A stretch of 64,000 bases of DNA from the NCBI RefSeq assembly GCF_000739085.1, contig NZ_CP009110.1, forward strand, positions 1,178,001 through 1,242,000. Reading direction: 5' to 3'. Below are positions 1 to 64,000 of the stretch, piece after piece. Source of the DNA: Amycolatopsis methanolica 239 (GTDB taxonomy: Bacteria > Actinomycetota > Actinomycetes > Mycobacteriales > Pseudonocardiaceae). The notes beneath the pieces were generated by a model. It was not told the origin of the DNA. It was given only the letters and a program-made list of their open reading frames with translations, and made no database searches. The first letter of the stretch is position 1; every line of letters starts with the position of its first letter. Made by a program: the position numbers and the translations under genes.

Positions 1-48
1 ACCCCCATCCGATGGTTGCGTCGGGTTGGTGGGTTCCGTGGTGGGGGT

Positions 49-125
49 GCTTCGCTGCTGGCTTCGCCAGGACGCTTCGCTGCTGGGGTTGTGAAGCTGG
101 TTCGCCAGGGTGCTTCGTGTTGGGG
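49..125. repeat. Imperfect short repeats at the window edge
   Basis: Positions 1-186 show no convincing gene. The stretch is G/T-rich and carries imperfect direct repeats: GCTTCGCTGCTGG at 49-61 and 74-86, TTCGCCAGG at 63-71 and 101-109, and a degenerate GCTTCGTGTTGGGG after 112. It lies just downstream of the IclR gene that ends at 187. No terminator with a T-run was seen. Its function is unknown. Confidence 0.4.
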
Positions 126-186
126 TGTTCGTTTCTGCGGGGGTGGGTGTGCCTGGCGTAGCAGGGGGCTGCGCGGTGGGTGTGTG

Positions 187-963
187 TCAGCGGGTGGTGG
201 GTGGGGGTTTGCCGCCCACCTGGCGTGTCAGTGCAGCTGCTGTCGTGGCGGTTTCCTGCGCCAGGTCGGGCCACGTTCGGGTGCATCCGGATTCGCAGAC
301 GTGGCGGAACGTCACCGCCACCGACGCCAGCGGGCGCCCGTTGTGGTCGAAGACCGCGTGCGCCACCGAGGCGAAATCGGCGGTCACCTGACCGTCCTCC
401 ACCGCCCAGCCGCGGGACCGCACCGCGGCCAGCGCCTGCCGCAGTTCGGCAGGCGACGTCGGGCCCCGGCCGGTGCGCGTGACGAACGAGCGCGGGTACA
501 GCGCCCGGACGTGCGCGTGCGGCAGGTAGGCCAGCAACACCTGGCCGCTCGCCGGCAGGTGCGCGGGCAACCGGACACCCACGTCGGTCACCAGCGTCTC
601 CGGCGCCGACGGCCGCTCCTTCAGCAGGTACAGCAACTCGTTGCCGTGCAGCACCCCCAGCTGCGCGGTGTGCCCCACCCGGTCGGCCAGCTTCCGCAAC
701 AACGGCGCCGCCAGCCGCTCCAGCGGGTCGTGCCGCAAGTACGCCGAACCCAGCTCGAACGCGGCGATCCCCAGCCCGTACCGGCGCTCGGCCGCCAGGT
801 GCACCACGAAACCCGCGGCCTCCAGCTCCGCCAGCAGGTGGTACGTCGTCGACCGCGGCAGGTCCAGCTCACGCGCGATCGCGGCGGCCGAGATCGGCCC
901 CGGCCGCGCCGCCAGCACCCGCAACACCGCCAGACCACGGCGCAGAGCGGGGACATCCGTCAT
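187..963 (-). CDS. IclR-family regulator of the hut operon
   Basis: A 258-residue IclR-family transcriptional regulator. An N-terminal winged helix-turn-helix (about residues 5-65, with the recognition region LDLPRSTTYHLLAELEAAG) is followed by the C-terminal IclR effector domain (about 75-255). It is transcribed divergently from hutH, with 72 bp between the two start codons, so it most likely controls histidine degradation, perhaps with urocanate or a later intermediate as effector (inference). The start chosen is the ATG at 961-963. It has no Shine-Dalgarno sequence because a perfect inverted repeat (965-982) abuts it, which suggests a leaderless or autoregulated transcript. Activator or repressor mode cannot be told from sequence. 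Confidence 0.85.
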   Translation of the reverse strand: MTDVPALRRGLAVLRVLAARPGPISAAAIARELDLPRSTTYHLLAELEAAGFVVHLAAERRYGLGIAAFELGSAYLRHDPLERLAAPLLRKLADRVGHTAQLGVLHGNELLYLLKERPSAPETLVTDVGVRLPAHLPASGQVLLAYLPHAHVRALYPRSFVTRTGRGPTSPAELRQALAAVRSRGWAVEDGQVTADFASVAHAVFDHNGRPLASVAVTFRHVCESGCTRTWPDLAQETATTAAALTRQVGGKPPPTTR

Positions 964-964
964 C

Positions 965-982
965 TGTCTGGGATACCAGACA
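965..982. promoter_or_regulatory. Operator-like palindrome between iclR and hutH
   Basis: TGTCTGG, a 4-nt GATA spacer, then CCAGACA: a perfect 7+7 bp inverted repeat. It sits 1 bp upstream of the IclR start codon and about 54 bp upstream of hutH. Size, symmetry and position suit the binding site of the adjacent IclR protein controlling both directions (inference). Confidence 0.6.
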
Positions 983-1035
983 CAACCACCCCGCGGGGAC
1001 CCCCGGCCGCCCCCGCGACGGAGTGCAATGACGAC

Positions 1036-2547
1036 ATGAGCACAGTGCGGTTGGACTCCGGGCCACTCGACCGGCAGCAGGTCGTCGCCGTCGCGCGGCA
1101 CGGCGCCACGGTCGAGCTCGCCGACGAGGTCCGCAAGACGCTCGGCGAGACCCGCCGCCACATCGACGCCCTCGCCGACGCCGACCAGCCGACCTACGGC
1201 ATCTCCACCGGCTTCGGCGCACTCGCGATCCGGCACATCCCGCCCGACCGCCGCACCGCGCTGCAACGCTCCCTGATCCGCTCGCACGCCGCCGGCACCG
1301 GTCCCGCCGTCGAGGCGGAGGTCGTGCGCGCCCTCATGCTCTTGCGCCTGCGCACCCTCGCCTCCGGGCACACCGGCGTCCGCCCGGCGACCGCGGACGC
1401 GCTGGCTGGGATGCTCAACGCCGGCATCGTCCCGGTCGTCCACGAGCACGGCTCGCTCGGCTGCTCGGGCGACCTCGCGCCGCTCGCGGCCGTCGCGCTG
1501 GCGATGATGGGCGAGGGCGAGGTGCTCGACGGCCGTCCCGCCGCGCAGGCCCTCGCCGAGGCCGGGATCGCGCCGGTGACCCTCGCCGAGAAGGAGGGGC
1601 TGGCCCTCACCAACGGCACCGACGGGATGCTCGGCATGCTCGTCCTCGCCCTGGACGACCTGAACCGCCTGCTCGACACCGCCGACCTCACGGCCGCGAT
1701 GAGCGTCGAGGCCCTCCTCGGCACCGACCGGGCGTTCGCGGCCGACCTGCAGCAGCTGCGCCCGCATCCCGGGCAGGCCCGCTCCGCGCGCCGGATGTTC
1801 GCCGCGCTCGCGGATTCGGAGATCGTCGCCAGCCACCGCGGCCCGGAGTGCACCCGGGTGCAGGACGCCTACTCGCTGCGCTGCGCGCCCCAGGTGCACG
1901 GCGCGGCCCGGGACACCGTCGCGCACGCCGAGCTGGTCGCCGACCGGGAACTCGCCGCCGCCATCGACAACCCGGTAGTCCTCGCCGACGGCCGGGTCGA
2001 GTCGAACGGAAACTTCCACGGCGCGCCACTGGCCTACGTGCTGGACTTCCTCGCCATCCCGGTCGCCGATGTCGCGAGCATCGCCGAGCGCCGCACCGAC
2101 CGGATGCTCGACGTGTCCCGCTCGCACGGTCTCCCCGCGTTCCTCGCCGACGACCCGGGCGTCGACTCCGGCCACATGATCGCCCAGTACACGCAGGCCG
2201 CGATTGTCAGCGGGCTGAAGCGGCTGGCCGTCCCGGCGTCGGTCGACTCGATCCCCAGCAGCGCCATGCAGGAGGACCACGTCTCGATGGGCTGGGCCGC
2301 GGCGCGAAAACTGCGCCGCGCGGTCGACGGGCTGACCTCGGTGCTGGCGATCGAGCTGCTGACCGCGGCCCGCGCGCTCGACTTCCGCGCGCCCCTGCGC
2401 CCCGCGCCGGTCACCGCCGCGGTGCGCGACCTGCTCCGGGAACGCGTCGCACCGCCGGGACCGGACCGCCACCTCGCCCCGGAAATCGCGGCCGCCGAGG
2501 AACTCGTCCGTTCGGGAGCCGCTCTCACCGCACTGGAGAAAGCATGA
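1036..2547 (+). CDS. hutH: Histidine ammonia-lyase
   Basis: Removes ammonia from L-histidine to give trans-urocanate, the first step of histidine utilisation; cytosolic homotetramer. The protein is 503 residues, normal for the family. The electrophilic MIO prosthetic group forms from residues around Ser144 in the motif [14 protein letters not shown]. Here the triad is Cys-Ser-Gly, as in Streptomyces HutH, rather than the Ala-Ser-Gly of most bacteria. The [14 protein letters not shown] and QEDHVSMG motifs of the aromatic amino acid lyase family are present. The start is the ATG at 1036, just after the intergenic operator; a much longer upstream reading frame has no support. It overlaps hutU by 4 nt (ATGA), so the operon is translationally coupled. 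Confidence 0.96.
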
Positions 2548-4196
2548 GCCGCACCGTCCGGGCCGCCCGCGGGACCACGCTGACGGCCAAGAACTGGCAG
2601 ACCGAAGCCGCGATGCGGATGCTGCACAACAACCTCGACCCCGAGGTCGCCGAGCGCCCGCAGGACCTGGTCGTCTACGGCGGCACCGGCAAGGCCGCCC
2701 GCGACTGGGCGAGCTTCGACGCGATCACCCGCTGCCTCACCGGGCTCGAGCAGGACGAGACCCTGCTGGTGCAGTCCGGCAAGCCGGTGGGCGTGTTCCG
2801 CACGCACGAGTGGGCCCCCCGCGTGCTGATCGCGAACTCGAACCTGGTCGGGGACTGGGCGACCTGGCCCGAGTTCCGTCGGCTGGAGAAGCTCGGCCTC
2901 ACGATGTACGGGCAGATGACCGCCGGGTCCTGGATCTACATCGGCACGCAGGGCATCCTGCAGGGCACCTACGAAACGTTCGCCGCCGTGGCGGAGAAAC
3001 GGTTCGGCGGCACCCTGCGCGGCACGCTCACTGTGACCGCCGGGCTGGGCGGCATGGGTGGCGCGCAACCGCTCGCGATCACCATGAACGGTGGCGCCGC
3101 GCTGGTCGTCGAATGCGACGCCGCCCGAGCCCGCCGTCGCCTGGAGACCCGGTACCTCGACGAGCTCGCGTCCGATGTGGACGCCGCCGTGCGCCGGGTC
3201 GCCGGGGCGAAGAAGGCCGGCGAGGCCGTGTCGGTCGGCGTGATCGGCAACGCCGCCGAGGTGCTGCCCGAGCTGCTGCGCCGCGGGCTCGAGGCGGACA
3301 TCGTGACCGACCAGACCTCCGCGCACGACCCGCTCGCCTACCTGCCGATCGGCGTCGACGTCGCCGACTGGCACGACTACGCGTCCGAGAAGCCCGACGA
3401 GGTCACCGACCGCTCGCGCGAGTCGATGGCCGAGCACGTGGGCGCGATGCTCGGTTTCCTGGACGCCGGTGCTGAAGTGTTCGACTACGGCAACTCCTTA
3501 CGTGGTGAGGCGAAACTCGGCGGCTGTGAGCGGGCCTTCGACTACCCGGGTTTCGTGCCCGCCTACATCCGTCCGTTGTTCTGCGAGGGCAAGGGACCGT
3601 TCCGCTGGGCCGCGCTCTCCGGCGACCCGGCGGACATCGCCGCGACCGACCGCGCCGTCCTCGACCTGTTCGGGGACAACGAGACCCTCACCCGGTGGAT
3701 CCGGCTAGCCGGCGAACGGGTGGCGTATCAAGGGCTTCCGGCACGCATCTGCTGGCTCGGCTACGGCGAACGGCACCTCGCCGGGCTGCGGTTCAACGAG
3801 ATGGTGGCTTCCGGTGAGCTGAGCGCGCCGGTGGTGATCGGCCGCGACCACCTCGACGCCGGCAGCGTGGCCTCCCCGTACCGCGAGACCGAGGCGATGG
3901 CCGACGGCTCGGACGCCATCGCCGACTGGCCAGTGCTCAACGCGCTGGTCAACACCGCCTCCGGCGCCAGCTGGGTGTCGCTGCACCACGGCGGGGGCGT
4001 CGGCATGGGCCGCTCGATCCACGCGGGTCAGGTGTGCGTGGCCGACGGCACGCCGCTGGCCGCGCAGAAGATCGAACGGGTGCTGACCAACGACCCCGGC
4101 ATGGGCGTGATCCGGCATGTCGACGCCGGGTACCAGCGTGCGGCCGAGGTGGCGCGGGACCGGGGCGTGCGCGTGCCGATGCGGGAGGAGGCGTGA
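2544..4196 (+). CDS. hutU: Urocanate hydratase (urocanase)
   Basis: Converts urocanate to 4-imidazolone-5-propionate, the second step of the hut pathway, using tightly bound NAD+ as an electrophile. At 550 residues it has the family's full length. The nucleotide-binding motif [12 protein letters not shown] lies near residues 166-177. Typical urocanase segments follow: [13 protein letters not shown], a [24 protein letters not shown] stretch with the conserved active-site Cys near 347, and [17 protein letters not shown] close to the C-terminus. The ATG overlaps the hutH stop, and its own stop overlaps the GTG of the next gene. Confidence 0.97.
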
Positions 4197-5353
4197 GCCT
4201 GCTCGACGATCTCGCCGATGTCGGCCGTGCCCCCGGCGGAGGATACGCGCGCCACGGGTTCGACCGCGCCGAGACCGAGATGCGCGAGTGGTTCCGGGAG
4301 GAGGCCGGGCGGCGCGGGCTGGACGTCGAGACCGACCGCAACGGGAACCTGTGGGCGTGGTGGGGCGCGCAGGGGCCGGACGCGCTGGTGACCGGCAGCC
4401 ACCTCGACTCGGTGCCCGGCGGCGGCGCCTTCGACGGACCGCTCGGCGTGGTCAGCGCGCTGGCGGCCGTCTCCCGGTTGCAGGACGATGGTTTCCGCCC
4501 CGCGAAGCCGTTCGCGGTGGTCGTCTTCGCCGAGGAGGAGGGCGGCCGGTTCGGCGTGCCCTGCCTCGGCTCACGGCTGCTGACCGGTGCCCTCGACCCG
4601 GGCCGGGCGCGTGCTCTGCGCGATCCGGACGGGACGACGCTCGCCGAGGCAGCCGCGGAGGCGGGTGTGGATCCGCGGCACTTGGGGCGTGACGACGTTG
4701 CCCTCGGCCGCATCGGCACGTTCGTCGAACTGCACGTCGAGCAGGGGCGGGGGCTGGACGTGCCGGTGGGCGTCGGCAGCACGGTCCTGGAGCACGGGCG
4801 GTGGCGGTTCTCGTTCACCGGACAAGGGAACCACGCGGGTACGACAATTTTGCGCGATCGCCGGGACCCGATGTTGCCGGCGGCGGAAACCGTGCTGGCG
4901 GCTCGCAAAATCGCATCCACAATGGACACCCGGGCCACGGTGGGCCGGCTCGTGCCGCACCCGGGTGGGACGAACGTCATCCCGTCCACCGTGGACCTGT
5001 GGCTGGACGCACGGGGGAACAGCCGCGAAGTGGTCGCGGAGCTGACTGAGGCGGCCGAGCAGGCAGCGGCCGCGGAAGGGTGCGCGGTCACCGTCAGCGA
5101 AGAGTCCTACGGCTGCACCGTCACGTTCGACGCCGGGCTGCGCGACCGCCTGACCGGCCTGCTGAACGCTCCCGAACTGCCCACCGGCGCCGGGCACGAC
5201 GCCGCGATCCTCGCCGCGCACGTGCCGACCGCGATGCTCTACGTGCGCAACCCGACCGGGATCAGCCATGCGCCGGAGGAGTTCGCCGAGGACGCCGACG
5301 TCGAGGAGGGCGTGGTCGCGCTCACCCGGGTGCTGGAGGCGTTGTCGACATGA
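4193..5353 (+). CDS. M20-family amidohydrolase of the hut operon (allantoate amidohydrolase/N-carbamoylase-like)
   Basis: A 386-residue zinc/manganese-dependent amidohydrolase of the peptidase M20 / N-carbamoyl-L-amino-acid hydrolase family. Visible metal-site motifs are [18 protein letters not shown] (His70, Asp near 81), the Glu-Glu pair in [11 protein letters not shown] (about 117), VELHVEQG (His about 181) and the C-terminal GAGHDA. Automatic annotation would call it allantoate amidohydrolase, but it sits inside the hut operon, overlapping hutU and hutF by 4 nt each. HutF makes N-formyl-L-glutamate and no HutG deformylase is present here. The context therefore suggests this enzyme hydrolyses N-formylglutamate (inference). 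The same gene order is known from Streptomyces. GTG start at 4193. Confidence 0.85.
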
Positions 5354-6627
5354 CGACCTTGTGGGCCGAGCACGCGTGGCTGCCGGAGGGCGTCGCTTCC
5401 GCGGTGCGCCTGGAGATCACCGACGGCGTCTTCACCGACGTCAGCCCCGGCGCGCCACGCCAAGGAAGCGCACTGCCCGGGCTCGTGCTGCCCGGTTTCG
5501 CCAACGGGCACTCGCACGCGTTCCACCGGGCCCTGCGTGGCCGGACGCACCACGACCGCGGCACGTTCTGGACCTGGCGCGAGCGGATGTACGCGCTGGC
5601 CGAGCGACTCGACCCGGACTCCTACCACCGGCTCGCGCGGGCCGTCTACGCCGAAATGGCGCTCGCCGGGTACACGGCTGTGGGCGAGTTCCACTACCTC
5701 CACCACGCGCCGGGCGGGCGGCGCTACGCCGACCCGAACGCGATGGGCCACGCCCTGGTCCAGGCGGCCGAGGACGCGGGCATCCGGCTCACCCTGCTGG
5801 ACACCTGCTACCTCACCGGCGGCTTCGCGCGCGAGCTGTCCGGCGTGCAACTGCGGTTCGGCGACGGGGACGTGGACGGCTGGGCCACGCGCGTGGCCGC
5901 ACTGAAACCGGACTCGGCGCTGGTCGGGGCGGCCGTGCACTCCGTGCGGGCGGTCCCGGCCGAGCAGCTGCCGTTCTTCGCCGACTGGGACGGCCCGTTG
6001 CACGTCCACCTGTCCGAACAACGCGCCGAGAACGAGGACTGCCTCGCACACCACGGCTGCACCCCGGCCGAACTGCTGGACCGCGCCGGCGTCCTGGGCC
6101 AGGACACCGTCGCGGTGCACGGCACCCACCTGACGGCCACGGACCTCGGACTGCTGTCGCAGGTCTGCTTCTGCCCGACCACGGAACGCGACCTCGGCGA
6201 CGGCATCGGCGAGGCACGACGCCTGGCGGACGCGGGCGTAAGGCTCAGCCTCGGCAGCGACAGCCAGGCCGTGATCGACCCGTTCGAGGAGCTGCGCGCG
6301 CTCGAACTGCACGAACGGCTCGCGTCGGAGGCGCGCGGGCGCTTCGGCGCCGCCGAACTGGTGGCCGCGGGCACCCATCACGCCGCGATCGGACGCGACG
6401 GTGGGCGGCTGGCCGCGGGGGAGCCCGCCGATCTGGTCGTCGTCGCACTGGACTCGGTCCGCACGGCGGGAACCGAGCCGGCAGGCGCCGTGTTCGCCGC
6501 CTCGGCCGCCGACGTGACCGACGTCCTTGTTGGGGGCCGGTGGATCGTGCGGGACCGGGCGCACCGGCTGGTCGACCGCCCGGCGACGGTGCTGGCCGAG
6601 GAGGTGGCGGCGCTGTGGCAGTCCTGA
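5350..6627 (+). CDS. hutF: Formimidoylglutamate deiminase
   Basis: An amidohydrolase-superfamily deiminase that turns N-formimidoyl-L-glutamate into N-formyl-L-glutamate and ammonia. This is the five-step branch of histidine degradation. The protein has 425 residues and a TIM-barrel metal centre: [20 protein letters not shown] near residues 53-72 supplies the first two His ligands. Later motifs are HVHLSEQ (about 218), AVHGTHLT (about 257) and the Asp in [18 protein letters not shown] (about 303). It overlaps the upstream M20 gene by 4 nt and hutI by 13 nt. The motif set distinguishes it from HutI and from guanine deaminases. Confidence 0.93.
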
Positions 6628-7760
6628 TCACCGGCATCGGCGAGCTGACCACGAACGACGACGAACTCGGCACGCTCACCGGCGCCGCGATCGTCTTCGA
6701 CGGCCCCGCCATCGCCTGGGTCGGCCCTGCCGCGGCCGCGCCGGACGCCGACGAGCGGATCGACGTCGAGGGCCGCGCCGCGCTGCCCGGCTGGGTCGAC
6801 AGCCACACGCACCTCGTGTTCGCCGGCGACCGCACCGCCGAGTTCGAGGCCAGGATGGCTGGTCAGCCCTACTCTGCGGGTGGCATCGCGGTCACGGTGG
6901 ACGCGACCCGCGCGGCGACCGACGCGGAACTGACCGCCAACCTGCGGCGGCACGTGTCCGAGGCCGTGCGCCAGGGCACGACCTGCCTGGAGACCAAGAC
7001 CGGCTACGGGCTGACCGTGGCCGACGAGGTCCGCGCCGCCCGCATCGCCGCCGCGGTCGCCGACGAGGTCACCTTCCTCGGCGCCCACCTGGTGCCGCCC
7101 GGCGCGGACGCGGCGTCCTATGTGGATCTTGTCTGCGGGGAGATGCTGGACGCCGTGGCGGGGTCGGTGCGCTGGGCGGACGTGTTCTGCGAGACGGGCG
7201 CGTTCGACGAGGCCCAGTCGGAGCGGGTCCTGCGGGCCGCCGCGCGGCGCGGCCTCGGTCTGCGGGTGCACGGCAACCAGCTCGGCCCCGGGCCGGGGGT
7301 GCGGCTCGCGGTCCGGATGGGTGCGGCCAGTGTCGACCATTGCTCCCATTTGTCCGACTCGGATGTCGAGGCCCTCGCGTCGTCGGACACCGTCGCGACC
7401 CTGTTGCCCGCCTGCGACCTGTCCACCCGCCAACCGCTCGCGCCCGCCCGCAGGCTGCTCGACGCGGGAGCCACGGTGGCACTGGCCACCAACGCGAATC
7501 CGGGCAGTTCGTACACCACGTCGATGGGCTTCTGCGTGGCGACCGCCGTCCTGCAGATGGGCCTGTCCGTGGCAGAGGCAGTGCGCGCGGCGACCCTCGG
7601 TGGGGCGCGGGCCCTCCGCCGCACCGACGTCGGCGTGCTCCGCCCGGGCGCGCGAGCCGACCTGCACGTGCTCGACGCGCCGTCCCGGACGCACCTCGCC
7701 TACCGGCCCGGCGTGCCCCTGACCTGGCGGGTCTGGCGACGCGGTTCCCGTGTGGCGTAA
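6615..7760 (+). CDS. hutI: Imidazolonepropionase
   Basis: Hydrolyses 4-imidazolone-5-propionate to N-formimidoyl-L-glutamate, the third hut step; cytosolic metal-dependent amidohydrolase. It has 381 residues. Metal ligands are His64 and His66 in [12 protein letters not shown], with further ligands in [23 protein letters not shown] and the Asn-rich [16 protein letters not shown] segment (family Asp position shown as Asn-Ala-Asn-Pro-Gly). The start is taken as the GTG at 6615, inside the end of hutF, because family members begin just before the first beta strand. It is the last gene of the hut operon; an 84-bp gap precedes the phosphate permease. Confidence 0.93.
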
Positions 7761-7844
7761 GGCAAATCACTCCGAGGTCACGGTTCACCGCGAGTTCCTC
7801 GGCCGAGGTGGGTGATCGTTCACCCGAAAGGTACCGTGGGAGGT

Positions 7845-8966
7845 GTGGACCTCTCGCTGATCGTCCTGGTGGTCATCGTCGCCGCATTGGCCTTCGACTT
7901 CACCAACGGTTTCCACGACACCGCCAACGCCATGGCCACCTCCATCGCGACCGGCGCCTTGAAACCCAAGGTCGCGGTCACGATCTCCGCCATTCTCAAC
8001 CTGATCGGCGCGTTCCTGTCGGTCGAGGTCGCCAGAACCATCTCCGGCGGCATCGTCGACGACGCGAAGGTCACCCCCGTGGTCGTCTTCGCCGGACTCG
8101 TCGGTGCGATCCTGTGGAACCTGGTGACCTGGCTGGTCGGCCTGCCGTCCAGCTCCTCGCACGCCCTGTTCGGCGGCCTGATCGGCGCCACCTGGGTCGC
8201 CTCCGGAGCCGACGCGGTGCACTTCGCGCAGGTCGTGCAGAAGGTCCTGATCCCCGCGGTGGCCTCGCCGCTGGTGGCCGGGCTGGTCGCGATCGTCGGC
8301 ACCTACCTCGTCTACCGGATCACCGCGAAGGTGCGGCAGGACGTGGTGAGCAAGTCGTTCAAGCGCGCGCAGGTGCTGTCGGCGTCGCTGGTCTCACTCG
8401 CGCACGGCACGAACGACGCGCAGAAGACGATGGGGGTCATCACGCTCACGCTGATCTCCTCCGGCGCGCTGGCCGCCGGGTCCGGACCGCCGCTGTGGGT
8501 CGTGCTCAGCGCCGGGCTGGCGATCGCGCTGGGCACCTACATGGGCGGCTGGCGGATCATCCACACGATGGGCCGCAAGATCACCGACGTCCAGACACCG
8601 CAGGGGTTCGCCGCCGAGACCAGCGCGGCCGCCACGATCCTGGCGTCCTCGCACCTCGGGTTCGCGTTGTCCACCACCCACGTCTGCTCGGGCGGCATCA
8701 TCGGATCCGGCGTCGGACGACGGCTGGCCGAGGTGCGCTGGAGCGTCGCGGGCCGGATGGTGCTGGCGTGGCTGCTGACCCTGCCCGCTGCGGCCGCGGT
8801 CGGCGCGGTCGCGGCGAAGGTCGCGACCATGGGCACCGTCGGCACTGTGGTCGTCGGCCTGGTGCTGGTCGCGGCGGCGCTGGGCATCTGGCTGTGGTCG
8901 CGGCGCAACCCGGTGACGCCGCAGTCCGTGGCCGAGCCCGAGCAAGCCGTTCCGGTGGCGGTCTGA
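7845..8966 (+). CDS. pit: Low-affinity inorganic phosphate permease (PiT family)
   Basis: A polytopic membrane protein that imports metal-phosphate complexes with protons. Both PiT signature repeats are visible: DFTNGFHDTANAMATS near the N-terminus and SLAHGTNDAQKTMG in the middle, each in a membrane helix. About ten hydrophobic helices are predicted by eye. The start is uncertain. GTG at 7845 puts the first residues directly before helix 1 as in relatives, but its GGGAGG is only 1 nt away; GTG codons at 7836 and 7812 would add 3 or 11 residues. A small membrane protein follows 11 nt downstream. Confidence 0.9.
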   Translation: MDLSLIVLVVIVAALAFDFTNGFHDTANAMATSIATGALKPKVAVTISAILNLIGAFLSVEVARTISGGIVDDAKVTPVVVFAGLVGAILWNLVTWLVGLPSSSSHALFGGLIGATWVASGADAVHFAQVVQKVLIPAVASPLVAGLVAIVGTYLVYRITAKVRQDVVSKSFKRAQVLSASLVSLAHGTNDAQKTMGVITLTLISSGALAAGSGPPLWVVLSAGLAIALGTYMGGWRIIHTMGRKITDVQTPQGFAAETSAAATILASSHLGFALSTTHVCSGGIIGSGVGRRLAEVRWSVAGRMVLAWLLTLPAAAAVGAVAAKVATMGTVGTVVVGLVLVAAALGIWLWSRRNPVTPQSVAEPEQAVPVAV

Positions 8967-8977
8967 GGAGGCTTTCC

Positions 8978-9202
8978 GTGCACATCGACTGGGCTGCGCT
9001 CGGCAGCGTGTTCGTGACGGCACTGGCGGCGGTGGCCGTGGTGACCGGGCTGTTCGCGGTCGGCGTCCGCGGTGTCGCCGCCCGTGCCGACGCCAGGGAG
9101 ACGGGCGCGAGCGGCACGGCGGGCGCGGTGACGGCGGGCGTCTGCTTCGCCGCGTGCGCGGCCGTCGTGCTCTACGGCATCTACCTCATCGTCACCGCGT
9201 GA
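8978..9202 (+). CDS. Small two-helix membrane protein downstream of pit
   Basis: A 74-residue protein with two hydrophobic segments, about residues 8-30 and 50-73, separated by a short Arg/Asp/Thr-rich loop. The GTG start at 8978 is preceded by a good GAGGAG ribosome site at 8965-8970. It is co-transcribed with pit, and small proteins of this kind commonly follow actinobacterial pit genes, so a subunit or regulatory role with the permease is plausible but unproven. The last 22 nt overlap the convergent VOC gene. No catalytic motif is seen. Confidence 0.7.
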   Translation: MHIDWAALGSVFVTALAAVAVVTGLFAVGVRGVAARADARETGASGTAGAVTAGVCFAACAAVVLYGIYLIVTA

Positions 9203-9546
9203 GCGAGCACGTTCACCACTGAGCCGCTCGGATCGGCGACGAAGAAGCGCCGCACACCCCACGCCTCGTCGGTGAGCGGGTAGACGACGTGCAGGCCTCT
9301 GGCGACGGCTTCGGCGTGGGACGCGTCGACGGCGTCCGGAGTGCCCACGTCGATGCCGAAACGCGGTTCGGGCGACCCGGGCCGCTGGACGATGATCTGC
9401 GCGGCCGGGTTGCCGGGCGAGCGCAGGTTGAGCACCGGGTCCTCCATGGCCACATCGAGGCCGAGGACGCCGACGTAGAAGTCCCGCACCGGAGCGGGGT
9501 CCGTCGTGGTGAGGTAGGGCACTATCCGCTGGATCATGCCGTCCAT
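9181..9546 (-). CDS. VOC (glyoxalase/bleomycin-resistance) family protein
   Basis: A 121-residue single-domain protein of the vicinal oxygen chelate fold. It begins MIQRIVPYLTTTDPAPVRDF, includes FYVGVLGLDVAMEDP near residues 24-38, and ends with the typical RRFFVADPSGSVVNVLAH strand. The family includes glyoxalases, dioxygenases and binding proteins; nothing here fixes a substrate. It is a single gene convergent with the small membrane protein. Confidence 0.8.
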   Translation of the reverse strand: MDGMIQRIVPYLTTTDPAPVRDFYVGVLGLDVAMEDPVLNLRSPGNPAAQIIVQRPGSPEPRFGIDVGTPDAVDASHAEAVARGLHVVYPLTDEAWGVRRFFVADPSGSVVNVLAHAVTMR

Positions 9547-9590
9547 GGTGGTGCCCGCGGAGGGCCGCCGGCTTGGACGAATGGGAACGG

Positions 9591-10196
9591 TCAGCGCAGG
9601 TGCTCCGGCAGCGCGGCCAGCCGCTCCGGCGGCAGCAGGTCGCGCACCTTGGTGATCCTGGCCGGGTCGTCGAGCAGCGCGGCGACCTCGGGCAGCGCGG
9701 CGTCCGGGATGAACTCCAGGCTGGTCACGATCGTCGCGTCCGGCAGGTGGTCGACGAACCGCGCGATGGTGATCCAGTCCCGCCGCCTGCTCAGCTCACG
9801 CGCGACCGCGACGACCACCCCCGCGGGCAGCTTCGCGATGATCCCGCGCGCCCGCCGCGGGTCCAGTTCGGCGGCCACGTCGGCGAGGAAAGCCGGGGAC
9901 AGCCGTCCGGCGATCTCCGCTCCGCGGGAGGCTTCCACCAGCCCAGCGATGCGCGCGGCGAGCAGCGGCCCGAACACGCGCTCGGCCATCTTGGCCAGCA
10001 CCGGGGTGGGCAGCAGCTTGCTCGCGCCGGCCATCCGTTCCAGCACGCTCAGGTGCGCGTCGAACAGCACCGTCGAGGCGCGTTCCCGCAGCTCACGGAG
10101 GTCCTCGACCGGCACGGCGGCGAGGTAGCCGAGGCGTTCCGCGCCGACTCCGAGCACGCGGGCGAGCTTGTGGATCTCCGCTTCCTGGGGCGTCAC
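9591..10196 (-). CDS. Conserved hypothetical, helical repeat protein
   Basis: A 201-residue, mostly alpha-helical soluble protein of unknown function. It contains several Leu/Pro-rich segments of the type PDAALPEVAALLDDPARITK and PPERLAALPEHLR that recall the helical repeats of MgtE-N-like domains, but this resemblance is weak. The GTG start at 10196 overlaps the stop of the upstream 73-residue gene (GTGA), so the two are coupled and probably work together. No signal peptide or membrane helix is evident. Confidence 0.65.
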   Translation of the reverse strand: MTPQEAEIHKLARVLGVGAERLGYLAAVPVEDLRELRERASTVLFDAHLSVLERMAGASKLLPTPVLAKMAERVFGPLLAARIAGLVEASRGAEIAGRLSPAFLADVAAELDPRRARGIIAKLPAGVVVAVARELSRRRDWITIARFVDHLPDATIVTSLEFIPDAALPEVAALLDDPARITKVRDLLPPERLAALPEHLR

Positions 10197-10414
10197 AGGC
10201 CGACGGCCTTCCGGACGGCGGGCCGCAGCAGGGCGGGCACGAACTTCAGCGCATCGTTGCCCGCCTTGGCCAGCACCGCCGCCTGACGGCGCCGGGCGGC
10301 GCGCACGGCGTCGGCGAGATCCTGCTGGTGGGCCGGGTCCAGCGCGGCGACGCCCGCGGGCGGTTCGGCGCCGAGCTGCTCGGCCAGGGTGCGTTCGGCC
10401 ATGCCGATCATCAT
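10193..10414 (-). CDS. Small hypothetical protein
   Basis: A 73-residue (or 69-residue, starting at the ATG at 10402) protein that is Ala/Arg-rich and helical. Its segments include LDPAHQQDLADAVRAARRR and LLRPAVRKAVGL. I do not recognise the family. It is translationally coupled to the downstream 201-residue gene and is divergent from the dienelactone hydrolase with only about 15 bp between starts, so both transcripts probably have very short leaders. Confidence 0.6.
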   Translation of the reverse strand: MMIGMAERTLAEQLGAEPPAGVAALDPAHQQDLADAVRAARRRQAAVLAKAGNDALKFVPALLRPAVRKAVGL

Positions 10415-10429
10415 GCCTAATGTCGCGGC

Positions 10430-11152
10430 ATGACACAGGACATCGAAACGTCACGGCTCACCGTCAACGGCCTCAACGCCTACCTCGCGCGGCCTGCCGG
10501 CGGCAGCGAGTCCGGGATGCTGCTGCTGCCGATGGTCACCGGCATCGGCGAGCAGTTGCGCGAGTGGGCCGGGGCGATCGCCGCGATCGGCGTCACCGCG
10601 CTGGTGTGGGACCCGTTCCACGGTCCGAGCAGCGACGACACGTCGATGCCGGACCTGCTGGCGAAGATGCCCGAACTCGACGACGCGATCGCGCTGGACG
10701 AGCAGACGCAGCTGCTGGACCACCTCCTCGGCGAGCTGGGCTGCGTCAAGGCGGGCGTCATCGGGTGGTGCCTCGGCGGGCGGTTCGCCTTGATCCTGGG
10801 TGGCAAGGATCACCGGGTGGCGAACGTCGTGGCCTACCACCCGACGGTGCCGGGGGAGACGCCGCCGAACCACACGATGGACGCGATCGCCCACGCCGGG
10901 CTGATCAAGGCGCCGGTGATGACGATGTACCCGACGGCCGACGAACTGGTCCCGCGCTCGCGCTTCGACGAGCTGCAGTCGGCGTTGCAGGCGCGGGACA
11001 CCGGCCCGAGCCTGATTCACGTGTATCCGGCCGCCGAGCACGGCTTCGCCAACAAGACGCGGCACGGGGAGCCGGTCAACGCGGAGGCGTTCGCGATCTC
11101 CTGGCCGCAGGTCCTGGAATTCATCCGCGTGACCACGAAAACCTGTCTTTAG
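10430..11152 (+). CDS. Dienelactone hydrolase family protein
   Basis: An alpha/beta-hydrolase of the dienelactone hydrolase (carboxymethylenebutenolidase) family, 240 residues, cytosolic. The nucleophile is Cys114 in GWCLGGRFAL, with an Asp in PTADELVP (about 165) and the His in AEHGFANKTRH (about 205), giving the Cys-Asp-His triad. Real dienelactone hydrolases act in chlorocatechol breakdown, but there is no such cluster here. General ester or lactone hydrolysis is all that can be claimed. ATG start at 10430. Confidence 0.85.
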   Translation: MTQDIETSRLTVNGLNAYLARPAGGSESGMLLLPMVTGIGEQLREWAGAIAAIGVTALVWDPFHGPSSDDTSMPDLLAKMPELDDAIALDEQTQLLDHLLGELGCVKAGVIGWCLGGRFALILGGKDHRVANVVAYHPTVPGETPPNHTMDAIAHAGLIKAPVMTMYPTADELVPRSRFDELQSALQARDTGPSLIHVYPAAEHGFANKTRHGEPVNAEAFAISWPQVLEFIRVTTKTCL

Positions 11153-11194
11153 ATAGATGCCGTCCCTCCACCTTGGTCGGTACCGTTCCCTCCC

Positions 11195-13104
11195 GTGGGG
11201 AGATTCTGGGGAAGAACAGCGGAGGTGCTCGCCGGGGCGCCGGTCGTCGCCTTGCTGCTGTACGAGAGCAGGCGCAACGCCCAGCCGTGGGAGATGATCG
11301 GCGGGATGGTGGCGATCGTGGTCGCGGTCGCCACCGCCCGGCGCAGCCCGTGGTTGTCGCTGACCGCGGCGGTGGCGTCGAGTCTCGCCATGATGTTCAG
11401 CTTCGGCGGGCGCGTTCCGGTGTGGCCGGTGCTGCTCATGGTGCCGTTCGCCTGCCTGGCCGGGCGGCGGATGGAGTCGGTGCGTCCCGCGTTGGTCACG
11501 TTCCTGACGGTCGGGGGCATCGGCGTCCCGCTGTCGCTCGCGATCGGCAGGCACGCCATGGCCGACTGGGGCGCGGTGATCGGGGTGATGCTGTTCGCCG
11601 CGGTGCTGCCCTGGCAGCTCGGCCGGTACATGCGCACGCGGGACGACCTGGTGCGCTCCGGGTGGCAGCGCGCGGAGGAACTGGAGCTGCGGCAACGGAT
11701 CGTGGCGGAGGAGGCCCGGCTGCGTGAGCGGGCCCGCATCGCCAGCGACATGCACGACTCGCTGGGCCACGAACTGAGCCTGATCGCCCTGCGCGCGGCC
11801 GCGCTGGAGATGTCGGGGAGCGCAGAAGCCAAGGCACTGCGCGAAAGCGCCGCCGCGGCCACCGAGCGGCTGCGTGAGCTCATTGGTGTGCTGCGCGAAG
11901 ACGCCCCACCGGTCGACCCGGTCCAGGGCGGCGTGCCGGCACTGGTCGAGTGCGCCCGGGCGTCCGGACTGGACATCGACTTCTCGGAAGAGGCAGTGGT
12001 TGCAGGGGAAAGCGCCGGGGCCCGACGCAGGCCGTCGCTCGACCGCAGGCCGCGGCACGACCGCAGGCTGTCGCTCCACGGCTGGCTGGTGCGACCGTGC
12101 CGGGGGCCGTCGGTCCAGGGCTGGCTGGTGCCGCTCCACCGCAGGCCGTCGCTCCACGGCTTGCTGATGCCCACCCACCGCAGGCCGTCGCTCGATCCCG
12201 GCCGGTCGCCGCTACGCACGCCGATGCCTCTTCGGGCGTCGGCGCGGTTCCGGGCACCGGTTCCGTTCCGTTTGGCGGTTCGACGCTGCATGCCTCGGGT
12301 GCGGATGCTGCTCCACCGCTCGCGCCAGACACCGACAACCCATCACCGGCTCCCAGTGCATCGTCCTCTTCGGAGGGACCAACCGCGGAACCGCCGATGG
12401 TCGAGCGCGCCGCCTACCGCGTGGTCCAGGAGGCGCTCACCACCGTGACCAAGCACGCCCCCGGCGCCCGGGTCACCGTCACCATCTCCCGCGCACACCA
12501 GTAAACCGTCGTCCGGGCGTGCAACGGGCCGCCGCCCGCCGGGCCGTTGCCGGGCACTGTTTCCGGGCGCCAGGGGCTCGAAGGGTTGCGGGCGCGCGTC
12601 CGGTTGCTCGGCGGCACCCTCCGGGCAGGACCGCGCGACGGCGGTTTCGAGGTGGTGGCCCGGCTCCCGCACGCCTCCGCGCCCGCGCCCGTCCAGCCCG
12701 TGCAGTCCGGGTCCGCCCGCAGGCACGTCCAGGCCCGGCGCGAGGTGCGCCGGCGACAGCTCGCCGCGTTGATCGTGCCGCCGTCGATCATGGCGGGGCT
12801 CCTCGGTGTGGTGGGCACGGTCTACCTGTACGAGTGGCAGACCTCCGTGCTGGACCCCGCCGACTACGAGCAGCTGCGCCCCGGCCAGGCCCGCGCTGAG
12901 ATCGCCACCGTCCTGCCGCAACGGCAACGCGGCCCGCACGTCAGCGCGCCCGAGCCGCCGGGTCTGACGTGCGAGTACTACGGCACCGGTCGCAGCATCA
13001 CCCAGTTCCGGCTCGACGCGTACCGGCTCTGCTCCGCGGGCGACCGGCTCGTGAGCAAAGATCTCCTGACCGACGACAGTGACCGAGGAGAGGTTCCGAC
13101 GTGA
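11195..13104 (+). pseudogene. Broken NarL/UhpB-type sensor histidine kinase
   Basis: The N-terminal part (11195 to about 12030) encodes a membrane sensor with several hydrophobic helices and a HisKA_3 phosphoacceptor box, RIASDMHDSLGHELSL. At a 39-bp repeat tract near 12026 the reading frame shifts. The ATPase half continues in another frame (VERAAYRVVQEALTTV...), meets a TAA at 12502-12504, and resumes in the same frame as GLRARVRLLGGTLRAG. It ends with a C-terminal membrane segment and a small extracytoplasmic tail before 13104. The conserved N-box Asn is Thr (EALTT). Frameshift, stop and lost ATP-site residue indicate a dead kinase; single-base sequencing errors could explain the frame changes but not the Asn loss. 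Confidence 0.8.
12026..12194. repeat. 39-bp coding minisatellite inside the kinase pseudogene
   Basis: Three tandem 39-bp units lie at 12061-12099, 12100-12138 and 12139-12177, followed by a partial fourth from 12178. Two shorter related units (CGCAGGCCGTCGCTCGAC-like) precede them. In the ATPase-half frame each unit encodes 13 residues of the type PQAVAPRLAGA, an Ala/Pro linker between the dimerisation and ATPase domains. The kinase changes reading frame at the left edge of this tract, consistent with repeat slippage. Confidence 0.75.
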
Positions 13105-13727
13105 TCCGTGTGCTGCTGGCCGACGACGAGGCCATGATCAGAGCCGGCGTCGCCGCCATCCTGTCCGCGGACGACGACATCGAGGTCGTCTCCGAGGCGG
13201 GGGACGGCCGCGAGGCCGTCGAGCAGGCCCGGCGCACCCGCCCGGATGTCGCGCTCGTCGACATCCGCATGCCCCGCCTCGGCGGCCTCGCCGCGGTCGA
13301 GGAGATCCGCGGCCTGCTGCCCGGCACCGGCGTCATCATGCTGACCACCCTTCGGCGAGGACGCCTACATCGAGCGCGCCCTCGCCGGTAGCGCCAGCGG
13401 GTTCCTGCTGAAGTCCGGCGACCCCCGCGAACTGCTCGCCGGAGTCCGCGCCGTCGCCGACGGCGCGGCCTTCCTGTCACCCAAGGTCGCGCAGCGGGTG
13501 ATCGCCCAGCTGTCCGGCGACCGCATGTCCCGGGCCGCGGTGACCCGGGACCGCATCACCGTCCTGACCGCACGCGAGGTGCTCGCCCTCGTCGCCGCCG
13601 GACTGTCCAATGCGGATATCGCCGAGCGGCTGTTCGTGGTCGAGGGCACCGTGAAGGCCTACGTCAGCACGATCCTCGGCAGGCTCGACGTCCGCAACCG
13701 GGTCCAGGCGGCGAGGATCAGCAGCCC
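13101..13727 (+). pseudogene. Frameshifted NarL-type response regulator
   Basis: The receiver domain starts at GTG 13101 (MIRVLLADDEAMIRAG, phosphoacceptor in VALVDIRMPRLGGL) and overlaps the kinase end. An extra C near 13350 (LTT then FGEDAYIERAL in the next frame) breaks it. The LuxR helix-turn-helix follows out of frame (LSNADIAERLFVVEGTVKAY) and its LTAREREV motif has lost two codons. The native sequence stops at about 13710 (RVQA), where it runs into the 3' end of the convergent permease gene, so the C-terminal residues are missing. The neighbouring lesions make true decay more likely than sequencing error. Confidence 0.8.
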
Positions 13728-14405
13728 GGCCCACGACGGGTACGGCGGGACCAGCCCGGAGACCGGGTTCGGCTGCCCGAACGGCACGAGCGCGGCAGCG
13801 CCCGCGACACCGGGCATGAAGTTCACGACCCCGAGCCCCAGCGAACCGGCCACCCTCGCGGTCATCAGCATCACCGGGAACGCCACCGTGATGCTGCCCG
13901 CCACGCTGCGCAGCGCCGTCCCGATCCCGAGGCTGAGCAAACCGGTGAGCGCGAAGAAAGCCCCGTTGGCCACGCACGCCTGGATGATCTCGCCGGTCGA
14001 CGCGGCACGCCCGAAGCCGTCCATCAACGGCGTCGCCACCGCGATCGCCACCGCCGCGGCCACCACGCCGAGCACGAGCAACACCGGAGCCAGCACCGCG
14101 CCCTTCGCGGCCAGGAACCGGCTCCGGACGGGAACCCACTGCAACGTCCCGCGAATGCTCCCGGTCGCGTACTCACCTGCGATGAACAAGCTCGCCAGCG
14201 CGATCACCGCGAACTCGGCGAGGTAGAAGCTCCCACCCGCCACCAGGTCCGGCGCCGACTCCTGGGTGCTGGTGTAGGTCACGGAAGTGGCCGACGGCAG
14301 CACGAACACGAGCATCAGCACCACCGCGCCGGCCAGACCCCAGAAGGTCGAGCGCACGGACCAGATCTTGACCCACTCCGAGCGGATCGCCGCGGTTGTC
14401 GTCAT
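13659..14405 (-). pseudogene. 3'-truncated ABC-2 type permease
   Basis: A 248-residue reading frame for an exporter permease: MTTTAAIRSEWVKIWSVRST at the N-terminus, then about five hydrophobic helices. The final helix is cut after WAGLLILAAWT (about 13702), and the remaining residues are antisense to the response-regulator 3' end. Both genes share about 10 bp (GGTCCAGGCG) at the junction, suggesting a deletion that removed both tails. It overlaps the downstream half of the ATPase gene by the ATGA at 14402-14405. Probably non-functional, and its ATPase is broken as well. Confidence 0.7.
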
Positions 14406-15293
14406 CGCACACCAGCCTTCCGCGCGGAGTCCGCGCCGTACTCGACCGCGTCCGCGGTCAATTCCATGTACGCCTGCTCCAGCGACGCCCGTTCCTCGCT
14501 CAACCCGTGCAGCCGGACGCCCAGCTCGAAGGCCAGGTCGCCGATCGACTCCACCGTCGCGCCGGTCACGAGCACTGAGTCACCCTCGACCCGCGCGCCG
14601 GGCAACTGGGCGGCCAGCCGCGCACGGCCGATGGGTTCCGCGCACCGCGCCCGCACCACCGATCCATCGGCGAGCAGCTCACCCAGCGGCGCGTCGGCCA
14701 GCAGGCGTCCCTTTCGGATGACGAGGAGGTGGTCGGCGGTCAGGTGCATCTCGCTCATCAGGTGGCTGGAGACCAGGATCGTCCGGCCCTCAGCGGCGAG
14801 CGAGCGCATCAGCTGCCGCACCCAGCGGACCCCGTCGGGGTCGAGACCGTTCACCGGTTCGTCGAACAGCAGCACTCCGGGGTCGCCGAGCAGCGCCCCG
14901 GCGATGCCGAGCCGTTGCCCCATGCCGAGCGAGAACTGGCCGGCCCGCTTCCCCGCGACGTCCGACAACCCGACGGTGGCCAGCAGGTCCTCGACGCGGC
15001 GGTCCGGGATGTCGTTGCTGCGCGCCATCGCCAGCAGGTGCTTGGCCGCCGAGCGGCCAGGGTGGAGTGCCTTGGCATCCAGCAGCGCGCCCACCGTCCG
15101 CAGTGGCCACCGCAGGTCCCCGTACCGCTTGCCGTCGGGCGGCCCAGCCCCAGCACCATGCGCATCGGGTCGACCTGCCTGCGCCGTTCGGGCCGAGAAA
15201 CCCGGTCACCTTGCCTGGCGGCACCGCGAAGGTGAGCTGGTCGACGGCGGTTCTCCCGCCGAAGCGCTTCGTCAGCGCGCGTACCGTGATCAT
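14402..15293 (-). pseudogene. Frameshifted ABC exporter ATPase
   Basis: Starts MITVRALTKRFGGRTAVDQ at ATG 15293. The Walker A reads GPNGAGRST, with Arg replacing the catalytic Lys, and the frame is lost immediately afterwards. MRMVLGLGRPTA continues in a second frame, and VGALLDAKALHPGRSA onward in a third. The rest is well preserved, including the signature FSLGMGQRLGIAG, Walker B VLLFDEPVNGLD and switch His in LVSSHLMSEM. Two frameshifts plus the Walker A change mean no functional ATPase. It would have paired with the adjacent permease. Confidence 0.82.
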
Positions 15294-15373
15294 GGGGTCG
15301 ACGGTAGGAACCGGACACGCCGGGACGCATCGGCCGAAGGTCACCCACGCACCTGCACTTTCGGCAGGGCAGA

Positions 15374-16162
15374 ATGCGCCCCATGATTTCCCGGCGAAGG
15401 GTGAGCCCGCTCGACGGGGCGATGCTGGCGCTGGCGGTCGTGTCCGTCGGCCTGGTCGTCTACGTCACGTTCTTCCCGCACTCGCCCGAGACGGCGCACA
15501 GAATCTTCGTCATCGACACCTCGATCTGCGGGGTGTTCCTGATCGAGTTCCTCTGGCGGTGGTCGCGCGCTGGGTGGGACAAGCGCTTTCCGCTGCGCAA
15601 CTGGTACGAGATCCTGGGCATGATCCCGATCGCGCACCCCGCGCTGCGCAGCTTCCGCCTGCTCCGGATCGTGATGGTGATCGTGCGGCTGGCGCGCACG
15701 GCCGACCGCGCGTTCGGCGAACTGTTCACCCAGCGCCTGGTCGAGCGCATGTCCCGGCCGATCGTGCTGGCCATCAAGAAACCGATCACCATCGCCGTGC
15801 TCGACGAGGTGGTCAAGGTCATCGAGACCGGCAACTACCCGGAAAACCTGGCCAGGTCACTGGGCGAGAACCGGGAGACGTTGCGCGCCATCATCACCGA
15901 GAAGATCAAGGACGACCCGCAGGCTGGCAGGCTGTCCCGGCTCCCGTTCCACGACGAGATCCTCCACTCCCTTGTGGACACGACGATGCGGGTCATGCTC
16001 GAGGTGCTGATCGACCCGCGGACGGAAGCGTTCTTCGCCCACGTCGTGCGGGAGAACCGCGAGCAGATCCGGCAGGCGGTGGTGCTCGGCTTGCACGAGG
16101 AGGAGGACGAGGAGCTCGAGCGCGACCTGCCTGCCCGGCCGGAGCGGTCCTACGGCGACTGA
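15374..16162 (+). CDS. Ion-channel-like membrane protein
   Basis: A 262-residue protein with an N-terminal half resembling a voltage-sensor unit. There are hydrophobic helices at about residues 13-32 and 42-60, a loop, then an Arg-rich S4-like helix (SFRLLRIVMVIVRLARTADR, about 92-111). The C-terminal half is soluble, charged and ends in an acidic stretch (EEEDEELERD). No pore selectivity motif was found, so it may be a sensor or ion-transport-domain protein rather than a true channel. Convergent with hrpB, overlapping it by 13 nt. Single gene. Confidence 0.7.
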   Translation: MRPMISRRRVSPLDGAMLALAVVSVGLVVYVTFFPHSPETAHRIFVIDTSICGVFLIEFLWRWSRAGWDKRFPLRNWYEILGMIPIAHPALRSFRLLRIVMVIVRLARTADRAFGELFTQRLVERMSRPIVLAIKKPITIAVLDEVVKVIETGNYPENLARSLGENRETLRAIITEKIKDDPQAGRLSRLPFHDEILHSLVDTTMRVMLEVLIDPRTEAFFAHVVRENREQIRQAVVLGLHEEEDEELERDLPARPERSYGD

Positions 16163-18513
16163 GGATCCGCAGGCCAGGCGTGTTTGGGGTAGCGCCCGCG
16201 CAGCTCCGCCCGCACAGCCGGATAACCGTTCGCCCAGAACGACTCCAGATCGCCGGTGACAGCGGCGGGCCGGCCGGCCGGGGAGAGCAGGTGCAGCACC
16301 ACCGGTACGCGCCCGCCTGCGACCGTCGGGGTTTCCCGCCACCCGAACGCGAGCTGCAGCTTCACCGCGAGCACCGGCCGTCCGGTCGAGTAGTCGAGCC
16401 GCAACCGCGCCCCGGAGGGCACTTCGATCCGGTCCGGCGCCAGTTCGTCCAGCCGCCCGGCCTCCGGCCAGGGCAGCAGACGGCGCAACGCCGAGGCGGT
16501 GTCGATCCGGGCCAGGTCGGCGCGACGGCGAGAGCGGGACAGCTCCGGCTCCAGCCACTCGTCCACTCTGGACAACAGCGCGCCGTCGTCCACGGCCGGC
16601 CAGGGGTTGCCGAGGACGTCGTGCAGGAAGGCGATCCGCGCCCGCAGGCGCTCGGCCTCGGTCGTCCACGTCAGGACGTTCCCGTCGCGGAGGCCGGTCA
16701 GCAGGGCCTCGCGCACGAGAGCGGGGTCCGGGTCCCGCAGCGGCCGGTCACGCAGGACGATCGCGCCCAGCCGCCGGACCCGCCGCGCCACCACGTCCCC
16801 GTTCCAGGACACGTCGTCGTGTTCGGTCACCACGTTCGGGGCAGCCCGCACCGCGAGCCCTTCGTCCGCGCGCGCCGCGAGCCGGATCACGCCGTGCGCG
16901 CGGCCGGGGTCACGCGTCGCCTCGGCAACGGCGAGCCATTCCGCGTCACCGAGCCCCCCGCCGGCGGGCAGTTCGGCGGCGGTGCCACCGGCCATCAGGT
17001 AGACCGGCGAATCCGGCCCCCGCCGCCGGGCGAGCCGCTCCGGGTGGGCGAGCGCGACCACCAGCGCCGGGTCGGGCGCGTCCGGGCCGCCGGGCACCAG
17101 CCGCTCCAGGCGCCCGACCTCGGTGTGCCAGCGTGATCCGCGGTCCTCACGCAGGCGGCGCAACTCGGCCTCGACATCGGCGAGCGTGCCACCGGCGTCC
17201 ATCAGCGCCACCACCTCGGCTGCGCAACGGGCGCCGACCTGGGCGGCCCCGTCGAGCAGCGCGCGGGCGAGGCGTGGGTGCAGGCCCAGCTCGGCCATGC
17301 GCCGGCCGCGTTCGGTGACGGTGTTGCCCTCCAGGGCGCCGAGCGTGCGGAGCAGGTCCTGGCCGGCGGCGAGCGGCCCGTCCGGTGGCGGATCCCACCA
17401 GGACAGGCCCGCGCCGTCGGGCGTCGACCAGCAGGCCAGCTCCAGCGCGAGCCGGGCCAGTTCGGCGGTGCGGATCTCCGGTTCGGGGTAGGCGGGCAGG
17501 CCGGCCTGCTCGTGCTGCGGCCAGCAGCGGTACGCCCGGCCGGGCGCCTCCCGCCCGGCCCGGCCAGCCCGCTGCTCGGCTACGGCCGCCGACACCCGGA
17601 CGGTCGCCAGGCCGGGCAGGCCTCGGCGGTGGTCCACCCGCGGCACGCGCGCCTGCCCGGAGTCGACGACCGCCCGCACACCCGGCACGGTCAGGCTCGA
17701 CTCGGCCACCGCGGTCGCCAGCACCACGCGGCGGCGGTCGCCGGGGCGCAGCGCCGCGTCCTGCCTGCCAGGCGCGAGGCGGCCGTGCAGCGGCAGCACG
17801 TTCACGCCGGGGAGCTCGAGCATCGCGCTGACCCGGGCGATCTCGCCCACTCCGGGCAGGAACGCCAGGACGTCGCCGTCGCCGTCGGCGAGCGCCCTGC
17901 GCACCGCCCGGGCGACGCACGCTTCGATCCGCTCGCCGCGGGCGGGCGGGACGTAGGTCGTCTCGACGGGGTAGGTGCGCGCCTGCGCGGTGACCACCGG
18001 CGCCCCGCCGAGCAGGTCCGCGAGCCGTCCGGACGCGACGGTGGCCGACGTCGCGAGCAGGCGCAGGTCGTCCCGCAGCCCGGCACGGACGTCCAGCAGG
18101 AGGGCGAGCAGCAGGTCGGCGTCCAGGTGCCGCTCGTGGCACTCGTCGAGCAGCACGGTCGCGACACCGGGCAGTTCCGGGTCGTTCTGCACCCGCCGGA
18201 CCAGCAGGCCGGAGGTGACCACCTCGACGCGCGTGCGCTTCGACACCTTCCGGTCGCCGCGCACGGAGTAGCCGACGGTCTCGCCCACCGGTTCGCCGAG
18301 CAGCGCGGCCATCCGGGAGGCCGCCGCGCGCGCGGCGAGGCGGCGCGGCTCGGCCACCACGACGCGGCCGTCGGCCCGGTCCATCAGGTCCAGCGGGACG
18401 AGCGTCGTCTTGCCGGTGCCGGGCGGTGCGACCAGCACCGCGGTGCCGTGATCGGCCAGGGCGGCGGCGAGTTCGCCGAGGACCGCGCGGACAGGGAGAT
18501 CGGGCAGGTTCAT
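16150..18513 (-). CDS. hrpB: ATP-dependent helicase HrpB
   Basis: A DExH-box RNA helicase-like protein of 787 residues, near the usual HrpB length. Motifs run in order: Walker A VAPPGTGKTTLVPL (about 28-41), the DECH box LLDECHERHLDADL (about 125), motif III LLATSATV, then the helicase C half with AESSLTVPGVRAVVDSG and the Arg-finger region EQRAGRAGREAPG (motif VI, about 328). The HA2 and HrpB C-terminal domains follow. The role in bacteria is poorly defined, probably RNA processing or remodelling. Monocistronic on the minus strand. ATG start at 18513. Confidence 0.92.
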   Translation of the reverse strand: MNLPDLPVRAVLGELAAALADHGTAVLVAPPGTGKTTLVPLDLMDRADGRVVVAEPRRLAARAAASRMAALLGEPVGETVGYSVRGDRKVSKRTRVEVVTSGLLVRRVQNDPELPGVATVLLDECHERHLDADLLLALLLDVRAGLRDDLRLLATSATVASGRLADLLGGAPVVTAQARTYPVETTYVPPARGERIEACVARAVRRALADGDGDVLAFLPGVGEIARVSAMLELPGVNVLPLHGRLAPGRQDAALRPGDRRRVVLATAVAESSLTVPGVRAVVDSGQARVPRVDHRRGLPGLATVRVSAAVAEQRAGRAGREAPGRAYRCWPQHEQAGLPAYPEPEIRTAELARLALELACWSTPDGAGLSWWDPPPDGPLAAGQDLLRTLGALEGNTVTERGRRMAELGLHPRLARALLDGAAQVGARCAAEVVALMDAGGTLADVEAELRRLREDRGSRWHTEVGRLERLVPGGPDAPDPALVVALAHPERLARRRGPDSPVYLMAGGTAAELPAGGGLGDAEWLAVAEATRDPGRAHGVIRLAARADEGLAVRAAPNVVTEHDDVSWNGDVVARRVRRLGAIVLRDRPLRDPDPALVREALLTGLRDGNVLTWTTEAERLRARIAFLHDVLGNPWPAVDDGALLSRVDEWLEPELSRSRRRADLARIDTASALRRLLPWPEAGRLDELAPDRIEVPSGARLRLDYSTGRPVLAVKLQLAFGWRETPTVAGGRVPVVLHLLSPAGRPAAVTGDLESFWANGYPAVRAELRGRYPKHAWPADPQSP

Positions 18514-18632
18514 GGCGTGAGCAACCGTAGACGGTGGGCGGTGGCTGAGTCCCCGGTCACCCGGACGTATGGGATTCGCCCGCCGGCCCCGGAACTCACA
18601 GGTTTCTCAGGGCAGGCCGCTAGCCTGGGTCC

Positions 18633-19139
18633 GTGTTCCGCCCGTCCCCCTCCGTGCTCGACGCCGTCGGCACCCTCGTGCGGCTCGGCCTGGCCGCGGT
18701 GTGGCTGGTCTCCGGGATCGCCAAGATCAGCGATTCCGGGCAGACGTACCTGGCCGTCAAGGCCTACGACGTCCTGCCCGACGCGCTGCTGCACCCGGTG
18801 GCGACCGCGCTGCCGCTGTTGGAGCTGGTCCTGGGCGCCTTCCTGCTGCTCGGGCTCGCCACGCGCTGGGTGGCCGTCGCTTCGGCCGTGCTGCTGCTGG
18901 TGTTCATCGCCGGGGTGGCCCAGTCGTGGGCGCGGGGCCTGACCATCGACTGCGGTTGTTTCGGCGGCGGTGGCGAGGTGGCGGCGGGGCAGACCCGGTA
19001 CCCCCAGGAGATCGCCCGTGACGTGGGCTTCCTGGTCCTGGCCTGCTGGCTGGTCGTGCGCCCGGCGAGCCGGTTCGCGCTGGACCGCTGGCTCCGCGGC
19101 GGCGCGCCGCAGGTCGAGCTGGAAGAAGAGAGGATCTGA
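18633..19139 (+). CDS. MauE/DoxX-family redox membrane protein
   Basis: A 168-residue membrane protein with four hydrophobic helices, of the DoxX/MauE type. Between helices 3 and 4 it carries the motif IDCGCFGGGGEV, the cysteine motif seen in MauE-like proteins that channel reducing power or assist disulfide formation. The next gene, 5 nt downstream, is a membrane-anchored DsbA-like thioredoxin. The pair is common in actinobacteria and probably forms an oxidoreductase system at the outer face of the membrane (inference). GTG start at 18633. Confidence 0.85.
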   Translation: MFRPSPSVLDAVGTLVRLGLAAVWLVSGIAKISDSGQTYLAVKAYDVLPDALLHPVATALPLLELVLGAFLLLGLATRWVAVASAVLLLVFIAGVAQSWARGLTIDCGCFGGGGEVAAGQTRYPQEIARDVGFLVLACWLVVRPASRFALDRWLRGGAPQVELEEERI

Positions 19140-19144
19140 AGAAC

Positions 19145-19924
19145 GTGGGTGGAGCGGAACGGTCCGCGCGCAAGCGCCGCCAGCAGCAGTCCGCGGCGGC
19201 CAGGGCGGTGACCCAGGCCCGCGGTGGTGGCGGCCCCAGCCGGAAGACGATCGTGTCGGTGGTCGCGGTGGTGGTGCTGGCCGCGGTGGTCATCGGCGGG
19301 GTGATCTGGACGAACGCGTCGAAGAACGAGACCGAGGGCACGACCATCACACCCCAGACGGCGTCGGCGGCGCTGGACACCGCGGACGAGCGCCAGGGCG
19401 CCACGGTCGTCTCGGGCAAGGCCGACGCCAAGGTGAAGCTCGACATCTGGGCCGACTTCCTGTGCCCCTACTGCGCGCAGCTCCAGCAGAAGTACGGCAC
19501 GCAGATCGAGGATCAGATCAAGGCTGGGAACGTGCAGGTCACGTACCACATGATCCCGCTGTTGAACAACCGGTCGGACCCGGCGGGCTACTCGCTGGAC
19601 TCGGCGAACGCCTCCCTGTGCGCGGCGGACCAGGGCAAGTTCACGCCCTTCCACGACAGCCTGTTCGCCTCCCAGCCGGAGGAGGGCAAGCGCGGCTATG
19701 ACAAGGCCCAGCTGATCAAACTGGGCCAGGACCTGGGCATCAGCGCGCCCGAGTTCGCGACGTGCGTGAACGGCGGCACCTACAACCAGCAGCTCGACGA
19801 CGCGCTGACCGAGGTCTCGAAGGCCCCGAACTTCCAGGGCACCCCCACGGTCATGCACAACGGCCAGGTCATCAACTGGACGCAGGACGGCTGGCTGACG
19901 AACCTGGTCAACCAGGCCGGATGA
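19145..19924 (+). CDS. Membrane-anchored DsbA-like thioredoxin
   Basis: A 259-residue protein with a basic N-terminus rich in Arg/Gln, one transmembrane anchor (about residues 37-57, TIVSVVAVVVLAAVVIGGVI) and an extracytoplasmic DsbA/thioredoxin_4 domain. The active site is Cys107-Pro-Tyr-Cys110 in ADFLCPYCAQLQ, and the cis-Pro loop is FQGTPTVMHNG. It likely forms or isomerises disulfides in exported proteins together with the MauE-like partner just upstream. GTG start at 19145. Confidence 0.9.
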   Translation: MGGAERSARKRRQQQSAAARAVTQARGGGGPSRKTIVSVVAVVVLAAVVIGGVIWTNASKNETEGTTITPQTASAALDTADERQGATVVSGKADAKVKLDIWADFLCPYCAQLQQKYGTQIEDQIKAGNVQVTYHMIPLLNNRSDPAGYSLDSANASLCAADQGKFTPFHDSLFASQPEEGKRGYDKAQLIKLGQDLGISAPEFATCVNGGTYNQQLDDALTEVSKAPNFQGTPTVMHNGQVINWTQDGWLTNLVNQAG

Positions 19925-20028
19925 GTCGCCGCGGGGGGCCGGTCCCGCATGACCGACCCCCCGTGCAACGGCCATCCCGGTGTCATGTAAAGTAGTCGCA
20001 GACGAGATGCGGAGTACACCTTCGCTCC

Positions 20029-20101
20029 GGGGCTATGGCGCAGCTGGTAGCGCACCACACTGGCAGTGTGGGGGTCAGGGGTTCGAGTCCCCTTAGCTCC
20101 A
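20029..20101 (+). tRNA. tRNA-Ala (anticodon GGC)
   Basis: A full cloverleaf can be drawn. The acceptor stem GGGGCTA pairs with TAGCTCC. The D-arm is GGCGCAGCTGGTAGCGC. The anticodon stem CCACA/TGTGG encloses the loop CTGGCAG (anticodon GGC). The T-arm is AGGGG-TTCGAGT-CCCCT. The CCA end is not encoded. A hairpin terminator follows. The accessory region starts immediately downstream, so this may be the attachment site of an integrated element. Confidence 0.93.
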
Positions 20102-20113
20102 CCGTGACGAAAC

Positions 20114-20154
20114 ACCGCCCACCGGATCCGAAGATCCAGGTAGGGCGGTTTTTT
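20114..20154 (+). terminator. Rho-independent terminator after tRNA-Ala
   Basis: An inverted repeat, ACCGCCC...GGGCGGT with an inner GGATC/GATCC arm, is followed by TTTTTT, 13 nt after the end of the tRNA. Confidence 0.8.
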
Positions 20155-21158
20155 CGTCCTGCCGGATCTTGAGTTTCAAGCGTAACTTCAGCTACCGTTC
20201 AGTAACTGGAGCAAGACTGGAGCAGGCCCTGACCCCATTTCGGGTCGGGTGCACGCGCTGCTCCAGGACATGTAGCCGATCGGGCGATCTACGCAAGTTT
20301 CTTCGCCAGATCGTGAACCGGTCCGACCGACGAGGTCGTCGCGGTGCTCGGTCAGTGTCCGCAGGCAGTGATGGCTTCGTCCGCCCCGATTGTGTGGGGA
20401 CCAGGCGGCGGTCCTGGCCGACAAGGAGTCGTCTCATTTTGCGCTCGAGGAGGCGACATTCGACTGCGCACAGTCGGCCGGACTCATGCGGATCATGCCT
20501 AGCCACCTGCGCGAGGAGCGGCAACTCGGTCTGGCCAAACCTCACTCCGCGATTACTGGTGCATCGGTATGCCGGCGACGCTTTCCGTTGCTGCGCGAGG
20601 GGCGACCGTGCCGAGCAGGCTGCCACGATCCTCGAACGGGAAGCGGCCAAAGAAGAAAGCGCCTCCCCCGGGTCCCGTCGCTCGCCCGGTCGCCGCCCAC
20701 GCGAAGACTGGTCGGCGCGGCCGATTCCTCGGCATCTTCCTCAAATGCATCCCGCGACGCAGGGGGCCTGCTCCCAGCGCCGCGATTACGGTCATATAGC
20801 TGACCGACCTGCAGCCCAACGCGATCCGGCGACCTCGGGCTGGGCAGGCCAGGACCTTCGATGCGGTCTTGCCCAGGCGAATCAGCCCGCGCCGTTCGAA
20901 CCGCGGCTCGGCTCGCCCTGTCGGCGCAGCATGCCGTCGAACCGTCTTTCGCTGGGCTGCCGCCCTGACATGAATCAGCGCGCAGCCGTGCAGGTCTCGG
21001 GCACCGGAGAGTACTCCGCACCCAGCGTCGACTTCGGCACAGCGCCAGCCGCCATCGGTATGCGGTCCGAGCTGCGGCTCGGCCGATCCGTCTGAACGGC
21101 CAGGGCCGCGTCGATCGGTGTCCGCTTTGCGGCTACAGCGGGATGTCCGTTCCGCGAG
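20155..21158. other. About 1 kb without a recognisable gene
   Basis: Between the tRNA terminator and the truncated acyl-CoA dehydrogenase I see no reading frame with actinobacterial codon pattern or a recognisable motif on either strand. The longest frames are Arg/Ser-rich and look like noise. Base composition seems less GC-biased at third positions than the neighbours. It is probably a degenerate remnant of inserted DNA. Confidence 0.5.
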
Positions 21159-21487
21159 TCAGCTCGCGGGGCCGAGGGTGTCGTTGGAGATCACGCGGAG
21201 CTGGATTTCGTTAGCACCTTCGAAAATCCGAGTCAGCCGGGCGTCTCGCCAGTGCCGTTCCACGGCAAAGTCCGTGGTGTACCCGGCACCGCCGTGGATC
21301 TGCATGGCTTCGCTGGTCACCCGCTCGGCCATTTCGCTGGCGAAGTACTTGGCCATTGCGGCCTCGCGGTCGCAGCGGCGGTCAGAGTCGATTTCCGTGG
21401 CCACGTGGTACATCAGCTGGCGAGCCGCTTCGATGTCGGCGGCCATGCGGGTGAGCTTGAACCGGAGGTCCTGGAACTGGGTGGGGC
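21159..21487 (-). pseudogene. Acyl-CoA dehydrogenase C-terminal fragment cut by IS
   Basis: About 105 residues of the C-terminal helical domain of an acyl-CoA dehydrogenase: FQDLRFKLTRMAADIEAARQ, then MQIHGGAGYTTDFAVERHW and the catalytic-Glu region IFEGANEIQLRVISND. The sequence begins abruptly at the left end of the IS3 element (21488), and the N-terminal two thirds are absent on the other side. The fragment is otherwise undamaged, so the loss looks recent. No start codon or ribosome site is available. Confidence 0.85.
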
Positions 21488-21523
21488 TGACCCGTTTTGA
21501 CGGACAGGGTCGTTGAGGTGTGG

Positions 21524-22080
21524 TCAGGCTATCTGATGGGTGGCTTCGTAGGTGTTGGGGCTGGGGTAGCCGAGGCTGGAGTGCAGCCGGTGGGTGTTGT
21601 ACCAGCCTTCGATGTAGCCGAAGATCGCCTTGTGCGCGGCAACCCGGGTCGGTCAACCGCGCCGGTCGATCGATTCCGCTTTGATGGTGGCGAAAAACGA
21701 TTCGGCGACGGTGTTGTCCCAGCACTGTCCTTTACGCCCCACCGACGAACGCACGCCGTGCTGGTCGGCGAGAGCACCGAACTGGGCAGACGTATATTGA
21801 CAGCCGCGATCGGAGTGGAAGATCACCCCGGGTTCCGGTTGCCGCCGCCCGCGGTGGCGCAGTTCGGCGTGCAGCCGGGGTGTTCCGTAGGTGCCGTTCG
21901 ACTCGTCGTGGATCGCAGCGATCTGCTCGGTCAGTTCTGCGTCCTGCCGTGCGTGGGTAGACGGTCCGGCGGTGCGGTGGGCGTAGTAGGCGGCTCGGGA
22001 GACCTTCAACAGGGTGCACGCGCGCTTGACGTTGCCACCCTTGGCAGCGTTCTCCCCTCGATGAACGGGTACACGTTCAC
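21524..22080 (-). pseudogene. IS3 transposase orfB (DDE integrase), triply broken
   Basis: Starts at GTG 22080, overlapping the orfA stop, but goes out of frame after VYPFIEG. The correct frame then reads [20 protein letters not shown]. After [10 protein letters not shown] it jumps directly to [15 protein letters not shown], losing about 100 residues that normally contain the first catalytic Asp. A TGA at 21653-21655 replaces a probable Trp codon after AESIDRR. The tail GYIEGWYNTHRLHSSLGYPS ends at 21524. Cannot encode an active transposase. Confidence 0.88.
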
Positions 22081-22388
22081 CGGATCTCCTTCGCGGAGAA
22101 AGCTGTCGCTCGTTTGAGGATCTCCACGTCCTCCGAGAGTCGGCGGTTCTCCCGTCGCAACCGGGCCGGCTCGTCCCGTTCGTCGCTGGTCAGCCTGTCG
22201 GTGCGGGTTCCCGCGTCCAGCTCAGTCTGGGTGACCCACTGGCGGACGGCGGTCTCGGTCAGGTCGAAGTCCTTCGCGACCTGACCGACCGAACGGTCGC
22301 CGCGCTGGCACAGCTCGACGATCTCGGCCTTGAACTCCCGCGTGAACGAACGACGAGGTCGAGGCTTCTTCTTGCCCATGGTGTCCAT
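22077..22388 (-). CDS. IS3 family OrfA (helix-turn-helix transposase subunit)
   Basis: A 103-residue protein of the IS3 orfA / transposase_8 type. An N-terminal helix-turn-helix ([18 protein letters not shown]...[19 protein letters not shown], residues 13-51) is followed by a C-terminal leucine-zipper-like stretch ([20 protein letters not shown]) and the usual ending TAFSAKE. It is intact, but its partner orfB is not. ATG 22388 or 22379 could be used. Confidence 0.88.
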
Positions 22389-22504
22389 GATGAGGGACGT
22401 CCTTCCGGAGGCGCATGCCCCCTGATCTCAGGTGTCCATCAAAACGGGGCATCCCCAGGTCCGTTGTCGTCCTGCTCGTGCTCCCAGTCCCAAGTTTTCA
22501 AGAT

Positions 22505-22542
22505 CGCCCGACCTGCGGAACAACGCAGATCGGGCGTTGTTT
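22505..22542 (+). terminator. Hairpin with T-rich tail
   Basis: CGCCCGACCTGCG (22505-22517), a 6-nt loop, then CGCAGATCGGGCG (22524-22536) with one mismatch, followed by TTGTTT. It reads as a rho-independent terminator on the plus strand, but no plus-strand gene precedes it; the transcription unit it served was probably lost when the IS and flanking DNA rearranged. Confidence 0.55.
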
Positions 22543-22594
22543 CTATGGATTCCAAGTACCTGTCCATCGGGTGATGCGGTCAGATCCCCATCGC

Positions 22595-22700
22595 GTGGCG
22601 AGCACCGGGTTCTTGTGGTTGAGACACACACGCGGTCGGTGGTTCAGTTCGGTGGCGACGTGATCGAGCTGGTTGCTGGTCCAGGCGCAGCTACCGGCTG
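22595..22700 (-). pseudogene. IS30-like transposase C-terminal remnant
   Basis: About 30 residues, NQLDHVATELNHRPRVCLNH, resemble the end of IS30-family transposases, where a LDxVAxELNxRPRKTL motif precedes the C-terminus. The rest of the gene is not present. Assignment rests on this short motif only. Confidence 0.45.
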
Positions 22701-22796
22701 ATAGCTCATGCCGGTGCGAGCGGCGATCATCTTGATCGCGTCGCCGGTGCCTTGCAGCAACCCCATCCCGATGCGCCTCGGCAGTGTGGCGCTGAC

Positions 22797-23020
22797 CGCA
22801 CCGGCCCGAGGCGCCCGGCGCGTGGTCTGCGGCACGAATCCCTCGCCGAACTGTCGGCCGGCCTGGATCGCGGTCTCCGGGCGCCGTCGGGCGACGTGAT
22901 CCCGGCACCGCGAGTACGACACCTCGCCTGCATCGTGCTCGTCGACCGGGCTGGCGCTGCGTGTGGTGCGTCGGGGTCCTCGCGGAGCATCGTGTCGATG
23001 ACCGGCTTGAACTCCGCAAC
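22797..23020 (-). pseudogene. IS21-like IstA transposase remnant
   Basis: Two pieces in different frames match the order of an IstA protein: AEFKPVIDTMLREDPDAP (about 22960-23020), then EVSYSRCRDHVARRRPETAI and GRQFGEGFVPQT (about 22797-22930). In IS21 elements this corresponds to the segment before the DDE domain. A frameshift separates the pieces and the catalytic domain is missing. It lies just downstream of the flavin oxidoreductase gene. Confidence 0.55.
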
Positions 23021-23103
23021 CGACGCACCACCCGCACCGGCGTCGTCCGCTCCGGTGGCAATGGTCACTGCGGGTGCGCGGCCGCCCGCGAGCGCCGGCG
23101 AAT

Positions 23104-24141
23104 TCAGGTTGTGGCCCGTGCTCCTGCCGGGGCTTGCGCCAGTTGTGCTGCCAGCCGGAAGGATTCCACGACCTCGTCTTCCTCGATCCGGAAGGGCACC
23201 AGGTGCAGCACTGGAGAACCGGGATAGCCGGCGTAGCGGCGTAGCTGATCCCGGCATTCCGCCACCGTTCCGGCAATGCAGAAGCGGTCGATCATCTCGT
23301 CGGTGATCGCGGCTTCGGCCCGCTCCATCGCCCGCTCCCGGGCGAGCCCGGCGATCCGCTCGGCGAGCGCCCCGAAACCTTCTTCGGCATAGACGCAGCG
23401 GTAATGCGGATACTGGGTGAGATAGACCAGGCTCCGCCTGGCCAGCGCTCTGGCCCGTTCGGAGTCGTTCGACACGCAGCAGGTCAGGTAGTACCAGAGG
23501 GCGACCTCGTTCGGGTCGCGGTCGGCACGATCCGCACCGATGTCGATCCGCCTCTTCGTCTCCTCCATGGACCGTGGCGAATGCAGTGAGCCGACGATGA
23601 TCCCGTCGGCGAGTTCGCCGGCCAGTTCCTGCATCCGCGGGCCGATCGCCGCAAGGTGGATCGGCACGCCGACCGCCTGCTCGGCGAAGGGCAACCGGTA
23701 CTTACGGACGCGGAAGATCTCACCTTCGTAGCTGAACGGCCCGTGCTCCGCCGAACCGAGCACGCCCCGCACGACCTCGATGAACTCTCTCGTCCGCCGC
23801 AGCGGCCGCTCGTACGGCACGCCGAACCACCGTTCCACGACGAATCCCGCGCCCAGCCCCAGGCCGAGGGTGAACCGGCCGGCACCCAGCTCCTGCAACT
23901 GGGCCGCCTGCTGGGCGGTGACCACCGGATTGACCGGGTAGATCTGCGAGATGGCCGAGCCCACACCGATCCGGCTCGTGGCCGCGAGCGTCGCGGTCAT
24001 CGGCACCACCGGTTCCCGCCAGGCCTCCCCGAAGCAGACCCGGTGGTAGCCGGCGTCTTCCAACCGCCGCGCCAGGCCGACCAGCTCGGCGAGCGGCGTC
24101 CGGCTGAAGATCAACGACGCGGACAACTCCGGCTCAGGCAT
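23104..24141 (-). CDS. LLM-class flavin-dependent oxidoreductase
   Basis: A luciferase-like TIM-barrel protein of 345 residues binding FMN or F420. It begins MPEPELSASLIFSRTPLAEL, then shows ARRLEDAGYHRVCFGEA and RIGVGSAISQIYPVNPV (about residues 62-78), followed by GAGRFTLGLGLGAGFVVE. Relatives include F420-dependent methylene-H4MPT reductase-like enzymes and alkanal monooxygenases; the substrate is open. The start at ATG 24141 overlaps the upstream ligase stop by 8 nt. It is the last gene of the seven-gene TetR operon and probably performs a redox step on the CoA-linked intermediate or its precursor. Confidence 0.85.
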   Translation of the reverse strand: MPEPELSASLIFSRTPLAELVGLARRLEDAGYHRVCFGEAWREPVVPMTATLAATSRIGVGSAISQIYPVNPVVTAQQAAQLQELGAGRFTLGLGLGAGFVVERWFGVPYERPLRRTREFIEVVRGVLGSAEHGPFSYEGEIFRVRKYRLPFAEQAVGVPIHLAAIGPRMQELAGELADGIIVGSLHSPRSMEETKRRIDIGADRADRDPNEVALWYYLTCCVSNDSERARALARRSLVYLTQYPHYRCVYAEEGFGALAERIAGLARERAMERAEAAITDEMIDRFCIAGTVAECRDQLRRYAGYPGSPVLHLVPFRIEEDEVVESFRLAAQLAQAPAGARATT

Positions 24142-25681
24142 CGATGGCCACCTCGTTCCGCCGATCCCAGGCATCGGCCAGATCGTCCGCGGCCTTCCTG
24201 GTGACCACGCCCCGGTTGGTCTTTCCGTTGGCCAGCTTGGGCAATGGGGTGTGCACCAGCCGGAGGTAGCGGGGCACCTTCCAGTCCGACAGGTGCCGGG
24301 CACACCACCGCACGATCTCCGCCTCGCTCAGCGAGCAGCCTTCGCGTACCACCACGGTGGCGCACACCTCCTCGGTGTAGATCTCGTCGGCGACACCGCA
24401 GACCACGCATTCCTCCACGGCGGGATGTTCCATGATGGTGAACTCGACCTCCTCCCCGGCGATGTTCTCGCCACCACGCTTGATGACGTTCTTCAGCCGT
24501 CCGTGGAAATACGCCTGACCCGCTTCGTCCATGGCACACAGATCCCCGCTGTGCACCCAGCCATCGCGCAGTGTCGCGGCGGTGTTGCGCTCGTCCCGGT
24601 AGTACTCGATCATCGCGTGCGGATGCCGGAAACATAGCTCTCCCGGCTCGCCCGGAGGGAGTTCGTCCCCGGCGGGGTCGACGATCTTGATCTCCGCGTC
24701 GTCCGGCATCGGGCGGCCGATGAGCTTGGGCCGGTAGGAGTCGTATCCGGCCGGGGTCAGCGTGCCCATCCCCGAGGTCTCCGTCATCGCCCAGGTCGTG
24801 CAGATGTCCACCCCGAACCTGGTGCAGAACTCCTCGGACCGCACATGCGAGAAGATCAGCCGGAGCGGGTTGTCCCGGTCGCCGGGTGCGGGGGCCGCGG
24901 TCATCAGGATCGAGATCTGGGCCGGCATCAGCAAGGTGATCGTGCCGCCCGAGTCCCGGACCTGCTGCCAGAACGCGGTCCGGCTGAACTGCGGGACGAG
25001 GGTGAACGCACAACCCGCGGCGACGGCCGGGGCGAGCATCATATGGGAGGCCGCGGTGTGGAACAGCGGCAGCGCGGAGAAGACGTTGTCCTCGCCGGTG
25101 ATCGACAACCGGTTCGCGATCGCGTGACCGGCGCTGGCGAAACCGGCGGACGGCTGAATCACGCCCTTGGGCCGGCCGGTACTGCCGGAGGTGTAGCGGA
25201 TCGACATCGGTGCCAAGGGATCGAGATCGGGTGCCGGCGGCCGCTGGTTCTCGCCGGTGTCCAGGCCGGCCGTATCCCCGTCGAAGACGAAGACCCGGAT
25301 GTCCCGCGCACCGATACCGCCGCCCTCGGTGAGGATGCGCTGCCCGGCCGCGTCCAGAATCAGGTGCGAGGGCTCGGCGTGCTCCAGGATGTAGGTCATC
25401 TCCGGGTAGGTCAGCCCGGCGATCATCGGCACGGTGACCGCGCCCAGCTTCTGCGCCGCCAGCTCCACCCGCAGCAGGTCCAGGCCGTTGGGCAGGTGAT
25501 AGGCGAGCCGGCTGCCCTGACGCACCCCGGCCGCCAGCAACCCGTGAGCCAGCGAGTTCAGCGAGTGGTCGAATTCCGCGTAGGTCTGCCGCGTTCCCTC
25601 GTACACGAGAAAATCCGCGGATGGGGTCGCGTCGACCCGGCGTTCCCAGAAGGACCTGAAGGTCTCCTCGGTCTGCGGCAT
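24134..25681 (-). CDS. AMP-dependent acyl-CoA ligase
   Basis: An ANL-superfamily acyl-CoA synthetase of 515 residues. It shows the P-loop IRYTSGSTGRPKGVIQ (about 165-180), the A5 motif TTWAMTETSGMG (about 297), the A7/A8 region WVHSGDLCAMDEAGQAYFHG and KNVIKRGGENIAGEEVE, and the catalytic Lys near the end in LPKLANGKTNRG. It activates a carboxylic acid for the CoA pathway encoded upstream in the same operon. The ATG at 25681 is preferred over the GTG 3 nt earlier because AGGTGAAG is then well spaced. Exact substrate unknown. Confidence 0.9.
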   Translation of the reverse strand: MPQTEETFRSFWERRVDATPSADFLVYEGTRQTYAEFDHSLNSLAHGLLAAGVRQGSRLAYHLPNGLDLLRVELAAQKLGAVTVPMIAGLTYPEMTYILEHAEPSHLILDAAGQRILTEGGGIGARDIRVFVFDGDTAGLDTGENQRPPAPDLDPLAPMSIRYTSGSTGRPKGVIQPSAGFASAGHAIANRLSITGEDNVFSALPLFHTAASHMMLAPAVAAGCAFTLVPQFSRTAFWQQVRDSGGTITLLMPAQISILMTAAPAPGDRDNPLRLIFSHVRSEEFCTRFGVDICTTWAMTETSGMGTLTPAGYDSYRPKLIGRPMPDDAEIKIVDPAGDELPPGEPGELCFRHPHAMIEYYRDERNTAATLRDGWVHSGDLCAMDEAGQAYFHGRLKNVIKRGGENIAGEEVEFTIMEHPAVEECVVCGVADEIYTEEVCATVVVREGCSLSEAEIVRWCARHLSDWKVPRYLRLVHTPLPKLANGKTNRGVVTRKAADDLADAWDRRNEVAIDA

Positions 25682-25685
25682 CACT

Positions 25686-26132
25686 TCACCTGCTTTCTCT
25701 CGTTGCGGTCACCGCACGGACCGGGTACGCCGGCCGGGCGATGGGCGATCGGTTCTCTGCCCGGCTGCACCACCCAGAGCGCCCTGGTTCGGCGGCGGAC
25801 CAGGCATGCTCGACGGCGGCTGCGGCATCGTCCGCGCTGATCAGCGGGAAGCCGTCCGCGAGGAAGGCGGCACGCATACCGGCGATCAGCGGGGTGTCGG
25901 CGAAACCGGCCGTAGTGGTGGGCCGCGGCCCGTAGCGCGCGCTCGTTGTCTCCGGGTCCGTGACGTCGCCGAGCACGGCGACGGCGTCGAGCAGGCCGGC
26001 CAACCGCCGGACCGGGCCGGCTTCCCGGTCCACCAGTACCAGCCGCACCCCACGCGCGCTCAGGCGTCGCGCGGTCGCCGCACCGATACCGGAACCGGCG
26101 CCGGTCACGATCGGCACCCGCCGCTCGGTCAT
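25686..26132 (-). pseudogene. SDR with catalytic core deleted
   Basis: The frame gives 148 residues, against about 250 for a short-chain dehydrogenase. The N-terminal Rossmann part is intact (VPIVTGAGSGIGAATARRLS, then LVLVDREAG and the Asp of GDVTDP). After about residue 70 it goes straight into a C-terminal-like segment, GFADTPLIAGMRAAFLADGF. The NNAG motif, catalytic Ser and YxxxK are missing, so it cannot be an active oxidoreductase. The reading frame is preserved and coupling with neighbours is intact (ATGA overlap with the racemase gene), so the deletion is in-frame and not polar. Confidence 0.75.
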
Positions 26133-27298
26133 CGCCGGGCACCCACGCCGCGGACCGCGCCGAGGCGTTCCAGCCGCTCGATGTCGGCGTCGGCATACCC
26201 CGCGGCGGCGAGCACCGCCGTGGTGTGCTCGCCCGGATACGGGGCCACCCCCACCTGCCCGGCCGGGGTGCGATCGAACCGCGGTGCCGGGTTCGGCTGC
26301 ACGAACCCGGCGGTCTCGTCGAACACCACCCGCCGCTGGTTGTGCACGTCGCCGCTCGCCTCGGTCAGCGACAGCACCGGCGCCACGCATGCGTCCCCCG
26401 AGCCGAACCGAGCCGCCCACTCCTGCCTGGTGTCGCTGGCGAAGATCTCGGTGAGTCGCCGCCGGATCGCCGGCCACCGCGAGGGGTCCGTCCGCCCGGG
26501 GCCGAAAACGGGGTCATCGGACACGCCGAGCCCGTCGACCAGTTCGGCGAAGAACTTGTCCTCCAGCGCACCGACCGCAACGTACTCGCCGTCCGCGCAG
26601 CGGTAGACGTCGTAATAGGGGCAACCGGAGTCCAGGAGGTTCTCGCCGCGCCGGGTGGACCAGCGTCCGTCGGCGAGCATGCCGTGCATCATCGCGGTGA
26701 GCACTGCGGCGCCGTCCACAATCGCGGCGTCGATCACCTGGCCCTTACCACTGGTCCTGGCCTCCAGCAGCGCGCAGACGATGCCGAACGCCAGCAGCAT
26801 CCCGCCGCCGCCGAAGTCGCCCACCACGTTCAGTGGCGGTACCGGCCCGCCGCTGTCGCGGCCGATCGGGTGCAGCGCGCCGGCCACGGCCAGGTAGGTG
26901 ATGTCGTGCCCGGCCTGCTGGGCATAGGGACCGTCCTGGCCCCAGCCGGTCATCCGGCCGTAGACCAGCGCGGGATTGCGGGCGTGGCAGTCCTTCGGCC
27001 CGATCCCGAGCCGTTCGGCGACTCCGGGCCGGAACCCCTCGAACATCGCATCAGCGGTCTCAGCCAGGCGCAGCACGGTGGCCACGCCTTCCGGGTGCTT
27101 GAGGTCCACCGCGATGGATTGCTTGCCCCGGTTGAGGATTTCGTGACGGGCCCGCGGGTCGGGCGGCTCGGTCACCGCGTCCGCGCGGTCCACGCGGATC
27201 ACCCGGGCGCCCATGTCGGCCAGCATCATGCCGCAGAAGGGCCCCGGCCCGATTCCGGCGATCTCCAGCACGGTCACGCCGGCAAGCGGCCCCGCCAT
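26129..27298 (-). CDS. Alpha-methylacyl-CoA racemase-like (CaiB/BaiF family)
   Basis: A family III CoA-transferase fold protein of 389 residues. The motifs fit alpha-methylacyl-CoA racemase better than a CoA-transferase: LAGVTVLEIAGIGPGPF near the N-terminus, then GRMTGWGQDGPYAQQAGHD with the catalytic Asp in GHDITY (about residue 155), and ALHPIGR. Such racemases convert (2R)- to (2S)-methyl-branched acyl-CoAs so that acyl-CoA dehydrogenase can act, as in sterol side-chain or pristanic acid oxidation. Start ATG 27298; 8 nt separate it from the thiolase stop. This is a clue that the operon handles a methyl-branched acid. Confidence 0.87.
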   Translation of the reverse strand: MAGPLAGVTVLEIAGIGPGPFCGMMLADMGARVIRVDRADAVTEPPDPRARHEILNRGKQSIAVDLKHPEGVATVLRLAETADAMFEGFRPGVAERLGIGPKDCHARNPALVYGRMTGWGQDGPYAQQAGHDITYLAVAGALHPIGRDSGGPVPPLNVVGDFGGGGMLLAFGIVCALLEARTSGKGQVIDAAIVDGAAVLTAMMHGMLADGRWSTRRGENLLDSGCPYYDVYRCADGEYVAVGALEDKFFAELVDGLGVSDDPVFGPGRTDPSRWPAIRRRLTEIFASDTRQEWAARFGSGDACVAPVLSLTEASGDVHNQRRVVFDETAGFVQPNPAPRFDRTPAGQVGVAPYPGEHTTAVLAAAGYADADIERLERLGAVRGVGARR

Positions 27299-27306
27299 AA
27301 CGCTCC

Positions 27307-28479
27307 TCACAGTCGCTCGATGATCGTGGCGTTGGCCATGCCACCGGCTTCGCACATGGTCTGCAGGCCGAACCGGGCGTCGAGACGTTCCAGCGTCTCG
27401 ATCAGAGTGGAGGCGATGCGGACACCGGACGCACCGAGTGGATGGCCGAGGGCGATCGCCCCGCCGTGCCTGTTCAGCTTGTCTTCGGGCACCTCGAACT
27501 CACGTCGCCAGGCCAGCGGTACGCAGGCGAACGCTTCGTTGACCTCGAACGCGTCGATGTCCCGCACGTTGAGACCGGCCCGGCCGAGGACCTTCTGGGT
27601 CGCGGGGAGCACGCCCATCAGCATCAGCATCGGGTCATCTCCGGCGACAGCCGTCGTGTGGACCCGGGCCCGCGGGCGCAATCCCAGCCGCGCCGCCGCG
27701 TCCGCGCTCATCACCAGCGCGGCGGAGGCGCCGTCGGTCAGCGGCGAGGAATTGCCCGCGGTCACCCGCCAGTCGATTTCCGGGAAACGCTGTGCCATCC
27801 GCTCGTCGGCGAACGAGGGTTTCAGCCGGGACAGCTGCTCGACCGTGGTGCCCGGCCGGATCGTCTCGTCCTGGGTCAGCGGGCAGTCCGGCACCGCCAC
27901 CAGGTCCGCGGCGAACACGCCGTCGGCGGTCGCCGCCGCGGCCCGCTGATGTGACGCGCAAGCGTATTGGTCCAGCTCCTCGCGGCTCAGTTTCCACCGC
28001 GCGGCGACCAGTTCGGCGGCCGTCCCCTGCTGGATCAACCCGCCGGGGAACCGGTCGGCGACACCGGTGCCGGAGGGGTCGGCGTCGCCGACGTTCGACC
28101 AGAGCGGAGCCAGGCTCATCGACTCGACGCCGCAGGCGATGAGCACGTCGGCGGCGCCGGCGAGCACCGTGTGCGCCGCGAAGTGCAGCGCCTGCTGGCT
28201 GGAACCGCACTGGCGGTCCACGGTCGTGGCCGGCACGGACACCGGGAAACCGGCGGCCAGCACGGCGCTGCGCGTGATGTTCGCCGCCTGCACACCGGCC
28301 TGGGTGACGCAACCACCGATCACGTCCTCCACCAGCGCCGGGTCGATTTCGTTGCGGGCCAGCAGCTCTCGCAAGGTCGCGGCGAGCAGGTCCACCGGAT
28401 GCAGCTGCGTCAGCGCCCCGCCCGGTTTGCCCTTGCCGCTCGGCGTGCGAACCACGTCGACGATGACCGCGTCACGCAT
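27307..28479 (-). CDS. Thiolase (acetyl-CoA acyltransferase)
   Basis: Degradative-type thiolase, 390 residues, cleaving a 3-ketoacyl-CoA with CoA. The nucleophile is Cys91 in DRQCGSSQQAL; the C-terminal catalytic His lies in NRHGGAIALGHPLGASG (about 345) and the second Cys in TMCEAGGMANATI (about 377). NEAFA and the loop features are conserved. It overlaps the acyl-CoA dehydrogenase gene by 8 nt and therefore belongs to the same transcription unit. It should provide the terminal beta-oxidation step of this operon. Confidence 0.93.
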   Translation of the reverse strand: MRDAVIVDVVRTPSGKGKPGGALTQLHPVDLLAATLRELLARNEIDPALVEDVIGGCVTQAGVQAANITRSAVLAAGFPVSVPATTVDRQCGSSQQALHFAAHTVLAGAADVLIACGVESMSLAPLWSNVGDADPSGTGVADRFPGGLIQQGTAAELVAARWKLSREELDQYACASHQRAAAATADGVFAADLVAVPDCPLTQDETIRPGTTVEQLSRLKPSFADERMAQRFPEIDWRVTAGNSSPLTDGASAALVMSADAAARLGLRPRARVHTTAVAGDDPMLMLMGVLPATQKVLGRAGLNVRDIDAFEVNEAFACVPLAWRREFEVPEDKLNRHGGAIALGHPLGASGVRIASTLIETLERLDARFGLQTMCEAGGMANATIIERL

Positions 28480-29641
28480 CGACGGGGCCTCCGAACGCGT
28501 CGTCGAACCGGTAGCCGGCGAGAATCTCCCGGGCCGCCACCATGTACTGGATCGTGGGACTGCCTTCCTCCAGCCAGTTCAGCCGGGCGTCCCGGTAGAG
28601 CCGCTCGATCGGGAACTGCCTGGTGTAGCCGATGCCGCCGTGCACGAGCAGCGCCCGGTCGGTCACCCGGCCGACGGCTTCGAGGCCGAACTGCTTGCAC
28701 ATCGACGCCTCGGCGGGAATGCGCCGGCCGGCATCCCATTTGGCGGCCGCGTCGGCCAGCATGCCGCGCAGTGCGTAGACGTCCATCGCCATCTCGGCCA
28801 CGTAGCGCTGCACCGCCTGGCGCTGCGCGATCGGCTTGCCGAAGGTGACTCGCTCGTTGGCGCGCTGTACCGACAGTTCCAGTGCCCGTTCCGCCGTGCC
28901 GAGCGAGCTCGCGGCCACCAGCACCCGGGAGATCTCCAGCGCCCGCTCGAGGTGCTCCTGCCCTTGGCCTTCGCCGCCGATCAGCGCGGAGACGGGTACC
29001 CGCGCCTCGGTGAAGGTCAGCCGCCCGTGCTCACCGCCCTTGCAGCCCATCGTTTCCGGCAGTGGCTCGATCCGGAATCCTGGGGTGTCGCGCTCCACCA
29101 GCAACGCGGACACCTCGGTCGCGGAGGTCTTGGCCATCACCATGAAGTGCGACGCGAAGTCCGAGTTGGTGATGAGCCATTTCGTGCCGTTGAGGACGTA
29201 ATGCGTCCCCTCCCGCCGCGCGGTGGTGCCCAGGTCGGCGCCGGTGCCGTGCTCGGGCTCGGTCAGCGCGAACGCCAGCGAGCGCTCACCGGTCGCGGCG
29301 CCCGAGAGCACCGCGTCCTTCTGCGCCGGGTCACCGATCTCGGAAAGCGCGTGTGCGAACGAATTGTGCACGTGCACGAGCGCGCGAATGCCACCCTGGA
29401 CCTTGGCGAATTCGGCGATGATCGGCAGGTACTGCCCGATCGTGAGGCCGTATCCGCCGTATTCGGACGGAACCAGCAGACCGAACGCCCCGCAGTCGCG
29501 CAGAATCGGCCAGACCTTTTCGCGCGGAATGTGCTCTTCGTTCTCGATCTGCTCCGCCAAGGGGTCCAGCTCGTCCCAGATCGCGGCGAAGACCCGATCG
29601 CGAATTGTCCGGTAGTCGGTTGCATTGCCTGCGCTGGCCAA
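28472..29641 (-). CDS. Acyl-CoA dehydrogenase
   Basis: FAD-dependent acyl-CoA dehydrogenase of 389 residues with all three domains. It shows FALTEPEHGTGADLGTTA (about 125-142) and YVLNGTKWLITNSDFASHF in the middle domain, VHGGIGYTRQFPIER in the C-terminal domain, and the catalytic-Glu position in WLEEGSPTIQYMVA. It introduces an alpha,beta double bond into an acyl-CoA and passes electrons to ETF. It is the first enzyme gene after TetR (56 nt) and overlaps the thiolase start. Confidence 0.92.
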   Translation of the reverse strand: MASAGNATDYRTIRDRVFAAIWDELDPLAEQIENEEHIPREKVWPILRDCGAFGLLVPSEYGGYGLTIGQYLPIIAEFAKVQGGIRALVHVHNSFAHALSEIGDPAQKDAVLSGAATGERSLAFALTEPEHGTGADLGTTARREGTHYVLNGTKWLITNSDFASHFMVMAKTSATEVSALLVERDTPGFRIEPLPETMGCKGGEHGRLTFTEARVPVSALIGGEGQGQEHLERALEISRVLVAASSLGTAERALELSVQRANERVTFGKPIAQRQAVQRYVAEMAMDVYALRGMLADAAAKWDAGRRIPAEASMCKQFGLEAVGRVTDRALLVHGGIGYTRQFPIERLYRDARLNWLEEGSPTIQYMVAAREILAGYRFDDAFGGPVDA

Positions 29642-29697
29642 CAGAAAACATCTCCTTCACGTCGTTGCGGCGGGCCGCCGCCCGGGGTGCGGGATCC

Positions 29698-30312
29698 TCA
29701 GCTGTTCGCGGTGAACGAACGATATTCCGCATCGCCGGTTTCAGTCAGTATTCCGCGGAACAACAGATCACAGAAATACCGCGCCACTTCCTCGGGTTGC
29801 ATCTTGCCGTCCGGCCGCAACCACAGGTACGAATAGTTGTGCATACCGAGGACGGCCTTTATCAGAAGTGGGTCGGCGCGGCGGAACGTCCCCTCGGAGA
29901 CGCCCTGTCGCAGAATACTCATCCAGACGTCCTCGAACCGGTCCCGAAGTTCGAAAACCCGCTCTCGGCGTTCCCCGGTGAGCGCGCCGATCTCGCGGAA
30001 GAAGACCGTGACCTCGTCCAGATCGTCGTGAATGGTGCGAATGAGCCGCTCGCTCAAGCGGAGCAGTTTGTCGGTGGCGGGCCGTTCTTCCTTCGCCAGT
30101 CGCTCGCCGAACTCCACCATTTTCGCCACGTGCCGCGAGGAGATCTCGTACAGCAGGTTTTCCTTGCTTCGGATGTAGTAGTAAAGCGCGCCGCGCTGCA
30201 GTCCGGCCGCGTCACCCAGCTCGGTCATCCCCGTGCCGTGGTAGCCACGCTGCGCGAACAGCCGCGCGGCTACCCGAAGAATCTGTTCCCATTTGTCGGC
30301 GCTGTCGCTCAC
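29698..30312 (-). CDS. TetR-family regulator of the acyl-CoA operon
   Basis: A 204-residue TetR-family repressor. The helix-turn-helix ARLFAQRGYHGTGMTELGDAAGLQRGALYYYIRSKENLL occupies about residues 15-52, followed by a ligand-binding domain of the TetR_C/KstR2-like kind. The GTG at 30312 is preferred to the upstream TTG 30324 because GGAG lies 6 nt before it. A perfect 16-bp palindrome is centred about 30 bp upstream, so autoregulation is very likely. The ligand is probably a CoA ester from the operon's pathway, as for KstR-type repressors (inference). Confidence 0.88.
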   Translation of the reverse strand: MSDSADKWEQILRVAARLFAQRGYHGTGMTELGDAAGLQRGALYYYIRSKENLLYEISSRHVAKMVEFGERLAKEERPATDKLLRLSERLIRTIHDDLDEVTVFFREIGALTGERRERVFELRDRFEDVWMSILRQGVSEGTFRRADPLLIKAVLGMHNYSYLWLRPDGKMQPEEVARYFCDLLFRGILTETGDAEYRSFTANS

Positions 30313-30334
30313 CCGCTGCTCCAATCGCTATCCT

Positions 30335-30350
30335 TGTACTGATCAGTACA
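30335..30350. promoter_or_regulatory. TetR operator, perfect palindrome
   Basis: TGTACTGATCAGTACA is a perfect 16-bp inverted repeat located 22 bp upstream of the TetR start codon. TetR repressors usually bind such sites over their own promoter. A related imperfect site lies in front of hyuA at 34913-34931. Confidence 0.75.
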
Positions 30351-30440
30351 TATTAGGCGCCGGGGTCAGTCCGGAGCGCGCAGCACGGGTTCTCGGTGAA
30401 GGTCTCCATCGCGGATTCTTCCTGCGGTCAGGCCGGATGC

Positions 30441-30485
30441 CGCCGCCGCCCCGCCTGCCACGCGGTGACAGGCGGGGCGGCGGCG
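30441..30485 (-). terminator. Strong hairpin downstream of hyuB
   Basis: A perfect 17-bp stem pairs CGCCGCCGCCCCGCCTG (30441-30457) with its complement at 30469-30485 around an 11-nt loop, 7 nt after the hyuB stop. It has no T-run. It probably separates hyuB from the TetR promoter. Confidence 0.7.
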
Positions 30486-30492
30486 GGCCGAC

Positions 30493-32655
30493 TCAGCGGA
30501 CGTCGGTACTGACGTTGAGGGCAGCGCCACAACCGGGGCAGAGGAATTCGGTGACGAACACCTTGGGAGATTCGGTTCGCTCCCTCGCCCAGCCGCCCTG
30601 CTCGGACGCCGCCTCGTGCGCCGGCCGATCCCTTCGCGCACAGGCCGTGCGCCAGTCTTTGCCGACCTCTGCAAGCGGCTCGCCGCATTGCTGGCAGCAA
30701 TACACCGTGCCGCCCTGACCGGAGACCAGCGTCAGCGAGAACCCGACGGGGCGCCCGGCCCCGCCGGACGGCCGGCTCGGCCGTTTCGCGGCGCCCGGCG
30801 TGCTTTCGCTGAGCCGTTTCTTGCGGATGTCCGCGCGGCGCCGCTCGGTGGCCGCACTGTCCGCGTCGAGGCTGTCGCCCTTGAACACCACGCCGTACAC
30901 GGCCTCCGCCACGGCCCGGTCGATGTAGCGGTCTCGCACATCGGCGGCGACGAGGCGCGGGTCGCGGGTGAGCGGGTCGCCGAGGCCACCGCCGCCGCCC
31001 TCGAACTGGATGAACACGTCACCCCTGCGGACCGGGACATTGGCCTGCTTGCCGTCCAGATCCGTGACGTCCCCGGTGATGGACTCGCGGGTAAGCGGTT
31101 TCCGGTCCGCGGTGAGCGCCACCACGTTGGTGTTCGTGATCAGCTGGTATCCGCTGGTGGAACCGGGGAACCCGCCGTCGACCCCGGCCGGCGGGATCTG
31201 CCAGCAGGAGGAGAACACCGTTTCGTAGCCCAGCGAGACGCCGTCCGAGGTCCAGGCGAAGTCGATGCCCTGCCCGCCGCGGAACCGGCCTGGCCCGCCG
31301 GAATTGGTGTTCAGCCGCCGCCACAGGTAATGGACCGGGAAGCTGAGCTCGTTCAGCTCGATGTCCGGGAGCCCGTTGCTGACCTGCGTCAAGGTTCCCG
31401 CCGCGTCCATACCGTCCACCATGGTCTGCGCACCGCCACCGGCACCGCCACCGTTCATGTCCAGCATGACGAACTGGTTTCCGTCGTCATCGGCGCCGGC
31501 GAACACCCCGCCGATCCAGCCGTCGTGGAACGGTGCCATCGCATGTGAGCGCACGAACGGGTCGTCACTTTCGGCCATCAGCTCCGACAGCATCCGGGTG
31601 AGCAGCTTCATCACGTGCATGCCGGTTTCCATGTGCCCGGACGACGACGGTGCCGGCATCTGCACGTTCACCAGGGACGCCTCGGGGAGGTTCATCCGCA
31701 GGCACTTGAAGAATCCCTCGTTGAACGCCACGTCCGGGGCCAGCATGAGCATCAGCGGGGTCACCGCGACGCCCCACATCGCACCCTCGGCGATGTTGAC
31801 GAACCCGTCGGTCTGCGGGTCCGTGCCGGTGAAGTCCAGGTTGATGACGCCGTCCTCGACGGTCATCGCGCACCGCACGGTGAACACGTCGTTGGCGTGA
31901 CCGTTGTGCTCGATGTTCTCCTTGCCGACCACCGTTTTGTTCGGCAGCTTGGTGATCCGGTCACGCAGCGTCTGCTCGGAAAGACTGGTGTTGACGTCCA
32001 CGTAACGGCGGAAGTCCGCCAGCCCGTGCCGGGCGATCAGGTCGACCACCCGGCGTTCGCCGACCGAGGTGGCCGCGAGAAAGCACCGCAGGTCGTTGTA
32101 GTTACGGGAGGCCAGCCGGAAGTTCGCGTCGATCAGCCGCCGGACGTCCTCGGAGACCTTGCCCTTCTCCATGAACTTGATACCGGGGAAGCGCAACGCC
32201 TCGCCGTAGCAGTCGATCGCCGCGGGCGCGAAACCGCCGGGGGACATCCCGCCGACGTCCAGGATGTGCCCTTCCGACCAGCACCACGCCACCAGCTCGT
32301 CCTCGAAGAAGATCGGCCGGACGATCCCGACGTCCGGCGGATGGCAGGCCCCGGTGGTGTAGGGATCGTTGCAGATGAACGCGTCCCCGGGATAGATCTC
32401 GTCTCGTGGCACGCTGGCCAGAATGTGCTGGACCGACTTGCGGGCCGGGCCGGCATGCCAGGTCATGTACCCGGAGAAGGCGATGATGCCGCCTTCGGGG
32501 TCCGCGATGAACGTGGAGAAGTCCACCGCCTCGGTGACGATCGGGTCACCGGAGGTCCGGATCATGACGGTGCCCATCTCCTGGGCGATGTTGTACAACT
32601 GCTGACGCATGATCTCGGCGGTGACGAGATCGACTTCTTGTTCCGCAGCGGTCAT
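30493..32655 (-). CDS. HyuB-type carboxylase/hydantoinase subunit with C-terminal zinc-ribbon
   Basis: Residues 1 to about 560 are a hydantoinase B / acetone-carboxylase alpha-like domain (MRQQLYNIAQEMGTVMIRTS, FICNDPYTTGACHPPD, EGHILDVGGMSPGG, NSGGPGRFRGGQG). After a basic linker, the last about 75 residues contain two cysteine pairs, YCCQQCGEPL and FLCPGCGAAL, resembling the small zinc-binding subunit of acetone/acetophenone carboxylases. The protein is thus an apparent fusion, 720 residues. With HyuA it would form an ATP-dependent carboxylase or amidohydrolase acting on a ketone or cyclic amide. ATG 32655; 37 nt separate it from hyuA. Exact reaction unknown. Confidence 0.85.
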   Translation of the reverse strand: MTAAEQEVDLVTAEIMRQQLYNIAQEMGTVMIRTSGDPIVTEAVDFSTFIADPEGGIIAFSGYMTWHAGPARKSVQHILASVPRDEIYPGDAFICNDPYTTGACHPPDVGIVRPIFFEDELVAWCWSEGHILDVGGMSPGGFAPAAIDCYGEALRFPGIKFMEKGKVSEDVRRLIDANFRLASRNYNDLRCFLAATSVGERRVVDLIARHGLADFRRYVDVNTSLSEQTLRDRITKLPNKTVVGKENIEHNGHANDVFTVRCAMTVEDGVINLDFTGTDPQTDGFVNIAEGAMWGVAVTPLMLMLAPDVAFNEGFFKCLRMNLPEASLVNVQMPAPSSSGHMETGMHVMKLLTRMLSELMAESDDPFVRSHAMAPFHDGWIGGVFAGADDDGNQFVMLDMNGGGAGGGAQTMVDGMDAAGTLTQVSNGLPDIELNELSFPVHYLWRRLNTNSGGPGRFRGGQGIDFAWTSDGVSLGYETVFSSCWQIPPAGVDGGFPGSTSGYQLITNTNVVALTADRKPLTRESITGDVTDLDGKQANVPVRRGDVFIQFEGGGGGLGDPLTRDPRLVAADVRDRYIDRAVAEAVYGVVFKGDSLDADSAATERRRADIRKKRLSESTPGAAKRPSRPSGGAGRPVGFSLTLVSGQGGTVYCCQQCGEPLAEVGKDWRTACARRDRPAHEAASEQGGWARERTESPKVFVTEFLCPGCGAALNVSTDVR

Positions 32656-32692
32656 CCTTGACGCCTCTTTTCGGACAGAGCGGATTTCCAGG

Positions 32693-34768
32693 TCACAGGA
32701 GGGTGTCGATCAGGAGGTTCCGGCTGGCGTCGAGCACCCCGCGCGACCCCTCCGGAAGGAAGATCGTGGTCTGCTTCTTCTCGATCACCGCGGGCCCGCT
32801 GACCGCCCGGCCGACCGCGAGCAGGTCGCCGTCGAAGACCGGGATGGTGATCTGCTCCCCGGTCGCGGGGAGGGTGACCGTGCGGTTCGCCTTCTCCGCC
32901 TGGCCACCGGCGGTGTTCGCGACGGAACCGCCCTCGTAGCGATACTTGCGGGTGCTCGCCTTGGCCTCCACGCGCACGGCCATCATCACCACGCCGGCGT
33001 CGACCCACGCGGTGCCCGGGCCGTACTCCGCCTCGTACATCTCCGGGAAGCGCTCCGCCAGCTCTTCCAGCGCGGCCTGATCCACCTCGTGGTCGGGCAG
33101 CGGCACCGTGAGCTCGAAGATCTGGCCCTGGAACTTCAGGTCGCCGAAGCGCTGGACCACGATCTCGTCGTCGGCGTAACCGCTGGTGCGCAGATTCTGC
33201 CTCGCCGAATCCTCCAGATCGCCCAGCACCGCGTTGACGTCGTCGACGGGCTGCCCCGGCGTCCAGAACCGGCTCTTGGATGGCACGCGGAGGTCGTCGG
33301 AGGCCAGCAGTCCGCTGGCCGAGAACACCGCGGAGGCGTTGGGCACCAACGCCTGCTTGATGCCGAGCTCCCGGCAGATGTCGACCAGGAACAACGGTGT
33401 CGCGCCACCGTAGGCGAAGAAGGTGAACACCCGCGGGTCGTGTCCACGCTCGACGGTGATGCCGCGGACGGCGTTGGACATCGAGGCCACCACCACGCGA
33501 TACATCGCGGCCGCGGTCTCCTCCAGCGACATGCCGACCTGCTTGCCCAGCTGCCTGAACGCGTCATCGGAGGCGTCCTTCAGCAGCTTCGCCCGACCAC
33601 CGAGGAAGTAGTTCGGATCGATGAATCCCAGCGATACCATCGCATCGGTGACGGTCGGCTGGTCGCCGCCGCGGCCGTAGCAGACCGGACCGGGGTCCGC
33701 GCCGGCACTTTGCGGACCTGCCTGCAGCAGGCCACGCGGATCGGCCCAGCCGATGCTGCCTCCACCGGAGCCGATCGCCACAACGTCCACTTTGGTCAGC
33801 CCGGTGAGCAGGTTCTGCACATAGGACCGGGCACTCATCGTCAGTCGGTTGTCCGCGATCACCGAGGTGTCGAAGCTGGTACCACCCATGTCGCCGGTGA
33901 TCACGTTCGGAATCCCGAGCTCCTTGGCCAGCTCGTTGGCCCCGACCACACCGCCGACCGGGCCCGAGTCCAGCAGCACGATCGGCACCTCACGCGCTTC
34001 CTCCGCGCTGAGGCTGCCGCCCGATGCCTGCATGAACGCCACCGGAACCCGCAGACCGCGCCTCGTCAACGCCTCGGTCATCTCGTCCACGTAGCGCGCC
34101 ACCTTCGGCGCGGTGAACGCGTTGAGCACGGTGGTGACCGACCGTTCGTACTCGCGGATCATCGGGTAGATGCGCGAAGACAGACTCACATGCACATCCG
34201 GGAAGAGCTTGCCGATCAGTTCGCCGGCCAGTTGTTCGTGTGTGTCGTTGAGAAACGACCACAGGAACGTGACCGCGATGGACTCGACCCGCTGTACTTC
34301 GACAAGGTGGCGGATCGCCTTTTCACAGGCGTCCATATCCAGTGCCGTCACGACTTCGCCACGCTTGTCGACTCGCTCCGGGACCTCCAGGATCGCCTCG
34401 CGCGGCGCGATGTCCGGCACGTTGAGCTGATCGTGATGATCACGGGCGTCGGAACGCGGCGACCGGGCGATCCGCAGCGAGTCACCGAAACCCTCGGTGG
34501 CCAGGACGCCGACCCGGGCACCACGCAGCTCGGCGATGCTGTTCGTCACGATCGTGGTGCCGTGCACGAACCGGCCGCACCCCGCGAGCAGTACGTCCAG
34601 CGATACGCCAACTTGGGCGGCGACTGCCTCGAGCGCGCCCACCAAACCGTCGAGCAGGTGATCCGGAGTCGTCGACGCCTTGTCCGCCCAGAGATTGCCG
34701 CTTTCGTCGATGACCACGGCGTCGGTGAAGGTGCCTCCCATGTCGACGCCTATTTGATATTGGGCCAC
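32693..34768 (-). CDS. HyuA-type ATP-binding subunit
   Basis: Hydantoinase/oxoprolinase A and acetone-carboxylase beta-like protein of 691 residues. ASKHA-type nucleotide-binding motifs are visible: YQIGVDMGGTFTDAVVIDE at the N-terminus, GRFVHGTTIVTNSI (about 75), ITGDMGGTSFDTSVI (about 290) and VVAIGSGGGSIGW. The GTG at 34768 is chosen because GGGAGAAG is correctly placed before it; an ATG 13 codons earlier has no support. First gene of the hyuA-hyuB operon, preceded by a site resembling the TetR operator. Confidence 0.88.
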   Translation of the reverse strand: MAQYQIGVDMGGTFTDAVVIDESGNLWADKASTTPDHLLDGLVGALEAVAAQVGVSLDVLLAGCGRFVHGTTIVTNSIAELRGARVGVLATEGFGDSLRIARSPRSDARDHHDQLNVPDIAPREAILEVPERVDKRGEVVTALDMDACEKAIRHLVEVQRVESIAVTFLWSFLNDTHEQLAGELIGKLFPDVHVSLSSRIYPMIREYERSVTTVLNAFTAPKVARYVDEMTEALTRRGLRVPVAFMQASGGSLSAEEAREVPIVLLDSGPVGGVVGANELAKELGIPNVITGDMGGTSFDTSVIADNRLTMSARSYVQNLLTGLTKVDVVAIGSGGGSIGWADPRGLLQAGPQSAGADPGPVCYGRGGDQPTVTDAMVSLGFIDPNYFLGGRAKLLKDASDDAFRQLGKQVGMSLEETAAAMYRVVVASMSNAVRGITVERGHDPRVFTFFAYGGATPLFLVDICRELGIKQALVPNASAVFSASGLLASDDLRVPSKSRFWTPGQPVDDVNAVLGDLEDSARQNLRTSGYADDEIVVQRFGDLKFQGQIFELTVPLPDHEVDQAALEELAERFPEMYEAEYGPGTAWVDAGVVMMAVRVEAKASTRKYRYEGGSVANTAGGQAEKANRTVTLPATGEQITIPVFDGDLLAVGRAVSGPAVIEKKQTTIFLPEGSRGVLDASRNLLIDTLL

Positions 34769-34912
34769 GCTTCTCCCTTCCGACCTCCGGACTTGATGCC
34801 GGACCACTGGGGTCTCGAGGTCGTTTTTCGGACAGCTGGACGTTGTCTGGTCATGGCTGGCTGGCTCGTGAACGTCAGGTTTCCGACACGTCCATCACGT
34901 GACGCCCGCCAC

Positions 34913-34931
34913 TGTCTGACCGATCAGTACA
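34913..34931. promoter_or_regulatory. Possible second TetR site upstream of hyuA
   Basis: TGTCTGACCGATCAGTACA keeps one complete half-site (TCAGTACA) of the palindrome at 30335-30350 and a degenerate opposite arm. It lies about 145 bp upstream of hyuA, within its likely promoter region, so one TetR protein may control both operons (inference). The rest of 34769-35191 shows no gene that I recognise. Confidence 0.45.
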
Positions 34932-35191
34932 CTAACTTCACCGGACGTCGGCAGTCAAGAAGCGAAAGCGGCGTCGGGGATGGTTCAGGACGCCGGGCAG
35001 CACTCCGAGAAAGTCGTAGAAGGGCACTGACCTGCGATTTCCCAGGGCGTCTACTGACAGCTGCTCTGGCGTTCGGCAGGCCGTCCGGCCCCACTGGCGG
35101 CACCCCTGTCCCGCCCCTGGGGTGCTCGCCTCGATGGTTCCCGGCGGAATGATGTTCGTACTCCTGCTCATCGGCGCGGTCATCCGCACCT

Positions 35192-35745
35192 TCACCCCGC
35201 ACACCGGGCTGTTCCCCGGCTCGTTCGCCGGTGCGCTCTTTCGAGGTTGAGGAACGTGATGCCGCTGGTGGTCGCGGACGCTCTCGTGGCGGTGGGGACC
35301 GCCGTGACTGCGCTGGCACCGGGTGATCGAATTCTCGTCAGCCGCTTGATCCGGGCCGACACGGTGAGCCCGTGCCGGGCGGACAGCCGGTGCAGCGTCC
35401 TGGTGGACATGAGGAACCCGCCGGCCACGCGCAGCAGCGTCAGGGCCGGATCGGTCAGGTTCTCCTCGATAAAGGTCTGGATCTGCCGGAGCTGGGCGCG
35501 GTCGGGCTGGGCCACGCTCGCGCCGTGGGCTCGGGCACGAGCCGAGCAAAGACACAGCGCTGTCCATTCTGGAATGTACCCGCGCGCACCTCGCGCCCTA
35601 CCAGCGCGTCCGCCGCCTCGAATTCTTCGACCTGCTCAAACCATTCGGGCAAACTCCGCTGCGTCGAACTCCGCGAACGCGAGAACACCACCGCCGCCGC
35701 AGACACCGAATGGTGCGACGACCAGTTCCCGGGTCTCAGGGGCAA
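35192..35745 (-). pseudogene. AraC-family regulator remnant
   Basis: One frame (about 35515-35330) has the first helix-turn-helix of an AraC/XylS domain: LRQIQTFIEENLTDPALTLL then LMSTRTLHRLSARHGLTVSA. The second helix-turn-helix is absent. Upstream, in another frame (35745-35455), a piece with LPEWFEQVEEFEAADALVG may be part of the N-terminal sensing domain. The two are out of frame and both truncated, so no functional regulator is encoded. It may once have controlled the adjacent catabolic genes. Confidence 0.55.
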
Positions 35746-35991
35746 CTGATCCTCATTGATGGGCGCGGGCGCGGCGCCGAGTGCTTTTGTGTGACGTGGT
35801 GTGAGTAGCTCTCGACTGAGCGCGATGCTTTGGTGCGGCTCAGGGCGGGTCGTTCAAGGGAGTGGAAAGTCGGTTTGGTGGTCGGTCGTGCGCGGCGCGA
35901 CGATGCGAGGACGGCGTCTGCGGGCGCCGGAGACAAGCAAGATCACCATGAGCCGACGAAGTTTCGGTTCCCAGACCGCGAGGGGCTGCGG

Positions 35992-36963
35992 ATGGCTTTG
36001 ACCGACGAGGGCATCATCGAGACTCCCGGGATGCTCAGCAGGTGGGTGCGCCTCGGCAGCGGGGCCAAGGCCCACTACATGACCTCGGGGGAAAGCGGTC
36101 CCGCCGTCGTGTTGCTGCACGGCGGCATCATCGGCTCGTCCGGCACGGCCGGGTGGCGGTTCATGGCGCCGTACCTTGGTGCGAACGGGTTCCGCGTTTA
36201 CTGTCCGGACCTCCCCGGCTTCGGGCTCGCCGACACCGCGTCCGAGCACCGGCCGACAGGTCTGGCGTCTTATGTGGATTTCGTCGAGGAATTCGCGACC
36301 GCGTTGTGCCTGGATCGCTTCCACATCGCGGGCAACTCGATGGGCTGTGCGAACACGGTCAATTACGTGTGCGCCCACCCGGAACGGGTGGCCAGCTTCG
36401 CGCTGATCGCCGGACCGGTAGGCGACGTCGCCCCGCATGTGACCCTCGACGCGAAGCAGGAGGGACAACTGTTCACCTTCGACGGCACGCCGGCTTCGAT
36501 GCGCAAGATCATGGAGCGGATCATCTACCGGGGCGAGGCCATCGGTGACGATCTCATCGGCATGCGGACCAATGCCGCACGTGCGCAGGCCGAATCGTAC
36601 AAGCCGATTCCGGTGTCGCTGGTGAAATACGTATCGGGCACGTCCGACCCGGTCGAGGCGGCAAGGCTGACTACCCGGGGCCGGATCGACAAATGCGGTA
36701 TCCCCGGCATTTTCCTCTATGGCCGTCAGGACGTGGTGCTTCCGGTGGAGAAGGGTTATGAGATCGAGGACAGCCTGCCCGGCGTCCAGTTCTTCTATCC
36801 CGACGAATGCGGGCATCAGGGGCAGACCGACCAGCCGGAGATGTTCAACGAGGTGTTTCTCGAGTTCTTCCGGGACGGCATGGTGAGCCGCAAGACCGCG
36901 GAGTGGGCGGGTGTGTCCGATCGGCGGCCTGAGCTTGAGTCGGTGGTGGAACAGCCGCGATGA
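35992..36963 (+). CDS. Alpha/beta hydrolase, meta-cleavage-product hydrolase-like
   Basis: A 323-residue alpha/beta-hydrolase resembling C-C bond hydrolases of aromatic meta-cleavage pathways (BphD/HsaD type). The oxyanion region is VVLLHGGIIGSSGTAGWRF (about 41), the nucleophile Ser lies in IAGNSMGCANTVNYV (about 123), an Asp in LYGRQDVVLPVE (about 245) and the His in DECGHQGQTDQPEMFN (about 273). Start ATG 35992; the longer frame upstream lacks a ribosome site. It overlaps the following SDR gene by 4 nt. In this cluster it could act after the extradiol dioxygenase encoded at 51350, though on another transcript. Confidence 0.82.
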   Translation: MALTDEGIIETPGMLSRWVRLGSGAKAHYMTSGESGPAVVLLHGGIIGSSGTAGWRFMAPYLGANGFRVYCPDLPGFGLADTASEHRPTGLASYVDFVEEFATALCLDRFHIAGNSMGCANTVNYVCAHPERVASFALIAGPVGDVAPHVTLDAKQEGQLFTFDGTPASMRKIMERIIYRGEAIGDDLIGMRTNAARAQAESYKPIPVSLVKYVSGTSDPVEAARLTTRGRIDKCGIPGIFLYGRQDVVLPVEKGYEIEDSLPGVQFFYPDECGHQGQTDQPEMFNEVFLEFFRDGMVSRKTAEWAGVSDRRPELESVVEQPR

Positions 36964-37721
36964 GGTTCGGGGAGGGACGGGCGGCGGTCGTCACCGGCGC
37001 CTGTAGCGACGTCGGCCGGGCGGTTGCCGACCGTCTGGCGGAGGCGGGCGTGGCGCTCGCGCTGGGCGATCTCGATGCCGAGTCGCTCGAGAAGACCGCG
37101 GCCGAGCTGACCCGTCCTGGTGTGCTGTCGCCGGTGACGTGCGCCGGCGATCTATCTACACAGGACTGTGCGAATCGGCTCGCGGGCGCCTGCGTGGAGC
37201 GGTTCGGTCGCGTGGACATCCTTGTCAACAATGCCGGCGGCGGCGTCATCATGCCGACGCTGGCGCACTCGGAAGAAACCCTGCGCACCACCCTCGACCG
37301 CAATCTGTGGACCACCCTGCACTGCACGCTCGCGGTGCTGCCGACGATGAAGGAGCGGCAGTACGGCCGTATCGTCAGTCTTGGTGCGGAGTCTGTCCGC
37401 AATGGACTGGACTGGCACGCGGTCTACAACGCGGCCAAGGGGGGCGTGCACGGCTTCACGACGGGCCTCGCGCGTGAGTTCGCACGCGACGGCATCACGG
37501 TGAACGTGGTGGCGCCCTCGATCATCCGTACCAGGGCCATGCTGTCGTACGATAAGCCGGAGGAGCTGGAATCGATCGCGAAAATCCAAGCGGAGATTCC
37601 GCTGGGGAGGGCGGGCAGCGTCCACGAGGTCGCGTCGATGGTCGAGTACCTCGCCTCCGACGACGCGTCCTACGTCACGGGCCAGGTCGTCAGTGTCAAC
37701 GGTGGTAGTTCGATGCTCTGA
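36960..37721 (+). CDS. Short-chain dehydrogenase/reductase
   Basis: Classical SDR of 253 residues. The cofactor motif is VVTGACSDVGRAVADRL (a TGxxxxxG variant), then VDILVNNAGGGVIMP (about 85-99), catalytic Ser region RIVSLGAES (about 140), YNAAKGG (Tyr about 156, Lys about 160) and the C-terminal VTGQVVSVNGGSSML. NAD(P)-dependent oxidation of an alcohol or reduction of a ketone. Coupled to the upstream hydrolase by an ATGA overlap, so the two act in one pathway. Confidence 0.9.
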   Translation: MRFGEGRAAVVTGACSDVGRAVADRLAEAGVALALGDLDAESLEKTAAELTRPGVLSPVTCAGDLSTQDCANRLAGACVERFGRVDILVNNAGGGVIMPTLAHSEETLRTTLDRNLWTTLHCTLAVLPTMKERQYGRIVSLGAESVRNGLDWHAVYNAAKGGVHGFTTGLAREFARDGITVNVVAPSIIRTRAMLSYDKPEELESIAKIQAEIPLGRAGSVHEVASMVEYLASDDASYVTGQVVSVNGGSSML

Positions 37722-37750
37722 AGCAGAGGCGACACAACGCGATTCCGGAC

Positions 37751-37779
37751 GGGCGGAACGGCGACCAGCCGTGCCGCCC
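37751..37779 (+). terminator. Hairpin after the SDR gene
   Basis: GGGCGGAACGGC and GCCGTGCCGCCC pair around a 5-nt loop, with one internal mismatch, 30 nt after the SDR stop. There is no T-run. A likely GC-rich actinobacterial terminator separating the hydrolase-SDR pair from the IclR gene. Confidence 0.5.
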
Positions 37780-37832
37780 ATTCGGGCGTTCCGGGGAGCT
37801 TTCACCAGATATGTAGCTCGACAGGGAATAGT

Positions 37833-37861
37833 TTGACACTCGACTCGTCGCGTAACATACT
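37833..37861 (+). promoter_or_regulatory. Sigma-70-like promoter for the IclR gene
   Basis: TTGACA (37833-37838), a 17-bp spacer, then CATACT (37856-37861). The -35 is a perfect match and the -10 matches 4 of 6. It lies 75 bp upstream of the IclR ATG and is one of the few vegetative-type promoters visible by eye in this window. Confidence 0.55.
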
Positions 37862-37935
37862 TTGAGCGTTGAAACCTGTAAGGTGACAAGGCGCGACGGG
37901 CGCTCGCCGGTCGCACGGCAAAGGAGCCGTTGACG

Positions 37936-38727
37936 ATGATGGTCACTGCAAGCGTGGACGAGACCGGAGGAGACGCGACACGGCAGCTCTCGTCGATCGC
38001 CAAAGCTGCTCGAGTACTGCGCGCATTGGCGTTGTCGGACGAAGGTGACGCCGGGGTGTCGAACCTGGCCGCATTCGCCGAACTGCCCAAGAGCACGACC
38101 CATCGAGTGCTGGTCGAACTCATTCGCGAGGGCCTGGTGGCGCGCAACCAGCAGCAGAAGTACCGCCTGGGCAAGAGCTGGTTCGAGCTGCAGGCCGCGT
38201 TGAGCTGCTCCGAGTGGGTACGGCTGGTCGAGCAGGCCAAGGCGCCGCTGGCGAGCCTTTTCGAGCGGACCGGCGCCACCGTGCACTTCGGTGTGCTCAG
38301 CGACGAGAAGATCATGTATCTGGAGAAGCTGACTGCGAGAGGCGGCACGAGCGTGCCCACCCGGGTCGGCGCCCAGATGCCGGCGACGTGCACAGCGCTG
38401 GGAAAGGCGTTGCTGGCCTACAGTGATCGAGAGGTCATCCAGTCCGTCCTGTCGAAGCCGCTTCCGGTCGTCTCCGGGCGGTCCGTGGCGCAGCCCCGGC
38501 TGCTGCTGAGCCAGTTGGTCCAGGCTCGCAAGACGGGGCTCTCGTTCGATGTCGAGGAATGTCAGTTAGGAGTCTTCTGTGTGGCCACACCGGTCTTTCG
38601 CAACGGGAGGGCCGTCGCGGCGGTCTCGCTGACGCGGGTGGGCAGCGGTGGGCTCACTGCGGCCGATCCGGTCGAGGTCCGGCGGGCGGCGGGCGAGATC
38701 AGCAAGTGGATCTCCACGACCGGCTAG
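37936..38727 (+). CDS. IclR-family transcriptional regulator
   Basis: A 263-residue IclR-family protein. The winged helix-turn-helix SIAKAARVLRALAL...SNLAAFAELPKSTTHRVLVEL spans about residues 20-65 and the effector domain about 85-255 (GAQMPATCTALGKALLAY, FDVEECQLGVFCVATPVF). It stands alone between the hydrolase-SDR pair and the convergent ferredoxin. It probably controls one of the neighbouring catabolic units. The ATG at 37936 is preferred over TTG 37930 because GGAG lies about 10 nt upstream; 37939 is also possible. Confidence 0.87.
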   Translation: MMVTASVDETGGDATRQLSSIAKAARVLRALALSDEGDAGVSNLAAFAELPKSTTHRVLVELIREGLVARNQQQKYRLGKSWFELQAALSCSEWVRLVEQAKAPLASLFERTGATVHFGVLSDEKIMYLEKLTARGGTSVPTRVGAQMPATCTALGKALLAYSDREVIQSVLSKPLPVVSGRSVAQPRLLLSQLVQARKTGLSFDVEECQLGVFCVATPVFRNGRAVAAVSLTRVGSGGLTAADPVEVRRAAGEISKWISTTG

Positions 38728-38750
38728 CGTTTTCCGGCCCGAGAACGACG

Positions 38751-38785
38751 ATCGCCCGGTTCACCAGGTTGGTGAACCGGGCGAT
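38751..38785. terminator. Bidirectional terminator hairpin
   Basis: ATCGCCCGGTTCACCA pairs perfectly with TGGTGAACCGGGCGAT around a 3-nt loop. It lies between the convergent IclR and ferredoxin genes and probably ends both transcripts, including the long leftward catabolic operon. Confidence 0.85.
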
Positions 38786-38793
38786 TTCGTCAT

Positions 38794-39138
38794 TCAGTCG
38801 TTCGCCGGGTGACCGGCGACCAGCGGGGTGTCGACGCCGAGCGGGCCGGTGATCGCCGCGCCACCAGGCGCGCCGATCGCCGTGTCCCTTCCCGGCAGGG
38901 GCGTGTCGAAGAAGCGCGCGTTGTCCTCGCCGAGTCGCAGCCGCGCCGGGTCGTCGGTATCGCCTTCGAGCGTGATCGCCGCGACCGGGCACACTGCTTC
39001 ACAGGCGCCGCAGTCGATGCATTCGACCGGGTTGATGTACAGCTTGCGCTTGCCTTCGTAGATGCAGTCGACGGGACATTCCTCGAGGCAGGACTTGTCC
39101 ATGTAATCGATGCACTCCGGCCCGATGAAGTAGGGCAT
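38794..39138 (-). CDS. FdxA-type 7Fe/8Fe ferredoxin
   Basis: A 114-residue ferredoxin. The N-terminal half has eight cysteines (9, 17, 21, 25, 40, 43, 46, 50) in the pattern SCLEECPVDCIYEG and CIDCGACEAVCPVAAI, fitting two clusters ([3Fe-4S]/[4Fe-4S] or two [4Fe-4S]). The C-terminal tail is as in mycobacterial FdxA. It is the last gene of the leftward operon, directly after a ferredoxin-NADP reductase gene, and is a plausible electron donor for the P450 or Rieske oxygenase encoded on the rightward operon, which brings no ferredoxin of its own. Confidence 0.92.
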   Translation of the reverse strand: MPYFIGPECIDYMDKSCLEECPVDCIYEGKRKLYINPVECIDCGACEAVCPVAAITLEGDTDDPARLRLGEDNARFFDTPLPGRDTAIGAPGGAAITGPLGVDTPLVAGHPAND

Positions 39139-39169
39139 GTCAGCTCCCTTGTCTGTTGTCGGATCCCCG

Positions 39170-40207
39170 TCACCGGCCCGCGGCCACGCGTTGCTGTGTG
39201 GGATCGGTAGAATGGCCGGGGAAGAGCTTCCGGCCGGGATCGATGTGGATGGCCGCGTGGTTCACGGCCAGCGCGGCTTCGCCGAACCCGACGGCGATCA
39301 GGCGCACCTTGCCGTCGAACTCGGTGATGTCGCCGGCCGCGAAGACGCCCGGCTGGCGGGTGCGCATCGCCGAGTCGACGATGATGTGCCGGTTGTGTGC
39401 CAGTTCGAGGCCCCAGTCACGCAGCGGGCCCAGATTCGCCGTGAAGCCGAGTGCGGCGACGAGCCGCTGGCACGGCAATGAGCGCACACCGGCCGCGCCC
39501 GCCTCCTCGATCTCCACGGCCTCGATCCAGCCGTTTCCGGAGACGCGTTTGACCTCGGCGTTGGTGATGATCGGGACGCCGAGGTCGCGGACTGCGGCGA
39601 CGGTCGCCTCGTGCGCGCGGAAGGTGTCGCGCCGGTGGACGATGGTGACGGACCGGGCGAGGGGGTGCAGCGTCACCGCCCAATCGAAGGCGCTGTCGCC
39701 GCCGCCCACGATCACCACGTCGGCATCGGCGTAATCGCCCGGTTCCGGTACGAAGTAGGCGAGGCCGCGCTCCTCGAACTCCCAGCCCGCGGGCAGCCGC
39801 CGGGGTGTGAACGTGCCGATGCCGCCGGTGATGACGATCGCCTTGGCGACGATCCGCAGTCCCCGGGAGGTGGTGACGACCAGGTCCTCCGGCGTCCCGT
39901 CGCCGGTGGGACGCCGCTCCAGTTGCTTGGCCTGATGTCCCAGCACATAAACCGGCTCGAAGTGGTCGGCCTGTGCCTGCAGCCGCGCGATCAGGTCCCG
40001 GCCCTTGATCGCCGGAAACCCAGCGATATCGAGCAGCTCCTTTTCCGGATACAGCGCGGCGACCTGACCGCCTACTTCGGACAGTGAGTCGACCACGGCG
40101 ACCCGTAGGCCACGAAAACCCGCGTAATAGGCGCCGAACAGGCCGACCGGGCCCGCGCCGACGATGAGCAGATCGCAGTTGATAGCCGCCGGATCTCGCG
40201 TGTCCAC
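39170..40207 (-). CDS. Ferredoxin-NADP+ reductase, thioredoxin-reductase-like type
   Basis: A 345-residue two-dinucleotide-domain flavoprotein of the TrxR-like FNR group. The FAD motif is LLIVGAGPVGLFGAYYAG (about 14-31), the NADPH motif DVVIVGGGDSAFDWAVTL (about 162-179), followed by GVFAAGDITEFDGKVRLIAVG near the C-terminus. The redox-active CxxC of thioredoxin reductases is absent at the expected place, as in FNRs. Reduces the ferredoxin encoded 31 nt downstream; 16 nt separate it from the acyl-CoA dehydrogenase upstream. Confidence 0.9.
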   Translation of the reverse strand: MDTRDPAAINCDLLIVGAGPVGLFGAYYAGFRGLRVAVVDSLSEVGGQVAALYPEKELLDIAGFPAIKGRDLIARLQAQADHFEPVYVLGHQAKQLERRPTGDGTPEDLVVTTSRGLRIVAKAIVITGGIGTFTPRRLPAGWEFEERGLAYFVPEPGDYADADVVIVGGGDSAFDWAVTLHPLARSVTIVHRRDTFRAHEATVAAVRDLGVPIITNAEVKRVSGNGWIEAVEIEEAGAAGVRSLPCQRLVAALGFTANLGPLRDWGLELAHNRHIIVDSAMRTRQPGVFAAGDITEFDGKVRLIAVGFGEAALAVNHAAIHIDPGRKLFPGHSTDPTQQRVAAGR

Positions 40208-40223
40208 TGCGTACTCCTTCCAC

Positions 40224-41429
40224 TCACAGCCCGCGCGGCCCGTGGTGTTGCAGCTGCCTGCTCACGGTGAGCTTCTGGATGTTGCCCGACCCTTCCCAGA
40301 TGTCCATGATCTTGATGTCGCGGTACCACTTTTCGACGAGATGGTCCTTGCTGTACCCGTCCGCGCCCATCAGCAGCAGAGTGCGCGCGCACACCTGTTC
40401 GGCGATGGGGCAGGTGTACGCCTTGGCCGCCGAGGATTCCTTCGCGTTGTCGCGCCCCTGGTCCTGCAGCCAGGCGGCCCTGCCGATCAGCAGGCGGCCC
40501 CGGTCGAGCGCGGCGTTCATCCGGCGCAGCTCGTCGTCCACCCGGCCCCACCGCCGCGCGGTGAAGCCGTCACGATGCTCATCGAGGTACTCGCGGGCGT
40601 AGTCGTGTGCGGCCTGCGCGATGCCGAGCGCCAGGGAGGTGGCATGCGGCCTCGTCGAATTGAGCGTCTGCATCGCGGTGCGGAAACCGTCCTCACGAGC
40701 GGGGTCACCGAGGCAGTGATTGGCGGGCAGCACGACGTTCTCCAGCGTCAGCTGTGACGTGACCATGCTGCGGACCCCGAGTTTTTCTTCGTTGGCCCGG
40801 GGAATCGACAAACCGGGATGGTGCCGCGGGACCACGAACGCCCGGATGCCGCGGTGCCCCAACGACCTGTCCACGGTCGCGAAGACGACGATGAAGTCGG
40901 CCAGGTATCCGTTGCTGCAGAAGATCTTCGTGCCGTTCAGCACCCAGTTGTCGCCGTCGCGCACGGCGGAGGTCGTCAACGCGATCGCGTCGGATCCGCA
41001 ATTCGGCTCCGTCAATGCGAACCCGGTGCCCCGGTACTCGCCCCTGGCGATGCCACCGCTCCACCTGTCGATCTGCTCGTCGGTGCCGAGCAGGTCCACG
41101 ACCCGCGCACCGATTCCGGCTCCCTTCAACAGCAGCACGAGGCTGATGTCGCCATAGGCAGCCAGTTCGCTGACCCGAACGCCGATGGTGCTGCTGCCGT
41201 CGCGCTCACTCAGCGCGTAATCCCGGTCCACCCCGAAATCGACCGCGACACCGAGCAGTGGGCTGGCGTCGAGCGGGCAGGTCTTCATCGCCCTGGTGGC
41301 GAGGTGGTCAGGCACACTGTGGGCGTCGTCCGATTCGCGTGCGATCGCCCGGCCTTCGGCCAGCGCCCAGTCCCGCACGTCGGACAGCAGAGCTCGCGCT
41401 CCGGGATTGAGATCGAAGCTGACCGTCAT
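40224..41429 (-). CDS. Acyl-CoA dehydrogenase, catalytic partner of pair A
   Basis: A 401-residue acyl-CoA dehydrogenase. The FAD/substrate motifs are GFALTEPNCGSDAIALTT (about 134-151) and WVLNGTKIFCSNGYLADF; the catalytic Glu region is IMDIWEGSGNIQKLTVSR near residues 377-394. It is next to a second, Glu-less dehydrogenase (41469-42608), and such pairs form alpha2beta2 heterotetramers in actinobacterial steroid degradation (FadE26-FadE27 type). Its N-terminus (SFDLNPGARALLSDVRDWAL) closely resembles that of the protein encoded at 47721, so the two pairs look like duplicates. Confidence 0.9.
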   Translation of the reverse strand: MTVSFDLNPGARALLSDVRDWALAEGRAIARESDDAHSVPDHLATRAMKTCPLDASPLLGVAVDFGVDRDYALSERDGSSTIGVRVSELAAYGDISLVLLLKGAGIGARVVDLLGTDEQIDRWSGGIARGEYRGTGFALTEPNCGSDAIALTTSAVRDGDNWVLNGTKIFCSNGYLADFIVVFATVDRSLGHRGIRAFVVPRHHPGLSIPRANEEKLGVRSMVTSQLTLENVVLPANHCLGDPAREDGFRTAMQTLNSTRPHATSLALGIAQAAHDYAREYLDEHRDGFTARRWGRVDDELRRMNAALDRGRLLIGRAAWLQDQGRDNAKESSAAKAYTCPIAEQVCARTLLLMGADGYSKDHLVEKWYRDIKIMDIWEGSGNIQKLTVSRQLQHHGPRGL

Positions 41430-41468
41430 GGACAGCGCACCTCCTTGTTCCGTGAACTTGCCGGTTGG

Positions 41469-42608
41469 TCAGAGCACACCGCAGTCGCTCTCCAGCGGGT
41501 CGAAGTCGAGTGCGGCCAGGGTCGCCGCCGCGCGATACCACTGCTCGACGGGGTGGTCCTGGATGAACCCGTGGCCGCCGAGGGTGTTGATGCCGATCCT
41601 GGTGGCTTCCATCGCGGCGCGCTGGCAACGGGAGATCGCCTCCGCGGTGCTGGTCGCAATGGCGACGTCGTCCGCCGAGGAGCCGATCGTCTCGCTGGCG
41701 CGCCAAAGCTGGAGGCGGGCCGCGTCGATCTCACTGTCGGTCTCGACGAGCGGGAACGCCACACCCTGGTATTGGGCGATCGGGTGGCCGAACGCTTCGC
41801 GAGTGTTCGCGTACTCCACGGCGTACGCGAGCGCCGCCCGTGCGGTGCCGAGCAGGACGGCGCCCACACCCAATCGCAACGCGGCGATGGCGCGGTGCGT
41901 GCGAGTGCTGTCCGAGCCGTGGCTGGACAGCCGTGCCGTCTCTGGCACGCGCACCTCGCGCAGCTCGACACAACCGGTCTTGACCGCGTCGAGGCCCAGT
42001 TTCCCGGTGACCGCGTCGTCTCGGGCGACTTCCAGCCCTGTACATCGCGCGGGCTCGACGGCGAAGACGGCCAGCTGGTCGGAATCTGCGTCGGCGGTGA
42101 CCACGACGAGTACGTCCGCTTCGCTCGGCCGGGTCACGCCGACCTTCCGGCCGTTCAGTCGCCATTCCTCGCCCGCGCGTTTCGCGACGGCGCCCAACTC
42201 CTGCGGAGTGCGGCCGAAGCCTTCGAAATAGGCGACTCCGGTGGAGAACGCGGGATCGTGGGCGAACCGGGGCAGATACGCCGTGCGCTGTGCCTCGGTG
42301 CCGAGTTCCTCGATCAGCAACGCGGCCTGGCACGTCGAGACCAGGTCGTACGCGACGCCCGGGTCGCCATAGCCGATTTCTTCGGCGATCAGCAGGCACG
42401 TGCCGGGATCGGGCCTGCCCTGGCCGTCATACTCCGCGTTGACCGGCGCGGTCAGGCCCATCTCATACAGGTCGCGCCACACGCCGGCGAGGTCCGCCGG
42501 TGTCGCCCGCCCTCCGTCGTGCAAGATCGGTCGGATGGCGCGCTCGCCGAGCTGCCGCACCACGTCGGCCAGCGCGGCCTGTTCGTCGGTCAGGACAGGG
42601 TTGAACAT
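41469..42608 (-). CDS. Acyl-CoA dehydrogenase-like partner of pair A (no catalytic Glu)
   Basis: A 379-residue acyl-CoA dehydrogenase homologue. It starts MFNPVLTDEQAALADVVRQL and has the family's helical N-terminal and C-terminal domains (NTREAFGHPIAQYQGVAFPL, GINTLGGHGFIQDHPVEQWY). Where partners have a WEGSxNIQ catalytic-Glu motif, this one ends LAALDFDPLESDCGVL. It is therefore probably the non-catalytic subunit of a heteromeric enzyme with the product of 40224-41429, 39 nt downstream. The ATG at 42608 is chosen as the family start. Confidence 0.85.
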   Translation of the reverse strand: MFNPVLTDEQAALADVVRQLGERAIRPILHDGGRATPADLAGVWRDLYEMGLTAPVNAEYDGQGRPDPGTCLLIAEEIGYGDPGVAYDLVSTCQAALLIEELGTEAQRTAYLPRFAHDPAFSTGVAYFEGFGRTPQELGAVAKRAGEEWRLNGRKVGVTRPSEADVLVVVTADADSDQLAVFAVEPARCTGLEVARDDAVTGKLGLDAVKTGCVELREVRVPETARLSSHGSDSTRTHRAIAALRLGVGAVLLGTARAALAYAVEYANTREAFGHPIAQYQGVAFPLVETDSEIDAARLQLWRASETIGSSADDVAIATSTAEAISRCQRAAMEATRIGINTLGGHGFIQDHPVEQWYRAAATLAALDFDPLESDCGVL

Positions 42609-42630
42609 GAGGCCACTCCTCGGTGCTCGG

Positions 42631-43719
42631 TCAGCTACGTGCGGCGCCGATGTGCTCGCGCTGCAGGAAGTCAAGGGCATTGCGGCCGCGGATCGCCGCT
42701 CGGTCGTGCTCGCTGAGTCCGTTCTCCATAGCCAGGTCGGGGCCGGGCCCGTCGAGGGAGAAGAACGGATAATCGGTGCCCAGCACGACGTGATCCGTGC
42801 CGAACCGTTCGGTCAGGAGCGCGTAGTGCCGCGGATCGAAGACGAGCGAATCGACGAAGAGTCGTCGCAGGTCGGCGTCGAGGCGATCGCCGGTCGAGTC
42901 GTCGCCGTCGAGCACCGCGCCGAAGCGCAATCGGGGATATATCCAGGGAAACGACCCGCCGCCATGACACAGGCACACACGAAGGTCGGGCAGTTGTGTC
43001 AGGACGCCTCCGCACACCAGTGCCCGCGCGGCGACCGCGGTGTCGGTGAGCATTCCGATGGAGAACGCGCCGAGCGGATCGGCAGACCGGCCGATGCAAG
43101 GCCCGTCGATCGGATGCACGAGAAGGGGGACGCCGAGTCGCGCCGCGGCGGCGAAGAACGGACGCAACCGCTCGTGGTCCAGCTCGTCGGTACCCACCAC
43201 GGTCCCGATCTCGATGCCGTGCAGGCCAAGCTCCCCGACCACGCGCCGCATCTCCTCGATCGCGAGGTCAGTGTCTTGAAGCGGCACTCCGGCGAAGCCG
43301 ATCAACCGGCCGGCGGATCCGCGCACCGCTTCGGCGATCTCATCGTTCTGAATTCGCGCGAATTCGGCGGCGTCCGGCCCGGACGCCCAGTACGTAAGGG
43401 AAACCGGCACCGGCGAGATGACCTGGACGTCCACGCCGAACCGGTCCATTTCCGATATTCGCTCGGTGATGTCCCAGCAGGCCTGCCGCACTACCCGGAA
43501 GGTGCTGGTCCCGCGGACGATCTCGCCCTGGCCGCCACTGCCCGGCACGAGCCGCGGCCACCGGCTGTCGCCTTTGCTTTCGGCGAACGACGGCAGACCG
43601 GCCGGCATATAGTGCGTGTGCAGGTCCACTACCGGGTTTTCGCTGCAATGATTTCCCGGCCCGCGCCCGGAACCCGGAACCTGTGTGCTGCGCCCTGTAT
43701 TGGCGCCGTCTTGGCCCAT
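42631..43719 (-). CDS. Amidohydrolase-2 family protein (ACMSD-like)
   Basis: A TIM-barrel metal-dependent hydrolase or decarboxylase of the ACMSD / amidohydrolase-2 family. The metal motif VVDLHTHYMPAGLP is near the N-terminus, then LVHPIDGP (about 205), LCHGGGSFPW (about 250) and the Asp in VLGTDYPFF (about 318). Members decarboxylate aromatic or semialdehyde acids or hydrate ring-cleavage products. The start is unclear: ATG 43719 gives 362 residues, while a TTG at 43779 would add 20; neither has a strong ribosome site. It lies downstream of TetR and 22 nt upstream of the dehydrogenase pair. Confidence 0.82.
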   Translation of the reverse strand: MGQDGANTGRSTQVPGSGRGPGNHCSENPVVDLHTHYMPAGLPSFAESKGDSRWPRLVPGSGGQGEIVRGTSTFRVVRQACWDITERISEMDRFGVDVQVISPVPVSLTYWASGPDAAEFARIQNDEIAEAVRGSAGRLIGFAGVPLQDTDLAIEEMRRVVGELGLHGIEIGTVVGTDELDHERLRPFFAAAARLGVPLLVHPIDGPCIGRSADPLGAFSIGMLTDTAVAARALVCGGVLTQLPDLRVCLCHGGGSFPWIYPRLRFGAVLDGDDSTGDRLDADLRRLFVDSLVFDPRHYALLTERFGTDHVVLGTDYPFFSLDGPGPDLAMENGLSEHDRAAIRGRNALDFLQREHIGAARS

Positions 43720-43812
43720 GCGGCAAGCGTTGTCCGTGCGCACATCATTCGCAACGACGGATTCCGTTCCCTTGAACAAGGGTGACCGGCGACAGGTGCC
43801 CCCGGCGCCGGG

Positions 43813-44460
43813 TCAGCTCTCGTCGGTGATCCCGGTGTCGACGACGGTAAGGTAGAGGTCGGCCATCCGGTCGGCCATCACGTCGACGAAGCGTTCGTCC
43901 TGTGGGTCCATGCCGAACAGTTGCCGGCATTGGGCGGGCACGCTGAACACCGTGGACGCCGCGCCGAGCAGCGAGTAGTACGCGATCGCCTCCTTTTCGG
44001 AGGCCTGGATGCTTTCGGTGCCCGCCAGTTTGTGAAAGAACTCGATATGCCTGCGGACGTGTTCGTCGGCGAGCCAGCGCGACCGTTCGGTGAGCTCGCC
44101 GCCCTCGAGCATCACCAGCCGGAAGAATTCGGGGTATTTCGCGGCGAAGTGCACGAGAACACGGACGAGGATTCGGCCCCGTTCCTGTTTCGAGACGACG
44201 CGCAGGACGTCCTGGAATCGCGTCATCTCGTCGTGGAACCGGTCCATCAGCCACGAGACGGCGGCTTGCCACAGCTGGTACTTGCTGCCGAAATGATAGG
44301 ACGCCAGGCCACGGTTTACCCCGGCCTCCCGTTCGATTTTCCGCAGCGAGACACCATCGTATCCCATTTTCGAGAACTCCGAAGCGGCCACGACCAGCAT
44401 GCGCTCGCGAGTTGTCGGCTCATCGCCCGTTCTCTCCGCCTCTGTCGTCACATTCCTCAT
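43813..44460 (-). CDS. TetR-family regulator of the divergent catabolic cluster
   Basis: A 215-residue TetR-type regulator. The N-terminal helix-turn-helix ERMLVVAASEFSKMGYDGVSLRKIEREAGVNRGLASYHFGSK lies at about residues 18-60; the remainder is a ligand-binding domain of unknown specificity. The start ATG 44458-44460 shares a base with the stop of the alpha/beta hydrolase upstream (TAATG). Being inside the leftward operon, it is the best candidate for binding the palindrome array at 46362-46547. Confidence 0.87.
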   Translation of the reverse strand: MRNVTTEAERTGDEPTTRERMLVVAASEFSKMGYDGVSLRKIEREAGVNRGLASYHFGSKYQLWQAAVSWLMDRFHDEMTRFQDVLRVVSKQERGRILVRVLVHFAAKYPEFFRLVMLEGGELTERSRWLADEHVRRHIEFFHKLAGTESIQASEKEAIAYYSLLGAASTVFSVPAQCRQLFGMDPQDERFVDVMADRMADLYLTVVDTGITDES

Positions 44461-45365
44461 TATGCACGACCGATGCGACCGGTGCGGCCGGCGAGGTGGC
44501 CGGCCGCGTCGGCTCCCACGGACGAGGGATCCTCGAACGGTCCCATGTGCCCGAGTCCCCGGTAAGAGACGATCCGGGCGTCGGGAAGGGCATCCCGGAT
44601 CAGCGGGGCGGCCACGGCAGGCAACCCGTTCTCGCGCTCGCCGAGGCCGACGAGCACAGGCACGGAGACCGCCGAGATCTGCTCCACGGTGATCTTCCGT
44701 GGCGCCCCGTACACCAGAGCTTCGTTCTCCGGCGAGCACTTCAGCGCCACAGTCGACTCGTCCGTGTCGCGAAGTCCGTGCCGTGCGAACGATTCGAGCG
44801 CGTCGCCGCGCATCGTGTCGAACGGCGGCCGGGAGGACAACCGGCGCACCGCCTGTTCCCGCGACTCGAACACCGCACGTCGCTGCCGCACCATGTTGCT
44901 CATGCCGTCGCTCGCGGCCTGCACCCCGGCGAGTACGGGCAGCACCGCCGGCTCGTAGACGTAAATCGACGAGAACGAACCCGGCGCCAGCGCCTCCGCG
45001 CGCAGTCCCGCACCGCCGCCGAGGGAATGCCCGAAGAACGCGGCCGGCCCCCTGCCGAGGCCGGTCAGAACGGTCAGGATGTCCTGCGCCATGCCGTCCC
45101 ACGAGAAGTCGGCGTCCGGGGGCGCTTCGGAGTCTCCGTGCCCGCGCAGATCCACCGCCCACACCCGGAAATGCGTGCGCAGCGTCGCCGCGATGGGTGC
45201 GTACGCGCCGCCGCAGAAACCCGCGGCATGGGCGATGATCAGGAGATCCCCGGTGCCGCCGAAGTCGTGGGCGCAGACCGGAGCGCCGGTGTCCCCGCGG
45301 AACCGTTGCGATCGCTGGATGGGCGGCGCGGCGCTGTGGGCGCCCACGTCGACGTGCTCGTTCAC
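44460..45365 (-). CDS. Alpha/beta hydrolase
   Basis: A 301-residue alpha/beta-hydrolase. The oxyanion strand is DLLIIAHAAGFCGGAYAP, followed by VWAVDLRGHGDSE (about 68), the nucleophile elbow AAFFGHSLGGGAGLRAEAL (Ser about 112) and the His in YRGLGHMGPFEDP near residue 277. It probably hydrolyses an ester, lactone or C-C bond in the pathway. The GTG at 45365 is chosen over one 6 nt earlier because GAGGAGG then has proper spacing. Coupled to the TetR gene downstream. Confidence 0.85.
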   Translation of the reverse strand: MNEHVDVGAHSAAPPIQRSQRFRGDTGAPVCAHDFGGTGDLLIIAHAAGFCGGAYAPIAATLRTHFRVWAVDLRGHGDSEAPPDADFSWDGMAQDILTVLTGLGRGPAAFFGHSLGGGAGLRAEALAPGSFSSIYVYEPAVLPVLAGVQAASDGMSNMVRQRRAVFESREQAVRRLSSRPPFDTMRGDALESFARHGLRDTDESTVALKCSPENEALVYGAPRKITVEQISAVSVPVLVGLGERENGLPAVAAPLIRDALPDARIVSYRGLGHMGPFEDPSSVGADAAGHLAGRTGRIGRA

Positions 45366-45381
45366 AGCCACCTCCTCGAGA

Positions 45382-46288
45382 TCAGTTGACTTCGCGTCCG
45401 GCCTGCTGCCAGAACGGGGCGCGCAGGGCCTTCTTGTCGACCTTGCCCACGGTCGTCTGTGGCAGTTCGGCGATGACCTCGATGCTTTTCGGCGATTGGT
45501 GTGAACCCTTCTTCGCTTTGACAGCGGCCATCAACGCATCGGTGTCGATCGAGTGTCCGGCGCGCGGGACCACGAAGGCTTTCACCGCTTCACCCCAGCG
45601 TTCGTGGGGCACGCCGATCACTGCCGCGGCGGCGACGGAGGGCTCCGCGGCGAGCGCGTCCTCGACCTCGCGGGCATAGACGTTCAGACCGCCGGAGATG
45701 ATGAGATCCTTTGCCCTGTCGACGATGTAGACATAACCGTCCTCGTCGCGGCGACCAATGTCGCCCGTCCGGAGCCAGCCGCCGCGCAACACCTTTTCCG
45801 TCTCCTCCGGCAGCGTCGCCCGGCGCCAGCGGCGCGGGTGAAGTCTTTTGGTAGAGTGAAAAGAGATCCTCGCCCGCGTCGCTGGCGCCGAACGTGATGA
45901 CATGGCGCAGGCTCGGGCAACGCTCGACGAGTTCTGCGGCGCGGTCCTCGAACCGGGGATCGACGAACAGGACCGAAGCGGCCGTGTCGTCGCAGACGTA
46001 CACGTGATCGTCGGTCGACCCCAATGCCTGAAGACCAGTGAAGCGGGCGCCGACGAGATAGGTGGCGGCCTGCACCAGCCACGATTCCGGCCGGTTCGGG
46101 CTCAGCACGAGAACGCCCGACCCCTCGGCCACGCTGCGTTCGCGGAGGATCGTGACGATCCTGCCCACACAGGCGGCGCCTTCGGCGTAACTGACTCGCC
46201 TGTCTCCGTCGATGAACGCGATCTGATCGCCGCGGCCGGTGAGCGCGTCGACGATGAGGTCGTTGAAGGTGACTTCGGTGCAGGACAT
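45382..46288 (-). pseudogene. Acyl-CoA ligase with its core deleted
   Basis: The N-terminal about 165 residues of an ANL ligase (MSCTEVTFNDLIVDALTGRG to GEDLFSLYQKT) are followed, out of frame, by the C-terminal about 140 residues (TLPEETEKVLRGGWLRTGDI, DLIISGGLNVYAREVEDALA, catalytic Lys in TTVGKVDKKALRAP). About 200 residues are missing, including the TSGTTGxPKG P-loop. The junction is near 45,850. Loss of the P-loop and the frame means no activity. It is the first gene of the leftward operon; the intact ligase at 49641 may cover its role. Confidence 0.85.
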
Positions 46289-46361
46289 TGGTGACCTCTC
46301 GGCGAAATGAGCGGAGTTCGCCGCATTCAAACCGCGTCCGCGTGCGACTCGCCATGCGAAG

Positions 46362-46547
46362 TTCCGCCTGCCGGGAACCTCGCGACGCGCGAGTGACCGA
46401 ATTCCGGTAGCCGGAAACGCTTGTTGTGGTCGGCGCGGGAAACGGACGTTCCCGGGACCGACCGGCCGAAAGCTCGTTACGTCGAGTGGCAGGGTTCCGG
46501 TCCCCGGAAATGCGCGTTGTGGGTGGCACTGGAAACGCGCATTGTCT
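46362..46547. promoter_or_regulatory. Palindrome and GGAAACG-motif array between divergent operons
   Basis: The 314-bp gap between the leftward ligase remnant and the rightward acyl-CoA dehydrogenase carries TTCCGGTAGCCGGAA (46402-46416) and TTCCGGTCCCCGGAA (46495-46509), two perfect palindromes 93 bp apart. A weaker one, TTCCGCCTGCCGGGAA, is at 46362-46377, and GTTCCCGGGAC is at 46448. Overlapping or following them are CCGGAAACGCTTGTTGTGG (46411), CCGGAAATGCGCGTTGTGG (46504) and CTGGAAACGCGCATTGTCT (46529). These are candidate binding sites for the TetR at 43813, or -35 elements for the ECF-like sigma at 49012. Confidence 0.65.
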
Positions 46548-46602
46548 CGGGGCGGCTGTCCAGCACGCCGACTAGGGTTCCGGATCTGAGGAGGTTGGCC
46601 AG

Positions 46603-47712
46603 ATGCCCGGCGCATATTTCGATCTTGGGCTTTCGCCCGTGCAGCAGGCGATGCGCGCGGAACTGCACGCCATCGCCCGCACCGACCTGCGCGGCCGAGC
46701 CGCCGAAGCGGAGCGTGCCGGGCTCGATCTCCCAGCCCTCGTCCGTCAGCTGGACAAGGTCGGCCTCGCCCCCGCGGCGCTGTTCGAGAGGGGTATCGAC
46801 GATCCGCACACCCTGCTCGTGGCCGTCGAGGAACTCGCCTACGGCGATGCCGGGATCGCCTGGGCCGCCGTGTCGGCGTTCCAGGTCGCCACGATCGTCT
46901 GCGCGTGTGGCACGGACGCGCAACGCCAGGCTGCCGGTGCGGCGTTTACCGGGAACGAGGCGGCGACCGCGAGTTTACTTGTGTACGAGGACTTCGGCCG
47001 CCAGCCGAGCGAGTTCGAGACGAAGGTGACCTGGGCCGGTGACGGCTGGACCGTCACCGGCCGCAAGGGGTCCGTCGCCTACCCGGCCGACGCCGACGTG
47101 TCACTGCTCGTCGGGCGCGATGGCGACGAGCCTGCGGCCTTCTGCTTCGCCGGCGCCCGCACGGGACTGGCGGGCGACCGCGAGGCGGGCAAGATCGGAC
47201 TCGACGCGACCCCCAGCGGCCCGGTGTTCATACAAGAGGCCGCGTTCGACGCCGACGAGCGGCTGTCCAGTGGCCTGGCCCTGCATCGCGCGATCGGTCA
47301 GGCCCGGCTACTGGTGGCGGCGGCTTCGGTCGGGTTGGCCCGGGCGGCGCTGGAGTACTGCGCGGCGTACGCGGTGCAACGCACCACCTGGGGCAGCCCG
47401 CTGGCCCAGCACCAGGGTGTTTCGTTCCCACTGATCGAGCTGAGCACCGAACTGGAGGAGGTGCGGCTGCTGTCGTGGGACGCCGCGGCGAGCCTCGCCT
47501 GGCTCGACGAGGTCGCCGAGATCGAGCGCCATGTCACCAGGGCGGTCAATCGCGCTTCCGCCCTCGCCCTGCGCGCCAGCCGGGACGGCGTCCAGCTGAT
47601 CGGGGTCCGCGGCATCACCCGCGAACTGCCGGTGGAGCGGTGGTATCGCCACGCCGCGGCGCTCGGCGCCGTCGATTTCGACCTGCTCGAGATGCCCTTC
47701 GGACTGAGCTAG
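46603..47712 (+). CDS. Acyl-CoA dehydrogenase-like partner of pair B (no catalytic Glu)
   Basis: A 369-residue acyl-CoA dehydrogenase homologue. It begins YFDLGLSPVQQAMRAELHAI and includes ACGTDAQRQAAG, YEDFGRQPSEFETKV, QRTTWGSPLAQHQGVSFPLI and the end VERWYRHAAALGAVDFDLLE. As in its counterpart in pair A, the catalytic-Glu motif is absent (VDFDLLEMPFGLS). It likely forms a heterotetramer with the product of the next gene, 8 nt downstream. First gene of the long rightward operon. Confidence 0.85.
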   Translation: MPGAYFDLGLSPVQQAMRAELHAIARTDLRGRAAEAERAGLDLPALVRQLDKVGLAPAALFERGIDDPHTLLVAVEELAYGDAGIAWAAVSAFQVATIVCACGTDAQRQAAGAAFTGNEAATASLLVYEDFGRQPSEFETKVTWAGDGWTVTGRKGSVAYPADADVSLLVGRDGDEPAAFCFAGARTGLAGDREAGKIGLDATPSGPVFIQEAAFDADERLSSGLALHRAIGQARLLVAAASVGLARAALEYCAAYAVQRTTWGSPLAQHQGVSFPLIELSTELEEVRLLSWDAAASLAWLDEVAEIERHVTRAVNRASALALRASRDGVQLIGVRGITRELPVERWYRHAAALGAVDFDLLEMPFGLS

Positions 47713-47720
47713 GAGACGTC

Positions 47721-48977
47721 GTGACGATCTCTTTCGACCTGCCCGCCGGAACCCGGCAGCTGCTGGCTGAGCTGCGCGAATGGTCGCTGCACGAGGTGCG
47801 CCCGCTCGCCCGCACAGCCGACACCCTCGAGACGAAGGTGTTCGAGGCGGGCAAGCGGGCCCTGGAAAGCTGCCCGATCGACATGTCGCCGCTGGCGGTG
47901 CCGGAACTCGGGCTCGTCCGGTCCGGCGGCGGCAAGCGGTACCGGGCCTCGGACTCCGACGACGACAACCATGTTCTCGGCGTGCTGGCCATGGAGGCCA
48001 TGTGCTACGGCGACGGGTGGGCGTGGGGCGCGTTGCCGCGTAACGCGAATCTCGAGAAGATCCTCAGCGTCATCGGCACCCCGCAGCAGCTCGAGCGATG
48101 GGAGACCCCGCCGGGGGAGCAGCCGATCCAGAGTTCGTTCGCGTTCACCGAGGAGCACTGCGGGTCGGATATCTCGGCGATCCGGACGCAGGCCGTCCGC
48201 GACGGCGACGAGTGGGTCATCAACGGCCGCAAGCGATTCAGCTCGCAGGGCGCCGAGGCGACGGTCATGCTCGTGTTCGTCACGGTCGATCCGGCGCGAG
48301 GCATGAGCGGCCTGCGCGGCGTGATGGTACCGCAGGACTCGCCCGGCATCAAAATCCTGCGGGAGACCGAGGAACGCAAGCTCGGCATGCGTTACCTGCG
48401 GCAGTCGACGATCGAATTCGAGGACGTCCGGGTGCCCTACGACCACATGCTCGGCGATCCCGATGATCCGAAGGGCTTCCTTGAGGGGCTGAACGTGCTG
48501 AACCGTACACGTCCCTTTTGCATGGCGTGGAATGTCGGCACACTACGCGGCGCCACCGATTACGTCGGCGATTGGGTCAAGAGCCAGACACCTGGGTTCA
48601 ATGCCCGGCGCAGGCAACGGATCGAGGAGGATCTCGGCGAAATCCGCGCCTCGATGGACGATCTGATGCGCCTTCTCGTCAACGCGGCTTGGAAGGCGGA
48701 TCACGGTCTGCCGCACCGTACCGAGGCCGCGATGGCAAAATCGCACGGTCCGCGCATCGTCGAGCGAGGGTATCGCAGGCTGGTGCAGATCATGGGCAGT
48801 GAAGGCTCCTCGGAACGGCATTTGCTGGAGAAGTGGTACCGCGACGCGGTTTGTTTCGATCTGCTCGAAGGGACCAGCCAGATTCTCAAGCTCACGGTCG
48901 GCCGCGGCATCTTCGCGGCCGCGAACCGTGAGCTGGAAACGGATATCGCGGCCGCGCTGCGGCCGGTCTCGGGCTGA
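47721..48977 (+). CDS. Acyl-CoA dehydrogenase, catalytic partner of pair B
   Basis: A 418-residue acyl-CoA dehydrogenase with FAFTEEHCGSDISAIRTQ (about 141-158), WVINGRKRFSSQGAEATV in the beta domain and the catalytic Glu in CFDLLEGTSQILKLTVGRG (about 380). The GTG start at 47721 follows AGGAGA by 4 nt. It is homologous to the 40224-41429 protein along its length (compare SFDLPAGTRQLLAELREWSL with SFDLNPGARALLSDVRDWAL), so pairs A and B stem from one duplication and may act on successive intermediates. Confidence 0.9.
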   Translation: MTISFDLPAGTRQLLAELREWSLHEVRPLARTADTLETKVFEAGKRALESCPIDMSPLAVPELGLVRSGGGKRYRASDSDDDNHVLGVLAMEAMCYGDGWAWGALPRNANLEKILSVIGTPQQLERWETPPGEQPIQSSFAFTEEHCGSDISAIRTQAVRDGDEWVINGRKRFSSQGAEATVMLVFVTVDPARGMSGLRGVMVPQDSPGIKILRETEERKLGMRYLRQSTIEFEDVRVPYDHMLGDPDDPKGFLEGLNVLNRTRPFCMAWNVGTLRGATDYVGDWVKSQTPGFNARRRQRIEEDLGEIRASMDDLMRLLVNAAWKADHGLPHRTEAAMAKSHGPRIVERGYRRLVQIMGSEGSSERHLLEKWYRDAVCFDLLEGTSQILKLTVGRGIFAAANRELETDIAAALRPVSG

Positions 48978-49011
48978 GCGGTCCGCCGTCCACCCGGAGA
49001 AGGTGAACGAT

Positions 49012-49644
49012 ATGCCGGTTGTCGAACACGCCGCGATCGATACCTGGGAACTCGTCAGCGCAACCCAGGGCGGGGATTTCGCGGCCTTTGCCGGAATCTA
49101 CCGGCGCTATGCGCGCGTCATCGCCGACTACGCCTACGCCAAGACGGGTGATCACGCGACGGCGGAGGACATCGCGAGTGAGACGTTCCTGCGCGCGCTG
49201 CGGTCGATCGGGTCGGTGCGTGATCTGGGCAAGGATCTCGGCTCGTGGTTGACCACGATCGCCCGCAACGTCACGTTCGACATGGCGAAGTCCGGGTGGA
49301 GCCGGAACGCGGCGGTAACGGCGCAGCCGCCGGAAACCGTGGCCCGTGAGGGAATCCCGGAGGAGGACGTGCTGCGGGAGTTGGACCGCGCCGCCCTCCG
49401 TCTCGCGATCACACAGTTGACTCCGGACCAGCAGGAGTGCCTGTGGTGGCGCTTCTTCGCCAATCGCTCCGTGTCGGAGACAGCCCGGCACATCGGCAGG
49501 AACGCGGCTGCCGTTCGAGCCCTGCAACATCGCGCCGTCCGGCGGCTGGGCGAACTCTTGCCACCCTCGCTGGTCTCGCCGGACGATTCCGGTTCGGCGA
49601 TGACCGGTCTTCCCCCTCTTCCGAAAAAGGAGAGCAGAACATGA
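49012..49644 (+). CDS. ECF-like RNA polymerase sigma factor
   Basis: A 210-residue sigma-70-family protein with region 2 (FAAFAGIYRRYARVIADYAY...TAEDIASETFLRALRSI, about residues 20-65, then GSWLTTIARNVTFDMAK) and region 4 (LTPDQQECLWWRFFANRSVSETARHIGRNAAAVRALQHRA, about 140-185). No anti-sigma gene is adjacent. It is embedded in the catabolic operon, and its stop overlaps the start of the acyl-CoA ligase (ATGA). Start ATG 49012 with AGAAGG upstream. It may direct transcription of this cluster and of the mce operon from the shared GGAAACG motifs (inference). Confidence 0.88.
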   Translation: MPVVEHAAIDTWELVSATQGGDFAAFAGIYRRYARVIADYAYAKTGDHATAEDIASETFLRALRSIGSVRDLGKDLGSWLTTIARNVTFDMAKSGWSRNAAVTAQPPETVAREGIPEEDVLRELDRAALRLAITQLTPDQQECLWWRFFANRSVSETARHIGRNAAAVRALQHRAVRRLGELLPPSLVSPDDSGSAMTGLPPLPKKESRT

Positions 49645-51239
49645 GTGACACAGCAGCCTCCATTCCCGCCACACTGCGCGCCACCGCCGCCCGGTACCCA
49701 GAGCAGGAGGCCATCGTCGACGGGGCCGTCCGGCTGACCTACCGGGAACTCGACCGAGCCGTGCTCGACGCGTGCCGCGCGCTCATCGGGATGGGCGTGC
49801 ACGAGGGCGACCGGGTGGCGGTCTGGGCACAGAACTGCTGGCAATGGTGCGTCGTAGAACTCGCGGTGCTCGCGGCGCGGGCAGTGGCGGTCCCGATCAA
49901 CACTCGCTTCCGTGGCAAGGAAGCCGCGGAGCTGCTGGACAACAGCCGGGCCGTCGCGCTGTTCACCACTTCGGGATTCCTCGATGTCGACTACGCGGCG
50001 ATGCTACGCCAGGCTGCCCCGTCCCACGCCGATCTCCCGATCGTGGTCATGAGCGGCGAGGTGTCCGAAAAGGACATTACGTGGGAGCAGTTCCTCGAAC
50101 ATGGCACGACCGTGCCCGAGGAGGATGCGCTCAAGCGTGTGGCTGACCTCCGGGCTGATGAGATCAGCGACATCATGTACACCTCCGGCACGACGGGTGT
50201 GCCGAAGGGCGTCATCCAGACGCACGGTAAGAACCTGCTCGCGATGAAGGCGCTCGGCGCCGCGCTCGGGTTCCGGCCAGGGGATCGAAACCTGGTGCTT
50301 GCCCCGCTGTTCGCTCAGTTCGGTATGCGTGCCGGGCTCTACATGGGACTGATGCACGCGGCGGCGACCATTCTGGAATCGGCGTTCGACCCCGATGCGA
50401 TCATCGACCTGGTCGAGCGCGAACGCGTTACGGTACTGCCAGGGCCGCCGACGATCCTGGCCGCGTTCCTGACCCCGAAGGCGCGGCAGCGTGATCTGTC
50501 GTCGTTGCGGATCGCGCTCACCGGTTCCACCGTCATTCCGGAGGAACTCGTCATCGGCCTGCTGGAGAACAACATATTCGACAACGTGCTCACCGCTTAC
50601 GGCCTGACGGAGGCGTGCGGCCCGGTTTCGGTCTCGTCCCTTCAGGACAGTCCGGCGACCGTGTCGCAGTACGCCGGTCGCGTATTGGAGCATTTGGAGT
50701 TCCGCGTGGTGGATGCCGAGGGCAGGACGATGTCGGCCGGGGAACAGGGTGAATTCCTGGTGCGGGGACCGACCGTGATGAGCGGATACCTGAACGATCC
50801 CGAGCAGTCGGCGAAGGCTGTCAATCCGGAGGGCTGGTTGCACACCGGCGATGTCGGGCTAGTCGATCCGGGCGGCTATGTCAAGGTGACCGGCCGGCTG
50901 AAGGACATGTTCATCGTCGGCGGTTTCAACGTGTATCCCGCGGAGGTGGAGAATTCCATCCGCGAGCACGAGGGTGTGCGCGAGGTCGCGTTGGTCGGAA
51001 TTCCTGACGAGCGGCTTGGCGAGGTCGGTGCGGCGTTCATCGTCTGCGAGCGCGGCTACGAATTCGACGAGACCGCTTTGCGCGAATGGTGCCGGAGCGC
51101 GCTGGCGAACTTCAAGGTGCCCCGCATGTTTCTGCGCACCGAGGAGCTGCCGCTCAACAGCAGTCTCAAGGTCGACAAGAAAGTGCTTGCGGAACGGGCC
51201 CTCGAGATGTGCCGGGCGCGCGCCGGACAGGCTGGCTAG
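49641..51239 (+). CDS. FadD-type acyl-CoA ligase
   Basis: An ANL-superfamily ligase of 532 residues: P-loop IMYTSGTTGVPKGVIQTHGK (about 177-196), TAYGLTEACGPVSVS (about 317), GWLHTGDVGLVDPGGYVKVTG (about 399), KDMFIVGGFNVYPAEVEN and the catalytic Lys in NSSLKVDKKVLAERA (about 517). It activates the carboxylate substrate with ATP and CoA. The start overlaps the sigma factor stop. As the P-loop of the ligase at 45382 is deleted, this is the only intact ligase of the divergent cluster. Confidence 0.92.
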   Translation: MSDTAASIPATLRATAARYPEQEAIVDGAVRLTYRELDRAVLDACRALIGMGVHEGDRVAVWAQNCWQWCVVELAVLAARAVAVPINTRFRGKEAAELLDNSRAVALFTTSGFLDVDYAAMLRQAAPSHADLPIVVMSGEVSEKDITWEQFLEHGTTVPEEDALKRVADLRADEISDIMYTSGTTGVPKGVIQTHGKNLLAMKALGAALGFRPGDRNLVLAPLFAQFGMRAGLYMGLMHAAATILESAFDPDAIIDLVERERVTVLPGPPTILAAFLTPKARQRDLSSLRIALTGSTVIPEELVIGLLENNIFDNVLTAYGLTEACGPVSVSSLQDSPATVSQYAGRVLEHLEFRVVDAEGRTMSAGEQGEFLVRGPTVMSGYLNDPEQSAKAVNPEGWLHTGDVGLVDPGGYVKVTGRLKDMFIVGGFNVYPAEVENSIREHEGVREVALVGIPDERLGEVGAAFIVCERGYEFDETALREWCRSALANFKVPRMFLRTEELPLNSSLKVDKKVLAERALEMCRARAGQAG

Positions 51240-51349
51240 CCCGCTATTCAGCCCTGCGGAACGTGGGCTGGCACACAGCGGAAAGTGCGTCCGATACTGC
51301 GGTCGCACTGGCCGAAACAGTTCGTCCGGTCTCGACGAGGAGGCAGACA

Positions 51350-52411
51350 TTGTCCGGCGCAATCGGTCTGGGGATGACCCACTACCCCCCGCTGGGGGGT
51401 ACCGACGAGCAGATGGCCGGTATTCTCGGGTTCACCCTTCGCGATCCGGGAATACCGGCGGAGGAAAAGGACCCCGCGTCGTGGCCCGAGCAGATGCGCG
51501 CTGAATGGTCCGACGACCACGGCAAGGCGGCGGCCGCGGAACACCGGCGGCAGCTCGTCGACGGGGTGTCGCGCATCCGCGAGAAGCTCGACGATTTCGC
51601 GCCCGATGTGGTGCTGGTCTGGGGTGATGACCAGTACGAGAACTTCCGCGAGGAAGTGGTCCCGCCCTATTGCGTGCTCGCCTATGACGACGTCGAGGTC
51701 CGGCCGTTCGGGCTGCTCGCCGATCGTGGTCTGGACAATGCCTGGAACATGCCGCACGACACGACGTGCACCCTGCGTGGTGACGCGGCGCTGGCGCGCT
51801 GGCTGACGGACCGGTTGATCGAGGACGGCTTCGACATGGCCTACTCGTACAAACAACGCGCCGACACCCATTTCCCGCACTCGATCCTGAACACACAGAC
51901 CTTTTTGGACTACGAGAACTACGGATCCAAGCTGCCGTACCGGTTCCTGCCGATCACAGTGAACTGCTACGGCGAGCACCTGATCGCCCGTCGGGGCGGG
52001 CTGGCCCGGTTCGACGAGATCAAGGACGCGCAGCGGGACCCGGCGGGGCCGAGTCCGCAGCGGTGTATGGCGCTGGGCGCGGCGGTGGCCAGGGCGATGC
52101 GGTCCTCGGGGAAACGGGTCGCGTTCGTCGCGTCCTCGAGTTGGTCGCATGCGTTCCTGAACGACAAGGACTGGCATCTCCGTCCGGACACCGCCGCTGA
52201 TCAGCGCCTGTACGACGCGCTGGCTTCGGGGCATCGCAAGCCCTGGCGGGAGATCACCAGCAGGGAGATCGTCGACGCCGGGCAACACGAAATGCTTAAC
52301 TGGTTCTGCTTGCTCGGCGCCGTCGACGAACTCGGCCTCGGCCTCGACTGGTCGACGTTCGTGACGACCGGTGTCTTCAATTCCAACAAGGCGTTCGCCA
52401 TCTATGCGTGA
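51350..52411 (+). CDS. Class III (LigB-type) extradiol dioxygenase-like protein
   Basis: A 353-residue LigB-fold protein. The first metal His is His11 in GMTHYPPLGG; the second position has Gln95 in VLVWGDDQYENF where LigB has His; the catalytic His is probably His267 in ASSSWSHAFLND; and the third ligand is Glu314 in AGQHEMLNWFCLL. Extradiol enzymes of this class open catechol-type rings. The Asp-Asp-Gln variant marks a divergent subgroup whose activity I cannot assign. Start: TTG 51350 with a very strong CGAGGAGG 7 nt upstream. It lies directly before the Rieske oxygenase, consistent with hydroxylation followed by ring cleavage. Confidence 0.8.
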   Translation: MSGAIGLGMTHYPPLGGTDEQMAGILGFTLRDPGIPAEEKDPASWPEQMRAEWSDDHGKAAAAEHRRQLVDGVSRIREKLDDFAPDVVLVWGDDQYENFREEVVPPYCVLAYDDVEVRPFGLLADRGLDNAWNMPHDTTCTLRGDAALARWLTDRLIEDGFDMAYSYKQRADTHFPHSILNTQTFLDYENYGSKLPYRFLPITVNCYGEHLIARRGGLARFDEIKDAQRDPAGPSPQRCMALGAAVARAMRSSGKRVAFVASSSWSHAFLNDKDWHLRPDTAADQRLYDALASGHRKPWREITSREIVDAGQHEMLNWFCLLGAVDELGLGLDWSTFVTTGVFNSNKAFAIYA

Positions 52412-52420
52412 GGAGTGGTC

Positions 52421-53725
52421 GTGACGCTAGTGAGCGGCGCATCGCCGCGAACGAGCCCGGTGCCGTCCCGGCTCGTCGACGAGGACCTCGAACGGCGCCG
52501 GTTCCGGGTGCACCGGTCCAGCATGACCAACCAGCAGGTCTTCAAAACGGAACGGGAGCGGATATTTGGACATTCGTGGCTTTACGTCGGCCACGAGTCG
52601 GAGGTCCGCAACCCCGGCGACTACGTGCGCCGCCCGGTGGGAGGCCGCCCGGTCTTCATGGCGCGCGGCGCCAAGAGCGGCAAGATCGGAGTCTTCCACA
52701 ACTCGTGCACACATCGCGGTGCGGCGGTGTGCCGAAAGGACAGTGGGAACGCGCAAACGTTCCAATGCTTCTACCACGCCTGGACCTTCGACACGGAGGG
52801 AAACCTGGTGGGCGTGCCGGATCGGGGCGCGTACGGCGGCGGACTGGACATGTCGGAGCTCGGCCTGGCACGTCCGCCCCGGGTGGACAGCTACCGGGGG
52901 TTCGTGTTCCTCAGCTACGACCCGGAAATCATGGACCTCCCGGCGTATCTGGCCGGGGCGAAGGAATACATCGACCTCGTCGTCGACGGCGCGTCCGGTG
53001 CTGTCGAAATCCTCAAGGGCACGCACGAATACGGCATGGAAGCCAACTGGAAGCTCCTGGTGGAGAACAGCATAGACGGCTACCACGCGCTGGCGGTGCA
53101 CGCGACGTACTTCCAGTACCTCGCCGCATTGGGCACCAGTCTCGAAGGCGGCATCACCGGGGTTGGCCGGTCGCTGGGCAACGGTCACGCCGTCGTGGAG
53201 GGCGACGCACCCTGGGGCAGGCCGATCGCGAACTGGGAGCCCTCGTTCGGCGAGGATGCCCGGGGCGAGATCGAGCGGATCCGGGCCGGACTGGTCGACA
53301 GGCACGGTGAGGAACAGGCCTACCGGATGGCGAATACCAGCCGGAACCTGCTGATCTACCCGAACTTGATCATTAACGACATTATGGCGGTCACCGTCCG
53401 GACCTTCATGCCGGTGGCCCCGGGGCGCACCGAGATCACTGCCTGGCAGCTCGCGCCGGAAAACGAAATGCCGTTGCTGCGCGAGCGAAGGCTCGACAAC
53501 TTCCTGACTTTTCTCGGGCCGGGCGGTTTCGCCACGCCCGACGACCTGGAGGCGTTGGAGTCGTGCCAGACGGGCTTCGACAGCGGCGGCGTCGAATGGA
53601 ATGACGTGTCGCGGGGGATGGCGCGGTCGCCGAAGGACACGGACGAGGAACAGATGCGCGCGTTCTGGCGGCGGTGGGCAGAGCAGATGCACGGTGACCG
53701 GGATGAGCACGAGGAGGCACTATGA
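52421..53725 (+). CDS. Rieske aromatic-ring-hydroxylating oxygenase, alpha subunit
   Basis: A 434-residue terminal oxygenase. The Rieske [2Fe-2S] ligands are Cys96-x-His98 (NSCTHRGAAV) and Cys116-x2-His119 (QCFYHAWTF). The mononuclear iron ligands are His222 and His227 in ENSIDGYHALAVHATY, with the bridging Asp219, plus a C-terminal Asp in FATPDDLEA. It adds dioxygen to an aromatic ring with electrons from a ferredoxin. The GTG at 52421 is preferred, with AGGAG 5 nt before it, over one 6 nt upstream. The beta subunit follows with an ATGA overlap. No dedicated reductase is next to it. Confidence 0.93.
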   Translation: MTLVSGASPRTSPVPSRLVDEDLERRRFRVHRSSMTNQQVFKTERERIFGHSWLYVGHESEVRNPGDYVRRPVGGRPVFMARGAKSGKIGVFHNSCTHRGAAVCRKDSGNAQTFQCFYHAWTFDTEGNLVGVPDRGAYGGGLDMSELGLARPPRVDSYRGFVFLSYDPEIMDLPAYLAGAKEYIDLVVDGASGAVEILKGTHEYGMEANWKLLVENSIDGYHALAVHATYFQYLAALGTSLEGGITGVGRSLGNGHAVVEGDAPWGRPIANWEPSFGEDARGEIERIRAGLVDRHGEEQAYRMANTSRNLLIYPNLIINDIMAVTVRTFMPVAPGRTEITAWQLAPENEMPLLRERRLDNFLTFLGPGGFATPDDLEALESCQTGFDSGGVEWNDVSRGMARSPKDTDEEQMRAFWRRWAEQMHGDRDEHEEAL

Positions 53726-54252
53726 CGATCGCGGCTGGTGTGCCTGGCTATTCGGTGTTCGTGCCGGACTCGCACAGCGTGACCCGCCACGATGTGGAAG
53801 ACCTGCTGTTCGCGGAAGCGGACCTGCTCGACGCGTGGAACCTCGACGATTGGCTCGGTCTTTACACCGACGACGCTCGCTATGTCGTGCCCGCGACGGA
53901 CTCGCGGGACGCCGATCCGGACAAGGATCTGGTGCTCGTCGACGACGACCGGACGCGGATGGAATCGCGTGTGGTGCGGTTGAACAGCCGCCGCGCACAT
54001 CGCGAGTATCCCCACTCACAGACCCGGCATCTCGTATCCAACGTCCGCCTCGGCGCCCGTGTGGACGACGTCCTCGCGGTAACGGCGGCGTTCGCGGTGT
54101 TCCGGTCGCGCGGCGGCCGGCACGTGGACTACGTCGGCAGGTACGACTACCGGCTCGCTGTCGTCGGCGGGCAGCTGCTGATCCGGCACAAGCGGGTCGA
54201 GCTGGACATGACGAGTCTACGTCCCGCGTACGATGTCGCGATCATCCTTTAA
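53722..54252 (+). CDS. Rieske oxygenase, beta subunit
   Basis: A 176-residue protein of the SnoaL-like/cystatin fold typical of ring-hydroxylating oxygenase small subunits: VEDLLFAEADLLDAWNLDDWLGLYTDDARYVVPAT near residues 25-59, then PHSQTRHLVSNVRL (about 96) and LLIRHKRVELDM at the end. It stabilises the alpha3beta3 oxygenase. It overlaps the alpha gene by 4 nt; 67 nt separate it from the P450. Confidence 0.9.
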   Translation: MTIAAGVPGYSVFVPDSHSVTRHDVEDLLFAEADLLDAWNLDDWLGLYTDDARYVVPATDSRDADPDKDLVLVDDDRTRMESRVVRLNSRRAHREYPHSQTRHLVSNVRLGARVDDVLAVTAAFAVFRSRGGRHVDYVGRYDYRLAVVGGQLLIRHKRVELDMTSLRPAYDVAIIL

Positions 54253-54319
54253 GGACGGTCGCGCGGACAATGCCGCCGGCACGCCCGCTCCGGCCGTGCC
54301 ACCTGAAGGAGGAGCGAGG

Positions 54320-55510
54320 ATGGCCCAAACCAGGGACGACGTCGACGAGAACGTCGATTTCGACCATGCCGATCCGGAGTTCATTCAGAACCCCTTCCCG
54401 GTGTTCCGGGATCTCCACCAGCGCTGCCCGGTCGCGCGTTCCACGAAATACGACGGGTTCTGGGTGCTCAGCAAATACGACGACATCAGGGCGGCGACCC
54501 GGAACACGAACACCTTCCTCAGCGGGGCCGGGGTCACTATTCCACATTTCGGTTCACCGGTTCCGTTGATCCCGCTCGAATCCGACCCGCCGCTGCACTC
54601 CAGTTACCGCCGCATCCTGCAGCGCGAGTTCAGCCGCGGACGGATGCAGGAGCTGGAGGGCACCATCCGGCTGGTCGCGACCGACCTCATCGACGCGTTC
54701 GCGGACCGCGGCGAGGCCGACTTCGCGACCGAACTGGCGAGCCCGCTGCCCGCGGTGGTGATCGCGCAGCTGATGGGATTTCCGAAGGAAGACTGGGAAA
54801 AGTTCCGGGTGCTCACCGAGCGGATGCTGGAGGCGGCCAAGGCCGAGGACCTCGAAACCAACTTCGAAGCGGCGCTCGAATACTGCATCTACCTGATGAA
54901 CGTCCTGGACGAACGCCGGGCCGAGCCCGCGGACGACATGCTTACCCGAATCGTGCAGGCCGAAGTAGACGGACGCCCGATGGGTGAGGACGAAGCGCTC
55001 GGGATGACCCTGATCACGATCGTCGCGGGCCACGAGACCACGGTGGGCGGTATCGGCTCGTTGCTGTTGTACGTCGGCGCCGATCCGAACGTCCAGCGGC
55101 GGCTCGCGGCCGACCCCACACAGATCCCACTCGCCGTCGAGGAGGCGCTGCGGCAGGGCGCACCCGTGCAAGGCATCGCCCGCACCGTGAGCGAGGACGT
55201 GTGTGTGCGGGGCAGGCAGCTCAGGAAGGGCGACAAAGTCTGGTTGTCCTACGCCGCGGGCAACCGGGACGAGGAGGCGTTCGAAAATCCGGACGTCTTC
55301 GACATCGATCGTTCGCCGAACCGGCACCTGGGCTTCGGGGACGGTGTGCACCGGTGCGTCGGGGCGCCGCTCGCGCAGGCGGAGATGCGCATCGTGCTCG
55401 AGGAAATATTGAAGCGGATTCCCGGCTACCGCATCACCGATCTGGACGCCGTCGAGTTCCAAGGTGGTCAGAACCGCATGGTCAGCAAGCTGCCCGTGCA
55501 CTGGGACTGA
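54320..55510 (+). CDS. Cytochrome P450
   Basis: A bacterial soluble P450 of 396 residues. The I-helix motif is ITIVAGHETTVGG (about 232-244), the K-helix EEALRQGAPVQGIAR, and the heme-binding loop GFGDGVHRCVGAPLAQAEM, with the axial thiolate at Cys346. ATG 54320 is preceded by AAGGAGGAG; an upstream in-frame ATG is not supported. It probably hydroxylates the hydrophobic substrate, using the ferredoxin and reductase encoded at 38794-40207. The CYP family cannot be assigned without alignment; CYP125/CYP142-like sterol hydroxylases are one possibility, but I see no specific proof. Confidence 0.93.
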   Translation: MAQTRDDVDENVDFDHADPEFIQNPFPVFRDLHQRCPVARSTKYDGFWVLSKYDDIRAATRNTNTFLSGAGVTIPHFGSPVPLIPLESDPPLHSSYRRILQREFSRGRMQELEGTIRLVATDLIDAFADRGEADFATELASPLPAVVIAQLMGFPKEDWEKFRVLTERMLEAAKAEDLETNFEAALEYCIYLMNVLDERRAEPADDMLTRIVQAEVDGRPMGEDEALGMTLITIVAGHETTVGGIGSLLLYVGADPNVQRRLAADPTQIPLAVEEALRQGAPVQGIARTVSEDVCVRGRQLRKGDKVWLSYAAGNRDEEAFENPDVFDIDRSPNRHLGFGDGVHRCVGAPLAQAEMRIVLEEILKRIPGYRITDLDAVEFQGGQNRMVSKLPVHWD

Positions 55511-55559
55511 CGCCCCGTCATTCGTCAACATCGTACAAGATCGAAGGAGGCCAGCAACA

Positions 55560-55979
55560 ATGGCGGTTTTCAAGGATGCCGAAGAGGCCAACGGCTATAT
55601 CGGGAGGATGTTCGAGAACGTGGTCGCCGAGCCCGACTTCGTCAACGCCACGCAGGGCACCGGGCTGGTTCTACGTCTGAACTACGTGGAGCCGGAGACG
55701 ACCATCCTCGTGGACTTCCCGGCGCAGAAGGTGAGTTACGGCGACGAGGCGGCTTCGGCCGGCAACGCCACGGTGGACCTGTACATGAAATGCGATGACG
55801 CACACAACTTCTGGCTGGGCAAGCTGAATTTTCCGGTCGCGATGGCGAAGAAGAAAATCCGGATGGAGGGTTCTACGGCAAAGGCCCTCAAGCTGCTGCC
55901 GTTGACCAAGCCGTTGTTCGCGGCGTACGAGCAGATGCTGAGCGACGACGGGCGAACCGACCTGCTCGCGGCGAGCTGA
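55560..55979 (+). CDS. SCP2 sterol-carrier-like protein
   Basis: A 139-residue protein with an SCP-2 fold: GTGLVLRLNYVEPETTILVD near residues 33-52, VDLYMKCDDAHNFWLGKLNF (about 75-94) and KKKIRMEGSTAKALKLLPLT. SCP2 domains bind sterols, acyl-CoAs or other hydrophobic ligands. The ATG at 55560 follows GAAGGAGG by about 10 nt. Placed between P450 and alcohol dehydrogenase, it may present the lipophilic substrate to the oxidising enzymes. Confidence 0.85.
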   Translation: MAVFKDAEEANGYIGRMFENVVAEPDFVNATQGTGLVLRLNYVEPETTILVDFPAQKVSYGDEAASAGNATVDLYMKCDDAHNFWLGKLNFPVAMAKKKIRMEGSTAKALKLLPLTKPLFAAYEQMLSDDGRTDLLAAS

Positions 55980-55986
55980 GGACGCC

Positions 55987-57096
55987 ATGCGCGCAGCGGT
56001 GACGCGAGAGCCCGGTTCGGTGTCGATCGAGGAGATCGACAAGCCGGTCCCCGCCATGGGCGAGGTGCTCGTACGGCTGGCCGCGACCGGTATCTGCCAC
56101 ACCGACCTTTCGATGGTGTCCGGGGCGCTTCCGGCTCCGCTGCCGTTCGTGCCGGGGCACGAGGGCGCCGGCGTTGTGGAGGCGACCGGGCCCGGGGTCG
56201 AGGATGTCGGCGTTGGCGACCACGTGGTCCTCAGCATCGTGGTGTCGTGTGGCTCGTGCTACCAGTGCGGGCTCGGGAATTTGTCCATCTGCGAGGTCGG
56301 CTCGGCGATGGCGCCCGGCGGGCTGTTGCTCGACGGGACGACGCGATTGAGCAACGGCGGTGAGGAGTTCCATTCTTTGCTGTGTCAGTCGTCGCTCGCG
56401 GAGTACGCGGTGGTGCCATCGAATTCCGCGGTGCCGATCCCCAAGGACATCCCGTTTCCGGTAGCCTCACTGCTCGCGTGTGGCGGCGGGACCGGTTTCG
56501 GAGCGGTTGTCCGCCGGACGACGCTGTGGATCGGGTCGAGCGTCGTCGTGATCGGCTGTGGGGGTGTCGGGCTGACGGCGATCATGGCCGCGAAGGTGCG
56601 TGGCGCCACCACGATCATCGCGGTGGACCCGTCGGCCGGCGCGCGGGCGATGGCGGAGAAGGTCGGCGCCACACACGTGCTCGACCCGGACGGCGACCGA
56701 GTGCTGCGGTCAGTGATGGAACTGACCGGGCGGGGTGCCGACGTGGCGATCGACGCGGTCGGTCGCAAAGGGACGGTCGAGACCGCCTTCCAGAGCATTC
56801 GTGCCGGTGGGGAGGTCGTGGCGGTCGGCATCGACGACGCGTCCAATGAGGTCGAGCTGGACCTTTACGGCTTCATGATGCAGAAGCGGGTCACCGGTAC
56901 GTATGCGGGTTCCCTGGTGCCGAGGATCGATATTCCGGCCGCTCTCGCACTGTACCGGGACGGCAGGCTGCCGCTTGACGTCCTGGTGTCAGAGACCTAC
57001 ACGCTCGACGACGTGCCCGGGTTGCTGACCAACGAGATTCGCCTGCCACCCGGCCGCGCCGTGGTGTGTTTCGACCAGCCGGAGGAGAGGCCGTGA
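55987..57096 (+). CDS. Zinc-dependent alcohol dehydrogenase
   Basis: A class III-like medium-chain dehydrogenase of 369 residues. The catalytic zinc ligand Cys37 lies in TGICHTDLS, followed by His58-Glu59 in VPGHEGAGVVE and a third Cys in LLACGGGTGFGAV (about 174). The structural zinc cysteines are 88, 91, 94 and 102 (SCGSCYQCGLGNLSIC). The NAD motif is VVVIGCGGVGLTAIMAAK. It oxidises an alcohol, perhaps one produced by the P450, to an aldehyde for the following dehydrogenase, whose GTG overlaps its stop. Confidence 0.93.
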   Translation: MRAAVTREPGSVSIEEIDKPVPAMGEVLVRLAATGICHTDLSMVSGALPAPLPFVPGHEGAGVVEATGPGVEDVGVGDHVVLSIVVSCGSCYQCGLGNLSICEVGSAMAPGGLLLDGTTRLSNGGEEFHSLLCQSSLAEYAVVPSNSAVPIPKDIPFPVASLLACGGGTGFGAVVRRTTLWIGSSVVVIGCGGVGLTAIMAAKVRGATTIIAVDPSAGARAMAEKVGATHVLDPDGDRVLRSVMELTGRGADVAIDAVGRKGTVETAFQSIRAGGEVVAVGIDDASNEVELDLYGFMMQKRVTGTYAGSLVPRIDIPAALALYRDGRLPLDVLVSETYTLDDVPGLLTNEIRLPPGRAVVCFDQPEERP

Positions 57097-58535
57097 ACAA
57101 GATCGACAGCCGGTGCCTGATCGACGGCGAACTGGTCGGCGGCGACCGGCGGGGCGACGTCTACAACCCCGCCGACGCGCGTGAGGTGGTCGGTACCTAT
57201 CCGCTGCTCATTCCTGCGGATCTGGACCGGGCGGTCGCCGCCGCGCGGCGCGCCCAGCGTGAATGGCGGCGGCTGCCAGCCGTAGAGCGGGCCGCGATCG
57301 TGCTCGACAGCGTAGCCAAAGTGGACGCCGTGGAGGGTATCGACGAGTTGCTGGTCCGCGAACAGGGCAAGATCTCCTGGGAGGCCACGTTCGAGCTGGG
57401 GTACTATGAGGCGCTCGCCGACGTGTACCACGGGATGGCAGGCGAACTGGACCGTGGCGCCACACTGCTCGACGATTCGCTCGGCGTCACGACGCAGTAT
57501 CGCGACCCGATCGGCGTGGTCGCGGCGATCACGCCGTGGAACTACCCGGTGGGGATCGCGGCGATGAAGGTGGTGCCGGCGCTCGTCGCGGGCAACGCGG
57601 TGATCGTGAAGCCGTCTCCCATCGCACCGCTGGCCGCGCTGGAAACCTTCGCGGCACTCGCCGACCACTTCCCGCCGGGATTGCTGTCCACCGTGACTGG
57701 CACCGACGCGGAGATTTCCGCGAACCTGATGTCACATCCCGGCGTCGGCAAAGTGACGCTTACCGGGTCCACCGCGACCGGCAAGCTCGCGGCCGCGGCT
57801 GCCGCGTCCACGCTCAAGAACGTCACGCTGGAGCTCGGCGGAAACGACGCCGCACTGGTCCTCGACGACCGTCCGGTGGACGAGGAACTATGTGCTTCCC
57901 TGCTGGCGAACGCGTTTCCCACGACCGGCCAGGTGTGCGTGGCCATCAAACGGATCTACGCGCCCCGGAGCAGAGTGGAGGAACTGTGCGAGGGCATGGT
58001 CGCCGAACTGGAGCACGTCGTCGTCGCCGACGGGCTGCACCCTGAGGCGACCATGGGGCCGCTCACCACGGAGCAGCAGCGGACCATCGTGCGTGAGCTG
58101 CTTGCCGGCGCGGAGTCCGCGGGCGCCAAGGTACTGCGCGGCGGCACCATGCTGGGCGACCCGGATCGCGGCTGGTTCCAGCAGCCCGCTGTGGTCGCCG
58201 GATGTCCCGAGGACAACGCGCTGGTGCAGACGGAGCAGTTCGGCCCGGCAATCCCGGTTCAGCCCTATGACGACGTCGAACAGGCCATCGACCTGATCAA
58301 CGCGACCGAGTACGGGCTGACCGCTTCGGTGTGGACGCACGACAAGGAGCGTGCGCAGCACGCCGCGCGCCAGATCGAGGCCGGTACCGTCCACCTGAAC
58401 AGCCACGGATTGTTTGCGATGGACCCGCGGGTTCCCTTTGGCGGGGTCAAACACAGCGGAATCGGCCGGGAGATGGGGATCGAGGGCCTGCGGGCGTTCA
58501 CTGAATCCCATGTCGTGAATTTCCGCGTGGCGTAG
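57093..58535 (+). CDS. NAD(P)-dependent aldehyde dehydrogenase
   Basis: An aldehyde dehydrogenase superfamily protein of 480 residues: GVVAAITPWNYPVGIAAMKV (about 143), TLTGSTATGKLAAAAA, the general base Glu247 in VTLELGGNDAAL, the nucleophile Cys282 in PTTGQVCVAIKRIY, and the C-terminal VPFGGVKHSGIGREMG. It converts the aldehyde from the upstream alcohol dehydrogenase to an acid that the acyl-CoA ligase could activate. GTG start at 57093, overlapping the previous stop. Confidence 0.93.
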   Translation: MNKIDSRCLIDGELVGGDRRGDVYNPADAREVVGTYPLLIPADLDRAVAAARRAQREWRRLPAVERAAIVLDSVAKVDAVEGIDELLVREQGKISWEATFELGYYEALADVYHGMAGELDRGATLLDDSLGVTTQYRDPIGVVAAITPWNYPVGIAAMKVVPALVAGNAVIVKPSPIAPLAALETFAALADHFPPGLLSTVTGTDAEISANLMSHPGVGKVTLTGSTATGKLAAAAAASTLKNVTLELGGNDAALVLDDRPVDEELCASLLANAFPTTGQVCVAIKRIYAPRSRVEELCEGMVAELEHVVVADGLHPEATMGPLTTEQQRTIVRELLAGAESAGAKVLRGGTMLGDPDRGWFQQPAVVAGCPEDNALVQTEQFGPAIPVQPYDDVEQAIDLINATEYGLTASVWTHDKERAQHAARQIEAGTVHLNSHGLFAMDPRVPFGGVKHSGIGREMGIEGLRAFTESHVVNFRVA

Positions 58536-58582
58536 GCAATCCCAGAGTCGACTCCGCCACCGACAGCCGGAGGGTGAAGAAC

Positions 58583-59014
58583 ATGATCGTCGTACTGCTC
58601 GTTCTTGGCGCGCTCGGCGCCGCGGCCGGGGGCTGGGTGTGGGATCACCCTTCGCTCGCGTTCGTCGCGCTCGGATTGTGCGTGCTCGCGCTGGCCCTGT
58701 CGTATGCCACGGAGATCCTGCAGCTGCTCAGCGAACTGCGTTCGTGGCAGACAGAGTCTGCAAAGGACAAGCAGCGGGTGGCGATAGAGCCGGACGAGGC
58801 CGCGCCGGAAGAAGCCACAGTGGATGTCGCCGACGAAGTGGCGCAGCCGGTCGTTCATGTCCTACCTGGACGGCGGCGCTTTCACCATGCGGGTTGTCGG
58901 GCGTTGCATGATCGAGAGCCGGACGAACTCGTGCTCGACGAAGCGCTCGACGAGGGCTTCACGCCGTGCACCATGTGCGCGGTCAGCGAAGCGGCGCGGG
59001 TCGGGGTGGCCTGA
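58583..59014 (+). CDS. Small membrane protein with His/Cys metal-binding-like tail
   Basis: A 143-residue protein: two hydrophobic helices (about residues 2-19 and 25-45), an acidic linker, then a C-terminal motif RFHHAGCRALHD...FTPCTMCAVS that could bind a metal through one His/Cys pair and a CxxC. I do not recognise the family. The ATG 58583 is preferred over GTG 58574, because GGAGG abuts the latter. It is the last gene of the rightward operon, just before a bidirectional terminator. A regulatory or scaffold role at the membrane is a guess. Confidence 0.65.
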   Translation: MIVVLLVLGALGAAAGGWVWDHPSLAFVALGLCVLALALSYATEILQLLSELRSWQTESAKDKQRVAIEPDEAAPEEATVDVADEVAQPVVHVLPGRRRFHHAGCRALHDREPDELVLDEALDEGFTPCTMCAVSEAARVGVA

Positions 59015-59028
59015 CCCGCGCCGCTTCG
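58987..59028. terminator. Bidirectional terminator hairpin
   Basis: CGAAGCGGCGCGGGTC (58987-59002) pairs perfectly with GACCCGCGCCGCTTCG (59013-59028) around a 10-nt loop, overlapping the stop codon of the small membrane protein. It separates the rightward operon from the convergent flavin-binding gene. Confidence 0.8.
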
Positions 59029-59044
59029 CGTTCTGTGCAATGGC

Positions 59045-59524
59045 TCAGTAGCCGCCGCCGAGCTTGCGGTGGTCCCACGAAGCCGTGCGGTCCACCGTCA
59101 CCACGATGACGACCCGTTTGGCCGCCTGACGTCGCAGCGCCTCGGGCAGCTCCTGCGGTCCGGCCTCGGCCGGTGCGTTGTATTTCCGGTGGATCTGTGC
59201 GCCGATCCGCAGCACCTCCGCCGGATCGTCCACGATCCGTGCCTTTCCGGTGAGCTGCACACCGCGCAGTTCCTGGTATTCCGAGCCCGCCTCGACCAGG
59301 ACAGTGACCGTAGGATCGCGGCGGAGATTGAGCACCTTCTGCGAGCGAGCGAAGGACCACATCGACGGATTTCCGTCGACGATCTCGTACCACATGGGAA
59401 CCAGGTGGATGGTTCGGTCGGACCGGTGTGACGCGACGAGTGCGGTGTGCCCGGCATGGAGGAACTCGGCCACCTCCTCTGGATTCATCGCTGTGCTCGG
59501 TCGACGGTGCGAGCCGGCGGACAT
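59045..59524 (-). CDS. Pyridoxamine 5'-phosphate oxidase / F420-binding split-barrel protein
   Basis: A 159-residue protein of the FMN/F420-binding split-barrel (PPOX) family: TALVASHRSDRTIHLVPMWYEIVDG near residues 30-54, PSMWSFARSQKVLNLRRDPTVTVLVEAG (about 57-84) and ELRGVQLTGKARIVDDPAEV. The family includes F420-dependent reductases and heme-degrading or biliverdin-reducing proteins; the pattern fits the class-I F420-binding group, but the cofactor is not certain. ATG 59524 with AAGGGGA upstream. Divergent from the mce operon across a 190-bp regulatory region. Confidence 0.8.
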   Translation of the reverse strand: MSAGSHRRPSTAMNPEEVAEFLHAGHTALVASHRSDRTIHLVPMWYEIVDGNPSMWSFARSQKVLNLRRDPTVTVLVEAGSEYQELRGVQLTGKARIVDDPAEVLRIGAQIHRKYNAPAEAGPQELPEALRRQAAKRVVIVVTVDRTASWDHRKLGGGY

Positions 59525-59589
59525 AGTTCCCCTTTCGTTCGGATTCACGGAGCGGAATGGAACCGCGACAGATGTTCGAGCACCAGTGC

Positions 59590-59649
59590 GGTTTCCGTTC
59601 GTCGGGACGTTGAGCGAGGTGTTCTGCCCACCGGAAACGTCGTTTGTCG
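59590..59649. promoter_or_regulatory. Control region of mce operon with cluster-type motif
   Basis: CCGGAAACGTCGTTTGTCG at 59631-59649 matches the repeated motifs at 46411, 46504 and 46529 (common core GGAAACG...TTGT). An inverted GTTTCCG at about 59591-59597 faces the flavin-protein gene. The site lies 66 bp before the yrbE start. This ties the mce operon to the same regulator or sigma factor as the catabolic operons. Confidence 0.5.
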
Positions 59650-59714
59650 GGCTGCCCGAGGTTGTCGGAAAGTCTTGTGCCACAGCTCACCGTCTCGGCG
59701 GGAAGGAGTAAGTC

Positions 59715-60587
59715 ATGGGAATAGCCCCGGACGATCGGGTAGCGCCGTCGCCGGCGCTCGGCCTTGGCCCGTACGACGGCCGCGCTTCCCGTGCGATCGG
59801 GTACGTGCCGGGCGTCGCCCGCAGGCCCGTCGTCGAAGCTGGCGGGATGGGACAGCTTTTCGCGAAGATCGTGTGGAGCGCGGTTCGCCATCCGCGCGGG
59901 TACTGGAGCGAGGTGTTCGAGCACCTTCACGTGACCATCAAACGGACCTGGCTGCCGGTCTCCGCCTCGGTTTTCGGCTTTCTCATGGCGTTGTCGGTGC
60001 TCGCGGTCCAGTTCTTCGCGATGGCCGGCGCACAACACCTCTTCGGGCCGACACTGTTCATGTACAGCACCCGGACCTTCACCGTGTGGGTCAATTCGGT
60101 CGTCATGGCCGGTGTCATCGGCGCGGCGCTGACCAGCGATGTGGGTGCTCGAAAAGTACGGGAGGAGCTGGACGCGATGCGGGTGATGGGCATCGACCCG
60201 GTCCGCGACATCGCGGTGCCCAGGGTCGTCGCGCTCACCCTGATCGCGATCCTGCTTTCGGTTCCGTCGCTGCTGGTGACGGCGTTCACCATGCAAATCG
60301 GGGCGAGTTACGTTGCTGGCATCCCCGCAGCGGACTTCTACCAGTCGATTTTCACCCAGGTCTATCCGATCGACATCGTCGCGGTCGTCCTCAACAGCCT
60401 CCTGGTCGGCCTGCTGGTCGGCACGGTGTGCTGCTACAAGGGATTCGCCGCGACCGGCGGTGCGATCGGCCTGGGCCGGGCGGTGAACCAGGCTGTGGTG
60501 GTTTCGTTGCTGGGCGTCTTCGTTCTCCAGTTGACCTATCAGGCGCTTTACTTAGGGCTCTTTCCACACCTGGGCGAGCTCAAATGA
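59715..60587 (+). CDS. MlaE/YrbE-type permease A of an mce transporter
   Basis: A 290-residue integral membrane protein of the MlaE (YrbEA) family, one of two permease subunits of a Mce lipid importer. It has about five hydrophobic helices and the conserved cytoplasmic loop GARKVREELDAMRVMGIDPV (about residues 138-157) that contacts the ATPase. ATG 59715 is preceded by GGGAAGGAG. It starts the mce operon; YrbEB follows with an ATGA overlap. Confidence 0.92.
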   Translation: MGIAPDDRVAPSPALGLGPYDGRASRAIGYVPGVARRPVVEAGGMGQLFAKIVWSAVRHPRGYWSEVFEHLHVTIKRTWLPVSASVFGFLMALSVLAVQFFAMAGAQHLFGPTLFMYSTRTFTVWVNSVVMAGVIGAALTSDVGARKVREELDAMRVMGIDPVRDIAVPRVVALTLIAILLSVPSLLVTAFTMQIGASYVAGIPAADFYQSIFTQVYPIDIVAVVLNSLLVGLLVGTVCCYKGFAATGGAIGLGRAVNQAVVVSLLGVFVLQLTYQALYLGLFPHLGELK

Positions 60588-61447
60588 GCGGCGCGGATTC
60601 CGCCACCACCGAGGTGTTGCCGCCTGCGACGCCCGTTACCCGGCCGAAGACCGCCGCGGCGGAAAACGGATCAGTTCGGCGCTCCTTGGCCGGCGCGGGC
60701 GAAATCGTCGTGTTCTGCGGGCAGGTGATCCGTTCGGTGCCGGCCGCGGTCCGCCTGTACCCGTCGGAAATCATCCGCATCGCGGGCATGTACGTGCGGT
60801 CGAACCTGCTGGTCGTGCTTTCGATGACGCTGATGATCGGGGCACTGATCGGGCTGACGCTGCACTTTCTGTTCGGCAACATCGGCATCGAAAGCTATGT
60901 CGGCGGCGCGCACGCGATCGGCGGTATGCGCGGCGCGACCGAGACGGCCTTCGGCTGGATGTTCGCCGCCAAACTCGGTTGCGGCATCGTCGCGGAACTG
61001 GGCTCGATGCGGATCAGCGAGGAGGTCGACGCACTGGAGGTGATGGGCATCCGGCCCATTCCCTACTTGGCAGGAACCCGGTTCGTGGCCGCGCTGCTCG
61101 TCGTTCCGCTGCTGTGGATCTCCGCGCTGTTCTTCGAGTTCATCGGCGGCTATCTGCTCAACGTCCTCGTGCTCGGCACCACATCGCCAGGCGCGTACAT
61201 CTATTTCCTCTTCCTTTTCCAGAACGGGTACGACTTCACGGTGACCCTCATCTGGGGAACGCTGATCGGGCTGCTCATCGTTCTGGTGTCTTCTTACTAC
61301 GGCCTCACCGCCAAGGGTGGGCCCGTCGGCGTTGGCGACAACACCGCGCGTTCCATGATGGTGAGCATCGTGATCATCAGCATCACCGCGATGATGCTCG
61401 AGCAACTTTTCTGGGGTAGCACACCGAATTCCCCGATCGGGAACTGA
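60584..61447 (+). CDS. MlaE/YrbE-type permease B of an mce transporter
   Basis: The second MlaE-family permease, 287 residues. The soluble N-terminus is followed by about five helices and the coupling loop AELGSMRISEEVDALEVMGI (about residues 140-159). It pairs with YrbEA to form the transmembrane channel through which lipids delivered by Mce proteins pass. 28 nt separate it from the ATPase gene. Confidence 0.92.
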   Translation: MSGADSATTEVLPPATPVTRPKTAAAENGSVRRSLAGAGEIVVFCGQVIRSVPAAVRLYPSEIIRIAGMYVRSNLLVVLSMTLMIGALIGLTLHFLFGNIGIESYVGGAHAIGGMRGATETAFGWMFAAKLGCGIVAELGSMRISEEVDALEVMGIRPIPYLAGTRFVAALLVVPLLWISALFFEFIGGYLLNVLVLGTTSPGAYIYFLFLFQNGYDFTVTLIWGTLIGLLIVLVSSYYGLTAKGGPVGVGDNTARSMMVSIVIISITAMMLEQLFWGSTPNSPIGN

Positions 61448-61475
61448 CCGCCACAGCAGTGGGTATGGAGTGAAC

Positions 61476-62306
61476 ATGTCGTCCAGTGTTTCGTCGGCCG
61501 GCCCGCGTGGCCCGGCAGGTCTCGCCGAGTTGTCCGCCACGAATGGCGATCGGCACACTATCCGGCTGAAGAACGTGCACAAGACGTTCGGTGGCGGCTC
61601 CCCGGTGCTGGCGGGCCTTTCCGTGGACATCACAGACGATGCGATCACGACCATCCTCGGCCCCTCCGGAACGGGAAAGAGCGTGCTCCTCAAACACATC
61701 GTGGGGCTGCTGGAACCCGACGTCGGGGAGGTCAGCGTGTTCGGGCAGGACATCTGGCGGGTGAGCGAGGTCGATCGTTTCGAGCTCCGCAAACGGTTCG
61801 GCGTCTTGTTCCAGGACGGCGCGCTGTTCGGCTCCATGAACCTTTACGACAATGTCGCGTTTCCCTTGCGCAAGCACACGGACAAGTCCGAGTCGGAAAT
61901 TCGCGAAATCGTGATGACGAATCTCAAGGAGGTCGGGCTCGAGGGCGCGGTGCACAGGGCGCCGAACGAGATCTCCGGTGGCATGCGCAAGCGAGCAGGT
62001 TTCGCGCGGGCACTCGTCATGCGCCCGGATGTGGTGCTGTTCGACGAACCGGACTCGGGGCTCGACCCGGTCCGCACTCGGCTGCTGTGCCAGCTGATCA
62101 CGCAGATGCACGCCGAGCACGGCGGGACCTACATCGTCATCACGCACGACATCGCTAGTGCCCGCACGCTCAGCGACTACGTCGGCGTGCTGTGGCAGGG
62201 AAAGATGGTGCATTACGGCGAGGCGGAGGAGGCGTTCGCCTCCGACAACGCGTTCGTGCGTCAGTTCCTCGCCGGTGACGCCGTCGGCCCCTTGGGAATG
62301 GACTGA
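61476..62306 (+). CDS. Mkl/MlaF-type ATPase of the mce transporter
   Basis: A 276-residue ABC ATPase: Walker A ILGPSGTGKSVLLKHIVG (about 64-81), Q-loop FGVLFQDGALFGSM, signature NEISGGMRKRAGFARAL (about 166), Walker B DVVLFDEPDSGLDP and switch His in VITHDIASARTLSD. GGMRKR in the signature is typical of MlaF/MceG. Carrying the ATPase inside the mce operon differs from mycobacteria, where mceG is unlinked. ATG 61476 is preferred to GTG 61470 by ribosome-site spacing (ATGGAG). Confidence 0.93.
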   Translation: MSSSVSSAGPRGPAGLAELSATNGDRHTIRLKNVHKTFGGGSPVLAGLSVDITDDAITTILGPSGTGKSVLLKHIVGLLEPDVGEVSVFGQDIWRVSEVDRFELRKRFGVLFQDGALFGSMNLYDNVAFPLRKHTDKSESEIREIVMTNLKEVGLEGAVHRAPNEISGGMRKRAGFARALVMRPDVVLFDEPDSGLDPVRTRLLCQLITQMHAEHGGTYIVITHDIASARTLSDYVGVLWQGKMVHYGEAEEAFASDNAFVRQFLAGDAVGPLGMD

Positions 62307-62308
62307 CG

Positions 62309-63538
62309 ATGCGCCGGACGAGATGGCTGATTCTGTCCGTGGTGATGACCCTCGCGCTGGTCGGCGCGGGTTTCGCGGTGTTCGGCCAGAGCGACTACGA
62401 AGTCGAGATCCTGATGCCCAACGCCGACGGCACGTATCCGGGTGGTCAGGTGGTGCTGGCCGGTGAACGAGTGGGGCAGATCCGCGAGGTGCGCGTGGTC
62501 GAGGACCGGGCGCTGGTCAGGGTGGAGGTCGACGCGGACCATGCGCCACTGCGCGCGGGCACCACCGCACGGATAAATTGGCTGTCCGCGATCGGCGCGC
62601 GGGTGCTGGAACTGCTGCCCGGTGGTGCCTCGAATCCTTTGCTGCCCAGCGGAAGCCGCATCGTCTCGGGCAACGAGCGGGTCGAGATCGACGACCTGCT
62701 GGCGACATTGGACAAGCCAACCAGGGATCAGGTCCAGGGATTGGTCGACCAGCTGAACAAGACGCTGGCGCAACGGGAACCCGACGTGCAGGAAACACTG
62801 CGCAGCACCGGCCCGGCCGTCGAAGCGCTGGGCGACGTGATGCGTGCGGTGGGTGACGACGGCCCGGCGATCCGTGAACTCGTCACGCGACTGCACGACG
62901 TGACCGCGCAGCTGGCTGCCCGTGGTCCGGACCTCGGCCAGACGGTTGACAACCTGCACCAGCTGACCTCCGCCGTGGCGAACGAACAGCAGGCGCTGCA
63001 GAACGGTCTTTCGCAGCTGCCCTCGACGGTCGGCCAGGCGAACACGACGCTGCGAAACGTGCCCGGCGCCGTGGACGCGACGGTCCCGTTGCTGAACACC
63101 CTCCGGCCAGCCACGGCACAACTGCCGTCGGTGGCTCGCAATCTCAGCCCGGTGCTCGAGCAGTTGCAGCCGACCGTGGCCGCGCTGCGGCCTGCCCTCG
63201 GCGACGTGCAGTCGTTGCTGCAACAGACGCCCGCGCTGCTGGACAGTGCGCACGGCACCCTGCCCGCCGTGACCGCGGCGATCACCGAACTGCAGCCCGC
63301 GGTGGCGTTCTTGCGGCCTTACGCGCCGGAAATCGCGGGCTGGCTGTCGAACTGGACGGAGATCTTCGCGAACCAGAACAGCGGGAACTACGGCCGCGTT
63401 CTGATTGCGGCGTCGAGCACCAGCGTCAACGACAACCCGGGCCTGCTGCCGCCGGGAATCCGCCAGGACCAGCGGCCCGCGCCCGGTTCTCTGGTCAACC
63501 AACCCTGGGTGGACGCGAACGGGGACGGTATTCGATGA
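62309..63538 (+). CDS. Mce-family lipid-binding protein
   Basis: A 409-residue MCE/MlaD protein. It has an N-terminal signal-anchor (WLILSVVMTLALVGAGFAVF, about residues 6-25), the MCE domain (about 28-110, with GGQVVLAGERVGQIREVRV), and a long helical region with many Leu/Gln/Pro repeats (about 125-330) expected to build the needle-like tunnel across the cell wall. The tail is NPGLLPPGIRQDQRP. First of the usual six mce genes; the next overlaps it (ATGA). Confidence 0.92.
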   Translation: MRRTRWLILSVVMTLALVGAGFAVFGQSDYEVEILMPNADGTYPGGQVVLAGERVGQIREVRVVEDRALVRVEVDADHAPLRAGTTARINWLSAIGARVLELLPGGASNPLLPSGSRIVSGNERVEIDDLLATLDKPTRDQVQGLVDQLNKTLAQREPDVQETLRSTGPAVEALGDVMRAVGDDGPAIRELVTRLHDVTAQLAARGPDLGQTVDNLHQLTSAVANEQQALQNGLSQLPSTVGQANTTLRNVPGAVDATVPLLNTLRPATAQLPSVARNLSPVLEQLQPTVAALRPALGDVQSLLQQTPALLDSAHGTLPAVTAAITELQPAVAFLRPYAPEIAGWLSNWTEIFANQNSGNYGRVLIAASSTSVNDNPGLLPPGIRQDQRPAPGSLVNQPWVDANGDGIR

Positions 63539-64000
63539 AGACGAACAAGGCTCGCCGCGCGGTCGGCGCGTTGGTGACCACGCTGGCGGTCGCCGCGACG
63601 TGTGTCGGCGCCTCACAACCGGACAGCGGAAGCTCCACTGTGGTTGGCTATTTCACCGACGCCAGCCCGCTCGACCCCGGTTCACAGGTCCGCGCGTCCG
63701 GTGTTCAGGTGGGCACCGTCGACAGCATCCAGCTGGACAGTGGCCGCGCCAAGGTCACGATGACGCTCGATCGCGCGGTGCTGCCGTTGCACCGGGACGC
63801 GAAGCTGACCATCAAGCCGGTCAGTCTCCTGGGCGAGCGGTTCATCGACGTGGACGCCGGTTCGCCGACGCAGCCGTATCTCAGCCCGGCGATTGTGCCG
63901 GTCACGCAGACTTCGTCGGCGGTCACGTTGCAACAGGTCATCGACACGTTCGACGACCCCACCTCCACCTCGCTCGCCGTGGTGCTGAGCAGCCTCGGGG
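63535..64000 (+). CDS. Second Mce-family protein, truncated by window end
   Basis: Open from ATG 63535 to the window edge (155 codons). It begins MKTNKARRAVGALVTTLAVA, a signal or anchor segment with a Cys near residue 22, then an MCE domain (VGYFTDASPLDPGSQVRASG, VGTVDSIQLDSGRAKVTMTL, SLLGERFIDVDAG). The Cys does not fit a standard lipobox well. Further mce genes are expected downstream. Confidence 0.88.
   Translation, partial: MKTNKARRAVGALVTTLAVAATCVGASQPDSGSSTVVGYFTDASPLDPGSQVRASGVQVGTVDSIQLDSGRAKVTMTLDRAVLPLHRDAKLTIKPVSLLGERFIDVDAGSPTQPYLSPAIVPVTQTSSAVTLQQVIDTFDDPTSTSLAVVLSSLG

Follow-up and report, generated by a model that had tools for sequence, protein, structure and literature searches.

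Amycolatopsis methanolica 239, a soil actinobacterium, carries in the window analysed here (a stretch of 64,000 nucleotides, NZ_CP009110.1, positions 1,178,001 to 1,242,000) an mce import operon next to genes of ring-degradation families. Which compound would such a locus take up, and by which reactions would it be degraded? A sequence-only reading had proposed a system for a hydrophobic ring compound, and Pfam supports each gene type that it listed, from mce to the regulators, weakly in the case of SCP2.

The island and its genes

The genes lie in a low-GC island of about 58 kb that starts just after a tRNA-Ala gene and runs to about position 78,500, 14.5 kb beyond the window end; it extends past both limits of the interval 35992..64000 to which the system had been assigned. 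Island GC content is 0.673, against 0.727 and 0.732 in the two flanks, and mean GC3 is 0.851 for the 45 island genes (g22 to g66) against 0.931 for 39 flanking genes (Mann-Whitney p=1e-14). No second copy of the tRNA-Ala, of at least 14 bases, was found elsewhere in the 107 kb read. The island was probably acquired horizontally. Pfam was applied to 40 of the 45 genes, the remaining five being Mce genes. The accessory genes at the left share the composition of the rest of the island, and their role in the pathway is putative.

Table 1. Features of the island in the window (positions count from the first letter of the window).
Feature	Position	Strand	Support or remark
tRNA-Ala(GGC)	20029..20103	+	island's left edge begins immediately past it
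Accessory genes: LLM oxidoreductase, CoA ligase, class III CoA-transferase, thiolase, acyl-CoA dehydrogenase, TetR, hydantoinase B/A-type pair	23104..34768	-	
C-C (meta-cleavage product) hydrolase, type A	35992..36963	+	nucleophile motif GNSMG; BphD/CumD-like
SDR, presumed cis-dihydrodiol dehydrogenase	36960..37721	+	4-base overlap with hydrolase gene
IclR-type regulator	38026..38727 (open frame from 37930)	+	
Ferredoxin	38794..39138	-	FdxA_Actino 126.4 bits, cut-off 125
FAD-dependent pyridine-nucleotide reductase, presumed ferredoxin reductase	39170..40207	-	
Acyl-CoA dehydrogenase, first pair, member 1	40224..41429	-	Pfam
Acyl-CoA dehydrogenase, first pair, member 2	41469..42608	-	Pfam
ACMSD-type amidohydrolase, presumed ring-cleavage-product decarboxylase	42631..43629	-	E=4.4e-63 to ACMSD; DLHTH motif
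TetR-type regulator	43813..44367 (start uncertain)	-	Pfam
Second alpha/beta hydrolase	44460..45365	-	GHSLG; better scores with enol-lactonase models
AMP-forming CoA ligase remnant	45382..46290 (upstream end approximate)	-	N- and C-terminal pieces in different frames
Acyl-CoA dehydrogenase, second pair, member 1	46603..47712	+	Pfam
Acyl-CoA dehydrogenase, second pair, member 2	47721..48977	+	Pfam
ECF sigma factor	49012..49644	+	Pfam
FadD3-like CoA ligase (AMP-forming)	49641..51239	+	565.5 bits, under cut-off 657
Candidate LigB-superfamily extradiol dioxygenase, Gln95 at presumed iron-ligand position	51350..52411	+	Pfam
Rieske dioxygenase alpha, p-cumate 2,3-dioxygenase-like by relatives' names	52421..53725	+	Pfam
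Rieske dioxygenase beta	53722..54252	+	Pfam
Cytochrome P450, presumed aryl-methyl (or side-chain) hydroxylase	54320..55510	+	Pfam
SCP2-like protein	55560..55979	+	weak: E=1.2e-4, 22.8 bits, cut-off 21.3
Zinc alcohol dehydrogenase, NDMA-dependent-like	55987..57096 (gene caller start 55999)	+	under model cut-off
Aldehyde dehydrogenase	57093..58535	+	Pfam
PNPOx-fold protein	59045..59488	-	Pfam
YrbE/MlaE permease A	59913..60587	+	
YrbE/MlaE permease B	60686..61447	+	
mce operon ABC ATPase	61575..62306	+	
First Mce protein	62309..63538	+	Mce4_CUP1, MlaD
Second Mce protein	63535..64000	+	crosses window end

Presumed ring dioxygenation, cleavage and decarboxylation genes

Five genes form the core considered below: LigB protein, ACMSD-type amidohydrolase, Rieske alpha (two types), SDR and C-C hydrolase (two types). 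JGI usually labels the best 120 of 5086 relatives of the Rieske alpha subunit as p-cumate 2,3-dioxygenase alpha subunit; identities are 67-77%. By these homology-based names, the enzyme is putatively p-cumate 2,3-dioxygenase-like. The same 120 include benzoate 1,2-dioxygenase, 2-chlorobenzoate 1,2-dioxygenase and phenylpropionate dioxygenase-like names, and the best NCBIfam model is BenA (277.8 bits, cut-off 781). The benzoate names and the BenA model would suit a different, rather unlikely explanation: the core would attack an intermediate of the 2,3-dihydroxybenzoate type in the degradation of phthalate or benzoate, much like the opa pathway, and the P450 and acyl-CoA dehydrogenases would serve another pathway of the island. 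The usual p-cumate name argues against it. The SDR has the motifs TGACSDVG, with Asp for one Gly of the usual TGxxxGxG, and YNAAK.

The protein encoded at 51350..52411 is, by sequence comparison, homologous over its catalytic domain to the LigB superfamily, which includes protocatechuate 4,5-, gallate and 2,3-dihydroxyphenylpropionate dioxygenases. PF02900 matches it with 53.6 bits and covers the C-terminal part, profile comparison relates it to MhpB-type proteins over the whole length with 99.9% probability, and its best NCBIfam score is 42.7 bits against a cut-off of 290. Like the superfamily it keeps His11, His177, His267 and Glu314, but it differs by long insertions and by a Gln at the second presumed iron-ligand site, so that the second His of the two-His-one-Glu iron site would be replaced. 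By alignment, this position is taken to be Gln95. Gln occupies it in 87 of 87 aligned sequences, not all independent, and the other four expected active-site residues are likewise invariant; a distant relative on pCAR3 also has Gln there.

This Gln could mean that dioxygenase activity is altered or lost, which counts against the explanation that we favour. With the second presumed iron ligand lost, the protein might not cleave rings at all, another enzyme doing so instead. The uniform Gln speaks for this idea, which we nevertheless judge improbable: the other four residues are just as invariant, the protein occupies the position that a VOC protein holds in Sphingopyxis (see below), and among the 40 island genes scanned Pfam found neither a VOC (type I extradiol) gene nor any ring-cleavage family besides LigB. 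The subfamily is large: of 8000 candidates scored, 3401 are relatives at E<=1e-5, and the names of the 120 matches listed are at most hypothetical protein, catalytic LigB subunit or extradiol/DODA-type dioxygenase. An unusual LigB-type ring-cutting enzyme, apparently uncharacterised so far, seems to replace the textbook one.

The textbook decarboxylase, CmtD, belongs to the class II aldolase family, and no class II aldolase was detected by Pfam among the 40 island genes scanned. Judged by family assignment, ring-cleavage enzyme and decarboxylase are thus both replaced by unrelated families.

Of the plural C-C hydrolase-like proteins described earlier, the gene at the left of the core holds up as BphD/HsaD-like, whereas the second scores as enol-lactonase-like. 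The BphD/CumD-like hydrolase suggests that the ring-cleavage product is a ketone rather than an aldehyde, with an alkyl or acyl substituent adjoining the cleavage site, a further point against the phthalate or benzoate route. It reaches 86 bits with the HsaD model, far under the cut-off of 400, and a full-scoring HsaD (508.8 bits) is encoded at 4.98 Mb. HsaC is a VOC kind of gene. It is therefore highly improbable that the island belongs to a steroid, cholesterol-like system, much as its mce, SCP2, P450, FadD3-like and paired acyl-CoA dehydrogenase genes resemble cholesterol genes: among the 40 island genes scanned, Pfam shows neither a VOC gene nor a two-Rieske-gene set, a single Rieske alpha being present with its beta. 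This agrees with the earlier remark that KshA/B, KstD and HsaA-D are not seen as a set, and the candidate system, which would take up and degrade a hydrophobic aromatic compound and has a variant extradiol enzyme, stands apart from the cholesterol genes.

Import genes and related loci

The mce operon reaches about position 70,054, with four further Mce genes and an MMPL gene outside the window, and has the two YrbE permeases and six Mce proteins of an Mce transporter. It includes an ATPase gene, and one likewise lies near five other mce clusters of the genome. To our knowledge, the Mce substrates known so far are steroids and fatty acids; here the operon would serve the ring-degradation pathway.

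The five-gene core is complete in 57 of the 79 loci fetched (amidohydrolase in 68, Rieske alpha in 71, SDR in 69, hydrolase in 70), in support of a p-cumate-type reading, and at least one 2-hydroxypentadienoate lower-pathway gene occurs in 33. Other counts weigh against our explanation: mce is present in 10 of the 79 loci, nine of them core-complete and eight mycobacterial with one shared arrangement, a P450 in 14, and a P450 or AlkB together with an alcohol or aldehyde dehydrogenase in 5. The window P450 likewise has close relatives at two loci only (53.7% and 43.9%), others seen reaching at most 37%.

Several neighbourhoods are nevertheless telling. In Sphingopyxis macrogoltabida, a 49%-identical Rieske subunit lies with a VOC protein in the place of the LigB protein, a class II aldolase, an SDR and a hydrolase. 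A LigB relative occurs with a class II aldolase in Sphingobium pANTQ-1 and Streptomyces NBC_01454, and in Pseudosulfitobacter a Rieske pair lies with VOC proteins and an amidohydrolase. Window-type parts thus appear to swap with textbook ones across genomes, as a p-cumate-type reading would have it. Against this, the pANTQ-1 Rieske subunit is merely 33% identical and its dehydrogenase PdxA-like, and no Rieske gene is listed in the NBC_01454 stretch. On Thermus thermophilus plasmids, a 51-52% Rieske relative lies next to genes for catechol 2,3-dioxygenase and 4-hydroxybenzoate 3-monooxygenase. This fits a benzoate-to-catechol route and favours the phthalate or benzoate alternative. That alternative is opposed, and our own explanation favoured, by the methyl-oxidising enzymes adjoining the core in several genera: P450, reductase, ferredoxin, aldehyde and alcohol dehydrogenase genes in R. 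ruber MSA14, and alkane 1-monooxygenase and alcohol dehydrogenase genes in R. pseudokoreensis. Two Pseudonocardia loci, L039 and L091, likewise have a P450 and an SCP2-like gene next to the core.

An mce operon adjoins the core on a Mycobacterium paragordonae plasmid and in Streptomyces humicola (L022). Genome G218, of the same genus as the window, has LigB, hydrolase, Rieske pair, SDR, P450, alcohol dehydrogenase, ECF sigma and mce genes, with no amidohydrolase detected; its ECF sigma factor is a 40% match to that of the window. The M. paragordonae and G218 clusters resemble the window in that mce adjoins genes for LigB, a hydrolase, a Rieske pair, a ligase, a P450 and an alcohol dehydrogenase, but differ by another P450, a type-B hydrolase, lower-pathway gene(s) and, in the stretches read, no acyl-CoA dehydrogenase pair of the window kind. 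The IclR regulator is 62% identical to one adjoining a LigB cluster of Mycolicibacterium sp. CH28.

Proposed pathway and its substrate

On balance, we lean slightly towards an island for the catabolism of a hydrophobic p-alkyl aromatic that carries a methyl group, either p-cymene or a relative with a longer chain. We infer every reaction below, and the substrate, from observed gene content, protein families, checked catalytic motifs and recurrence of the module. The Mce transporter would import the compound, possibly with the SCP2-like protein as a helper. P450, alcohol dehydrogenase and aldehyde dehydrogenase would turn a ring methyl into a carboxylate, in the roles of CymA, CymB and CymC. 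The Rieske enzyme, with ferredoxin and reductase, would dioxygenate the benzoate at C2-C3, and the SDR would re-aromatise the ring. The LigB-type enzyme would then cut the 2,3-dihydroxy-p-alkylbenzoate between C3 and C4, the ACMSD-type enzyme remove the carboxylate, and the C-C hydrolase release 2-hydroxypenta-2,4-dienoate and a side-chain acid. Ligase and paired acyl-CoA dehydrogenases may degrade the acid, and chromosomal enzymes may finish the dienoate. Against this scheme, no 2-hydroxypentadienoate hydratase, aldolase or acetaldehyde dehydrogenase gene was found in the island; an acetaldehyde dehydrogenase/aldolase pair is present at 3.097 Mb, with no hydratase found next to it.

The step order is that of cym/cmt in Pseudomonas putida F1 and Paraburkholderia (Burkholderia) xenovorans LB400 (PMC5224996): methyl to carboxylate, Rieske 2,3-dioxygenation, diol dehydrogenation, extradiol cleavage, decarboxylation and C-C hydrolysis. 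The window differs by a LigB-type instead of a type I extradiol enzyme (CmtC, VOC), an ACMSD-type instead of a CmtD-type decarboxylase, a P450 for CymA and another ferredoxin; it adds mce, SCP2, acyl-CoA dehydrogenase pairs and an ECF sigma factor, and the island is without lower-pathway genes. Its hydrolase, compared with the CmtE kind, is BphD/CumD-like but of a type otherwise seen with other Rieske enzymes. As to close homology with a characterised pathway, which the sequence-only reading had named as one outcome that would refute it, the p-cymene/p-cumate logic is followed, but two steps are carried by unrelated protein families, and the locus is thus not simply that pathway. Strain T104 is a Rhodococcus. 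For this 'R. sp. strain T104', p-cumate degradation is reported in the same source (PMC5224996), which speaks for our explanation.

The opa o-phthalate 2,3-dioxygenase pathway of Pseudomonas sp. PTH10 shares with the window a Rieske enzyme, a BenD-like dehydrogenase, extradiol cleavage of a 2,3-dihydroxybenzoate and an ACMSD-type decarboxylase; OpaD, which is ACMSD-like, is reported to decarboxylate 3-carboxy-2-hydroxymuconate semialdehyde (PMC6362003, accessible part). Its identical step order favours the phthalate or benzoate route, whereas its extradiol enzyme is type I, and that part of the paper mentions neither methyl oxidation nor mce. Against our explanation, we found no assays of any enzyme from this kind of cluster.

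p-Cumate by itself would leave the genes at 23-35 kb unneeded, and two acyl-CoA dehydrogenase pairs exceed its needs. It is possible, though we hold it with reserve, that a larger aryl terpenoid, alkylbenzene or partly aromatised polycycle is degraded here, a reading that overlaps with the favoured one: the ring chemistry would be the same, and release of a long or cyclic acid would account for mce, SCP2, the FadD3-like ligase and the two pairs. Homologues of the 40224-42608 pair adjoin Rieske or SDR genes at L055, L063, L076 and L084 and lie about 12 kb from LigB at L096, and one of the 46603-48977 pair is near LigB at L068. The window's pairing of type-A hydrolase with type-B Rieske enzyme occurs in 0 of 79 loci, except L070, which carries two clusters, and so the acid set free may be other than isobutyrate. 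None of these genes fixes a substrate, however, and mce also adjoins core clusters with the ordinary type-B hydrolase. For the resin acids, bile acids and polyketides suggested earlier, no specific gene was found.

For the family, we tentatively propose that the LigB protein might represent a widespread class of extradiol dioxygenase whose iron site is His-Gln-Glu and whose substrates are 2,3-dihydroxy-p-alkylbenzoates. It might be key to a largely unrecognised Mce-fed, P450-initiated, p-cymene-like route of actinobacteria for longer-chain aryl terpenoids or alkylbenzenes. If true, a LigB subfamily with many members would gain a function, an iron site outside the two-His-one-Glu rule would be predicted, and Mce transporters would gain a substrate class beyond steroids and fatty acids. 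It would also become clear which genes carry out ring cleavage and decarboxylation in the p-cumate-type clusters of actinobacteria.

Extent and gene layout of the island

Gene calling with a simple Markov caller covered the window plus a further 43 kb outside it. Several of the starts that it gives are uncertain, and that of the SDR should be 36960. The window belongs to a genome of 7.24 Mb on one contig. From just past a tRNA-Ala gene to about 78,500, GC content is 0.673, compared with 0.727 and 0.732 in the flanks. Mean GC3 is 0.851 in 45 island genes and 0.931 in 39 genes of the flanks (p=1e-14); genes shorter than 100 aa were excluded, as were g21 and g67, the genes at the two borders. The left edge of the low-GC island holds a truncated ACAD gene. 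Neither direct repeats of at least 15 bases between the island edges, in the stretches compared, nor a copy of the tRNA-Ala of at least 14 bases was found, and "island" thus describes composition. What looked by eye like IS debris at 20-23 kb finds no backing in Pfam, where five ORFs from there have no match. The catabolic island is real and coherent.

Two gene runs diverge from about 46.3-46.6 kb. The ACAD that begins the plus-strand run was found at E<=1e-60 in one of 297 family genomes, namely the window's own. The genes at 23-35 kb have the same composition as the island, and no tie to the pathway was found for them. Among them is a hydantoinase B/A-type pair for which caprolactamase models are closest, although far below cut-off, and which acetophenone and acetone carboxylases match too. 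A thiolase, a CoA-transferase and a ligase lie nearby, and together these genes could form a ketone carboxylation unit.

Features of the island and its border, in window positions
Feature	Position	Strand	Content
tRNA-Ala	20029-20103
Hydantoinase B/A-type pair	30493-34768
Hydrolase/SDR pair and IclR gene	35992-38727
Window hydrolase	35992-36963		BphD/CumD-like
Minus-strand run	45.4 down to 38.8 kb	-	Hydrolase, TetR, ACMSD-type amidohydrolase, two ACADs, reductase, ferredoxin; decayed CoA-ligase gene ahead
Plus-strand run	46603-58535	+	Two ACADs, ECF sigma factor, FadD3-like ligase, LigB, Rieske alpha and beta, P450, SCP2-like, ADH, ALDH
First ACAD of plus-strand run	46603-47712
LigB	51350-52411	+
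mce operon	59913 to ~70,054		Leaves the window

Candidate ring-processing enzymes and the LigB variant

In the textbook route, as outlined in the available part of one source (PMC5224996), p-cumate is converted to a 2,3-diol, and ring cleavage and decarboxylation are followed by hydrolysis to isobutyrate and 2-hydroxypentadienoate. Set against this route, the window has a candidate for every step: the Rieske alpha and beta subunits, the SDR, the extradiol (LigB) enzyme, the ACMSD-type amidohydrolase and the BphD/CumD-like hydrolase. Among the best 120 of 5086 relatives of the Rieske subunit, the JGI name is mostly p-cumate 2,3-dioxygenase, at 67-77% identity. The amidohydrolase belongs to the ACMSD family (E=4.4e-63), and the accessible portion of a study of the Pseudomonas o-phthalate route describes an ACMSD-like enzyme, OpaD, that decarboxylates the corresponding product formed when the ring of 2,3-dihydroxybenzoate is cleaved (PMC6362003). 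VOC proteins accompany the Rieske pair where LigB is not listed (Sphingopyxis, Pseudosulfitobacter), and a class II aldolase is present where the amidohydrolase is not listed (Sphingopyxis, Sphingobium, Streptomyces and one of 79 loci with LigB relatives). These swaps support the function assignments. The part of the 2014 AromaDeg description at hand (PMC4250580) places 2,3-dihydroxy-p-cumate under type I substrates and has it absent from the LigB substrates. No LigB-type p-cumate enzyme turned up in the searches of the open-access literature.

Against the p-cumate reading, names given to others of the same best 120 Rieske relatives are benzoate 1,2-dioxygenase, 2-chlorobenzoate 1,2-dioxygenase and phenylpropionate dioxygenase-like, and the top NCBIfam model for the alpha subunit is the benzoate enzyme BenA. 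On Thermus plasmids, a Rieske relative of 51-52% identity adjoins a catechol 2,3-dioxygenase. The Rieske subunit of a Sphingobium cluster is only 33% identical to that of the window, and in a Streptomyces stretch with a LigB relative a Rieske gene is not listed. Thus, the Rieske family covers more than one benzoate-type substrate.

The LigB protein was aligned through a profile with four MhpB-type or related proteins. His11, His177, His267 and Glu314 pair with conserved MhpB residues, whereas Gln95, in the motif GDDQ, falls opposite the PDHY histidine, which we take to be an iron ligand from work on protocatechuate 4,5-dioxygenase. The sequence-only reading had described a variant extradiol enzyme, and this is supported. 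Position 95 is Gln in 87 of 87 sequences, namely that of the window, those of the 79 loci and those of 7 plasmid records, with some near-duplicates among them. The MhpB of this genome keeps PDHY. On plasmid pCAR3 of Novosphingobium sp. KA1 (L118, 541-1479), a more distant LigB protein has GDDQ in place of a DH motif, and its neighbours are a Rieske-type ferredoxin, an SDR and a hydrolase; the Gln variant therefore reaches beyond the LigB subfamily of the window. A separate MhpB-type dioxygenase is encoded at about 2.50 Mb of the genome (L102), downstream of an LLM oxidoreductase gene and close to a match for an HsaD-like hydrolase.

Recurrence of the core genes and their companions

A scan of genome contigs gave 467 stretches, 457 with a LigB relative; only the best 80, corresponding to 79 distinct loci, were retained, so that the locus statistics concern the nearest relatives. 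The loci were read by tblastn against labelled references. A Rieske alpha of either type was found in 71 of 79, a hydrolase of either type in 70, an SDR in 69 and the amidohydrolase in 68, and all five core genes, LigB included, in 57; misses are in part clusters cut by contig ends, and the SDR and ligase labels, of modest identity, possibly include unrelated family members. At E<=1e-80, the LigB protein is present in 42 of 390 genomes of the family and 8 of 394 across the class, the window's own being counted in both. Such a scattered distribution is as expected of mobile catabolic genes. One 21-kb stretch of Rhodococcus ruber IEGM 1391 (L070) contains two LigB genes whose neighbours differ in type. 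The cluster on CAJCJE010000488.1 (L032), titled Candidatus Melainabacteria, looks actinobacterial; this title is probably wrong, since the same match coordinates occur in a genome placed in the window's family (G011). A metagenome bin titled Bordetella parapertussis (CAMDFL010000041.1, L092), possibly mislabelled, has a 51% LigB relative.

Within the fetched flanks, mce genes were found at 10 of 79 loci and a P450 at 14; eight of the ten mce-bearing loci come from mycobacteria and have a single arrangement in common. On a Mycobacterium paragordonae plasmid, mce, LigB, amidohydrolase, hydrolase, the Rieske pair, the lower pathway, ligase, ECH, ACAD, P450 and ADH are found together. In a genome from the host's genus (G218), LigB, hydrolase, the Rieske pair, SDR, ligase, P450, ADH, ECF sigma factor and mce lie within 36 kb, the sigma factor being 40% and the P450 only 32% identical to those of the window; the amidohydrolase was not detected in this stretch. 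No mce genes were seen in the stretches of five other relatives read in the same way. The genome has 43 MlaD-domain matches at eight sites (about 0.64, 1.24, 1.90, 3.33, 4.70, 5.10, 5.50 and 6.27 Mb), and the in-operon mce ATPase was ruled out as a special feature because similar genes lie near five other mce clusters. In R. ruber MSA14, genes for a P450, reductase, ferredoxin, ALDH and NDMA-ADH immediately precede the Rieske genes, and R. pseudokoreensis has at its cluster an alkane 1-monooxygenase and an NDMA-ADH that are reminiscent of the methyl-oxidation enzymes CymA and CymB. Among the loci searched, close relatives of the window P450 occur only in L068 (53.7%) and in Mycolicibacterium sp. 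CH28 (L062, 43.9%), which also has the window's ligase (57%), IclR (62%), TetR (38%) and core genes.

Substrate class and released acid

Strain CH28 is presented, in the available part of its report, as a potential diisopropyl ether degrader (PMC6742793). Its cluster shares many window genes, yet no chemical link was seen, and this ether was rejected as substrate. Anthraquinone was likewise dropped: plasmid pANTQ-1 carries a LigB relative but, by position, outside the genes to which anthraquinone is assigned in the accessible portion of its description (PMC9836352). A cholesterol-type pathway was set aside because a full-scoring HsaD is encoded elsewhere in the genome and the island, of which 40 of 45 genes were scanned with Pfam, shows neither a VOC gene nor an HsaD-grade hydrolase, in keeping with the sequence-only reading, which had noted echoes of cholesterol catabolism but had not seen its hallmark genes. 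From the substrates it had listed, resin acids (diterpenoids), bile acids and polyketides were not kept as leading candidates, since the analysis turned up no gene peculiar to any of them; a terpenoid in aryl form, with the same ring chemistry, may still be the substrate.

The window combines a type-A hydrolase, one of two kinds, with a type-B Rieske alpha. Elsewhere the type-A hydrolase is accompanied by a different Rieske enzyme, and the window's combination is seen in no single cluster of the 79 loci; metagenome matches on equal-sized 12521-bp contigs hint at the existence of such pairs. The island lacks the lower pathway. At 3.097 Mb the genome encodes an acetaldehyde dehydrogenase and a 4-hydroxy-2-oxovalerate aldolase (474.9 bits, cut-off 286), and no hydratase was found adjoining this pair. 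With the type-A hydrolase, the FadD3-like ligase and the two ACAD pairs, the acid that is released may be longer or branched. On balance, we lean slightly towards ring chemistry and a general substrate class of the p-cumate type, in which, compared with the p-cumate (cmt) pathway, the ring-cleavage and decarboxylation enzymes would be replaced.
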